Of a stretch of DNA of 64,000 nt, positions 1-64,000 are shown one piece after another. The notes below the pieces were generated by a model. The model saw only the letters and a program-made list of their open reading frames with translations. It was not told the DNA's origin and made no database searches. A program made the translations under genes and the position numbers. This stretch comes from Haliotis asinina. Lineage: Eukaryota > Mollusca > Gastropoda > Lepetellida > Haliotidae. The stretch is from NCBI RefSeq assembly GCF_037392515.1, contig NC_090281.1:45980645-46044644 (forward strand), in the 5' to 3' direction. How positions within the stretch are numbered: the first letter of the stretch is position 1; each line of letters opens with the position of its first letter.

Positions 1-720
1 CATGAGACAAAAGCTCATCCCATCGGACCCTCGGAAAGTCAGTGTACTAAAGTCCAGGTGGAAGGGTTTAGAGGGACACAACACCAAATCCAGAGTGTGC
101 CAGGGTTCCTGCGTCTGAAAGAAACGAGTCATGCATAAGCATCAGTAATCACATTTCTCTCGGATGAAGATTGGATTAACAAGAGCGAGTAAGTGTGGTT
201 TTCTGCCGCTTTGGACAATTTTCCAGCGTTAACTAGACGTGGGGCATAGTATTTAAGTGAGGACTCGAACAATGGTACTGAACATGACGTGCCAACACTT
301 GAACAACTAGGCTACACTACCACTCCGTTTACATGCAGAAACCAGTATCAACCTTTCCCATCTATACCTAAATGGCTGTGACTATGCTGGTCGTAAGAGG
401 CGACTAACGGGATCGGGTGGTCAGACTCGCTGACTTCTTGGTTGAAACATGTCATCGGTTCCCATTTGCGCAGATCAATGCTCGTGTTGTTGATCACTGG
501 ATTGTCTTGTCCAGACTCGATTATTTACAGACCGTCACCTTATAGCTGAATATTGCTGAGTGCGGCGTAAAACTAAACTCACTCATTCCTAAATGGCTGT
601 ATACTATGAGAGAATTAGTGTGCACTATATATGAAACAAATATTTTCTTCCAAATAGAGTTGAAAACACCTGCCTGTCTGGTCCTCTGTCACCCTTCCGA
701 AGAATCCATGGTCCACGTCT
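1..720. repeat. Segmental duplication, copy 1
   Basis: Positions 1-380 and 588-720 match 2029-2545 closely, an offset of about 2028 bp at the left edge. The block carries part of exon x (see 670-807). It differs from copy 2 mainly by a SINE at 381-587. I do not recognise the block as a named element. Confidence 0.85.
381..587 (-). mobile_element. Abalone-type SINE with target-site duplication
   Basis: Minus-strand copy of the short repeat whose plus-strand form starts near GTGAGTGAGTTTAG and contains CGCACTCAGCAATATTC. It is flanked by a 13-bp direct repeat CCTAAATGGCTGT at 367-379 and 588-600. The duplicated block at 2404-2416 has this site once with no insert, so it is an empty site inside the same window. 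Confidence 0.88.
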
Positions 721-807
721 ATCCATGGAATATCTTCTTGGCAGTCGTCCTGCCTCTGGGGGACTTCAGGGTCCATTTCCGCCCCCAGGACGATGGCATC
801 CACGTTC
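670..807 (-). CDS. Exon x of an unrecognised minus-strand gene
   Basis: A 138-nt candidate exon with acceptor ATTAG before 807 and donor CAG|GTGTTT after 670. It reads open as NVDAIVLGAEMDPEVPQRQ, then an acidic stretch ending DQTGR. It starts with one base completing a codon and ends with two, so it is a symmetric exon. It is homologous to exon y at 1004-1150, sharing LGAEMDPEVPQRQ, DCQEDIPW and VDxGxF. The family is not recognised; the acidic, proline-containing sequence has no visible membrane segment. The rest of the gene is outside the window or not identifiable, so this could also be a decayed duplicate. Confidence 0.45.
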
Positions 808-1003
808 CTAATAGTAACGATAACGAATAGGTTAATGTTTCATATCACTGATACTTACTACATAGATAATAAATATTAAAAGCATATGCTTTTTGGTCAG
901 GAAAACGCTGTAACCTGAAACACAAGTTGTAACTTGCTCATGACGTCATTGTCAACAAGAATATATTGTATGTTGTCTTCAAAAGATAGTTTGGAGAACT
1001 TGC

Positions 1004-1150
1004 CTTCCTGGTAGTCTGGCGGCTTTGTGGTCGTTGTCCTGCCGCCAGAAGAGACCTTGATCCACTTCTGTCCACGGAATATCTTCTTGGCAGTCCTCCT
1101 GCCTCTGGGGGACTTCAGGGTCCATTTCCGCCCCCAGGTAGATGGCATCC
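1004..1150 (-). CDS. Exon y, tandem homologue of exon x
   Basis: A 147-nt candidate exon with acceptor GAGCAG before 1150. The downstream boundary is GGAAG|GCAAGT, the consensus for a GC-type donor. It reads open as DAIYLGAEMDPEVPQRQ and onward to RLPGR, in the same phase as exon x (one base in, two bases out). It lies 5' of exon x in the minus-strand gene. Keeping the phase while differing in length by three codons suggests exon duplication under coding constraint. Function unknown. Confidence 0.45.
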
Positions 1151-1529
1151 CTGCTCATTACAGTAAAGAGAATATAGTTTACATCGCTGGCACTTACTGT
1201 GTGCATAAATGCAACTTATATGCCTACACGTAAAATCTCAAACATGAAACTCAAGTTGTAATTTTGCAGTAGACGTCATGATAAACAAGGATGCATTGCA
1301 TGTTATGGTTTATTCAAAAGATTGTTTGAAAGGAACAGTTGCATGCGTAAGGAACGGTTCTACTTAAAAAGGCAAAGAACACTTTACATAATTTATACTT
1401 TTCTCACAGACTATGACTGCATGAGTGTCCTTTTTACACCGCTGTAAGCAATATACTAGCTATATCACGGTGAGAAACAATAAATATATGCTCCACACAT
1501 CATTCAGATATGGAAAATCGAAATAGGTT

Positions 1530-1590
1530 GTTTGGAGCGCCATGAGCGAACGCTTTAACCATTCGGTTATTCGACGATCCCCTTACATTT
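1530..1590 (-). repeat. Fragment of tRNA-derived SINE
   Basis: The minus strand reads AATGGTTAAAGCGTTCGCTC, matching the A-box side of the tRNA-like SINE seen whole at 48398-48556. Only a fragment remains. Confidence 0.4.
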
Positions 1591-2028
1591 AAATGCAAAG
1601 CAAATATGTCGGGACGTGAAAAACAAAATTTAATTTAAGTTTTAAACTGAAATAGTGAATGCTTTACCAGCAGGTGGCCAGTACACTGACTTTCAAAGTG
1701 ACCATCCGGGACTTGCTTTGCCTCGAACTACCTATTGAAGGACGGAATGGTGGGTTAACACTAAGTTATACTATCTATAGATAGCATCGTACAGGGCATG
1801 CACGAAGGGGGCCCTATCTACACTAACCCCTAATCTACCAGTCAAGTGCAGTCAGCATTGGGTCTACTGGGGGTGCTGAAAAGACTGGGGCCACAGAGTG
1901 TGCCAACCCTAAACTAGCTGGGTTGCTGTAACAACCATCCTGACTGTACAGTCAGGCCCTAGCACCGAACCTACTCCATGTACGCTCGGCAGGGGGCTAC
2001 GCAGAGAGCAGACGCACAATGGAGCCAC

Positions 2029-2600
2029 CATGAGACAAAAGCTCATCCCATCGGACCCTCGGAAAGTCAGTGTACTAAAGTCCAGGTGGAAGGGTTTAGA
2101 GGGACACAACACCAAATCCAGAGTGTGCCAGGGTTCCTGCGTCTGAAAGAAATGAGTCATGCATAAGCATCAGTAATCACATTTCTCTCGGATGTAGATT
2201 GGATTAACAACAGCGAGTAAGTGTGGTTTTCTGCCGGTTTTGGCAATATTCCAACGACGGGCCTCATAAGTGGGCGTGGGGTATAATATTTAAGTGAGGA
2301 CTCGAACACTGACACTGAACTTGACGTGCCAACACTTGAACAACTAGGCTACACTACCACTCCGTTTACATGCACAAACCAGTATCAACCTTTCCCATCT
2401 ATACCTAAATGGCTGTGTACTATGAGAGAATGAGTGTGCACTGTTTATTAAACAAATATCCATGAAGATGCATATTTTCTTCCAAATAGATAAGGAAACA
2501 CCTACCTGTCTGGTCCTCTGTCGCCCTTCCGAAGAATCCTTGAAGTCGTCCTACCTCTACAGGATTTCAAGACTTTCTGTCCCCACGACGAATATTTCAC
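2029..2600. repeat. Segmental duplication, copy 2, with decayed exon
   Basis: Second copy of the block at 1-720, without the SINE. Positions about 2477-2545 match the 3' part of exon x (shared CTGTCTGGTCCTCTGTC and CCCTTCCGAAGAATCC), but the middle of the exon is deleted and the remainder diverges, so this third exon copy looks dead. Confidence 0.75.
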
Positions 2601-3186
2601 ATCACTATAGGTGGGTGCTCAAACTCCAAGCGGGCTTCAGTCGCTCGCTTCGGGTCGCTCGCTTACGCAACCTAATCCCAGTCGCCGAACCCGAAACAAA
2701 GGATTAGAGCTATTGAAAGCACCTCAATCACAAGTGTTTGCACAGAGGCATGTTTTCTTATTTAGCGTGAGCCAAGTAAGACCTGGTAATATTCAGTATT
2801 GAAACAAAACGAAACAAAATTTTCTTTCATTAATTACAGATTTATTTATGTAAGACAATATAGCTAAAACATAATCAACGGCTAATATAATACAGGTATA
2901 ACCCATTGTAAATTTAAAATTACAAGTTAAACCCAAAGTGACATAGGTGTATGGAACATTCAATGTAAATGAATTAAAACAAACTGTCGTCCGTGGGTGG
3001 GAATGTTGTAAATTGTGATGTGCTTATCAGTGCTCATCGCTTTCGTGACTCACTCGTGTTATTCTGCGATTACTCCGTGAAAGCGTACCGATGAATGTCT
3101 CTTTAAACAAAAACGTAAATCGAATAAAATGAAATTACGATGGCAAATTTCTTATAATTTTATACCTTGCCAATTGAACATTTAAT
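2601..3186. other. No gene seen
   Basis: AT-rich sequence between the duplicated block and a fold-back repeat. I see no splice-bounded coding segment, tRNA-like box or recognisable repeat. Confidence 0.5.
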
Positions 3187-3470
3187 TCTCAGAATTTTAT
3201 TCAACTTAAGATGAAAGTTGTTAAACAAACGATCATAATTTCAAATCACTTTCTTTGTTTGTATTACAGGGGATTCGGGGTGCACATTAAATAAAACGTC
3301 GAGAAGTTGGGTTGGTCTAAGTTAACGCTCATCACGTACCGCACGTGCACTTGTTTCACTGTTCTAACTGCTGCGCTTACCTCCTTGCAATACAAACCAG
3401 TAATAACGATTTAAATCTATAATCGTTTGTTAAACAACTTTTATCCTAAGTTGAACAAAAATCTAAGACT
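3187..3470. repeat. Inverted repeat with roughly 60-bp arms (MITE-like)
   Basis: Arms 3187-3247 and 3409-3470 are imperfect reverse complements around a shared AGTTGTT(T/A)AACAAACGAT core. They enclose about 160 bp without coding signal. This fits a short non-autonomous DNA element, but I cannot delimit target-site duplications. Confidence 0.6.
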
Positions 3471-3539
3471 TAAATTTTCAGTTGCAAGATAAAATGACGT
3501 GGATTCGAACCATTAACTTCACTATGTCTACTTTACATT

Positions 3540-6500
3540 AGTACATAACAACATCCACCAATGCATGGTGCACGGCCACAGGCATCCATGAGTACACCAC
3601 AACATCCACCACTGCATGGGGCACCACCACAGGCATACAAAAGCCACCACCAATACATCCACCAATGCATGGGGCACCACCACCGCCACACAAGTTCACA
3701 TCAACATCCACCCATGCATCGTGCAACGCCACCGGCATACATGAGTACACCACAACATCCACCAATGCATGTTGCACCATCACCGGCATACAAGAGACAC
3801 CACCATCACATCCACCAATGCATTGGGCACCGCCACCAGCATACATGAGTACACCACAACATCCACCAATGCACTGTGTACAGCCACAGGCATACATGAG
3901 GATACCACAACATCAACCAATGCATAGTGCACCACCACCCTCATACAAGAGATATTACCATCACATCCACCAGTGTATGGCACACCGCCACTGACATACA
4001 AGAGTACACCAAAACTTCAACCAATCCATGGCGCACCACCACAGGAATACATGAGTGCACCACAACATCCACCAATGCATGTTGCACCACCACCGGCATA
4101 TATGAGACACCACCATCACATCCACCAATGCATTGGGCACCGCCACCGGCATACATGAGTACACCACAACATCCACCAATGCACTGTGTACAGCCACAGG
4201 CATACATGAGGACACCACAACATCCACCAATGCATGGGGCAATGCCACCAGCATACATGAGTAGACCACAACATCCACCAATGCATCGTCCACCGCCACC
4301 AGCTTACATGAGACACCACCATCACATACACTAATTCATGGGGCACCACAACCCTCATACATGAGACGGCACCATGATATCCACCAATACATGGCGCACC
4401 GTCACCGACATACCTGAGCACACCACAACATCCACCAATGCATGGGGCACCACCACATGTATACATGAGACATAACCATCACATCCACCAATGGATGGCA
4501 CACCCAAACTAGCGTGGGGCACCACAACCGGTATACATGAGTACACCACAACAACCACCAATGCATGGCACACCGCCACCGACATACATGAGTACACCAC
4601 CATCACATCCACCAATGCATGGCGCACCGCCAGCCTCAAATAAGAGACATAACCATCACATCCACCAATGAATGGCACACCACCACTGACATACATGACT
4701 ACACCACAACATCCACCAATGCATGGCGCACTGCCACCGGCATACAAGAGCCATAACCATCACATCCACCAATGCATGGCACACCGCAACAGACATACAT
4801 CAGTACACCACAACATCCACCAATGTATGGCGCACTGCCACCGGTATACATGAGTACACCACAACATCCACCAATGCATGGCACACCGCCACCGACATAC
4901 ATGAGTACACCACCATCACATCCACCAATGCATGGCGAACCGCCAGCCTCATACAAGAGACATAACCATCACATCCACCAATGAATGGCACACCGCCACT
5001 GACATACATGAGTACACAATAACCACCAATGCATGGCGCACTCCCACCGGCATGCATTAGTACACCACAACATCCACCAGTCCATGGGGCACCACAACTG
5101 GCATACATGAGAACACCACAACATTCACCAATGCATGGGGCAACACCAACGACATACATGAGACATAACCATCACACCAACCAATGCATGGCACACCGCT
5201 ACTGACACATTAGTACACTACAACATCCACCAATGCATGGGGCACCACCACAGTCATACACGAGACACCACCATCACATCCACCAATGTATGGCGCACCG
5301 CCAAAGGGATACATGAGTACACCACAACATCCACCAATGCATCGTGCAACACGACCGGCATGCATGAGTACAACACAACATCCAGCAATCCCTTGTGCAA
5401 CGCCACCGGCATACATGTGCACACCACTACAGCCACCAATGCATGGCACACAACTATCGGTATACATGAGCCAACACCATCTCATCCACCAATGCATGGC
5501 GCATCGCCACTGGCATACATGAGCACACCACAATATCCACCAATGCTTCGTGTAACGTCACCGACATACATGAGTACACCACAACATCCACCAATGCATG
5601 GGGCACCGTCACCGGCATTCATGAGCACACCACAACATCCACCAATGCATGGGGCACCACTATCGGTATACATGAGCCACCACAATTTCATCCACCAATG
5701 CATTACGCACCGCCACAGGCATACATGAGTACACCACAACATCCACCAATGGATGGGGCACAACCACAGGCATACATAAGCCACCACCACTACATCCACC
5801 AATGCATGGGGCACCAACACCGGGATACAGGAGTAAACAACAACATCCACCGATGCATGGTGCATCGACACCGGCATACATCAGTACACCACAACATCCA
5901 CCAATGCATGCTGCAGCACCACCGGCATACATGAAACACCACCATCACATCCACCAATGCATTGGGCACCGCCACCGGCATACATGAGGACACCACAACA
6001 TCCACCAATGCATGGGGCACCACCACCCTCATACAAGAGATATTACCATCACATCCACCAGTGTATGGCGCACTGCCACTGACATACAAGAGTACACCAA
6101 AACTTCAACCAATGCATGGGGCACCACCACAGGCATACATGAACACACCACAACATCCACCAATGCATGGTGCACCACCACAGGCATACATGAGTACACC
6201 ACAACATCCACCAATGCATGGCACACCGCCACCGGCATACATGAGTACACCACAACATACACCAATCCATGGGGCACTGCCACTGGCATACATGAGTACA
6301 TAACAACATCCACCAATGCATGGGGCACCACAACTGGCATACATGAGTACACCGCAACATCCACCAATGCATGGCGCACCACCACCGGCATACATGAGTA
6401 GACCACAATATCCACCAATGCATCGTGCAACGCCACCAGCTTACATGAGACACCACCACCACACACACTAATTCATGGGGCACCACCACAGTCATACATG

Positions 6501-9500
6501 AGACGGCACCATGATATCCACCAACACATGGTGCACCGCCACCGTCATACATCAGTACACCACAACATCCACCAATGCATAGCGCACCACCAACGGCATA
6601 CCTGAAACACCACCATCAGATCCATCAATGCATTGGGCACCGCCACCGGCATACATGAGTACACCACAACATCCACCAATGCACTGTGTACAGCCACAGG
6701 CATTCATGAACACACCACAACATCCACCAATGCATGGGGCACCGTCACCCTCATACAAGAGATATTACCATCACATCTACCAATGTATGGCGCACCGCCA
6801 CTCACATACAAGTGTACACCTAAACTTCAACCAATGCATGGGGCACCACCACAGGCATACATGAACACACCACAACATCCACCAATACATGGTGCACCAC
6901 CAGAGGCATACATGAGTACACCACAACATCCACCAATGCATGGCACACCGCCACCGGTATACATGAGTACACCACAAAACCCACCAATCCATGGGGCACC
7001 ACCACCAGCATACATGAGTACACCACAACATCCACCAATGCATGGGGCACCACCACAGGCATACATGAGTACACCACAACATCCACCAATGCATGGCACA
7101 CCGCCACCGGCATACATGAGTACACCACAACATACACCAATCCATGGGGCACTGCCACTGGCATACATGAGTACATAACAACATCCACCAATGCATGGGG
7201 CACCACAACTGGCATACATGAGTACACCGCAACATCCACCAATGCATGGCGCACCACCACCGGCATACATGAGTAGACCACAATATCCACCAATGCATCG
7301 TGCAACGCCACCAGCTTACATGAGACACCACCATCACACACACTAATTCATGGGGCACCACCACAGTCATACATGAGACGGCACCATGATATCCACCAAC
7401 ACATGGTGCACCGCCACTGTCATACATCAGTACACCACAACATCCACCAATGCATAGCGCACCACCAACGGCATACCTGAAACACCACCATCAGATCCAT
7501 CAATGCATTGGGCACCGCCACCGGCATACATGAGTACACCACAACATCCACCAATGCACTGTGTACAGCCACAGGCATTCATGAACACACCACAACATCC
7601 ACCAATGCATGGGGCACCGTCACCCTCATACAAGAGATATTACCATCACATCTACCAATGTATGGCGCACCGCCACTCACATACAAGTGTACACCTAAAC
7701 TTCAACCAATGCATGGGGCACCACCACAGGCATACATGAACACACCACAACATCCACCAATACATGGTGCACCACCAGAGGCATACATGAGTACACCACA
7801 ACATCCACCAATGCATGGCACACCGCCACCGGTATACATGAGTACACCACAAAACCCACCAATCCATGGGGCACCACCACCAGCATACATGAGTACACCA
7901 CAACATCCACCAATGCATGGGGCACCACCACAGGCATACATGAGTACACCACCATCACATCCACCAATGCATGGCGAACCGCCAGCCTCATACAAGAGTA
8001 CACCACAACATCCACCAATCCATGGGCACCACAACTGGCATACATGAGTACACCACAACATCCACCAATGCATGGGGCACCACTATCGGTATACATGAGC
8101 CACCACAATTTCATCCACCAATGCATTACGCACCGCCACAGGCATACATGAGTACACCACAACATCCACCAATGGATGGGGCACAACCACAGGCATACAT
8201 AAGCCACCACCACTACATCCACCAATGCATGGGGCACCACCACCGGGATACAGGAGTAAACAACAACATCCACCGATGCATGGTGCATCGCCACCGGCAT
8301 ACATCAGTACACCACAACATCCACCAATGCATGGGGCACCACCACCCTCATACATGAGATATTACCATCACATCCACCAGTGTATGGCGCACTGCCACTG
8401 ACATACAAGAGTACACCAAAACTTCAACCAATGCATGGGGCACCACCACAGGCATACATGAACACACCACAACATCCACCAATGCATGGTGCACCACCAC
8501 AGGCATACATGAGTACACCACAACATCCACCAATGCATGGCACACCGCCACCGGCATACATGAGTACACCACAACATACACCAATCCATGGGGCACTGCC
8601 ACTGGCATACATGAGTACATAACAACATCCACTAGTGCATGGCGAACCGCTAAAGGCATACATGAGGACACCACAACATCCACCAATGCATGGCGCACCA
8701 CCACCGGCATACATGAGTAGACCACAATATCCACCAATGCATCGTGCAACGCCACCAGCTTACATGAGACACCACCATCACACACACTAATTCATGGGGC
8801 ACCACCACAGTCATACATGAGACGGCACCATGATATCCACCAACACATGGTGCACCGCCACCGTCATACATCAGTACACCACAACATCCACCAATGCATA
8901 GCACACCACCAACGGCATACCTGAAACACCACCATCAGATCCATCAATGCATTGGGCACCGCCACCGACATACATGAGTACACCACAACATCCACCAATG
9001 CACTGTGTACAGCCACAGGCATTCATGAACACACCACAACATCCACCAATGCATGGGGCACCGTCACCCTCATACAAGAGATATTACCATCACATCTACC
9101 AATGTATGGCGCACCGCCACTCACATACAAGTGTACACCTAAACTTCAACCAATGCATGGGGCACCACCACAGGCATACATGAACACACCACAACATCCA
9201 CCAATACATGGTGCACCACCAGAGGCATACATGAGTACACCACAACATCCACCAATGCATGGCACACCGCCACCGGTATACATGAGTACACCACAAAACC
9301 CACCAATCCATGGGGCACCACCACCAGCATACATGAGTACACCACAACATCCACCAATGCATGGAGCACCACCAGAGGCATACATGACAGATAACCATCA
9401 CATCCACCAATGCATGGCGAACCGCCAAAGGCATACATGAGCACACCACAACAGCCACCAATGCATGGGGCACCACTATCGGTATACATGAGCCACCACC

Positions 9501-11569
9501 ATCTCATCCACCAATGCATGGCGCATCGCCTCTGGCATACATGAGGAAACCACAACATCCACCAATGCTTGATGCACCGCTACCGGCATGCATGAGTACA
9601 CCACCACATCCACCAATGCATGGCACACCGCCAAAGGCATACATGAGTACAACACAACATCCACCAATGCATGGGGCACCTCCACCGACATACATGAGTA
9701 CATAACAACATCCACTAATGCATGGTGCACTACCAGAGGCATACATGAGACATAACCATCACATCCACCAATGCATGGGGCATCGCCACTGGCATACAAG
9801 AGCACACCACAACATCCACCAATGCATGGCGCACCGCCACGAGCATACAAGAGCACACCACAACATCCACCAATGCATGGGGCACTGCCACCGGCATACA
9901 TGAGTACACCACAACATCCACCAATCCATGGGGCACCACAACTGGCATACATGAGTACACCACAACATCCACCAATGCATGGGGAACCGCCACCGGCATA
10001 CATGAGCACACCATAACATCCGCCAATGCATGGCACACCACCACCAGCATACATGTGGACACCACAACATCCACCAATGCATCGTCCACCGCCACCAGCT
10101 TACATGAGACACCGCCATCACACACACTAATTCAATGGGCACCACAACCCTCATACATGAGGCGGCACCATCATATCCACCAATACATGGTGCACCGCCA
10201 CTGGTATACATGAGGATACCACAACATCCACCAATGCATGGCGCACTGCCACCTTCATACATAAGTACACCACAACATCCACCAATGCATGGGGCACCAC
10301 CACATGCATCCATGAGACATAACCATCACATCCACCAATGGATGGCACACTCCCACTGGCATGGGGCACCACCACCGGTATACATGAGTACATCACAACA
10401 TCTACCAATGCATGGACACCACCATCACACACACTAATTCATGGGGCACCACAACCCTCATACATGAGGCGGCACCATCATATCCACCAATACATGGTGC
10501 ACCGCTACTGGTATACATGAGGATACCACAACATCCACCAATGCATGGCGCACTGCCACCTTCATACATAAGTACACCACAACATCCACCAATGCATGGG
10601 GCACCACCACATGCATCCATGAGACACCACCATCACATCCACCAATGCATGGCACACCCCCACTGGCATGAGGCACCACCACCGGTATACATGAGTACAT
10701 CACAACATCCACCAATGCATGGTGCACCTCCACAGGCATACATGAGTACACCACAACATCCACCAATGCATGGCGCAACGCCACCGACATACATGAGTAC
10801 ACCACCATCACATCCACCAATGCATGGCGAACCGCCAGCCTCATACAAGAGTACACCACAACATCCACCAATCCATGGGCACCACAACTGGCATACATGA
10901 GTACACCACAACATCCACCAATGCATGGGGCACCACCACCGATATACATGAGACATAACAACATCCACCAATGCGTGGTGCACCACCAGAGGCATACATG
11001 AGACATAACCATCACATCCACCAATGCATGGCACACCGCTACTGACATATATGAGTACACCACAACATCCACCGATGCATAGGGCACCACCACCCTCATA
11101 CATGAGACACCACCATCACATCCACCAATGTATGGCGCACCGCCAAAAGCATACATGAGTACAACACAACATCCACCAATGCTTCGTGCAACGCCACCGG
11201 CATACATGAGCACACCACAACAACCACCAATGCATGGCGCACCACTATCGGTATACATGAGACACCACCATCTCATCCACCAATGCATCACGCATCGCCA
11301 CTGGCATACATGAGCACAACACAACATCCACCAATGCATCGTGCACCCCCACGAGCATACATGAGCACACCACAACATCCACCAATGCATGGGGCACCGC
11401 CACCGGCATACATGAGCCACCACCATCACATCCACCAATGCATGGCACAACGCCACCGGCATACATGAGTACACCACAACATCCACTAATGCATGGTACA
11501 CCGCCACCGACATACAGGAGTACACCACGACATCCACCAATGCATGGCGCACCGTCACCAGCATACATC
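3540..11569. repeat. 8-kb minisatellite with 51- and 53-bp units
   Basis: Roughly 155 tandem units (array length divided by unit length). The common 51-bp unit contains CCACCAATGCATGGGGCACC and GGCATACATGAGTACACC. A second unit type replaces AGTACACCACAACATCC with AGACACCACCATCACATCC and is 53 bp. In one plus frame the 51-bp unit would read MHGAPPPAYMSTPQHPP, but each 53-bp unit shifts the frame by two and ATGA then supplies a stop, so no long protein survives on the + strand. The minus strand is open in several frames only because the unit lacks TTA, CTA and mostly TCA. The array ends about 300 bp before the start of gene A. Confidence 0.95.
6029..9310. repeat. Higher-order duplications inside the minisatellite
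   Basis: Blocks of many units recur almost unchanged: 6552-7040 matches 7427-7915 (offset 875 bp), 6029-6990 matches 8348-9310 (offset 2319 bp), and 5640-5930 matches 8063-8353 (offset 2423 bp). The 875-bp offset equals 13 units of 51 bp plus 4 of 53 bp, consistent with whole-unit exchange. Confidence 0.85.
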
Positions 11570-11766
11570 GATCTGATTATAGCTGACGTTTCTTAGTAAT
11601 TATCGGATCGTTCGATTATTTTTATAACCGTTGGGCAAAGTTCTTTGAAATGATGTTAAATAGAATATACACGATTAAGAAATATAAACATCAAAGACTT
11701 TAATTTGTATTCATCGGCATGTAAAATGTCCTCATCCGAAAACCATGCTCTCCTTGACATGATATT

Positions 11767-11874
11767 GTTATCACCTCAGATAACACTGTTATCATTTCAG
11801 ATACTAAATGACCTTGTGTACATATCATCAAGTGGTGTGTAAGTCAGATGATAGTGAGTCGTCAATAGCTGAAG
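11767..11874 (+). promoter_or_regulatory. Gene A proximal promoter with GATA-type sites
   Basis: TTATCACCTCAGATAA followed by TTATCATTTCAGATA lies about 70-110 bp before the ATG, giving several WGATAR matches on both strands. The same TTATCA-CTCAGATA block, then a CATCAAGTG-like element, precedes exon 1 of genes B and C and, more weakly, D. Binding by a gut GATA factor is inference. Confidence 0.5.
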
Positions 11875-14800
11875 ATGGGCACTAAGATCTTGGTGTATCT
11901 TTTTCTGTCTCTGTCGCTTGGTGCTGGTAAGTTTATTTACATCAACAATGAAAAAAAAACAATTATATTTTCGTGGCTAGATATTGAGAAATGCGGTTCA
12001 AAAGCCCATTCGTTCTCCGAACTGAAGGACCAAAGTAAAGGCCCGAAAAGGTTATACGTGAAAACATTGCTTTATAATTCGGACTGAGCATGGAGAATAA
12101 ACCTTGAATAAACAACCCACTGATTGGTTTGGGTATTTTGTCCTATTTACTGGTCGGAAGGTCCGCTAGGCCAATAAACCTTGATTGTAAACCAAGGGTC
12201 ACTGTGTTCTGTAATCTGATTGGTTGAAAAACATGATCAAATGGTATTAGATTCCCGGATACTGCAAGACTATTCACTGCGTATTTACACGTAAACAATT
12301 GTTTTGTTGTGTCATCAATAGTGGTGACGTCATTCACATCATACTGTGACGTAAAGTTAGAATGACGTCACAAATGAGCAACTCCAGATGCTACCATGGG
12401 AACCAGCTGAAACGGCCAGCTGATGACACTTTACTGCTGTACTCATACTCGATGTAAACGAGTGCAGAGAGTAAAACCCCTTTGGTTTACTTTTTTGTTT
12501 ACAATGTCGATAAACATCATGTGTTGGCCAATTTCCGGGTGTTATTGAGTATTTGAAGCACGGGAATATTTCGGTTCCAAATGCATTCCCGTGCTTCAAA
12601 TACTCAATAACACCCGGAAATTGGCCAACACATGATGTTTATCTCCTAAATAAACAAACCGTTGATTGGTTTGGGTATTTTGTCTTATTTACTGGTCGGA
12701 AAGTCCGCTTGGCCAATAAACCTTTATCAAATAACCGAATGATTAGTTTGGGTATTTTGTCTAGCGGTCAAAGCTTATTTACCTTTGATGCGATTGACAC
12801 TAATTAAACTGGTACTAAGCCTGTAGCATGCATTTGTAAAGAATGGCATTTCATTAATAGTTCAAGTCAACGGATCAGCGTCTTGATAAGGTAACTATAA
12901 ACCACAACTAGGATGAACGTACAGGATTCAACATTCACACCACCACAGTGACCCGGTCACGCAGTTAATGGTCCTTGTGTCGTTCAAGTCTCGTATTATA
13001 CATAGGCACCAGTTGACTGATGATCAAATTGCCTTTGTATACAGCTGCCAATCGGATGGTATAGTGTTTGGCACGTGCTTACGTTTCCATTCACCGAAGA
13101 AAACCCATTCGCAACCACTCAGGTCTTTCCGGCAAGCCGGATTGCAGGTTACAGAAAGAGGCGAGTAGTTACGAATGCGAAAAAACCTTTACGGATGTCA
13201 TTTTCAGCCTTCTACAATAATAATCCAATCTCCTCAACAGGTTAAGGATGAAGGGTAAGGATGACCCCCACACAGATTTTCTTATGTATTACGATGTAAT
13301 CTGAGGTGGGTTATTTCCAAAACTGACTGGAGACCGTTCTGTACTTCAAGCCCGACAGGTGGCAAGGTTTTTTATTTAGATAGTATTGAGGCCTTGTCGA
13401 ACCTTATTAGGAACAATTATTGTAACGATAGCTACGCCCCTGTTCTTTGAAGCAGCGGTCAGTGGTTTCCTGACACGTAACATGAAATTTTGGGGCAAGA
13501 GTTAGTTCTCTTTATATATCTTAGAAAAACAAACTGGGTCAGAATACAGTGGTAAGACCCCTCGCATTGTAGTTCATTACAGAACACAGCACAAGTCTAA
13601 CTGTAGAACACGCAACGTCTGTGCATTACACTTCGAAAATACAGTACACAGTTAACAACCTCACTACACAGTAATGAATAGAGTCATTTGCATTTTTACG
13701 TTTCTTCTGATTATCTTAATCTAAAGGCACACGTGCTTACGTACCTGCTAGCCTTATCCTTTCAAATCAGCAGTCTCCGAGGGAGAGCAGGACTTTGCTG
13801 TGAACGTCAACAGTGACGGCACATACAACGTCGTGGTTCAGGGAGATGTGTGGCTGAAGAGTGCTCCCACCTTCTTCAGAACTGATGGTCAAGTGTTCTC
13901 ATCTGCTGATGGATCCCTGAAGCTGGTCAAGAACACTCAGTCCACTGGTGAGGACGTCATCGGGCAGTGGGAGGCCAACAACTTCTTGTACCAGGCAGGG
14001 TCTAGTCAGATCGAGACCAGCTTTGTACAGTACACACCAGATCCAAGCATATTCACCCACAACAATCCAGCTTTACCGTTCATGTTGTTTAAACAGGTCA
14101 GTAAACGAAGGATTGGAAATGACTTTCTGCATTTTCAACTTAAACGTTTTAGTCCATGCTCAATACCACAAGCAGCATGATTGCATGACAAATTATATGT
14201 CAAACTACACAATTTCAGTTTGGTTTTAATTATTGGTAATTATTTAATTACTGACGTGGTACACACCAAAACCGTGAAGGACCTTGGCAGTTTCTCACTG
14301 CGATAAATTCGAACTTCCCTTCAAGAATGAAGATTTTTATGGATATCAACTTCTTTATGAGAGAACACAACGTTTCGGAGTTAATGCTTACTCCTTCATC
14401 AGGTGATTGAGAAAGGGATACAGAGGTGTTTTTATATGTACAGGTAAAACAATAACAAAGTAACAAGTGGAATGAGTTAACGAAAGCTAGTATAAACAAG
14501 CACTGATGGGAAGCCGATAGTTAAGATAACAATGATGGAAGCCAATGGTAATGCATTACAGTTGATTGGATATGTTTACATAACATGATTGGGGATAAGG
14601 ATGGAAGCCAATGGTGATACATACGCATGATAGGATGATGTACATAACACACGATAGGGGGTGAGCATGTTTACATGAGGGTTGGTGATGTACAAACACA
14701 AGTATGTACTCGGGTAGATAGGCTATACATGAATTACATAGATAGAATGTACACAGGTAGATGAGATTAATTTATCAATAAGTCCCAGGCACTTGGTAGG

Positions 14801-17800
14801 TACACTCCTTGGTCGCGGTTGATGGCTGGTTTCTGTCTCCGGATCTCGTTGGCCTCTTGCAGTTTCCTTTGGCGCCAGTTGTTGTTGTTGGTAGATAGTA
14901 TCCTAGTGTCCTCTCATCGAATTGAGTGTTCAGGGTTCTTGAGAATGTGTTCAGAGATGGCCGATTTCTGGTCGAGTTTCCTGACTGAGGTCTGATGTTC
15001 CTTCATTCTGGTGTTGATTGGTCTCAGCGTTTCTCCAATGTATAGGTCGCCACAGTTGCAAGGGATCTGGTAGATGCATCCTCTCGGGTTAGGGTGTTCA
15101 CAGCTGGGTCCTTTACCGTTGGCTTTTAGGTAGGTCTTGATGGTCTTGCCACTGGAGAAGGTGACATCGATGCTGGCTTTGGTCTTGATGAGGCGTGATA
15201 TTTGATGACTGATGGGGCCAAGGTAGGGTATGGTTACTCTGATGGGTGATGGAGAAGGTTTGGGGCGGGGTTCTCGGTCCTTAAGGGTCTTGTTGATGGT
15301 GGCTGTGACGAGCTGGGGAGGGTAACCGTTGAGTGTGGTGAATGTCTTTCTGAGGTGGTCCAGTTCATTGTTTAGGGCAACGGGGTGGCAGAGGGCTTTG
15401 GCACGTCTGGTAAGGGTGGCGATGATAGCTTGCTTGATCTGAGGGTGGTGGCAGGAGTTGTAGTGGATGTACTGGTCGGTGTGCGTCGGCTTGCGGTAAA
15501 CTGAGGTTCTAAGTCCATCGTCTGTGGTGTGGAGGGATACATCAAGGAAGGGCAGGTGTTGGTTGGTCTCAGTCTCCATAGTGAACTTGATTCTTGGATG
15601 TTGGTCGTTGAGGTGGTTGAGGAGCTCATTGGGGTCGTTGTCATAGGCGATGGTGGTGAAGGTGTCGTATAGCCTATCTACCCGAGTACATACTTGTGTT
15701 TGTACATCACCAACCCTCATGTAAACATGCTCACCCCCTATCGTGTGTTATGTACATCATCCTATCATGCGTATGTATCACCATTGGCTTCCATCCTTAT
15801 CCCCAATCATGTTATGTAAACATATCCAATCAACTGTAATGCATTACCATTGGCTTCCATCATTGTTATCTTAACTATCGGCTTCCCATCAGTGCTTGTT
15901 TATACTAGCTTTCGTTAACTCATTCCACTTGTTACTTTGTTATTGTTTTACCTGTACATATAAAAACACCTCTGTATCCCTTTCTCAATCACCTGATGAA
16001 GGAGTAAGCATTAACTCCGAAACGTTGTGTTCTCTCATAAAGAAGTTGATATCCATAAAAATCTTCATTCTTATGTATTTTCACTTCTAAATGACATTCA
16101 AAGACTTCCCTTCAAGAGGACATTAAACGTAATAAGCTCTCTAACTCATTTTGATTTTGTGTGTGTGGTGAAAGGGCATCCACATTCATATACAACTCCT
16201 TGTTGAGTTACTGTGAAACATACTTCTTAGATAGTATTCTTAGTGGTGTGTGTAATCATCAGGATCCATTTCCTCGTGACAAAGGTGACAATGTATCAGT
16301 ACAGAATTCATGTTGTTCGTCGAATGTCCTGCTTTCATTCTCAGGTCTTTTACGTAGTTATTCAATGCTTAAAAAATAACATGATCTTCATAGTTTCACG
16401 GTTTGAAATCACGCTCCTCCTATTTTCTTTCATCAATAACGGCAACAGCGTTACATCAATGGAGCAAACAACACCGCTTCCAAAATCAGCAACTTCACCA
16501 TTTCTGGATTTCCTGGATTTCTAATTCAAGAGTCAACCGTTCCGTTGGGATACCTTAGTTATGGAGGATCTCAAGGTGGTAGCATCGGTCTCATTGTTGG
16601 GCAGTAAGTATTCATATATGAAAATGCTAGGGTTGTTACTTACTAAGCCATACAGAAGACGCTAATGTGACTTGGTATGCCTAAAAGAGGGAGGGGGAGG
16701 GGGGGGGGTGTAGCTTAGTGGTTGAAGTGTCAGCTCGTCACCCCGAAGACTTGAATCGCCACATGAGTATAGTGTGTGAAGCTAAAAGCGGCGTAAAATC
16801 ATACTCACTCACTCTGTCAAAAAGTGAATGTGGCTAACGTCACGAACTGTACATGGTTCACGTGGTTTTACACCTGTCAATTCTTGACAAAGTGGTACCT
16901 CTTCCTCCTCCCAAATATCAAATGATTTATCTCTTGTAATATACTCTTCCAAACCTAACCGCATAGGTGTATTTTACTAATTGTTATCTGTTAATTTGAA
17001 TTCAGATAGCACACATAATAATTCATAACTTTCACAGCCTAAAAGACCAAATGTCTGTTAACCTGTTTAACTTATAAGTATTTCAATAACTGATGGCGCC
17101 CATTCCCAGGGGGAAGTTATGGCCACAATGATCATCATAGCTTCCCTGCACCGTCTCGGCGTGGACAGAATGGTGGAATCCCTCTTGCAATGCCTGTGAT
17201 AGTTTGTCCCACGTCTGGGGCGCCGGTTGGCGTTCGCGTTCATTCCACAAACGGCTATATACAAACATTATAACAACTCACGATTTCTAAGAACTGCATG
17301 TGCATATCGCGAACCACATTTTCCCATGAGATGTTCATAGAAGTGGTGACACTTTCAAACGTAAACGTACATTAAATTTCCGATGATGCGTTTTGGCGAG
17401 GTGTATTCTTCCAGCCCACACAAACCAGCGTTCAAATGGGAAATTACAACAATCGTACACTAATTTTTAATAATATTTCAAATTCCATTTATCACCTATG
17501 CGGTTCGGATTTTTTGGAGAGTATATTATACTACTAATGGTATGGAAACAAATAGGCTATCTTACTGGTTAAAAAATCACTTTTAACTATTGTGCACGTT
17601 TTCCGAGATGGGGACCATCATCATTTAAAATCAACGACGGGATCGACGGTGGACCCTTGACGATATTTGACCGAGTGAAGACAGCAAACACACTGATTAT
17701 CTCCCCTGCGAGTCGGTTTATGTCGTCATCAATATGGCGTCAGAACTCCAGCACAGGAGGAGACAATGTCTACTGGGGGACGATGGGTCGAGTTGAAGAT

Positions 17801-20800
17801 GTCCCTGCTGGCGTTGAAACCAGTTTTATTCTTTTCTGTGGAAACCAAGGCATTAACAAGGCATCTATCATTCTATTTAAAACAGCTGTAAACAGCATCG
17901 TACGAAGTAACTATCAAAACATGGATTCCGTTTCTATCTTTTGTTTCCTTTCTTTTTTATGATCCGAATGTTTCTTTCGTGGTCATATTACGATTTTAAT
18001 TATTGTCTTAAAAACGTTTTAGACCGTAACCCAAAGTCTTCCGTGGTAATAAACCAACCCTTTTGTATATTGTAGAAAATATTACTAGGGCATTAACTAA
18101 TTTAGATACGAATTGTGTTTTAAATATCAATATTTGACTTTCAAACCATTCAGACCGTAACTCTCCTTAACCTACACTTTCATGACAACAAACAAATCAT
18201 AATACACATGTTTAACGAAGCATATGATTATCGTTGCAGGCCTCCGTAAGCTGGGGTCAGATCTTACAACGATGGCATGGGCGTACAGATCAATATGTCA
18301 AGTCCGACTTTACCATCAACTACTTAGGGTACTGGACGGACAATGGTGAGGATATCGGAAGATATCTTGATTACATTTTCCACACTGTACCGACATTTTG
18401 ATTTTACGAAGTCAGTTTACAAAAGAACATTTAAACCAATAATGGAAATACTACTTTTTCTGCACAGACTTGTATTATTTCACTTGCTCTTATTTGAGAC
18501 TGTTACGACGTATGACACACCACCATACATGAAAAATGGGTATGTATGTATGTATGTATGTATGTATGTATGTATGTATGTATGTATGTATGTATGTATG
18601 TATGTATGTATGTATGTATGTATGTATGTATGTATGGATGGATGGATGGGTGGATGGATGGATGGATGGATGGATGGATGGATGTATGGATGGATGTGTA
18701 TTGTGTGTGTGGATGTATGTATGTATGTATGTATGTATGTATGTATGTATGTATGTATGTATGTATGTATGTATGTATGTATGTATGTATGTATGTATGT
18801 ATGTATGTATGTATGTATGTATGTATGTATGGATGGATGTATGGATGGATGGATGGATGGATGGATGGATGTATGGATGGATGGATGTGTATTGTGTGTG
18901 TGGATGGATGGATGGATGTGTGCGTGCGTGCGTGCGTGCGTGCGCGCGTGTGTCTGTGTATCTAACAGACAATGCTTGAAAGTCTTTGCAAGAGGAACAA
19001 CAACTCAATAGAACATTTTGTTTGTGTAGGTGCATATTACTATTACGTAACGGAGAAAGGCAAGAACCACCAAGATACAATGTTGGATATCAAGAGCTAC
19101 ATCGTTCAGATAGGGGTACCCGTCAGGTTTGTAGACTTGCAACATTTGAAAACCCCTTTATGTCATACAGCAATATTTTACAGAGAAATATTAAAGTGTA
19201 CGACATTGATGAAATATGTTTTACATGCTTAGTAAATTCTTTGTCCTGGGTAGGACAATCATCATATTGTTGATCCACTGTTGGTTCATTTCGTAATCAT
19301 CTTTACTGAAGTGGACATTACAAAGACCGTGACCTTCCTTTCATTAAAGTGTGATGTTTATTATCTAGAGACAATAATGTATCTAAACAAAAGAATTGAA
19401 CGCATGTGGTACAGTATCAAAACAGTTGCAGTGATGGTGCTGGTTAATTGTTAATTGTCGTTGTAAAGGCTGTGAATAACAAGTGGGACAATGATCATAA
19501 TCAGGTTTACTTCTTAAAGTATTGGTTTATTTCAGTCAGGATCTGTGTTTCAAATTACTTCGTGGCTTACTTGGCAGGTTTATTCAGTATGACGAATGGT
19601 TGTACAACTGGAACAATGACCTTTTAATTATTGGTCATGTACGTCCAGTTAGACAAATGGTGGTACTAGTAGTACTATCAACTTGTTTACTTGCCAGGGA
19701 TAGTTAACACGACAAATCACCTGATTATTTATTTGTCAGGTACATTCAGTTCGACGAATGGTGGTACTACTGGTACTATCAACTTGTTTACTTGCCAGGG
19801 ATAGTTAACACGACAAATCACCTGATTATTTATTTGTCAGGTACATTCAGTTCGACGAATGGTGGTACTACTGGGACAATGATCATGGTGTTGTAACGTG
19901 GACAGCTCAACCAAAGGTTTTTCCTAATGGGATGCAGTAAGATATTTTCCAGTTCATCAGCTCAGTAAATACTGGATAAATCTTTTAAATTATGTGGATA
20001 TCATATTAATGAATATAAGTACTATTATTACATTAGTTTATTGATATAAACTGTAAATGACATGTATAATATATGTGTGAAATCAAAATATGTACACTTT
20101 CATGTGTTAAATGGACTGCATGTATTGAATTGCGACCAACTGTATTGCCTAAGGACCATAATGATGCGCTTCTTCTTGGTTTAGTTAAGCGGATACATTT
20201 TCTACTTGTTTTATTTCACCTTTTTTATCAAGGTGGCTTTATAACAAGACACAGTACCCGGTCGTGGCCCACAGCATGTACTGGTAAGCCGGGTCCAGGA
20301 ATCTGATATATTGTTTTTTTCTGAATTCCGATGCTTGACGGAAGCAGTAACGTTCTTCGGAGTTAGGTTTAGATATTTATTTGTAATGATATTGTAGTGT
20401 ATTTTTACGTGCACTTGTTACAAGTGTTCCAGGATTTGCTGTCAGAAACTAACTCAATTTCTACATGCTACTTCATCCTGTGAGAAAGGATTCACGTCGT
20501 TTCTCATGTCCGAAACATGTCTTAGTAAATACCAACACGCACAGTGTGATTCTGATGATGGAATTGCATGTAAATATATAATAGGTTCTTTGTCATTTAT
20601 TATTCTAGGTCAAGCAACACAACCTACGCAACTGCAAATGGAGGAAAGTATGAATTCGTGATCGATGGTCCAAAGGCTCTACCACTAGAAGAGGTACTGC
20701 TGTTGTTGGCTACGATGTGAATGTTATGCAAACAATCCTCTTCTTCTTCACCCAAGCATCGCTTGCTCCGGGAGTTTAGTTTGTTTAATGTCCCCGACGA

Positions 20801-23800
20801 ACCCTTAAACGTATTCAGACATTCAGATATTCTTCTCTTCACGTTTCAGAGATTCTGGACTGATTTGCTCGCCGAAGCAAGGGACTGGGGTCTCTTCGTC
20901 TACGAACAGGTAATTACTCTTACATATATATTACCAAATTCTTAACTACAGCTGCTTCATACAGGACAAATTTTATAGACAGCAACTTCTTGAGTTTATT
21001 TTCACGACGTATCGGGGCAGATCCTAGTCCCCTCATCAGGTAGAGCTCTACTGAAGAGTAAAGCTTAACTGTTAACTCTGCCCATGACCTCACAATGCTT
21101 ATGACGTCACAATGCTATGACGACAACATGATACCAGTAACTAACAGGAATACTATGACAACATAATAGAATTAGTAGTGAATGGTTACAACTAACATGA
21201 TTCATAGAATGAATATATCTATGTAAGCATTCACTACTAATTCGATTATGTTAACAGGAATTCTATTATGCTAACAGGAATAGTGTGACAACATAAACTT
21301 CTAAATGCCTTTGAGGAATTACAGCTACTTCATCCCACGGCGTATATTTATTTCACTTGTAATCTTACGTTTGTTTGATTTCTGTAGGATTATCTCGGTA
21401 CTGAATTTGAAGCAATCAATAAGCTTCTGACTGACATTGACCTTGGCCGCCAATGGCTGACTCAGATGGGCAATGGGGCTGCCAAGAACGGACTGACCAT
21501 TCAGTACTGCATGTCTCTGCCGAGACATATGCTGCAGTCTCTGGAAATACCTGTCGTCACGCAGGTAAGAGCACCCATGTCATGATACGGTTATTATTGG
21601 TGAATGTGGATTTATACTGAATTTGATAGCGATTCCAACATGTAGAGTATTTCTTCTGGAAACAGACCATATACGACCATTGCCATTTCAAACTTTGCAA
21701 AATTACGTAACATATGTTTTAGGCTCGGGTAAGCCATGACAACCGACCAAACACTGACAACTGGAAGATAGGCGTGTCATCGATATTTGCTTTGTCTCTG
21801 GGCGTTGCTCCCTTTAAGGATAACTTTTGGACAACCAGTGTTCAACCCGGAAATGGCTACAGTATGTACAAAAAGAGTTCTCAGTCGTCGTAACATTATT
21901 TCCAATTCCATTCCATCGACCGAAAGAACGTATTCTCAGTCTGACGAAGTGTGTAATATTAATAATCATAATTCGTAGAGGCAGAAGGTTGATACGTATT
22001 GAATGTGATGCAGATTTATCGGAACCCCACACAACGTTGAATGCTGTGGTTGCAACCTTAAGTACAGGCCCAGTAGGAATTAGTGACATGATTGGAGGCA
22101 CGAACAAGACACTCATCATGAAGTAGGTTGGATGTTAATGTTTAACTCCAAACTGTTCTCTCATGTGGTTCAGTATCCTGGAGGACTGTATCTGTTTACT
22201 CACTACTGTAATAAGTTATCATTTAGAACACCTTCACCCATTATTCATATATTTAGTGTTAATTTCCAGTTTTGACTATCTTATATCTCTGATTTCCCGT
22301 ATTAATTACTTATCTCTCTAGTACAGATTGGGTTTTTAGGCTCTTGTTTTATGTCTGTCTGTTCTACATTCTCATTTATTACTGCGTTTTTATACAAATA
22401 TTCTCACAAATATATGTTACTAATGTAAGTGTTATTTTGCTCTCCTGTTTTCATGATTGAATACCCATATGCGTGTTCCTTCTTACGTTACGATTTGGTT
22501 TGCGTCAATTTCGTATTAATCATGTATTATCACTGCTACCTGTCCGTCTACATATCACCATTGTCAACTCAACTTTTTTACAGATCTATAAATGCTGATG
22601 GCCTGATATTGAAACCATCGCGACCGGCGACAGCAATTGACAACAGGATACGGAGGGTAACATATGTGTTCTTCTCCTACAACCCCTGGGTTTGAACACT
22701 TAATTTTCACGAGAAGAGCTTTTAATTCTATCGTTGAAGAGCACGAATGAAACGCTTGAGTAGCGAAATATGCTGAGGGAATAAAATAAAGCGCAAGTGT
22801 TCCTTTAATTTTCCCACAAACCTTATATCGAGCAAATTGTGAAGACATCTGCAAAAATACAAAGGAATCCCTTTTCCTCCTGTATATTCAGTTTTAATAG
22901 ACTTAGTAGGGGTTATATGTGTAAATTTGCTTTCAATTTATCCAAAGCACGGTAAGAAAGTACATTTCCCCTGCCCCTAAAATGATAACATGGCATGACT
23001 CGACTTACCGACGGCATATAACATAAAACTGCATATTCTAACACTTTGAATTGGCATGGATTATAGCAAACGCAAAAGTTATTGTGGCAGGCAAACAGAA
23101 TCAGTGTCAAGCCTTTACTCATGTAAATGAACTGTTTTAGCAAAGAGAAATGTCCCAGGGTATATATTCAACAGTGGAAAAAAATAGAACATTTGCAACA
23201 TGCAAATGAGCCACGACACAAAAGCAAGCAAGTGTGTCTACCTGGTGTATTGGTACAAGCCACCGTCACCATCACCTCACGACGACGAAGATCATTCACA
23301 ATTCAAGTTCCTGCAGCGTTGTTGGGGATTCGGATGACGTTGTTAATGTCGCTCCTTTTTATCCTAGGCATGTTCAGTGGGAGACAAATCATTGGATCCT
23401 GTGAAACAGATAACAAATTAACACCGTTCTCATCAAGATACTGCTGTACAACGTGAGCAACGTCTTATTGCATTGAAACTTCACTCCAGTGTTGTAAAAG
23501 CGGTACAGCAGCGAAATATCGTCTTGGTTCCATTTCTTCACAAAGGCGTCTTTGCTGCATATGGGAGGACAACTCCTCCTCCTACAAACCAAATGGCCTA
23601 ATGTAACGATCAAACGTGGTCTGCGATCAACTCCATGATCTCTTAAAACGAATTCATTCACAATGTTAAAATGAACAAAAAACGTTCTTGTCACAATAAC
23701 TTTTGGAGGTGATAGTACCTTGAAGGATCAGAACGCTCCTTATGGTACATGTTCTTTTCTAGATTTTGAGGGCTCGTGGAGAAGTGCGTGGTTGCCTCCG

Positions 23801-24894
23801 AGTAAACCTTCAAAGAACTGACAGGTTCTTACAATGATTGTCTTATAGATGGCCTGGTCAGACTTTGAGGGTCCTGATGGAGAGGTATGGTCCACTTATT
23901 CTGATTTTGGTGGAAGGAACAAATACGGTATCATCCTCGCTGCTGATCTCCAGGGAAGCTACACCATGACACCTTGTATGGCTGGATATCAAGGGGTAGG
24001 GCAGTAGGGTCTTTCTCCCTTTAATCGATTTCAAAGCGTATGTTCAAATTTTCACAAATATACAAATTTACCTGTAAACATAGTCATGTATGCAACTAAA
24101 ATACACTTTATTGTTTCCAGTTTCCAAACTCCATGGTTTTCCCATCCAGCAACCCCAACAAGATCCAGCCCTTGACAGACCCTCAGCCTTTGACAATGAG
24201 TAACTGTTCCATGACTGACTTCTGTCTCTTCTATGTATCACCTGTACTGAAAGTCAATGGGTATGTGTATTCCTTCATTTCAATCACAATGTGACATCTT
24301 TCAGAGGACTGCTACAAACGTAACATATGTCAAACGTTATCAACCAGTGAATATGCTTATTGTTGGGGGAACAGGCGACTAAAGTGTTTGAAGTGCTCTC
24401 TGATGTTTGTTGTTTAACTCATCAATATTCCAGCTATATGACAGCTGTCTGTAAACTATCTCATCTGGACCTGACAATCCAGTGACCAACATATAAAAAA
24501 TCTATCTTTCCAATTGGAATGTCATGACCTTTGTCAAGTTAGTCAGCGGACTTGAGCACTAGTTGCCTCTTACTACGAGCATGGGTGGCTGAAGATCATT
24601 TCATATGTTTTCTGAACGTCTGAAAAATCATTTTAGCCTAAACAGCTATTGGTTTATTACAGCAAACAAGTTCTCATCCAGGGGGAGTTGGACAAGTGGG
24701 TGCCGATGTCACCCCAGAGAGTGACAGATATCAACATTGCCGATGACATCACCATCAGCCTGACTGGTGCTGTCCACGAAACTGTTTCCTTTTGGTTCAA
24801 CGTGGATGGTAAATCCTCACCTGTGACCTGTACCCTCGGAGCAGCGGGACTAGCCACTCTCAGCTTCACAGCAGGCACATGTCGTGGTGCATAA
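11875..24894 (+). CDS. Gene A: secreted GH-D-like (alpha-galactosidase-fold) protein
   Basis: Seventeen exons join into 764 codons: 11875-11926, 13774-14096, 16449-16603, 17608-17860, 18240-18345, 19030-19126, 19841-19936, 20233-20283, 20609-20693, 20850-20909, 21388-21564, 21723-21861, 22014-22122, 22584-22656, 23849-23995, 24121-24260, 24663-24894. Residues 1-17 ([17 protein letters not shown]) form a signal peptide. About 18-180 is beta-rich, with possible N-glycosylation sites. The central part has LFVYEQD (E425, D427) and ARVSHD (R487, D491); I compare these with the nucleophile strand and the R-x-x-x-D acid/base motif of clan GH-D glycosidases. [10 protein letters not shown] and [13 protein letters not shown] resemble the raffinose-synthase barrel end. 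Residues about 688-764 form a C-terminal beta domain. All introns are GT-AG except intron 4 (AAG|GCATCT). Substrate unknown; the family call is by remembered motifs. Intron 2 holds a Penelope-like element. Confidence 0.82.
12113..12765. repeat. Repeat cluster around a 59-bp palindrome (intron 1 of A)
   Basis: A segment with TTGGTTTGGGTATTTTGTC and GGTCGGAA(G/A)GTCCGCT occurs at 12113-12180 and 12655-12725, with a third partial match at 12727-12765. They flank the perfect inverted repeat at 12509-12643. This looks like a small fold-back or nested non-autonomous element. Confidence 0.65.
12509..12643. repeat. Perfect 59-bp inverted repeat
   Basis: Arms 12509-12567 and 12585-12643 are exact reverse complements with a 17-bp spacer. 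A transcript of intron 1 could fold into a 59-bp hairpin. Apparent ORFs across it on both strands are mirror images of the arms, not genes. Confidence 0.93.
14326..14727 (-). repeat. Left pseudo-LTR of the Penelope-like element
   Basis: 402 bp, reverse complement of 15668-16069. It carries the hammerhead-like motif on the minus strand at about 14369-14402. Confidence 0.9.
14369..14402 (-). ncRNA. Hammerhead-like ribozyme core (left pseudo-LTR)
   Basis: The minus strand reads CTGATGA, then helix II GGAGT-loop-ACTCC, then GAAAC and GTT. This is the hammerhead core order reported for Penelope-like elements. Helix III would be ACGU with no loop, so folding in cis is doubtful; ACGU is self-complementary, so a dimer is possible. 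Activity is not shown by sequence. Confidence 0.6.
14914..15720 (-). pseudogene. Penelope-like RT C-terminus plus GIY-YIG nuclease remnant
   Basis: A 268-residue open stretch. Its first residues come from the pseudo-LTR, then [15 protein letters not shown] and [14 protein letters not shown] match the region following the catalytic aspartates of Penelope reverse transcriptases. The GIY-YIG part is [17 protein letters not shown], followed by [13 protein letters not shown]. Homology to the family C-terminus continues beyond this stretch, so the reading frame is broken at least once. Confidence 0.85.
15668..16069 (+). repeat. Right pseudo-LTR of the Penelope-like element
   Basis: 402 bp, reverse complement of 14326-14727, joined directly to the truncated reverse-transcriptase remnant at 15667/15668. 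Confidence 0.9.
15993..16026 (+). ncRNA. Hammerhead-like ribozyme core (right pseudo-LTR)
   Basis: CTGATGA at 15993-15999, helix II GGAGT/ACTCC, GAAAC at 16019-16023 and the cleavage triplet GTT at 16024-16026. CAC before the core can pair with GTG after the triplet as a 3-bp helix I. The weak helices argue for low or dimer-dependent activity. Confidence 0.6.
16709..16818 (+). mobile_element. tRNA-derived SINE, decayed (intron 3 of A)
   Basis: The A-box-like TAGCTTAGTGGTTGAAG is followed by GTCACCCCGAAGACTTGAAT at the B-box position and a GCGGCGTAAAATCATACTCACTC tail region. Same family as 48398-48556. Confidence 0.6.
18540..18960. repeat. (TATG)n/(GATG)n microsatellite in intron 5 of A
   Basis: Long runs of TATG alternate with blocks of GATG and a TGTGTATTGTGTGTGTG motif that occurs twice, ending in TGCG repeats. 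The two-block layout suggests internal duplication. Long YVCM and HTYI reading frames here are artefacts. Confidence 0.95.
19577..19840 (+). repeat. Tandem copies of the exon 7 start (gene A)
   Basis: Upstream of exon 7 (19841-19936), TTCAG(T/A)(A/T)(T/C)GACGAATGG and its preceding 3' splice site recur. Two of the copies have a 101-bp period that includes TTGTTTACTTGCCAGGGATA. Only the last copy continues into the conserved HGVVTW coding part, so the earlier ones are exon fragments inside intron 6. Confidence 0.8.
20965..21300 (-). mobile_element. Old Penelope-like pseudo-LTR relic (intron 10 of A)
   Basis: The minus strand has CTGATGA, a GGGG/CCCC helix II, GATAC and GTC (21006-21039), the same order as in the young element at 14.3 kb but with GATA in place of GAAA. 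CAACTTCTTGAG here matches CAACTTCTTTATGAG there. No coding part remains nearby. It is a relic of a different family. Confidence 0.55.
23140..23700 (-). mobile_element. Tc1/mariner transposase relic (intron 14 of A)
   Basis: The minus strand reads [20 protein letters not shown], followed by frames reminiscent of the SPDLNPIEHxWD region and downstream tail of Tc1-type transposases. The reading frame is broken several times and the key motif is not intact. Called from pattern memory only. Confidence 0.45.
24409..24596 (+). mobile_element. Abalone-type SINE, diverged (intron 16 of A)
   Basis: Contains TCAATATTCCAGCTATATGA, GACAATCCAGTGACCAAC and AGTTGCCTCTTACTACGAGC, matching the family member at 26055. 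Confidence 0.8.
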
Positions 24895-25127
24895 TGAAAA
24901 ATATAATATATGCTCTTAAAAAATAGTAGGAGTCTTCATTTTTTTATTTACAGTTAAAAATATTTAGGAGATTTATCGGTGTCAATCAATGTTGATATGA
25001 TATTACTGAATGTTTTGAGAGTGCCTCACCATTTGCACTTTCTTAGTTATTTGGAATGTAGTCGCTTTTGTATACGATGTTCATTTTGAAACAAACAACT
25101 AGAAACAAATACTAACAAATGTGTGAT

Positions 25128-25335
25128 GCATGAAGAGTGTCAAAATTAATGTTCTAAGTGATTTCTCGACCTTCTTGAAAAAGCGTCAAAATCAAGAATG
25201 GGACCCCATGCACGTGTATGGGACAACTGCGTTGTGCACGTGCATATCATGCGTTGTGTTTAGGGGTGATAATAGACAGAAATGGTGGTGCGTTCACAAG
25301 ATGTCTGTCCTTGAAACGTTTGTTAACGTTTACAC
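25128..25335 (+). repeat. Dispersed repeat, copy 1
   Basis: Homologous to 41570-41765 in reverse orientation (shared GACCTTCTTGAAAA, ATCAAGAATG, GCACGTGTA and CGTTGTGTTT). Element class unknown. Confidence 0.55.
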
Positions 25336-25433
25336 TTCCTATCCAAACTGAAAGTTCATTATCCTCTACTTTTTATGAGTATATATGCATGAATATTTGT
25401 AAATATATACATTAAAGACGTTCCGTCATATTG

Positions 25434-25439
25434 AATAAA
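25434..25439 (+). terminator. Possible poly(A) signal of gene A
   Basis: AATAAA 540 bp after the stop codon. It is the clearest signal in range, though a non-canonical signal nearer the stop cannot be excluded. Confidence 0.4.
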
Positions 25440-26054
25440 TGTTAGTTATTCACTGTGAATTCACTTGCTATGTGCGCAAACATATATTTGTACGTACCTC
25501 TATCAATATGTCCCCGTGTGTATTATTTTGCTTTCATAATATTTATATAATGAAGTAACTTGAAAAAGTGAACAAGGCTCTTTGAGCTCTACCTTTTTCC
25601 TGTTCTTCTTTTCCTGCGTCTCTGTTAACGTATGTATTATTCTTCTGCATTTTACCCCTCCATAATTCATACACTATAATTTCGGGCTTGAGAGGGTTGA
25701 TCAGCGTGCAAGAGGATGAATGTGTAGGAAGGCTGCTTTAATATTTTAGAGCATCGGGTTATACTGCAGAAACGTGCAACCGATTATGGCGACATCATAC
25801 AGAAAACAAACAAAACCCATACAAAAGGTAATATCGAGAGCTGTTAATATGTTCAACATTAACATTGACAAGAAAATGCTTAACCCGCACTGGCAGGTTT
25901 TGAGAAAGTTAGCGGTGGTGGATATGTCAGGTGTATGTATGTTGTACCTGCATGTTGGACAGATATTATGTATACTACAATGGTCGATGGTGCAAACAAA
26001 AGCAACTTATCGTCTCACTGCTCTCATCCTCGTGTTCTTGTGTAGGTGGCTTCT

Positions 26055-26322
26055 AAGTGAGTGAGTGAGCGTGTGAGTTCAGGTTTACGCCGCACTCAGC
26101 AATATTCCAGCTATATGGCGGCGGTATGTGGATAATCGAGCCTGGACCAGACAATCCAGTGATCAGCAGTATGAGCATTGATCTGTGCAATTTGGAACCA
26201 ATGACATTTGTCAACCAAGTCAACGAGCCTGACCACCCGATCCCGTTAGTCGCCTCTTACGACAAGCATAGTTGCCTTTTATAGCAAAGCATGGTTTGCG
26301 GTTGGCCTTCACGGGTCGGCTT
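26055..26322 (+). mobile_element. Abalone-type SINE, near full length
   Basis: Starts GTGAGTGAGTGAGCGTGTGA, contains CGCACTCAGCAATATTCCAG, GACAATCCAGTGATCAGCAG and CCACCCGATCCCGTTAGTCG, and ends near CTTCACGGGTCGGCTTG. It is the best copy in the window for defining the family. Confidence 0.9.
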
Positions 26323-27994
26323 GTAAGTACTTGTTGATAGTGCTGCATCTATAATTTATGTGGAAGATAACCTGATGTGGCTGAATTAACTCCTTCCCGC
26401 ACAGAATGGCTGGCCGAAAATATAACGCCGCAGACGTGAAATCACTTTCGACCGAAGGGCTGAATGCGTGTGTAAAATTCTGCTAAAACCCAGAAATGGT
26501 GCCGGCAACAAGAATATTGGCAAACCAAGAAGTGAATGAGGTCTCTATGAGTGTTTAACCATGAACAAACAAGAATGAAAATTGAAACCTTAAATAAATG
26601 TGGTATTTTCTTAAAGTACAACATCGTAATGGTAGAATACGAGTGCTTCGTCTCATCTTTAGAAGAGACAACTGTATAGTGGACAGCCGTCGATCGATTT
26701 AAATACTAGTTACATATACATGTACAATGTACATATACTGTCATTATATACTTTATACAAAATAAGACGAAGATTAAGTGTCGTATGGCATTAGTGCGCA
26801 CACATTCTCTCTCTCTCCCCCCCCTCTCTCAATCTCTCTCTCTCTCTCTAATTTTATGTTGCTTGCAATTTTCAACTCTGTAACTGTGATAATCTAGTTC
26901 TTTTACAGTCCTTTGTTGACTTATAATAATTTAATTGCATTTATTGTTAATTTATAAATTTTAAAGTTACAATATGGATGAAATATTGCCGATGTGACTA
27001 TGAATCACAACTCACGCACTCATAAAGTCCACACAAATACAGGCAGAGACTTCATCAGTCACATTCATATTACAAGCTACTTCAAAAAAGAACTTAAGTA
27101 GGATACAGATTCTAAATTCTGAGATTGGAAAGAACAAAGACTAACGCGTTGCAGAGTCCATTGTATGTGTTTCACTTGTCTCAAATAATTCTACGAATGT
27201 AAATTGAAGCGACAAAACCCTTTCCACATTTATAAAAAAAATCTGCAACGAGCAGGGTAAAGTAAAATAGTACCTTCTTTACTGCAGGCAGTATTATGGT
27301 TGATGATTGAGACAAGTAATTGGGAACACTTTTGTTTGAACCATCACTATATCCGTTAACACACTATACGAGTGTTGCACCCTTGAATGGTACATTGAAC
27401 CCCTGCTTCACCTTACAAACACCAGCGTGCTCAACAATGAATTTTCTTATGTCCTTTGGTGACACAGAAACATTATCGAATAATGTAAGATCTAATAAAT
27501 GCAATAGCGTATGGTGTGCAAATCATATCATATCTATCATAAAACGTAAGTACCAGAACAATATTCACATTTTCGGGGTATTTGGGTGGGGTGGGGTGGT
27601 GGCTGAGGATGTCTAAATCACATGGCATTCGGCAACAGTCAAGTAGATGCATAATAGTTGTCTGTGTATGGGCGAGTCTTGCTAAAACTGGGCACATAAT
27701 CACCTTCCACGTCACTGTGAATTTACTAACTACAAGATACACATAAATACCTTTAAGAAGGAATAATCTACAACATCTATATAGTCTCCCTGCTTTAAGT
27801 CAGAACCCGTATACTTGTCAGATAAATTCTGTTCTGGTTTTCATATAACATTTTTTTCAATTCAAATGCAACACATTATGGCAGTTTAGTGCGATTCGTA
27901 TTCATTTAATGCATTAAACTGTACAACACTGTTACAATGTGTGTGTATGCACATATACATCCCAAACCTCTGCACCAGACCTTGGCATAGCAAT
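26323..27994. other. A-B intergenic region, right part
   Basis: Contains a (CT)n tract at 26805-26850, a SINE 3'-tail-like ATATTGCCGATGTGAC at about 26979 and a G-rich GTGGGGTGGGG run near 27585. No gene is recognised. Confidence 0.5.
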
Positions 27995-28096
27995 GCTATC
28001 ATCTCACGTAACTCTGCTATCATCTCAGATAGTAAATGACCTTGTTTATATGACTTTTCATCAAGTGATTTGATTGTGAGTCGACAACAGTAGAAG
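27995..28096 (+). promoter_or_regulatory. Gene B proximal promoter
   Basis: CTATCATCTCACG and CTATCATCTCAGATAG carry WGATAR matches. TTTATATGA at 28045 is a TATA-like box 52 bp before the ATG. The block is homologous to the promoter of gene A. Confidence 0.5.
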
Positions 28097-28559
28097 ATGT
28101 GCAATAAGACCTGTATATTTCTGTCCCTGTTGCTCTGTGCTGGTAAGTACATGTATGTATGTAGTATTTTTTTTCACATTTTGCCATACTTTCAAGATAG
28201 AAAGAATAAATCACTTGTCACTTCAAACTCGTTTGTGGTTGTCTTTACATACCTACTTTATCAGATTCGACACCCCCCCAAAACAGGTATATCTGATGGG
28301 ATCTTAATGGGAATCTTACGCAGTCAAGGCCGTTTGAACCTACCATTTTCTCTAAAGTAGGACCAGTCACGGTGTTAAAGCAGCAAAGCAGGATGTGGCC
28401 CTTGGTTTAAAATTAAGTAATTTCGTTGTTGGAAACCAACATTTAACACTTCATCATTGAGCAGGACAAGTCCAGCCTATTCAACGGTTTCGTTGCGATT
28501 GAAACAAAGTACATCGGCTTACTTGAGCAGCAAGTCGCAACTGACACTTACTTCTCCAG

Positions 28560-28800
28560 GGAAACACACTAGATCACTACAAGCATCAGCTTAAAGTGTG
28601 GTCTACAACGTCAGCTGCGACTGTGGCTATGAATTAAATTAATGAAAAATCCAGACCACTCATAATATGCGTCAAAGAACGTAAGACATCCTCCAAACAA
28701 TGCAGACACCAAATCAGATATTTCGGAACACATCACTAAACCTGACCTAGAAATTACAAATGGGCCGTTTTAATCCCTCTTTCAATAGAGATGAGGGCGA
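28560..28800 (+). mobile_element. Penelope-like GIY-YIG relic (intron 1 of B)
   Basis: One frame reads SVVYNVSCDCGYELN, then EKSRPLIICVKERKTSSKQC, then in a shifted frame SDISEHITK. This matches the GIY-YIG nuclease and the following SEH motif of Penelope-like elements. The copy is broken in several places and belongs to a different, older family than the element at 14.3 kb. Flanks from about 28450 to 28960 may also belong to it. Confidence 0.6.
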
Positions 28801-29184
28801 TTTCATCCCATCAGCTTACAACCACCTAATCCGCTAATAATTATCCACTAAACACACTCTGGCTTATCATTACCTTCCTGCCTGAGATTCCTCACCTCTA
28901 GTTCCTAGTTTCCCACAAACTGTTCCCCAACCTTATCTTTTGCCTAATTACCTTACATCCACAACTTGTCGTGGTAATTCCACTCACCTCAGTTATGCTA
29001 CCTTAGCTCATCGTCATGCTATTACAGCTCTTCGTGTAATTTATTCGTGTTTTGTTTCCCACCCTTGTTATTGCAATGTTATTATATTCACATGTATCTT
29101 GACATAATTATAAACTTTTGGGCATCCTTAAAATCTTGCCATCACTATACCACCAACTTCTGGAATGCAACCGACCTTGACATA

Positions 29185-29324
29185 ACTCTGTTATCTTTTC
29201 AGATAGTAAATATATATGGGCAGTATATGTTCATCAAGTGGAGATTTGGTTTGAATCGACAACGGTTGGGAGATGTGCATTACGACATGTTTATTATTAC
29301 TTTTCCCTCTGTTGTACTGTGTTG
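29185..29324 (+). promoter_or_regulatory. Second promoter and exon 1 copy inside intron 1 of B
   Basis: CTGTTATCTTTTCAGATAGTAAA followed by a TATATATGGG box and TTCATCAAGTGGAG mirrors the promoters of A and B. At 29273-29324 an ATG opens 17 codons plus one base (MCITTCLLLLFPLLYCV), exactly the 52-nt exon 1 of A, C and D. The next bases are TACACA instead of GTAAGT, so the donor is lost. It lies only 124 bp before exon 2. Confidence 0.65.
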
Positions 29325-31886
29325 TACACAATTGATAACAATTAAATACACAGTAATGAATAGAGCCACTTGCATTTTTACTTTTAATCTGATTATCTTG
29401 AGTATAAAGGAACTTACGTACTTACTTCCCCAGTTTTCAAATCAGCAGTCTCCGAAGGTAAGCAGGACTTTGCTGTCAACGTTAACAATGACGGCACATA
29501 CAACGTCGTGGTTCAGGGAGATGTATGGTTGAAGAGTGCTCCCACCTTCTTCAGAGCTGATGGTCAAGTGTTCTCATCTGCTGATGGATCTTTGAAGCTG
29601 GTCAAGAACACTCAGTCCAGTGGTGAGGATGTCATAGGACAGTGGGAGGCCAACAACTTCTTGTACCAGGCAGGGTCTAGTCAGATCGAGGCCAGTTTTG
29701 TACAGTACACACCAGATCCGAGCATATTCACCTACAACGATCCGGCCTTACCGTTCATGTCAAACAGGTGGGTTAACATAGGGCAGTAATGAATTCAATA
29801 ATCTTCACGCATACTAGGATACGCACAGAACAATACTGATATGTAAACATAACTGTAAGAAAGCAAACACACCCAGTCAATCATGCTCACTTCCAGTAAT
29901 CTGGTTTGACTTAGACTTTTGATTCAGGTGCACATTCTGTGGTGGATGGCACGCAACGCCTTAACATTTGCGTTGTGCAATGATCCTAATATGGACATGT
30001 GCAATCTGAAAATTATTATTGTTGTTGAGGCTAACTGTCTTAAGAAGGACAATACTAAATATTGAACAATATTTTAAATAGTGGACAGATGAACATGTAA
30101 AAAAGAACACGAAGTTTATACAGATCATCCAATGGCAGCTATCTTCACAGAAAGCTGCACTTCTACAGTCCATGAGAACAATAATGTTCCATCGTGTTTT
30201 ATGGTGTACACAATCAATAGGTTTAATTTCTAACAGTGTCAGTGACGGACATTGCTTGTTGAATGTTTTGCAAATTGTTTCCTATCTGGACTCTTTCACA
30301 TGGATCTTTAAGCAACCAAGTCTCGAAATGTACCTTGAAATACTGTAACACATCCTCTACATAGGTTCATAACTGACACGATGTTGGAAATACACGCTCT
30401 TTATCTTTTCTTTCATCAATGACGACATCAGCGTTACATCAATGGAGCAAACAACACCGCCTCCAACAGCAGTGACTTCACCATTTCCGGCTTTCCTGGG
30501 CTTCTAATACAAGAGTCAACCATTCCGTTGGGATACCTTAGTTATGGAGGATCTCAGGGTGGCAGCATTCATCTCACTGTTGGACAGTAAGTACTCTTAC
30601 GTGAAAATGTTAAGGTGGTTTATATGTTGAACACAAGAAAAGCATGAACTATATTTTTTTTCTGCCAGAAAGAGTATGTCAAATAACGTTACGAAATGAA
30701 CATAGATGCAAGTCTACGTTTTTCCAAATCGATTGACAATAAGCATCCCACTGACCTGAATATGGGTCCACATCCACGTCCAAAATATCAAGTAAACAAC
30801 CTCCGATTAATTTAATACGAGCGGCGTGTTATGACATATCATTTTCAATAAGATTCAATTTTTTTACTATTTTGTCTAAGATGGAGACCATCATCATTTC
30901 GAATTGACGATGGGACAGAAGGTGGACCCCTGACATTATTTGACCGAGTGACGACTGCAAATACACTGATTATCTCCCCTGCGAGTCGATTTATGTCCTC
31001 ATCAATATGGCGTCAGAACTCCAGCACAGGAGGAGACAATGTCTACTGGGGGACGATGGGAGGAGTTGAAAATGTCCCTTTTGGCGTTGAAACCAGTTTT
31101 ATTCTTTTCTGTGGCAATCAAGGTATCAACAAGGTAACTAATATCATCTTTAACATACCTGTTAAAAAGATATTAGTTCGTCTTTTATGAACTATTTTAG
31201 ATATCAGTGTTTTAAATATCAGTGTTTTACTTTTAAACCATTCAGACCGTAACTCTCGTTAACCTTCTACACTTTCATGACAATAAACAAATCATAATAC
31301 ACATGTTTAAGGAAGCATATGGTTATCGTTGCAGGCCTCCGTAAGTTGGGGTCAGATCTTACAACGATGGCATGGGCGTACAGATCAATATGTCAAGTCC
31401 GACTTTACCATCAACTACTTAGGGTACTGGACTGACAATGGTGAGGATATCTGGGCATGCCTTGATTTGAATTCACTGAACAATAAATGGTGTAGTTTCC
31501 GTTTTCTAAATTGTACCAACACACCGTTTCAACCAAACCAAACCAATTTGCACAGATTCCTCTAAGAAGATAGTTCAAACTTTTAAAAAAATGCATGCAA
31601 CAAATCTGAAGGTGTTAGAAGACTGACAACCATACCATATTGTTGTGCGATTTGTTCTGTAAACGTGTATCAGGGCGTTATATCTGATGGACAATTGAAA
31701 GTCTTTGCAATTTGAAACAAAACAATCCGAAACAACCATTTTTGTGTTCAGGTGCGTAATACCATTTCCGAACCGAGGAAGGCAAAAACTACCAAGACAC
31801 GATGTTGGATGTCAAGAGCTACATCGTTCAGATAGGGGTACCGGTCAGGTTTGTAGACCTGCACATGCTTTACAATCATTACGTTT

Positions 31887-32067
31887 ATACGATTCAGTTC
31901 TACGAATTATGGTACTACTGGGTCAGTGACCTTGCTGTTTATTGGTCAGGTACATTCAGTACGACGCGTGGTGGTACTACCGGGGCAAGGATCTTTTTTA
32001 CTTACCAGGTACATTCAGTTCGAAGAATGGTGGTACTACCGGAACAATGATCTTGTTTACTTGCCAG
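31887..32067 (+). repeat. 59-bp tandem copies of the exon 7 start (gene B)
   Basis: Units starting GTACATTCAG at 31950, 32009 and 32068 (the last is the real exon 7) are spaced exactly 59 bp apart, and a more diverged unit lies near 31890. Each has its own CAG acceptor with TTGTTTACTTGC-like pyrimidines. 59 is not a multiple of 3, so including an extra unit would shift the frame. Confidence 0.88.
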
Positions 32068-35000
32068 GTACATTCAGTACGACGCGTGGTGGTACTACCG
32101 GGACAAGGATCATGGTGTTGTGACTTGGTCGGCGCAGCAGAAAGTCTTTCCAAAAGGAATGCAGTAAGATATTTTCCCCTTCTTCATCTCAGTTGATATT
32201 AAAACCTAATAATGATATGAATCTTATTACCGCGGCCTCAATGACGTTAATTGACCATTAAATACCAGAAAAATTATTACATGCCATTATCAATTAATTT
32301 AAAGTTCCTTCCATTGTATGCATGCAAATAATATTTATATGTGTGAAAGCAAACTTGGTCGAAAATATGAACCATTTTACGTACTAAGTGGAGTGCGTGT
32401 ATCAAATTGTAGTGGCGATATGCCTACTGCTGGGACCATAAATCACATTTACCCAAACGATACTTTGACTTATATGGGTGATTCGTTTTCTACTTGTTTT
32501 GCTTCATCGTTTTAGATGGCTTTATAACAAGACACAGTATCCCGTCGTTGCCCACAACATGTATTGGTAAGCCGGGTCCAAGAATCTGGTATATTAGTAT
32601 TCTGAATTTCGATGTCTGTCCTAACCACTTACATAAAGATAGGTAGGTATTAAGCTGTAATGACAACGTATTACATTTAGCAGCATTATCACAATGTTAC
32701 TAGCATGAAGTTGACACAATTTGTATTCAGGTGTCTCATACCTGGAATTAGTCTCAATAGAGCTCATGATTACTCACGATTATCCAATTAGTTATTATAC
32801 CCGTCGATATCCGGTATTTCTAACTGTTGAGATTCATAAAATGTGTGAACAAACAATGTAATACAATCTTGGTTGTTCATTATACTAGGTCCAGCAATAC
32901 AACCTACGCAACCGCAAATGGAGGAAAGTATGAATTCGTGATCGATGGCCCAAAGGCTCTACCATTGGAAGAGGTACTGCCGCTTCTGTTGGCTAAGATG
33001 TAAATATTATGCAAACAAACCTCTTCTTCATCTGAACATGAATTGGTGTGGGATTCTGGTTTGTTTGATGTTTTATCAATTAACTAGCGAAACTTTAGAA
33101 TGTTTAGACATTGAGATATCTTTCTCATCACTTTTCAGAGATTCTGGACTGATTTGCTCACCGAGGCAAGGGAGTGGGGTCTGTTCGTCTACGAACAGGT
33201 AATACTTCAGATTACCAAAAGCATATCTATAGCTACATCATTCTACAGTGTCTACTTGTTTCAGATTTAATCTCAAGTTTGTTTTATTTCTGTAGGATTT
33301 CCTCGGCATTGAATTTCAAGCGATCAATAAGCTTCTGACTGACATTGACCTTGGCCGCCAATGGCTGACTCAAATGGGGAATGGAGCTGCCAAGAACAGA
33401 CTGACCATCCAGTACTGCATGTCTTTCCCACGACATATGCTGCAGTCTCTGGAAATACCTGTTGTGACGCAAGTGAGAATAACTCTTTATGATATGGTTG
33501 TTATTAGTGAGTGTTGGTTTAAACTAATTTTGATGTACATCTGCATTTGTACGATAACAATATATGTTGAGAGAGAAACACGAGTATCTGTATTGACCAT
33601 TTGCAGTCAACATGGACCTGAATATTTTTGCAAATGGCTTTTAGGCTCGAGTAAGCCATGACAACCGACCAAACACAGACAACTGGAAGATAGGCATGTC
33701 ATCGATATTTGCTTTGTCTCTGGGCGTTGCTCCCTACAAGGATAATTTCTGGACAACCAGCGTTCAACCCGGAAATAGCTACAGTATGTACAGAATTAGC
33801 TGTGGATATTACAGTCTCAAAGGTCTCATTCCAGTTCACGTCAACGTTCTCAAAACAATGTTCTCACTCATTTGAAGTATTAAATATTCTCATATCATGT
33901 CACAACTCGTTCGTAAAGGTACAAGGTTGACCGGTATTAAATGATTTATTTTAGATGCAACGGAGCCGCACACATCTCTTAACGCTGTGGTTGCAACCTT
34001 AAGTACAGGCCCAGTAGGAATTAGTGACATGGTTGGAGGCACGAACAAGACACTCATCATGAAGTAGGTTGGATGTTGAACTCCTATCTGCTCTGTATTT
34101 TGAATTCCTGTATTTACTCGTTTGTATCTATTGTCCTCTGTTGTTGTTTAATATCCTGCAGGACCGCATCTGTTTTCTTACTATAACATTTCTTTACTAC
34201 TTACAGTACTACTTTTAAGCAGCTGTTATTTATGCATTTATTTATGATTCCTTTATGTACTATGCAATGCCTATCGTGCCTCTGTTAATTCGTTCCCAGT
34301 ACTGTACTGATTATTATTATTGCTACTGTTTAATGTCCACGTTCACCATTTATCATCCTACTAACTATTTAACACTGTTTTGTTTCTCTTGTATGTATCG
34401 GTGTTATCTGCCACTGATATATTTGGTTTATATGATTTCCGTAAGCATCATATGTTATTCCTGTTATCTGGCCCGCCGAAGTACTTCATCTCATCATATC
34501 TGCCTCCACTTTTCGTGTGTCATCACTGATTTCCACATCTACCTAACTCACATCAATAGTATCTCACCGTCATTTTAACATTAATACAGATCTGTAAATG
34601 CTGACGGCCTGATCTTGAAACCATCTCGACCAGCGACTGCAATTGACAACAGAATACGGAAAGTACATATGTATCTTACTTTATTTCTTAATGCTTCAGT
34701 TTTTGGAAAATTGTATGTTTGAGACATAAGATATTCTAGGGTCGGGCTGACTGCAGCATACCTTTAGCAGCATGTCGAACTAGTTCCAGATAGAGATAAA
34801 GGTATGTCTTTTCTTACTTCTGCAGTTCCTAAGACTGCATTGAGTGGAAACACAGTTGTTTCTTCATCCAGCGTGTATATTGGGTGTTGTTTTCCATTTC
34901 TCGAATATGCTTTTTGCAAATGTAGAGAAAATGAGAGAAGTGCATGGTTGCGTTTCTTTCGACCTCGTTGATTTCCAACACTACAACACATTCTTTCTCT

Positions 35001-35896
35001 GGTTCAAATTAAATAATACCGACGAAATACACAACCTTTGTCTCTGAGTAAACATTCAAGGAAGTGAAAGGTTCTTGTAACAATTGTCTCATAGATGGCC
35101 TGGTCAGACTTTGAGGGTCCTGATGGGGAGGTATGGTCCACGTATTCTGATTTTGGTGGAAAGAACAAGTACGGTATCATCCTCGCTGCTGATCTTCAGG
35201 GAAGCTACACCATGACACCTTGCATGGCTGGATATCAATGGGTAGGATTGTAGGTCATTCTATCAATTCTCGAGTCCAGGAGGTTACTAATAGTGTTTCG
35301 GTTTTCACAAATAGACATAACCGTATTTCACATGTGCGCTAATATTTCCAGTTTCCTACATCCATGGTTTTCCCAGCCAACAACCCCAACAAAATCCAGC
35401 CCTTCACAGACCTCCAGCCTTTGAAAATGAGTGGCTGTACCATGACTGACTTCTGTCTCTTCTATTTATCGCCTGTACTGGCCGTAAGTGGGTAGGTGTA
35501 TTACCTCATTTCAACCATATCCATGCTTAATGCACGTGTAAAATATCAACTGGTGAATATATATGACCCTATTACTTTTGGTTAGAAATGTGACTTAAAG
35601 TGTTTGGAGCGAACATTCTCTGTCTGAATGTCAGAAGAAGTCAAAACAATAATACGATTATTTTCCCGTGCAGCAAACAAGTTCTGATCCAGGGTGAGTT
35701 AGACAAGTGGGTGCCGATGTCACCCCAGAGAGTGACGGCCATCAACATTGCCGATGACATCACCATCAGTCTCACTGGGGCTGCCTACGAAACTGTCTCC
35801 TTTTGGTTCAACGTTGATGGTAAATCCTCACCTGTGACCTGTAACCTCGGAGCAGCAGGGTTAGCCACTCTCAGCTTCATAGAAGGCAAATGTTGA

Positions 35897-37165
35897 GGAG
35901 TATAATGAATATCTCTGTGCTTGGGTTCCCGTGTGTGGTTTTAAAGTTACATCGGAATACGCAAATCAAGCTATTGCATGCATTCACCAACTAATCCTGC
36001 ACCCAGTGACCGAACGAGATACATGTTCCTAGATATAGATACTTACATGTAAACTGTTGTTTGGCTTCATAATATATAGGGGATAACTGGCATTAAATGA
36101 ACGTAAAACATGTCCTAATTGAACTCTTGAATTTCGGTTGTGCTTTTGAAATGTGTGTAGTGACGAATTCCCGCATACCCGTTTCTGTGTTGAATAACTA
36201 AATAAATTATACATACGCTCTCATGTTTCATTCATTCTGTATGATTGTATGTGTGCCAGTGACTATGAAGAAAACTGGCCACCCTGCAGCCGAATCCGTA
36301 TATCTCCGAAATACAAGCTTGGAACCACAAGCCACGAACTTCTCCATGTCTTCCATAAAGTCAACGGTTCTTTTAAGAATGCTAACACAAATAACACAAC
36401 TTGTACTTGACAAAACATTACATATCTCAAGCGGATGGGTCCAAATTTAAGGATTGCCAGCCTACAGCTTCAGTAGCAAAACTTCAGTATATTAGTGTTT
36501 GCCATCGCAGATGGGCTTGGTCATTGTGACTTGTCACAACCAGAAACAACTTTCACTGAATCTGTGGTCGACAGAGACCGCAGCGATGTCTTGTCAAATA
36601 CGAAGCTTTTTTGGTAACACGCTAGGCATATCCACGGAATTGCACTTGAGTATAATTTACACCAATGCGTTTCGGCCTCTGATCCCTCTGTCATGTAGGG
36701 GTATGGGAGTGGCGAATCTTAATAGAAGTGACAGGAATCAAGGGTTCCCTGCATACCGCCATTTTTTAAAGTAAATCTTGTTCAAACTGTCAGGAATTCT
36801 AGTAATGATGTAACGGTAAACGGTGTAAAACATATAATGTGAAAACTATACATTCCTTATTTTGCTACGCATATAACTGTCTTTTGTTACCGGGTAATGA
36901 AAAAATAATAGATTGAATGAATGTAACGGTATTACTGAACCCCCATCGAACCCTTGGGCTGGGAGGCCAATTACTCATTGATACACAAGAAGAGAAGATA
37001 ATGGAGATAAAACTGCAATGTTTTGAAATTAGATTCATGAATGAAATTAAAAGTCATTCTAATTAGTCATTCTAATTCCTCATCCCAATCAACATATTCT
37101 ATTAACAATTCTTGTGGGTTTCTCAATATACAACTGCTAAAAGTTAATTTTATATTTTGCGTTCA
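35897..37165. other. B-C intergenic region, left part
   Basis: AATAAA at 36200-36205 may be the poly(A) signal of B. No exon or known repeat is otherwise seen. Confidence 0.45.
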
Positions 37166-37345
37166 CACATATTCAAACTATATGACGGCAGTATGCACAT
37201 GATCGAGCCTCCACAATCCTGTGATCGACAGCATGAGCATTGATCGAGGCAAGTGGAATACGATTACTTGAATCAACAGAGTCATCGAACCTGATAACGC
37301 CGTCCTGATACACCTTGTTAGATCATTGGTTCCTGAAGACCAATA
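37166..37345 (+). mobile_element. Abalone-type SINE, diverged
   Basis: ACTATATGACGGCAGTATG, GATCGACAGCATGAGCATTG and a degraded CCTGATAACGCCGTCCTGAT match the family in order. Confidence 0.65.
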
Positions 37346-38505
37346 AGAACAGTGATCATGACTGTGGAGATCATACACTGGATAGATCAATGAAATCGAA
37401 CGTGTTCTCTATTTCGGTAAAACTCAATATGCAATCACGACGTAATCTAAATACTTGACATATTATTATTAATATAACATTGACATATATACACTTATTA
37501 ATGTAAAATGATCGCTGAGGTTAGGTCCCGGTTGGTTTATATGTGACCTTGACTGATGATTGTGCCGCATCACATGTGAGAAGCACGCTGGTCTGTCGTG
37601 GTTTCCGGATGAAGGCATCCTTAAGCTTACACAGGCATGAGCAGTAAAGCACAGACTCAGACACACAAGTTCATATGTGTAGACAGAGGCATTGTACACA
37701 GCCACGAACATATAGACACAGACATACAGACGCTGTTGATGGAGCCTCTGCAGAAGGTGTGTTACTAGTTTCACTATGTCATACAATATAGCGACACAAA
37801 ACTACTGCCTGTTGTTCTGGCACCAGCACTGAGCAGCATACTGTCAAGCATGAAAGTCAAAATGTATCATGATATCTCGTGGGGCAAACACACAAAACCG
37901 GCATGCATGACCACTGCTTTTCTTTAAGTTTTGTTGCAACATTCCGTATTCAAATTGCTAACCAACGAGTACAAAATAATTGCAGCAAAAATTGGGCATT
38001 TTATTTTAACGCCCTTAAAGGTAATTGTAAATTATTGTTGGGTTTTCTTATATATTGCAGTCAGGGATATTTGAGAAAGTTCAATTGTCTCTGTTGTAGA
38101 TTTGATATATTTTATTTATTTATTTTAAATGTTTCATTTCTATTTTCTATATTCATCTTGTTCAGTAGATATTACCATATATTTAACATATTGACACGTG
38201 GGGTGTCAGTTTGTACCTATAGGTGGAAGTTACTTACCTGTACAAAAGATAGCAACAGACTGATACTTGCAGCTGGCCTCCTCTACTAACTCAAGGAAGT
38301 CTAGACACCTGATCTGTTTTCTTACTATAAACAATTTTACCTGGAATCGTCACAGGATTCAATTCTCCGTTTGACATCCCTATTAACGACACGGTATCAC
38401 TCTTGTTTATTTCCATGGACAAATAGTAACCAGGGTGATACATAGTAGTGTTTACTCACCCAGGTCTGTCACACATAAACCTTAGTCTCAACCTTTACCC
38501 ATACC
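37346..38505. other. B-C intergenic region, right part
   Basis: No exon, tRNA-like box or recognised element found. Several short open frames here have no splice-bounded or compositional support. Confidence 0.45.
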
Positions 38506-38604
38506 TGTTATCACCTCAGACAGAGCACGCCCTTGTGGGCATCACGTCAAGAGAAGTGTGTATATAGGGGATATCATGAGATAGCGAGTGGATATCGGTT
38601 GAAG
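38506..38604 (+). promoter_or_regulatory. Gene C proximal promoter
   Basis: TTATCACCTCAGA is followed by a TATATAGG box at 38561, 44 bp before the ATG. Same arrangement as genes A and B. Confidence 0.5.
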
Positions 38605-41600
38605 ATGTGCCCTAAGACCTGTATATGCCTATTGCTGTTCCTGTCACTCGCCGTCAGTAAGTCTGTTTTTCACATCAATAATGGCCACAAAATCTCTGTC
38701 TATATTCTGTTTAAGCATGTAAGTCGCTTTTTGTCATGGCAGTAGTAAAGAAAAATGATTACGATTTTTTTCCATAATGTGCCTTGATAAAAGCGTGCCG
38801 ATACATTTATCAGTACTTCCTTGCTTTGTCAGTTTAATTCAGTAATTTGATATTTAGTGGACCAATTTAAATCCAAGTTTATGTAACTTGAAATTATTTC
38901 AATGACACTTTGGCAGATAATTGTTCTCTTTGGTTATTAAATAAGAAATAGTGTCTATCCATGAAATCATGCGTGAAAATATTGAAACGACAGAAACAAA
39001 CATAACTAGACACTCAAATTTTCTAAGCACACGTCCAAACTAAATATTGATGCCCATTCAGTTATACTATATTGATATTCCATTTTTGCGAGCATGCCAC
39101 TAGCCACTGTATATGAGAAAAAGATAATAAACATCCAGACAAATGAAACTTGTCGAAAGGAATGGATTAAATTTCCGTTAATTTCCCTTCATAAATTGTT
39201 TCCTTCTTGTCATCATCATTTGCACTGTGTCAGTCTTGTAAATCCAGTATCCCGTACTTTATAATGGTGTATAAATATACAATATGCGCGATCAACTCGA
39301 TCAACTGGGAATCAACATACAGAAGCGCTTCACTGATCTCTTATATCGAAATCTGTTTAAACTTATAAGTGATATTTAGTCAACTCGTTGAATAATGGTC
39401 AATTCTTCTTGCTTGATAGGTATTAGGAATGTTTTGCCTTCAAACAAAGGATAGAAAACTGCGATCAGTTCGTGATTTTGTATATTTTCTTAACAGGCTT
39501 GCATGCAGACAATAGTCCGTGCGACTGATTTAGATTCACTTCTTACATTGCTTCATTGAAGCTTTCATATTTGCAGTCTCCGAAGGAAAGCAGGACTTTG
39601 CTGTCAACGTTAACAATGACGGCACATACAACGTCGTGGTTCAGGGAGATGTGTGGTTGAAGAGCGCCCCTACCTTCTTCAGAGCTGATGGTCAAGTGTT
39701 CTCATCTGCTGATGGATCTCTGAAGCTGGTCAAGAACACTCAGTCCAATGGTGATGATGTGATCGGGCAGTGGGAGGCCAACAGCTTCTTGTACCAGGCA
39801 GGGTCTAGTCAGATCGAGGCCAGTTTTGTACAGTACACACCAGACCCAAGCATATTCACCTACAACAATCCGGCTGTACCGTTTATGTTATTCAAACAGG
39901 TGAATAAACATAAACTGAAATTTATGAGAACATGGACATTCTGTCATCCATGAGGAGGCGGACGTAATAGAGATATCCCTTCTTTTGCTCAGATGCAAAA
40001 CCATTAATGTTGTTCATGAGCTCATCAGGCCAAGTTAAAGCTTCTTAAAACTAAATAAAGGTACAAACAAACATGTACCTCGCATCACGTCTGATGATCT
40101 TTTTCACAACACTTTTTTCCGAGAAGATTGTGTAGGCACTTCAATGACACGCTTCCAGTAGGTTATGTCATTGTTATGCCCTCGTGTCTTGCGTTCGTAT
40201 CCCAACGCCTTTTTCTTTGGTAAGACTAATTAAGGCTGAATATCATTCAACGGTATGGATTAATGGGGTAATTATTCTTACCCTTCGCATAAATAACATT
40301 TGAGCAGCCCAAACAGTATTTGTCAAGATGTCTTTATATAAACACACTCCATGTTTCTTTCCATCAATCTTTCATCAATGACAACAGCGTTACATCAGTG
40401 GAGCAAACAACACCGCCTCCAACAGCAGTGACTTCACCATTTCTGGATTTCCGGGATTTCAAATCCAAGAGCCAACGTTTCCCTTGGGCTATCTTAGTTA
40501 CGGAGGTCTAATGTTTGGTTGTATGGGACTAAAGGCTGGACAGTAAGTATTTGGTTGTCGTTGAATATGATGAAACAGGACCATCGTTGACGTGAATTTA
40601 TTGAACCTCGGTCCTACTTGCCGGAACTAGAAATCTCTTTTACATCTAAATTATTTTTCGCAGTTAATGTATGGGAGCAAAACTCTGTACCAAATCTTTA
40701 CAAATATTCAGTTTTTATACTTCTTTTATCTATCAAGCCTTTATACTCCTTTTGGTATATTTCATTTTACTTCAGGCAAAACGCATTAGAAATGGACATG
40801 CATTTTACAACCTGATTGTCTCAGTCGACATTCATTTCAATTATTCCATCATCGAATAAACTTTTAGATGGGAAGCATCATCATTTAACATACACGATGG
40901 GATTGAGAGTGGACCGTTGGCCCTATTTGATCGACAGAAGACTGCAAATACCCTGATTATCTCCCCTGCAAGTCGGTTCATGTCGTCATCACAATGGCGT
41001 CAGGACAACAGCACCGGCGGGGACAACGTCTACTGGGGCACTATGGGCGGTGTGGAAAACGTCCCGCTAGGTGTGGAAACCAGTTTTATCCTGTTCTATG
41101 GTAACCAAGGTATCAACAAGGTACACATTCCGCTTAAAGCCTCAAGCAATATTTAGTGTCACAAAAGTTCTTCAATGATGTTACTACATAGATCAACATA
41201 CAAAATGATATTTTCAGCATATTTGTTTAAGAGATGAAAGTAAAAATTTGCAAGCATCAAAAAATGAAGTTCACTTTTACGTATGCATGCAAGAGCTTTT
41301 AATATTTTCCAACACCATTTCTCACCACACGATATAACTGCGACTATTCTTGCAGGCCTTTGTGAGCTGGGGTCAAATTTTGCAAAGATTGCACGGAAGA
41401 AGTGACCACTTTGTCAAGTCCGACTTCACGATCAACTATCTGGGGTACTGGACAGACAATGGTGCGAAGTGTTTTTATTTGATATATATTGTGGGGGATG
41501 GCTTCGATAGAACAGAATAACCTCGCATGATCATTCAAAACTGAACTTTCCTTTTGAATAGGAATTATAAGCGTTTACAAACTTTTCAAAGACAGATAAC

Positions 41601-44600
41601 TGATGAACTCACCTTCATTTCTCTTTGTCACAACACCAAAACACAACGTATGGGATGTACGTGCAAATTTCGGTAGCCGAGTACACGTGCGTGGGGTGTC
41701 ATTCTTGATCTTAAGGATTTTCAAGAAGGTCAACAAATCACTGCAGACCATATTTTCTTGCATCACACAGTTGTTATTGTTTGTTATTAGCCTGTATGTT
41801 TGACACTGAAAATCGTACACATGCACATTTCACGTCATATGCCAGTCATCTTTCGAGGGTGATTACCGTACAAAAAAACCTGTGGTTATAAGGAAGGGCA
41901 AGTAGTGAAAAAATCATTATTATCATATCAGCATTGACTGACTCCGACATGTCTCCCAATGTTTTCAATCGCAAATTAAAAATGAAGTTCCCCCACTTCT
42001 TAGAAAATATATTGATATAATGTGCTTGCTTGCAACCAGCGTCCTTTTCACTTTTGTCCACACAGGTTTTTTTTTCCCTTTTCAGGTGCGTATTACTACT
42101 ATTTGACAGAGAAAGGAAAGAATTACCAGGACACAGTGCTTGACATCAAGAGCTACATTGAACAGCTGGGGATACCCGTCAGGTCAGTACATTTACACAT
42201 GTTAAAGCACTAATGGTACAGTAATGGTTCAACTACATGAGTATTGATACCACTTCATAACAGCCAAGCCGGTTACTTCGTTTATTCAGTACTTCGAGGT
42301 GTACTTCGAGTTGGGACAACAATCCTATTGTTTATTTGCCAGGTACATTCACGAATTTTGGTACTACCAGAACTACATAAATGAGCTTGCCGTTTGTTTG
42401 CCAGACATCCGTTTTGATGAATGGTGGTGTTACTGGAGCAATGACATTCTTGCATATTTACCAGGTACATTCAATAGGAGGAATGGTAGTACTACTGGAA
42501 TAATGACCTTGTTTATTTACCAGGTACATTCAATAGGAGTAATGGTACTACTACTGGAATAATGACCTTGTTTATTTACCAGGTACATTCAATACGAGGA
42601 ATGGTAGTACTACTGGAATAATGACCTTGTTGTTTATTTACCAGGTACATTCAGTACGACGAATGGTGGTACTACCGGGACAGTCACGGTGGTGTAGTGA
42701 GCTGGTCAGCTCTACCAAGCGTTTTCCCGAATGGAATGCAGTGAGATGAGCTTTTGTATCTTTACAGAACGTTTCAAATACTGCGTTATTCAGTTTATCC
42801 CTTTCACTATCATTAAAATATCTCATCACCCCCAATCAGTACTACACACCTATCACTATATACGGGTATATGTAACTACACCACACAAAAGTTTATCTTT
42901 TTGCACGTGAAACAGATACAGGTACGTACATTAGAGTGCAGTGTATATACAACATGTGATGGTGTGATTATACCCTTTCAACATACTTGGTCGTGATATT
43001 TTGAGTTTGGCGTCATTAACGACATTCTGTGTTTTCCGCACGTATCCTTGGATGAAGGTGGCTTTACAACAGGACGGAGTATCCGGTCGTGGCCCACAGC
43101 ATGTACTGGTAAGGATTCGAGTATTCAGTTTAGTCAATATTTGCAATTACGATATATTTAATGTATTGTTTTACGATGCTCCATATATATCATTACGAAA
43201 GCTATGGATATTTCTCATACTTCTCAATTCTCAATGTCGGCAATATCCCAAGAACTAATATACATCTCGGAACAATTACGTAAGATTCTAAGTCAAATGT
43301 AAATACATTTATCAGAACATTATACGGGCATTATGTCATGCTTTCAAGAGTTCTTTGGTATGAATGGTGTGCTTTAATGCGCATTGTACTTTGAAGTAAA
43401 TCCATGTCTGCATGCTTCCAGGTCCAGCAATACAACATATGCAACTGCTAACGGGGGAAAGTATAAATTTCTGATTGATGGCCACCTGTCATTACCACTG
43501 GAAGAGGTAAAAACACAAGATATATGTTTATTTTAGAAAGTAATAATAATTACACTTTGCTATTTACCATTTGCCCAGATAAATAGCATGTATCCTGGCT
43601 TGGTCGGGAGTCTGCATGTAATTATTATTACTATATTTGCAGAGGTTTCTTGTGTCTGAAAAATGTGTTTCTTTTATTGTCGCGATGTTGTGTAGCAATC
43701 ACTATCAGACGTGTTCGCCATCCATTTTCAGAGATTTTGGACTGAATTGCTTGCTGACGCGAGGACATGGGGTCTGTATGTTTACGAACAGGTAATACAT
43801 CTCAGAGACAATTTGACAAAGTTAAATCTCAAATCTTATAACAGATCACACATGCGTGTGATGGTTGGTATGTTTCATTTCTGTAGGATTTCCTCGATGA
43901 AGAATTTACTAACGTCCAAACATTCCTGACTGACATTGACCTCGGTCGCCAATGGCTAACTCAGATGGGCAATGGTGCTGCCAAGAACGAACTGACCATT
44001 CAGTACTGCATGTCCTACCCACGACATATGCTGCAGTCTCTGGAAATACCTGTCGTCACACAGGTGAGTGTAGGGAGCGAGTAAAAGAGTCTATTTAACG
44101 ATATTCAAGCCTTATTAAGTTAGAATACCTAAGACTTGTATTCGTGAGCGGGAGACAGAATGAGAAAGTTTTGAAAATTATTTAAATAACATCGATGTGT
44201 TGATGTAATGACAGAAGAGATGCTAGGAATATCAATCTATGATTACCCTCTACTTTCATAGTATCTAGCAGCGAGTGTCAAGGAAGGGGTGTTTAGTGAC
44301 CAAGATGCTAGGAATATCAATCTATGATTACCCTCTACTTTCATAGTATCTAGCAGTGAGTGTCAAGGAAGGGGTGTTTAGTGACACAAGATGCTAGGAA
44401 TATCAATCTATGATTACCCTCTACTTTCATGGTATCTAGCAGTGAGTGTCAAGGAAGGGGTGTTTAGTGACCAAGATGCTAGGAATATCAATCTATGATT
44501 ACCCTCTACTTTCATAGTATCTAGCAGTGAGTGTCAAGGAAGGGGTGTTTAGTGACACAAGATGCTAGGAATATCAATCTATGATTACCCTCTACTTTCA

Positions 44601-47571
44601 TAGTATCTAGCAGTGAGTGTCAAGGAAGGGGTGTTTACTGACCAAGATGCTAGGAATATCAATCTATGATTACCCGCTACTTTCATAGTATCTAGCAGCG
44701 AGTGTCAAGGAAGAGGCGTTTGGTGACACAAGATGCTAGGAATACTAATGTATAAATACTGCTAACACCTAGCCGTAAGTGTCAATAAATGTATGCCAAC
44801 AATAAGAAGGCAGGGATCCACCAGTTACCAATACCGAGACCGCCAAGGAAACATGTATTAAATAGGCTTGACCATTTAACAAATTGTTTGGAAACGTTTG
44901 TTTCAGGCTCGCGCAAGTAATGATTATCAACCAGACACGACCAATTGGAAAATAGGTGTCACGTCACTCTTTGCTTGGGCTATCGGCGTCGCACCTTTCA
45001 AGGACAATTTTTGGACAACCGGTGTTCAACCTGGAAATAGATACAGTGAGAGAAAACTCCCGCTTCTTTAACCTTACCTTTTGAAACACTTTCTCTTTGT
45101 AAGTTCTTGATTCTGTTGTTTGTTTGTTCGTTCGTTCGATTGTTTGTTTGTTTGTCCCGCACTAAACAGTATTCTAGCCACATAGCAGCCTGTAAATAAT
45201 CGAGTTTTTACCACATAATCTAGTGATCAACAGCATGACCCTTTATTCGACATGTGTCATCATAGTCTACAAGCCTGACCATCCGATTTCGTTCCTTATG
45301 ACAAGCATTGTTGCTGAAGACCACGTGTCTCATTTCAGAGCATTTTCCAGTGGAAAACTATACCTCCCTGAATGCCGTGGTTTCAACCTTAAGCACAGGT
45401 CCAGTAGGAATCAGTGACATGATTGGTGGCACCAACAAGACACTCATCATGAAGTAATGTTGATGTGTTTTTAAGGAGTGATTATTTCACAAATATTTTC
45501 ACATTTTTGTAGAATCGTTTTCTGATGTTTTATAATGTCCTGTCTGGCTACACCCTTTGGACTATTTGGTCATTATGTAATACTACTTTAACATTACTGA
45601 TTCTTTGGTTTTCTCTGTTTATCAGTCACAATTCCTTTGTGAAAAATATATTCTTCTATATTTTTTATTCATTACTCATTTGTTTTTCTTATTGCTCTTT
45701 CTTGACATTTTGTATTTGTTATTACTTTACTAAGTGTGCTATCCATGTATTTTATTACCTGTCTGTCTATTTCATATTGATTTTTTTTGAGTGTGATTCT
45801 TAACAATCGTCTGTATTTCAACTGTGTTTGTTTCTGGGTAAACCTTTATATTATCTAAACATCTGGGTTTATCAAGGAAGAGAATTATATTGACATCAAC
45901 AGATAACTCTTTGTGTATCACTTTTAAAACCTGATCTTATATTTGATCACCACTGAACTTATTGGGTACTATACCAGCATTTAATATTTTTGTTACATTT
46001 ATCTAAGTATTCGTACCTATATTTATTCACTGTCACCATCTACAGATCTGTAAATGCTGACGGTCTGATCTTGAAACCGTCGCGACCAGCGACTTCAATT
46101 GACAACAGAATACGGAAGGTACCTGTTCACCATGTGTTCATTTGTAATGTCCTTGAGTTAGGAATGCACATGTATCAGTTTGATCAGTTGATCAGTTTCA
46201 TCAGAAGCATGATTTGAGTCCCATCGATTTTTTTCCACCGACGTCGTGCAAACGCAAATTTCTATTTTATTAGTTATTTACCAAAGTATTATTTTTGCTT
46301 CTGTTCGATGGGCGGACGTTTAAAATCGTCGTTGCGTGGCGGTTACTTGGGTGAGGGAAATGAATTTCAGTGAAAGATAGGAAAGGTAATTATTGCTTCA
46401 GTGCTTCGATGCAAACTGACAAAAAATAGTTACCTTGCATCTAGAAAAGTTAGTCTACATTTTCTTTTCAGGACTATTTTTTCTGATTTAATGTGAAAAT
46501 AGTATATACCTAAGCAACCTCATTATTCAGACTACGCATCGTTTATTTTACCCATATCATGTATATGAACCAGTACTGGAACAAGAAACCAGACTGTGAA
46601 AAGCTGGTCTAGAGAATGAAATGACAACGGGATACAACTGATAAAATGTTTGGGGCTCACAACGACAACGGACTGTCGTGAATAACCATACTGTGTGTTT
46701 TCTAGATGGCTTGGTCAGACTTTGAGGGTCCTAATGGTGAGGTATGGTCAACGTATTCGGATTTTGGAGGAGAGAACAAATACGGCATCATCCTCGCTGC
46801 TGATCTAAAGGGAAGTTACAGCATGACTCCTTCCATTGCTGGATATCAAGGGGTAAGACATCTCTACTGTCATTTGTTTTCCATGGATTACTGTTTCGGT
46901 TTTAGTAGATATACAACTGGAACTACGTTTGTACCTGAAATTATGCTGGCATTTTCAGTTTCCTAGCTCCATGGTTTTCCCGGCCAATAATCCCAACAAG
47001 ATCCAGCCCTTGACGGACACTCAGCCTTTGACAATGAGTGGATGTACCAAGGCTGACTTCTGTCTCTTCTACGTATCACCTATATTGACCATCAATGGGT
47101 AGGTGTATTCCTTTCTTTTAAAGTACGGCATTTCTCTGTCGAGGTGAAACTGCAGGTACAAGTATCAGTACCTGACAGTGAAAGTCAGTGATTACATTGG
47201 TGATAACAGTTCCGATAAGGATGAAAGCAGAGATTGTCCGGATGCACCTGACCTCGGACAACTCTTGTAGTTGGAACAAGATCGCCGCTCAATACGGTTG
47301 CGGCGTGGTTTCAGAATGCTATGTATTTTCTCACTTCAGCAAACAGGTTCTGATCCAGGGTGAGTTGGACAAGTGGGTGCCGATGTCACCCCAGAGAGTA
47401 ACGGACATCAACATTGCCGATGACATCACCATCAGCCTCTCTGGAGGTGTCCACGAAACTGTCTCCTTCTGGTTCAACGAGGATGGTAAATCCTCACCTG
47501 TGACCTGTACCCTCGGAGCTGGAGGAACAGCCAGCCTTAGTTTCACAGCAGGCACGTGTCGTGGTGTATAA
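38605..47571 (+). CDS. Gene C: secreted GH-D-like protein
   Basis: Exons: 38605-38656, 39577-39899, 40388-40542, 40868-41120, 41356-41461, 42086-42182, 42645-42740, 43058-43108, 43422-43506, 43732-43791, 43887-44063, 44907-45045, 45339-45453, 46046-46118, 46706-46852, 46959-47098, 47340-47571. They join into 766 residues, or 762 if exon 13 uses the CAG 12 bp downstream. The signal peptide is MCPKTCICLLLFLSLAV. Candidate active-site residues match gene A in number: D427 in YEQDFLDEEF and D491 in ARASNDYQPD. The latter closely resembles RASDDFYP of raffinose synthases as I remember them. Exons 3, 11 and 12 are closer to gene D than to A or B. All donors are GT. Intron 11 carries a 0.5-kb minisatellite. 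No lesion seen; catalytic activity is inferred only. Confidence 0.83.
41570..41765 (-). repeat. Dispersed repeat, copy 2 (intron 5 of C)
   Basis: Reverse-orientation homologue of 25128-25335. Both carry short, non-conserved reading frames, which argues against a shared protein. Confidence 0.55.
42343..42644 (+). repeat. 59-bp tandem copies of the exon 7 start (gene C)
   Basis: GTACATTCA units start at 42343, 42465, 42524, 42583 and 42645 (the last is the real exon). Spacings are 122 (two units, one lacking GTACATT), 59, 59 and 62 bp. The inner units share AATA(G/C)GAGGAATGGTAGTAC, unlike the units in B, so the arrays expanded or were homogenised separately in each gene. Confidence 0.9.
44219..44760. 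repeat. Alternating 85/86-bp minisatellite (intron 11 of C)
   Basis: GATGCTAGGAATATCAATC starts at 44219, 44304, 44390, 44475, 44561 and 44646, with a last, diverged unit at 44732. Spacings run 85, 86, 85, 86, 85, 86 because units end alternately in GTGACCAA and GTGACACAA. The true repeat is therefore a 171-bp dimer. Confidence 0.95.
45144..45322 (+). mobile_element. Abalone-type SINE just before exon 13 of C
   Basis: CCCGCACTAAACAGTATTC, AATCTAGTGATCAACAGCAT and CCTGACCATCCGATTTCGTT match the family. Its end lies about 16 bp before the exon 13 acceptor CATTTCAG, so it makes up the branch-point region. Confidence 0.75.
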
Positions 47572-48071
47572 TATATACGAAATGCATGAGCATGAGTATT
47601 GTATGTTGATCTATTAACAAGTGTCCTTGTGTGCTATTTCGCTTTTGCAAATTTAATGTCCTATGATGAAAGTAAATAAAGGTTTTACGTTTTTGTTTTC
47701 TTATTTTCTTACTCTGTAAACGTTTGAGTCCGTGTATGTGTGCTTCAGCAGATAATTCTGGACATAATTCACAGTGAGTGAGTATAGTTTTACTTAAAGT
47801 AATATTTAATCAATATCACAGCGAAAGACATTATATATTTTCAGACTTATTATCCTGCCTTCAGGTTATTCAAAACAGTTCGTGTCAGCATAAAGTTTAT
47901 TTGACATCATTAAGTTACATAATAAACTTGCTACGACCTCGTCTTTTGTTGGTTACCCAGCCATGTTGGAATCGCTGGTAACACAATAGCTACTGCTGCA
48001 GGCACATTAGCAGCAAACAAATCTGTACCATATACTGATGTTAAACCCGTTATTAGATCCTACACCTGCAG
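47572..48071. other. C-D intergenic region, left part
   Basis: Starts with the 3' UTR of C (AATAAA at 47675). No other feature recognised. Confidence 0.5.
47675..47680 (+). terminator. Poly(A) signal of gene C
   Basis: AATAAA 104 bp after the stop codon, followed by a T-rich stretch. Confidence 0.65.
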
Positions 48072-48297
48072 CAACCTATGCTTGCCATAAAAGGCGACTA
48101 TGCTTGTCGTAAGAGGTGACTAACGGGGTCTGGTGGTCAGGCTCGCTGACTTGGTTGACACTTGTCATCGGTTCCTAACTGAGCAGATCGAGGCTCATGT
48201 TGTTAATCACTGGATTGTATGGTCCAGACTCGATGATTTACAGACCATATAGCTGGAATATTGCTGAGTGCGGCGTAAAAGTAATCTCACTCATTCA
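48072..48297 (-). mobile_element. Abalone-type SINE
   Basis: Minus-strand copy: GTAAGAGGTGACTAACGGGG, GGTCAGGCTCGCTGACTTGG and GAATATTGCTGAGTGCGGCG. Confidence 0.88.
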
Positions 48298-48397
48298 GGG
48301 GGTGTAAATAAATAAAACAAAATTAAACCAAATATCAGGTATATCCGCTTGGGATGTCAGTCCAGACTGGAAGAAGTAATTTTACGACGGTGTCGTA

Positions 48398-48556
48398 TTA
48401 ATGAGTGAGTGAGTGAGTGAGTTTAAGTTTACACCGCTTTAGCAGTAGTCCAGCAATATCACGGCGGGGGACACCACATTGTACCCATGTGGGGAATCGA
48501 ACCCGGGTCTTCGGCGTGACGAGCGAACGCTTTAACCACTACGCTACCCCACTGCC
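48398..48556 (-). mobile_element. tRNA-derived SINE, well preserved
   Basis: The minus strand has an A-box-like GTAGCGTAGTGGTTAAAGCG and a B-box GGGTTCGATTCCC 33-34 bp later, then a body ending in GTGTAAACTTAAACTCACTC repeats. The tRNA-like head lacks a foldable acceptor stem, so it is a SINE, not a tRNA gene. Confidence 0.85.
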
Positions 48557-49200
48557 ACGTCGTATTTGTGATTCATGTACTCATGCATGTTTACTGAAAG
48601 GTGCAGATCCTCCTTTTTGTGTCCATTGTGATGAGAGAATCATGGTCAAACAGAGATTGATAGTGGTTGCAGCCTTGACGTGAGTATGAAGTACCGTAAT
48701 ACTATTTTCCCCTTAAGATGGTACACAAGTCCCATTTCAAAGTATGTTTATATCTACCAAAGTTTTAAAAGTAAAATATTTGTTCTTTTAACGATCGGTT
48801 AAATTTCAGAAAATATCGCAAACACCTGGGGCGATATGGTATGGCGATCTACTTTCAGTTACTGGCAATCCTTAGCCTTCTTTTATTTGGTATTGTTTTC
48901 TACAATAATAGACTTTATTACAGCATACAAGTTTTAAACTAAATGTGACATTCTATAGGTTTATGTTATACATAGATTGCTGTCGTCACGATGTGACGTT
49001 AAATATTACCTTACTGACTCATAACACAGCTGCTATTTAAACTTGCTGTCTTGATTGTTGGGTCTACATTGACTGTTGTGGGATGTAGACGTCTCCATTA
49101 ACGTACTGTATAAATCCTGAAGTCCATACGTAATGTCCTCAGTTGATCTGAGGTGGGACATCAGAAAACTATGGACTCAGCCTTGACCCAGCTCTTTTAT
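48557..49200. other. C-D intergenic region, right part
   Basis: Nothing recognised except a SINE-tail-like CGATGTGACGTTAAATATTA near 48990. Confidence 0.45.
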
Positions 49201-49287
49201 CAGCTGAGATACAGCCCGACTATATGAACACCATATCAAGCGGTATTAACTTTATGTCAGATGACTGCAATTCGACATCGTTTGAAG
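49196..49287 (+). promoter_or_regulatory. Gene D proximal promoter
   Basis: TTTATCAGCTGAGATAC combines a GATA-type site with an E-box CAGCTG. TATATGAA at 49221 lies 67 bp before the ATG. A diverged version of the promoters of A-C. Confidence 0.45.
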
Positions 49288-52200
49288 ATGCCCCTTAATA
49301 CCTGTATATACATTTTCCTGACTTTGTCGTTCTGTGTTGGTAAGTATACTTGCTTCATCTCCAATTCCTGACAAAAGCCACGGGTATGTTTCACTCAAAA
49401 CTCTCTTTGTGCGTGCGTAATAACACAATTAGAAAGTTGGAAAAGATTTGCTGAATATGATTGGAAGACAAATACCCGTACGTTTGCAAATAATACACTA
49501 ATTTTACATTCATGTGACAAGGTATCTGAAACTGCATATCGTATTCATGGTTGCAATGTGCCAATGTGTTTCAGAATTCACTTGTTCAAAGCACTCTCAC
49601 GTCCAAACAAGGAACCTCAGATAACGAATCAAGTATTTTTAACAGCTTGGTACTGGAAACATGCCATCCTCCAGCATGACAAGACCAAAACGTTCATCAT
49701 TTAATGTTTTGACTGCCGTTGGCATGTCTCCATGGACTGAAAGCTGTTCGTTTTTAACCTATTGCAATTATCTGCTTACTTATCTGTCTGCCTACTTACC
49801 TATCTACCTACCTACTTGCAGTCTCCGAAGGAAAGCAGGACTTTGCTGTGAACGTCAACAGTGACGGCACATACAACGTCGTGGTTCAGGGAGTGGTATG
49901 GCTGAAGAGCGCGCCTACCTTCTTCAGAGCTGATGGTCAAGTGTTCTCATCTGCTGATGGATCTCTGAAACTGGTCAAGAACACTCAATCCAGTGGTGAG
50001 GACGTCATCGGACAGTGGGAGGCCAACAGCTTCTTGTACCAGGCAGGATCCAGTCAGATCGAGACCAGCTTTGTACAGTACACACCAGATCCAAGCATAT
50101 TCACCTACAACAATCCGACTGTGCCGTTCATGTTGTTCAAACAGGTGAGTAAACATGGCTTACAGTCCGACTCAAAAGCGGACCTATGAATTGCAGTCTA
50201 ACGTGAAAATTAAAAAACATATTATGATCAACATAATCAAAACATCAGACCACCTTGGTAGGCTGTTTTTCAGATTTTAAACCCTTTAAATAAAAAGGTT
50301 GTTAAACAAACTAACATTAAATTATTGACACAGTTAACTGTTTGTTACGTGGAAGGAGTGCAAAGAAAGTTACAGCCAGGTGTTTGAGAAAGGATGAAGA
50401 CGGCACAGCACAGGTTAATGAATCAATAACTTTGTCGGCACTTCTGCACGTGTTCCGGGGACATTTGACTGTTCGTTTCTCTGCACTCCTCTCACACAAC
50501 AAATAATAAACTGTGTCAGAATACTCATCAGTGTTTCATTGACCATTTTGTGTTCATTAGTTCTCGTGCTACATTACAGCTCATCGGTCCCATTTTGACT
50601 GTAAGATTTATTAATACTTTCTTGTCTACAAACGGATGCTGGGATGAGGTTCCTGTCATACTATCAAGCAAAATCACCATTTTTCATGATCGCAACATGC
50701 ACGTTGTATCATGCCCCTGTGAATATTTTTATCATTCTGTACCGTCCATCAAACTGACACTTAGACAAATCCCTCGCTGGATATTCTTGTTCAGATGTTA
50801 GAATGACACTTGTTTGTTAATATCATTCCAGTGCACATGTTTCTCCTTTTTACTCTCTATTTGCTTTGGCTAACATACGTTTGTGAGTTAGCAACAATAA
50901 GATGGACATTTCACACTTTTACTGAATCAGGGACTCGAACCTGGGAACCAGTGGGTTATCTCATTATTTTGCCATTATGCTCAGTGTTCCTGTCCCAACG
51001 CTTTTTTCTAAGACTGATTATATTTTCAAACCTATGATAATTGCAGTGACTCATCTTAACATTCGATTGCATAACATTTGTTCCTACAAATTGTCTTTAT
51101 ACACACTTCATGGGTGTATTTTTTACTCTCTATTTGCTTTGGCTAACATACGTTTGTGAGTTAGCAACAATAAGATGGACATTTCACACTTTTACTGAAT
51201 CAGGGACTCGAACCTGGGAACCAGTGGGTTATCTCATTATTTTGCCATTATGCTCAGTGTTCCTGTCCCAACGCTTTTTTCTAAGACTGATTATATTTTC
51301 AAACCTATGATAATTGCAGTGACTTATCTTAACATTCGCTTACATAACATTTGTTCCTTCACATTGTCTTTATACACCCTTCATGTTTTCTTTCATCAAT
51401 GATGGCAACAGCGTTACATTAATGGAGCAAACAACACCGCCTCCAACAACAGTGACTCCACCATTTCTGGCTTTCCTGGGTTTCTAACTCAAGAATCAAC
51501 TATTACGCTAGGATACCTCGGTTACGCTGGGCTGATGTTTGGTAGTGATGGTCTGAAAGCTGGACAGTAAGTGCCTGTTGAAATGTCACTGTTGAAATGT
51601 CACTACACTGAACATAGCATACATCCGAGAAAATCCTGTCTGCAGCAACCCGTCCTTGTCAGAGGTGACTAACAGGATGGGATGGTCAGATTTGCTGACT
51701 AGAATGAAGCATGCTATTTTACTATGCCACGAAAAAAGGAGTGGGATATAGTTATATCCTATTTTCTCATAAACCGTTATGGATAGGTAAACCAAATTTG
51801 GTATCTGGTTTTAGGACATGCATGACATGATGGAGTCCGAAAACGGAGTTATGACCTTTGTCATGCATTTCTCGATTTATTGCACGGTATCCCCAATGGA
51901 GACAGATTTTCTCAGCAACCGTTATAGACAGGGACACCAAATTGGGTATGTTTTCAGGACATGAATGTCGCGATGGAATCAAATAGGAACAGAAGTTGTG
52001 CCGGCGACATTGATTCTTCTTGTTCCTTCTGCAAAGCTCGATTCACATGATGTGAAGCATCGAATTTATTGACCTGACTCACATATTTACCCACCGCCGC
52101 TATATTGCTGAATTGTTCTGATGTAGTATGCACATGGAACAAGCGCATTCATCAAGTTCATAAATGCTTTCCCATTCCAGCCTTTTTATCGATTCAGATG

Positions 52201-55200
52201 GGGATCAACGTCGTTTCAAATAGACGATGGGCTTGAGAGTGGGCCGTTAGCCATATTTGATCGTGTGAAGACTGCAAATACCCTGATTATCTCCCCTGCA
52301 AGTCGGTTTATGTCGTCATCAACATGGCGTCAGAACGCCAGCACCGGTGGGAACAACGTCTACTGGGGCACTATGGGCGGCGTGGAAAACGTTCCGCTTG
52401 GTGTGGAAACCAGTTTTATCTTGTTCTGTGGAAACCAAGGTATCAACAAGGTACGCATTCCTTAACCTTAAACAAAATGTTTAGTCACTACATTTCCCGT
52501 TCATGCCGCTCAGTCGAAGTTGAAAGGGCTTTCGAAAATATTTCCAGGTATTCAAGGTTCGATTCAACCGAAAAATGATGAATAAGGACATCAAAGGAGA
52601 CACCGATATTTAAAGCTGAATTCAAATGAACTTTCAAAATAATAACATTTTTTTTCATTTTTGTTTTCCTTAAATACTTTATGTATATATGTTTGCAGGC
52701 TTTTGTAAGCTGGGGTCAAATTTTGCAAAGATGGCACGGGCGAACAGACCAGTTTGTAAAGTCCGACTTCACAATCAACTACCTGGGATATTGGACAGAC
52801 AATGGTGAGCATCTTCACCGAAATAATTTCGAGTCTTTGTCTATGACCGTCAACCGACGACCGTGGGGAGTGTTTTCTCGACTTCCATGTCAATCATAGT
52901 TCCTCACCTGTTTCCTCTATAGCCAAGTGTGATTCCGGAGGAACGGAAACAGCGTTTTACTACATATTTTCCTATTTTATTGAATGGATGAACACTTCCG
53001 TCCACATTGTGCCGATCTGATCTGACACTGCCGCATGACTCACAACACACTGAGCACAATTCTCAAACACTCAACTTCGTATGGTGATAGACCATGTTTA
53101 CATTGTATTGTCCAAAATGCTATTCTCCTTTTAAGATTATCTGCTTGCTTGTTTTAACTCACTCTGTGATAATCTAGTGAGTTTTTTTTACTGTTCTTTG
53201 TCGACAAGGTTTTATATATTACATGTATGTATTATGAAATATGACTTTAAATCTTACTCACTCACTCAATCACACTAATATTCAACTGATTTAATGTGAC
53301 AAACGCATTTGGATTTCACGACATGTCGTAAGAACGTTTCAGGACATAGCTCCACGGGCTGTTCCAATGTTACATATACAGCAGGACCGTGAATGGGCGT
53401 TGGTATTCCTGGTGGTTTCTAGGGCTTTGAAACTTTCCAACACTGGAAACAGAAGCCATAAAACCCTTCCCACATCAACAGGAAACGGCTGGTGGAACAG
53501 CACTAGCACACATTCAGGTGAAAATCAGTACAGCCAAAAGAGATGACCCCGGAATGCCGTTGTGCAAAACAACTTTATCGCTGAGACTATCGTAAGGCTG
53601 TGTTAAGGTATGACATTTACGATCACCTTCGCGATAAGTTTGTTTTGTACGATGGCAAGCACCTTGTCAGCTGCTCTTCCATCACTGGCACTACGTTGAA
53701 CATAGCACAGGTTTACACGATGGTTTCTTGAACAACTGGTTTCGTGATCGATCAAAGAAGGACAAATTCTAGATTCTGCTGGCTTCAGAGGTTTCAGGAC
53801 CATGTGTCACATTTATGTTTTGTGCTCTTATCCAAAGTCGAGATATTGAATCATTTGTCGTTCTCATTTGAATCCACACGGTCTACACATTGCGATAAAA
53901 GGTACTTGCTGATGGAAGGTACTTTAAGCCGTGTCGAACACTGATACACAAAACGATGAAAGGTAATGACATCCATTGATTCAGTGGTATTTCTCATAGT
54001 TTGTAGAGTTTTAGCCCACCTAAAAACGGAAACACATGATAGATGCATGAAGTGTTTCCAAGACAAGAGTTTTGTTCATCATTGTTTGTGTTCCCGAAAC
54101 AGCGAATAGGCTTTGGGGAGGATACCATGAAACCAGGTACTTTGGTAACATTCCAGAATATGACATCTAAGCGTTCTCTCCCGACTATGTGTGTATGTCT
54201 GTAAAATAAGGTACTGCATTCGTCATTCAGGAGCGTACTACTACAATGTGAAGGAGACGGGAAAGAACTACCAGGACACGGTGCTTGACATCAAGAGCTA
54301 CATTGGGCAGCTCGGGGTACCCGTCAGGTTAGTATCATTTATCCAATCTTAAATGTAAATCGTGCAGGACATTCAACGTGTTGAAACCACTTGGCCTTTC
54401 TTTCTTACATTTTGTACAATGTGTTGTGGTTCTGCTGAGACAATGAACTTGTTCTTTACATGCCAGGGTGGTTCTACTGAGGCAATGACTATGTTGTCTT
54501 ACTTGCAAGGGAAAATTCAATATGATGCATGCTGCGTCTACTGAGGCAATGACCATGTTGTTTTACTTGCCAGGTACATTCAATATGATGCATGGTGGTA
54601 CCACTATGACAACGACCATGGCGTTATCACGTGGTCAGCTCAGCCAAGCGTCTTCCCCAATGGAATGCAGTGAGATGTCTTTTGAGTGAATGTGTTTAAT
54701 CTGTTTCATTCATTGTATTTAATTATGACATATGATGGTCATAAAATGTTTCACTCCTGCCATCTTGTACCATTAAATGTCCCTAAAAGGACAGTTGAAT
54801 TTGAGGAGTTGGTACAGCATTTACTAACTTTATGAAGAACAACTTTAATTTCGTAAGTGTAGCGAATACAGACAGTTGTATCATTGTAAAGCAGGAATGT
54901 TTCCATATTAAAATATGTACAGTTAGTAATGATTTTAGTTACATGGATTGCAAATATTGTTGTATTTAGGATATATTGTTGACTATTTCCACACATGATA
55001 TTTTTTGTGAAACTAACACGTCAGCTTGTTTTACGTATCCTCTGATAAAGGTGGCTTTATAACAAGACACAGTTTCCCGTCGTGGCGCACAGCATGTTCT
55101 GGTAAGCCCGTTTCGGATTTCACATGCATTCATTTTCTTCCAAGATATATGTTGTTTCACAATTTCAGAAAGGTTTTCACTGTGTTGAATATTCCATCAC

Positions 55201-58200
55201 AAGGAATAAGTATTTTAACTCACGAACTGGGAAGGATCTTTTTAGCAATATTAGTCCTCACTTAATTATTGCATTTTTTAAATAATTAGATTTACTAACT
55301 GATTTGTAAGTAGTTAAATATATTATGACTAGAAGTTTAAATTATTAACTCAGATTGTTCGTGGCTGTATCCTCGAGGGGGGTTTAAGTGCTGTAAAATT
55401 ATTGTCCGAGAGGGTACGCAAGTCCACAAACATTCAAAGTAAATTAAAACTTTTCATGTTCTAAATCTTAGAATACGTGTCTTTTTAATGTATCGCTAGA
55501 TTTCCTAAATTGCAAACTGCTGAAGGTACCAGCAAATGCACCAAGTATGGTGATCTGCCTTGTTGGTGATGTTTAGCCCGTACTAACTTTCCACACTAGT
55601 TTTAAATGTAAGTGTGATATTCTAAGTGCTTTACTGTGCCTTGGTGATTATATATTCATATTTCATTTCAATATCAAACATGTTCTCGTCACGATATGGC
55701 TGAAATATTGCCGATGTGACGTTAAATATTAACTCACACACTCACTCACTCACTCACTCACTCAATCACTCACTCACTCAATCACTCACTCACTCAGAAA
55801 CACAGAAAGGTTTTCACAAATGATATCCATTTCTTACATTTGAAATATGTTAATACATTATCATCACGATCTAAGACAGGCATGATTCATGAAAACATAA
55901 CCGATAAATAAGTAAACCATAAACATAATTTACGATTTATACGTTTTTTTCTGAAAACCATATGCTGAAACATATTAAACGTGTTCCTAGACAAACGGAT
56001 ATAATCCTATTGACTTAATCATAATAATGATAAGTCATCTTCTACAGCGCAGTCTCCAAACATAAAGTGAATCTGATTCTTATTACCCCGGAAGAGCCAA
56101 GCTGCCGGTTAGGCGCTAGAAGGTTATAGTCGCATGAATATATTTCACCAGGTACCTGTTTTCTGCTGGGTGAACAGAGGCAATTTTTAACAAACTCACT
56201 TGCCTAAGGTGTGACCACTCGTGTCACATGTGCTTCGTTGTGGGGCAGGACTGACGTCTAAGAAACTCTCAGGAGTCAATCTGCCAAACACTGTCACCGA
56301 GGATTGTCCGAGCTCGACGCTGCTTAACTTCAGCTGGTTCGTTACCTGATATGCTTCTATTTCCATCAATGCATGCTTCCATGTATTATTAGCCAATTCC
56401 TTTAATGTTCCTCCAGGTCCAGCAATACGACGTATGCAACTACTAATGGGGGGAAGTATAAGTTCCTGATGGATGGGCACAAGGCAGTACCACTGGAAGA
56501 GGTACTGATACAAACTATCTGAACCATCAAGGATAAAAACTATGGCTCTTTACCAGTGTACTATAAGGAATTTCCCTAGGACACACCTACAGGCGCATAT
56601 TCTTTTACTTTCCAGAGATTTTGGACTGATCTGCTCAGTAATGCAAGGAAATGGGGCCTCTTTGTATATGAACAGGTAAATACACCTTATTCACAAATTT
56701 TAAATTTGGAAGAAACAAAAACTGTTGATGTTAAAAATTATTGGGTTTTTCGTTTGTTTGCTTCATTTCTGTAGGATTTCCTCGATGAAGAATTTACACA
56801 AATCCAAACATTCCTGACTGACATTGACCTCGGTCGCCAATGGCTGACTCAGATGGGCAATGGTGCTGCCAAGAACGGACTGACCATCCAGTACTGCATG
56901 TCCTACCCACGACATATGCTGCAGTCTTTGGAAATACCAGTCGTCACACAGGTGAGTGTGGCGAGCGAGAGATAATTTTGATTGCTGTAATTACAAGGAG
57001 ATGCCTATGGTGGGAAACATAATCATGAAATCAACATGTCCAGTTGCGTTGTAAGATATGACTAAAGCGACATGAAGTTGGGAAGATCGATGCCTTCGTC
57101 TTTGGTGATGGCCGATTTCAAAGGTTTCTTAAAGTTTCCCCTATTGCCCAAAACTGATGATGAGGACCTTTGTCACCAGTACATATTGAGATTAGGTCTT
57201 TTGATGAAATGTTCCGAAAAGGCGGATTACACGCCAGACTTTTCAACAAAGTGCTTGATTTCATTCTGGTGGACTCTTCCAGGGAGATGTATATTTTTAT
57301 CTTGTAACAAAACGTAAAAGTAAATATGCTACTAAAGAGGAATATATTTTGTTCAAAGGTGAAACTACAGGAACATACATTAGCCCTTTGCAAAGAAATT
57401 CAGGGGTTGAGGTGGCAAAATTATATGGGAACAATTCAAGCTTCAAAACATTCTCAATGTCATGGAGAACGTGTCTTTGGGATAAACCTGCATGAGGTGG
57501 TATGTGGGCACAAGTTGGAAAATTGTTACTCAGACCCTCCATTTTTCTCAATCTGTTGTCAGCTCATAACTTCGACGATGGATGTCGTAGTCCGCGTCCA
57601 GCCATGCCACAGACCCAATGCACAAAGTGATGTTCGTAGCACTGTGTCATTCGTAAGTCTATAATAAAGTATAGAGTTACGATAGGCCGTAAAGTTACGA
57701 ATGCCCTGTGGATCTGGGCCCAGATTTTCAAAACTCTCTTAGCGCTGAGATAGTCGTAAGTGCCCCATCGTAAGTTAATGGATGTCACTTACGACTATCT
57801 TAGTGCTAAGAGAGCTTCGAAAATCTAAGTCCAGGTCCCAGACAGACAGTCGAGCGTACACTGAAACCATGAACCAAATGTCCCATTAAACATTCCACGA
57901 ATAGGCTGCTCATTGTGGAAATTGTACAGCATTTTGATATGTTCGTTTCAGTCCCGTGCAAGCTTTGATTACCACCCAGGTTCGACCAACTGGAGAATAG
58001 GCGTCTCGTCACTGTTTGCCTGGGCTATAGGCGTCACGCCTTTCAAGGACAATTTTTGGACGACTGAGGTTCAGCCCGGAAATGCATACAGTGTGTATAC
58101 AATAAAATCTCTGTCATTATAACTATAGACAAAGAACTTCATTAAGCACCCCCTGTAGTTTTGCAAAGTTTTCAACACATACATACAACTTGACTCATAA

Positions 58201-60925
58201 AAAGAACGACAAAATAATTGGAATCCATATTGATTCTATGATGATTATTGCTCATTTTAAATGCAACGCGATTATTTATCCGTAGCCATGTCTCCACAAG
58301 GAGGACCATATAAAGGTTATAGTTGAATTTATTGTTGAATGTGAGCATTTCAAATGTCATTTCGCGTGTCTTACACGATTCAAGGTCAATACTGAGTGTA
58401 ACCCCCATGTGACTGTGTGACAGCCAACACTCTCCTCCTCATACCCCATGTCAGCCACCTGATCCTCTGAAAGAAACGTCTACGCAATTCCTCGTGTAAA
58501 GCAGCTTCCACATTTCGTCGAGGTACTGGACAGGATGATGCCTCTGTTGGACACGACGACAAAACATGTCCCAGATATGCTCGAGCGGGTTAAAATCGGG
58601 ACTCATTCAGTCTTGAGATATGTAATAAACTAAACTTATTTGTGTCTATTTGAAGAGCTTCAGTTTCACCATGTAATTTCGAATAATGAAGGCGTCCAAA
58701 GACTACTTTGATGAAAAAAATTTCCCTTTACTGTTGATGCATCCTGTGTTGCAGATTCTACAGAACCATACACGTCCCTGAATGCTGTGGTTGCAACCTT
58801 AAGCACAGGCCCAGTAGGAATTAGTGATATGATTGGGCATACGAATAGGACACTCATCATGAAGTAGGTTGGCTGTTCAATGTTAAGGGTAACACACTAA
58901 ACTTCTGCATTATGAAAAAAAACGTATTTCATGTACATTCGTATCCAACGTGATTGCTTGTGTATGTTGTCAGTGGGGTGGGGGAGTCTCAGAGGGTACA
59001 GAAGAAATGGGCTTCACACATTCTTCACTCACTGTACATGGGGAATTGAACTTCGGTCTTCAGCGTGACAAACGACCGCTTTCACCACTGGGCTATCTCA
59101 TATCTTTCAATTATCGCCGTTATCTTACGTAACAAAGTAAAACTGTATTTACTGTCGCTTCTTATATTCTACAGATCTGTAAATGCTGACGGCCTGATCT
59201 TGAAACCATCGCGACCAGCGACTGCAATTGACAACCAGTTACGGAGGGTACCTGTTTATCTTGCTTTACGCCAATACAATATTTACCATTTGATTTTCTA
59301 TAATAAGGAATCATAACTTTTTCAGTTTGTGGTGCTACGTAAAATGCCAAATTTATGTGACTTGACAAAAATTTAAAATACCACGCTCATTGACGAACTA
59401 TTTACATTTCGCTTACATTTCATTTACATTTCCCCGCTATTTATATTGCAGAGTGCAGCTTAAAACTATCTGAATATCTGCAGCGGGTACTGTCATATAG
59501 TCTATCTTGTTTGATTTCCTAGATGGCTTGGACAGACTTTGATGGTCCTGATGGGGAATTGTGGTCCACGTATTCCGACTTTGGTGGAATGAACAAGTAC
59601 GGCATTGTCTTGGTTGCTGATCTAAGGGCAAATTACAACATGACACCGTGCATGGCTGGATATCAAGGGGTAAGGTGTACAATGTGTCATCTTTTAACTG
59701 GATTTCTCAGTCTGTCGTATTGACCCTGAAAAATATCCCAAAAGTAGCCCATGTCTAAAATTTGTCGCAAGTCTAGAATACTACAGTTTCGGTTTTCCGA
59801 CAGTGATTGTTTTATTACAATCGAAAACGTTCTTATTTTTTGGAAATATGTTCATTTGAGACACTAGCCGTTAGTCTACTGATGTCTCTAAATTCAGGTT
59901 TGGTCGCACCTACAAAATGTAGGTATTTATTTTGGATAAACAACTGAAATTCGTTCGGGGCATATCAAGGGGTAAGACATTAAGCTCATACTGTCGTTTG
60001 ATTATTGCTGTTCGAAATATCCCCGTAACTATGGTCAGGTTAGTATCTAAAATGAACGTTGGTATTTACAGTTTCCTAGCTCCATGGTTTTCCCAGCCAG
60101 TAATCCCAACGAGATCCAACCCTTGACAGACCCTCAGCCTTTGGCATTGAGTACCAACTGTACCAAGGCTGACTTCTGTCTCTTCTATGTATCACCTGTA
60201 CTGACCATCAATGGGTAGGTGTCAGTACTCAATCTAGAGCTAATACTGTGACTAAAACAAATATTACCAGTGTCTGGTGTTACAGATCCCTTAACGAAAA
60301 TGTATATATGTAATATGTACATGCATGCAATAATAGTAGCAAGCCTGCAGGGTTACACTGTTATCGATTAAAGAAATACCTTTTTGAGAGCATGAAATGT
60401 ATAAATCAACACTGATTAAGAGTGGGTGAGAGAGTCACGCTAATTTACGGTACCATAAGCAATATTCCAACACCAGAAATGGGTTTCACAAATTTTTCCA
60501 TGTTAGGAACCAAATTCGGGTCTTCGGCGTGACATGCGAAAACATTACCAACTAGACTTTCGCTAAACCCTAACGCTATATATGATGTCCTCAATGGATA
60601 GAATAATGGATAGAAATATTTCCAAAATGTTTCAACTGAATTGAAACATTGATGGCATATGTGTGCAGCCATGGTGTAATTATTTTCCCCCAGAAAACAA
60701 GTTCTCATCCAGGGTGAGTTAGATAAGTGGGTGCCGATGTCACCCCAGAGAGTGACGGACATCAACATTGCCGATGACATCACCATCAGCCTGACTGGCG
60801 CTGCTTACGAAACTGTCTCCTTCTGGTTCAACGTGGATGGTAAATCTTCACCTGTGACCTGTACCCTCGGAGCTGGAGGACTAGCCACTCTCAGCTTCAC
60901 AGCAGGCACGTGTCGTGGTGTGTAA
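49288..60925 (+). CDS. Gene D: secreted GH-D-like protein
   Basis: Exons: 49288-49339, 49822-50144, 51412-51566, 52198-52450, 52699-52804, 54231-54327, 54574-54669, 55051-55101, 56417-56501, 56616-56675, 56775-56951, 57952-58090, 58755-58863, 59175-59247, 59523-59669, 60072-60214, 60694-60925. They join into 765 residues; exon 16 has one extra codon (STNC where A has SNC). The signal peptide is MPLNTCIYIFLTLSFCV. Candidate catalytic residues are D427 (YEQDFLDEEF) and D491 (SRASFDYHPG). FKDNFWTT and [13 protein letters not shown] are conserved. It is the most diverged member in exons 6, 12 and 15, yet exon 2 differs from A at only about 8 of 108 residues. All donors are GT. Introns carry a 273-bp tandem duplication, fold-back elements and a Tc1 relic. 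Substrate unknown. Confidence 0.83.
50851..51394. repeat. 273-bp tandem duplication (intron 2 of D)
   Basis: TACTCTCTATTTGCTTTGGC starts at 50851 and 51124, and the two copies are almost identical over about 270 bp. Each contains GGGACTCGAACCTGGGAACC, a B-box-like motif on the minus strand, probably an old tRNA-derived SINE. The second copy runs up to about 20 bp before the exon 3 acceptor. Confidence 0.92.
51640..51705 (-). repeat. SINE fragment (intron 3 of D)
   Basis: TCAGAGGTGACTAACAGGAT and GGTCAGATTTGCTGAC match the minus-strand abalone-type SINE head only. Confidence 0.5.
53566..53648. repeat. Short fold-back element (intron 5 of D)
   Basis: CAAAACAACTTTATCGC and the reverse complement of GCGATAAGTTTGTTTTG form imperfect arms of about 31 bp with a mismatched middle. 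Confidence 0.5.
54425..54573 (+). repeat. Decayed copies of the exon 7 start (gene D)
   Basis: Two to three diverged units, e.g. AAAATTCAATATGATGCATG at about 54511, with TTACTTGC(A/C)(A/G)GG acceptors, precede the real exon 7 at 54574. The array is shorter and older-looking than in B and C. Confidence 0.7.
55685..55797 (+). repeat. SINE 3' tail with (ACTC)n (intron 8 of D)
   Basis: GGCTGAAATATTGCCGATGT and GACGTTAAATATTAACTCAC are followed by CACTCACTCACTCAATCACT repeats. The same tail motif occurs near 26979 and 48990. Confidence 0.6.
57710..57840. repeat. Fold-back element (intron 11 of D)
   Basis: AGATAGTCGTAAGTG at about 57750 pairs with CACTTACGACTATCT at about 57785. The pairing extends imperfectly outward through CTCTCTTAGCGCT/AGTGCTAAGAGAG and GATTTTC/GAAAATC. 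MITE-like. Confidence 0.75.
58180..58618 (-). mobile_element. Tc1/mariner transposase C-terminus (intron 12 of D)
   Basis: The minus strand reads SPDFNPLEHIWDMFCRRVQQ, then HPVQYLDEMWKLL, and ends VLAVTQSHGGYTQY before a TGA at 58386. SPDxNPxEHxWD carries the last acidic residue of the DDE/D triad, and the QSHGGYTQY ending is typical of Tc1-like transposases. The N-terminal two thirds are missing and the frame is broken once or more before the end. Dead copy. Confidence 0.85.
58970..59101 (-). mobile_element. tRNA-derived SINE, diverged (intron 13 of D)
   Basis: The minus strand has TAGCCCAGTGGTGAAAGCGG (A box) and AAGTTCAATTCCCCATGT (B box). Same family as 48398-48556. Confidence 0.65.
60421..60570 (-). 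mobile_element. tRNA-derived SINE, diverged (intron 16 of D)
   Basis: The minus strand has TCTAGTTGGTAATGTTTTCG, CATGTCACGCCGAAGACCCG and GGAATATTGCTTATGGTACC. Confidence 0.6.
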
Positions 60926-61135
60926 CGACCTTTGAAAAGCAATCCAGTTTTGCATTTGACACCAAGCAAAATTCCCTCTATCTGACATGTGATGAAACTA
61001 ATGCAGAAACAAAACTGCATATGCACTACTGTGCAATAGCACTGCAAAAATGCTGAAGTTGGAATGCATGCAAATCGACATATATCCTTTGCATAAGCGT
61101 TCATTTTGTTAGAAAGTTGTTAACTCTTGATTACA

Positions 61136-61145
61136 AATAAATAAA
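61136..61145 (+). terminator. Poly(A) signal of gene D
   Basis: Overlapping AATAAATAAA 211 bp after the stop codon. Confidence 0.55.
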
Positions 61146-61199
61146 CATGAAACAAATGTCTTTTGCACATTGTGTTATATGTGTGTAGGAATGCAGTAG

Positions 61200-61263
61200 T
61201 ATTAGAAGCAAGTGCAGCAACAGTAGTTGTAGTATCAGCAGCAGCATCAGTAGTAGTAGTAGC

Positions 61264-61317
<54 letters not shown>

Positions 61318-61375
61318 TGCAGTAGTAGTGGTAGCAGCAACAGGGGGGTTGACTGGCAACAGTAGCAGCAACAAC
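61200..61375. repeat. (GTA)n trinucleotide microsatellite
   Basis: Nearly pure GTA/TAG run at 61250-61330 with AGCA-rich flanks. The poly-V, poly-L and poly-T frames over it are artefacts. Confidence 0.95.
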
Positions 61376-61761
61376 AATATCCGTGGTACGTATTAGTAAA
61401 ACTAGTACTTGGAGGAGTAACAGCAGGTGGAAAAGTCGGCTATGACATATTTAATCTGCACTAATTTGCATCTTCCTGTCCGTTTCACATTGTTTCTGAT
61501 GAAAGTGAAACAAGCGTATCCACAACGCAGGATACAGCTGTTTTAAATGATTGGAACGGAATTGTACAAATGAGCATTCATTTCACCGCACGTACTGTTA
61601 TTGTCATTCCAAATGCTTGTAGTAGAGTCGAGGCACTAACCGTAAACACTAGTACTCCTGAACTAGAGAAATTGTTCACTAGTTTATCTTACCAAACACA
61701 TCAATGTTAATGTTGAAGTGTTTGAAGCATGGATGTCGAATCATACACTTCATTCAACATG

Positions 61762-61872
61762 TGCGTGAGTTTACTTTTACGCCGCACTCAACACTATTCC
61801 AGCTATATGGCGACGGTCTGTAAATAAAAGAGTCTGGACCAGACAATTCAATGATCAACAACATGAGCATGA
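61762..61872 (+). mobile_element. Abalone-type SINE, 5' half
   Basis: GTGCGTGAGTTTACTTTTAC, GCCGCACTCAACACTATTCC and CAATGATCAACAACATGAGC. It stops abruptly near CATGAGCATGA. Confidence 0.8.
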
Positions 61873-61904
61873 CATGTCAAAATTTCTTTACTGGAATGTG
61901 AGGC

Positions 61905-62605
61905 AAATCTGTTCGTAGCCACCACTAGAAAACCAAATTTAGAGCTATCTCCATTCCATCGATTTGCATTCGCAAACCATTGGTAATGTCTGTGCATCAT
62001 ACGTGATTCAATGTTATTGGAGATAAAATAAGTTCTACCAAAAGTACACAATGAGTTGCCACTGGCAGAGGTGTACATTAAATGTACGTCACTTGTAAGT
62101 GGTTTACATTGAAAATAATGGAAGAGCGCTAAGCCAATCAGACAACAGACATTTATATGTGAGGTAAGATAAAGGCTGATGTACCCTCTATATTTGTTTA
62201 TGTTCTCTGAGCCCCGGCTCAAACATGGATGGTACATCAACCCGTGGACCTCGACATACCAGTGAACAATGTATTTGTGGTGCAACACAAACCAAGGTCA
62301 CGTTTGAACTGTTTGAAGCACGGGCAGGAGATCATTTTATAGAGTAACAGAGATAGCCAATTACGACAATGGGGAAACAAACTTCGAGTTATTTCCCTTC
62401 CACCGATCTGCATACACAAAACATTTACGTGTATCATACATGACTCGGGATAAAGAATTACTAACACAAAGTACCAAATGAGTTTTCACAGTTGAGCATT
62501 CCCTCCGGGTAACATAGAAAATGTACCTCGCTTGTAAGAGGGGTACATTGAAAGTAATAGAAGAGCGCACTGCCAATCAGAAAACGACATTTATGTGCGA
62601 AGTAA
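61905..62605. repeat. Two diverged copies of a ~240-bp repeat
   Basis: 61905-62170 and 62380-62605 align in the same orientation: ATTCCATCGATTTGCATTCG with TTCCACCGATCTGCATACAC, and GAAGAGCGCTAAGCCAATCA with GAAGAGCGCACTGCCAATCA. Unclassified. Confidence 0.65.
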
Positions 62606-63337
62606 GAAAAAAACTATACTTATTATCTCTCATGACCGTGTAACACGTAAGACCAACAAGACGTCATTGTTCAGGCACCGTTTGCACAAGCAGTTTTGCA
62701 CTACTTGTCTTGATTGTCAAATCAGAGAATACCTAATACCCAAATCCGTTGGATCCTGGATCTTGAAAACTCCGAAACTTTGACACGTCAAGTCATTTTG
62801 TCATTTAAATGTGATCAAAGCAGATCTTCCCATCTAAACATTAACCAACAAGGGTTAACCCTGCTGTCCTGTTTAAAATAGCTCACCTCTGTCAGTATGT
62901 TTTTGAATGCGCTTGGTCCTACAAACTTTGTTAAAAAAACAGACATAGGTAACGCAATGCCTTTGAAAAAGCATTTATGTTGCATAAAACCACTCACATT
63001 AAACCATCTCCATAAAGACGTCAAGCACATGATAGAGAACATCACTCACAACATTTACTTATAACGTGACGACCTGAATGTCTGAATGTGCTCAGACACA
63101 TGTTGTTTTCCCAGGTTATTAAATTTGCCAGCTACAACATGAAAACAAAAATGTTATTGATCTTACTGGTTTGCATATATGTACAAATGAAACCGTTGTG
63201 GTGATTATTTACGTGTTGTGGAAACATTAACTTATGTTACGTTGTGTTCTGTCTTGTAAACCAATGTACGTTTGAAAGCAAAGTTCGATATGCATTTTCT
63301 TCTCTTTACATACTCGTAAAGATCCAGGTTGTCCTTC
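62606..63337. other. No gene seen
   Basis: No recognisable exon, repeat or RNA signal. Confidence 0.45.
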
Positions 63338-63535
63338 TGTGATCCTTGCTTGTCATAAGAAGCAACCACCAAGATTTGATGGTCGGGCTCGCCGACTTAG
63401 TTAACACATGTCATCATATCCCAGTTGATGTTCATGCTCTTGTACCATGGATTGTGTGGTCCAGACTCGATTATGTACAAACCGACGCCATGCAGATGGA
63501 ATATTACTGTGTGGCGTTAAACAAACAGCAAACAA
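63338..63535 (-). mobile_element. Abalone-type SINE, diverged
   Basis: Minus-strand copy: GGTCGGGCTCGCCGACTTAG, GGATTGTGTGGTCCAGACTC and TGGAATATTACTGTGTGGCG. Confidence 0.75.
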
Positions 63536-64000
63536 ACCTGACGAACCAGCACTCTCCCATTTCCATAATCTCTATGGAAACACGTCCTCAAAACCATCTG
63601 TTTGTTACAGCTCGTCATGTTCGCACTGTTACATCGCATGCATTTTAGAAAATATGAGTAATCATAATAAACCAACAAAGTCCTTCGGTCAAACACGTTC
63701 ATTTGTTTATTTAAGTGTAAACAATCTCAAAATGTGGGAAAGTGAAAATAACCACAATGTCAAGCAGTTACTCTCTATTCCAAAATGGCTCGTTTGTATG
63801 AATAGGGAACCTTCACCATTCGCTTGTTTTTCTTCGAAATATGCACAGTGTATTACCCCCGTGTAATAGAATATAAAGTTACAGGTAAAAGAATGTTATC
63901 ACTTAATTCTATAAAAAATAAAATAAAATGTTCGAGAATACCTACACAAAAGTAACGTCAATGTATTGACCAGCGTGTACTCCAGACATGGACCCTATTG
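63536..64000. other. No gene seen
   Basis: AT-rich window end. The open frames here lack splice or homology support. Confidence 0.4.

Follow-up and report, generated by a model that had tools for sequence, protein, structure and literature searches.

A boundary-spanning minisatellite at the exon 7 acceptor of a tandem gene cluster, most likely born once and inherited by several paralogues

The 64-kb window (the whole stretch of DNA analyzed) contained four tandem paralogues, A to D, all on the + strand and all with 17 exons in the spliced models. Gene A (11875..24891, +) had AG acceptors and an intact open frame of 764 aa; the donor of its exon 4 was GC, not GT. Genes C (38605..47571, +) and D (49288..60925, +) had open frames of 766 aa and 765 aa, respectively, each followed by a stop codon. 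Gene B (28097..35905, +) was a pseudogene, with an exon 2 that was 4 nt shorter than in the other genes, a TAA in exon 6, and an early TGA in exon 16. The spliced models placed exon 7 at 19841..19936 in A (supported also by protein continuity with prokaryotic homologues), 32068..32163 in B, 42645..42740 in C, and 54574..54669 in D (all +). The preceding intron, intron 6, measured 219-714 bp in the four genes.

The protein of gene A, pieced together ahead of the final models, had no match in Pfam; a PDB sequence search returned nothing useful, and two prokaryotic homologues had no match in NCBIfam. Prokaryotic relatives of the central part of the protein were encoded at 19 loci (best identity, 45%). 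The AlphaFold model of the best prokaryotic homologue (L001; mean pLDDT, 84) matched structures of plant alkaline alpha-galactosidase and of GH36/GH97 enzymes, and a raffinose-synthase match, below threshold, was obtained for two of three prokaryotic homologues. Because the L001 model resembles alkaline alpha-galactosidase and GH36/GH97 enzymes, genes A-D probably encode a glycoside hydrolase (a sugar-cutting enzyme). The prokaryotic stretch matching the start of exon 7 was typically YxQLDSWWY, with D, S, the first W, and Y invariant among 15 aligned prokaryotic sequences. This alignment fixed the reading frame and thereby identified the last of the acceptors described below as the one yielding the conserved protein.

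At its 3′ end, intron 6 of A-D carried between three and six copies of the start of exon 7 together with its acceptor, some of them decayed, and exon 7 itself closed each array (starts at 19841 in A, 32068 in B, 42645 in C, and 54574 in D). TRF reported a 101-bp array in A (19624-19874), 59-bp arrays in B (31947-32111) and C (42455-42675), and a 63/64-bp array in D (54473-54620). When TRF, a unit profile, and inspection by eye were combined, the array of A (19578..19840, +) comprised units at 19578, 19639, and 19740 plus two shortened 42-bp units (19698-19739 and 19799-19840), which were identical to each other; its 101-bp compound unit combined a 59-bp copy with a shortened one of 42 bp. On the same evidence, the array of B (31887..32067, +) comprised a decayed unit (about 31887) and 59-bp units at 31950 and 32009, and that of D (54404..54573, +) comprised three decayed units (about 54404, 54467, and 54511), 63-bp and truncated ones among them. 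The array of C (42280..42644, +) had six units of 59-62 bp, at about 42280, 42343, 42405, 42465, 42524, and 42583, the first found by eye. Unit lengths across B and C were 59-63 bp.

The unit profile, searched against the 64-kb window with a threshold of E<1e-4, gave 16 matches: the four exons and three copies in A, three in B, five in C, and one in D, where only the last unit passed. With the decayed or shortened copies told by eye included, the numbers were five, three, six, and three, respectively. At the same threshold, no match was found in the window outside intron 6/exon 7 of A-D. As a control, each of the 64 acceptor boundaries (exon starts) was matched against the intron preceding it; copies were present at four of these boundaries, all of them exon 7, and at none of the 60 other exon starts. 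The initial annotation, which had described the exon 7 start and its acceptor as repeated in all four genes (TRF, profile, and 4/64 in the own-boundary control), with 59-bp units in B and C, 101-bp units in A, and decayed units in D (TRF, profile, and by eye), was correct on both points. An assembly artefact is an unlikely source of these repeats because numerous substitutions distinguish the units, which are present in several genes.

Splice sites were scored with matrices derived from the 64 real sites, homologous ones left out. With these matrices, which are small and partly built on homologous sites, several upstream acceptors scored at least as high as the real one and others scored lower: the values were 7.7 upstream vs. 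2.8 for the real acceptor in B, equal in A, and 6.4 vs. 7.3 in C. Because an upstream acceptor can have a higher score than the real one, use of the last acceptor is not explained by its strength. The junction CAG|GTACAT, which had been called donor-like as well as an acceptor, indeed scored as a median donor (50th percentile of the donor matrix). Its U1 duplex was -7.1 kcal/mol, with 53% of the 64 real donors weaker or equal, and was similar to that of the donor of exon 6 in A and B (-7.0 kcal/mol). A donor of median strength makes stepwise (recursive) removal of the intron possible.

In A, C, and D, 11 upstream acceptors that carry AG were tested, and each led to a premature stop lying over 1 kb ahead of the final exon junction; the expectation that upstream acceptor use disrupts the protein was thereby upheld. 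The accompanying statement that the units are not multiples of 3 was accurate for lengths of 59, 101, 62, and 64 bp, but some upstream acceptors were in frame (42 bp away in A, and 180 and 240 bp away in C); from these, a stop was reached within a few codons. The productive outcomes left would be the last acceptor or re-splicing at AG|GT, and the last acceptor is most likely the one normally used.

Twenty-three pseudo-units from seven genes were compared with a consensus, acceptor tail vs. core. Identity was 0.754 in the tail and 0.749 in the core (Wilcoxon test, P = 0.80), giving no sign of selection on the acceptors. AG was kept in 19 of the 23 pseudo-units, GT in 14, and both in 12. Retention of AG (19/23) was higher than that of any of 43 core dinucleotides, a figure that is biased because unit borders were placed at AGs where possible. 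AG without GT was observed in both AG-bearing units of D and in two of the three units of P, a paralogue outside the window, and the array was kept in pseudogene B. A likeness of CAG|GTACAT to recursive splice sites, also put forward in the initial annotation, agreed with the median donor strength but not with the retention of both signals in only 12/23 pseudo-units, the tails that were no better conserved, and the short introns. Nothing in these data demands a function, and the array is most likely near-neutral.

Homogenization of units within each gene was evident among the 11 intact proximal units (exons included), a subset picked after inspection: core identity was 0.864 within genes vs. 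0.762 between genes (P = 0.002; whole units, P = 0.009). The claim of homogenization held for this subset but was weak for all 18 units (core, P = 0.07; whole units, P = 0.04); for the 14 pseudo-units alone, the values were P = 0.09 and P = 0.05, respectively. The sequence closest to the exon start of A was a unit of B. The B unit at 31950 was 98% identical to the B exon start and had in common with it GCG and AAG codons that were absent there in A, C, and D; because of this identity and these B-specific codons, the coding exon appears to be involved in the exchange. Faster coding change in the exon 7 start was considered and rejected, divergence between paralogues being ordinary: among 44-nt windows, the first 44 nt of exon 7 were not unusually diverged (pair mean, 29th percentile; C-D, 9th percentile).

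A search of the genome (1.14 Gb, 159 contigs) revealed units at two further places upstream of the window, as well as numerous additional paralogues on its contig. Among 18 paralogue stretches examined, exon 7 was present in 15 (O4, S, and N1b were without it), and three further stretches near the cluster had no additional exon 7 or unit. In the 15 paralogues, the unit profile found copies besides the exon in P (three) and R (two); it missed even exon 7 of J2, J3, K, and T, and its silence there carries little weight. Comparison of each exon 7 boundary with intron 6 of the same gene, which is more suitable for distantly related genes, detected three copies in P and one in R; the remaining 13 paralogues, including Q, had none. 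Q had a truncated unit by eye, with at most a weak match (E 0.18). The array was not confined to the four genes of the window, being present also in P and R outside it and, by eye, in Q. No array was found in 12 paralogues (M1, M2, N1, N2, O1, O2, O3, J1, J2, J3, K, and T).

In a codon tree built from 12 genes with the repeated codons left out (unrooted, O3 and N1/N2 taken as outgroup; M2 short), A-D, P, Q, and R were separated from M1, M2, O3, N1, and N2 with moderate support (SH-aLRT, 87.4; ultrafast bootstrap, 83), and Q paired with R (100/100). Support in a protein tree of 17 paralogues was insufficient: the array genes formed one group in 34% of bootstrap trees. Units of A-D, P, and R had in common, with small variants, the junction AATGAYC-(TTG)-TTGTTTAYTTGCCAG, at which exon 7, after AATGAYC, runs into the acceptor tract TTGTTTAYTTGCCAG. 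The array-free relatives M1 and M2 had a matching single acceptor, ATTGTTGTTTTGCTGCCAG, which looks like the ancestral state. Because the array genes lie on one side of the tree and have one duplication junction in common, the array most likely arose once and was then inherited, rather than being born repeatedly; if Q were counted as array-free, one loss would be added. Outside the array genes, exon 7 started with AG|GT in M1, M2, and N1, with AG|AT in seven paralogues (N2, O1, O3, J1, J2, K, and T), and with AG|TT in J3, and O2 had no clear AG at this position. The donor-like start of exon 7 seems to be older than the array because AG|GT is also found in the array-free M1, M2, and N1.

The reading that we favor, with a probability of roughly 0.76, is that the array is a mirage, a boundary-spanning minisatellite that would trace to one duplication, have been inherited by about seven paralogues, and be subject to near-neutral turnover. 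The history that we infer, with its single gain, neutrality, splice-site use, and decay, would begin with one tandem duplication in the common ancestor of the clustered genes A-D, P, Q, and R. The duplicated segment would have comprised the last ~15-20 nt of intron 6 (the tract and the CAG acceptor) and the first ~44 nt of exon 7, and the joining may have been guided by TGTTGT, which occurs in both the exon and the acceptor region. Copies would then have passed to each descendant gene, in which unequal exchange, slippage, or conversion may have amplified, homogenized, or deleted units, sometimes with the coding copy involved, and distal units would decay like intron sequence. Exon 6 is most likely spliced to the last copy, the sole tested acceptor with a productive mRNA. 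Upstream acceptors are probably rarely used, and their products would go to nonsense-mediated decay or be re-spliced at CAG|GTACAT.

A function in splicing would be expected if the units were tandem dual-specific sites permitting stepwise removal of the intron, with CAG|GTACAT acting as an acceptor and then as a donor, so that an early-used acceptor would be re-spliced and the frame restored. The junction is a donor of median strength by both measures (U1 duplex of -7.1 kcal/mol; 50th percentile of the donor matrix), exon 6 ends in CAG, so that the junction would be re-formed, and a tandem array of such sites is in use in human UBC, according to the relevant part of the published account (PMC10809524). 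Stepwise removal is nevertheless unlikely: AG and GT were both kept in just 12/23 pseudo-units, GT was lost and AG kept in both AG-bearing D units and 2/3 P units, an intron of 59 nt would be needed although the shortest of the 64 introns in the window was 95 nt, and most of these genes also had AG|GT starts, with no array, at exons 6, 8, and 9. The array might instead survive by being self-correcting, each new copy being a dual-specific site, so that a wrongly used upstream acceptor would be re-spliced at the same point and the frame restored. Such re-splicing would be possible because exon 7 seemingly began with GT before the array existed; a self-correcting array should keep GT, however, and the AG-without-GT units of D and P count against this idea, which we regard as improbable.

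Purposeful use of the upstream acceptors as poison sites, yielding decaying transcripts and lower expression, would agree with the stops reached from 11/11 upstream acceptors tested (A, C, and D), each over 1 kb ahead of the final junction, and with the good scores of several of these acceptors. Their tails were no more conserved than the cores, however, pseudogene B also had the array, and copy number and decay differed strongly among genes, which makes such a role very unlikely. We consider it equally doubtful that the array expanded independently at the same spot in each gene with a local hotspot as the driver. Unit lengths and sequences did differ by gene, the 101-bp and 59-bp amplifications were gene-specific, and the protein tree did not resolve a single origin, but the arrays of A-D, P, and R had one junction, distal units were decayed, the array genes were on one side of the codon tree, and M1, M2, and N1 had an AG|GT exon start yet showed no array. 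The recurrent expansion at the same spot proposed in the initial annotation was accordingly not supported, as A-D, P, and R had the same junction and a single gain is the best interpretation of the tree; its gene-specific element applies to later amplification but not to the birth of the array.

By its anatomy, known here from the sequence of one assembly, the exon 7 array would belong to the mirage kind. In the sections of the amphioxus report that bear on this, the 3′ end of an intron and the 5′ part of exon 2 are repeated in the globin gene BflGb6, with AG/GT in many units; mirage clusters show concerted evolution inside and diverged edge units; and regular splicing seems to be undisturbed, judging from Adh3 data and globin RT-PCR (PMC3087553). 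As far as those sections describe them, the amphioxus mirages (Adh3; globin BflGb6 and BflGb9) and the A-D arrays are both minisatellite-like copies of an intron 3′ end and the 5′ part of an exon. The A-D repeats likewise span the intron-exon boundary, many but not all units have AG/GT (AG in 19, GT in 14, and both in 12 of 23), and concerted evolution is partly seen (P = 0.002 for the 11 intact units chosen post hoc; P = 0.07 and 0.04 for all 18). They differ from the amphioxus mirages, as presented there, in the gene family, in the unit length of 59-101 bp, and in that several paralogues apparently inherit one array.

Other systems resemble the array in part, as judged from excerpts of the respective papers. 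Human UBC has AGGT at its unit borders, forming tandem dual-specific sites with demonstrated use, and the A-D unit borders similarly have AGGT as a potential donor or acceptor; UBC monomers, however, are 228-nt in-frame coding units, whereas the A-D units are intronic and those tested meet a stop (PMC10809524). The reading frame is not kept in our arrays, a stop being reached from 11/11 upstream acceptors of A, C, and D. In potato RdRp, a boundary-spanning tandem duplication of an intron 3′ end and the 5′ part of an exon made an intron, as shown by RNA-seq (PMC4974935). The same kind of segment is duplicated in A-D, but, in contrast to the new potato intron, the A-D arrays are known from sequence, and among the tested acceptors only the last gives the conserved protein. 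Drosophila ratchet points also join an acceptor to a donor, but they are described as ultraconserved and mostly in long introns, whereas the A-D sites are decaying and the introns are short (PMC8605326). A conserved AG|GT in a long intron was not what we observed, with GT in 14/23 pseudo-units and an intron 6 of 219-714 bp. The minisatellite of human IFI6 (6-16) reportedly has short units at an exon border. It contains splice donors and, like the A-D arrays, is a minisatellite supplying several splice sites (PMC4526556, in part). Unlike those of the A-D acceptor arrays, the IFI6 sites are on the donor side.

Boundary-spanning repeats have been proposed, in the portions of the literature considered here, as material from which new introns and arrays of dual-specific splice sites could form (PMC3087553, PMC10809524). 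In the present cluster, several descendants of what was seemingly one duplication coexist in one genome with close paralogues that lack the array, and birth, turnover, and decay can therefore be read along the tree. The A-D system also allows splice choice among near-identical competing acceptors to be tested. If the array were self-correcting, it would shield the gene from repeat expansion at the exon edge.

The 19 prokaryotic loci that encode relatives of the central part of the protein were all found in metagenome genomes of bacteria and archaea, including Armatimonadetes, Bathyarchaeota, Myxococcales and Lokiarchaeota, and the animal side of the search consisted of this genome only. Identity of these relatives was 45% or less, and a Pfam search of three of them gave no match above the cut-off (0/3).

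Among the four tandem paralogues (genes A to D), the exon 4 donor of gene A was of the GC type (17858-17866, AAG|GCATCT) and matched the consensus poorly, whereas genes B, C and D had GT at the same position. Intron 2 of gene A contained a 277-aa frame on the minus strand (14914-15747). Judged by eye, this frame resembles the terminal part of a reverse transcriptase with a GIY-YIG-like tail, as in Penelope-like elements; its Pfam search returned nothing above the cut-offs. Upstream of gene A, a tandem repeat with a 51-bp unit occupied approximately 8 kb (3534-11568, more than 100 copies; TRF), and the stop-to-stop frames overlapping this repeat reached a maximum of 372 aa.

TRF also detected a six-copy, 85-bp tandem array in intron 11 of gene C (44218-44744) and, within intron 2 of gene D, a 273-bp repeat present in two copies (50847-51385). 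Gene B (28097-35905) retained the 59-bp array of exon 7 starts and acceptors despite being a pseudogene.
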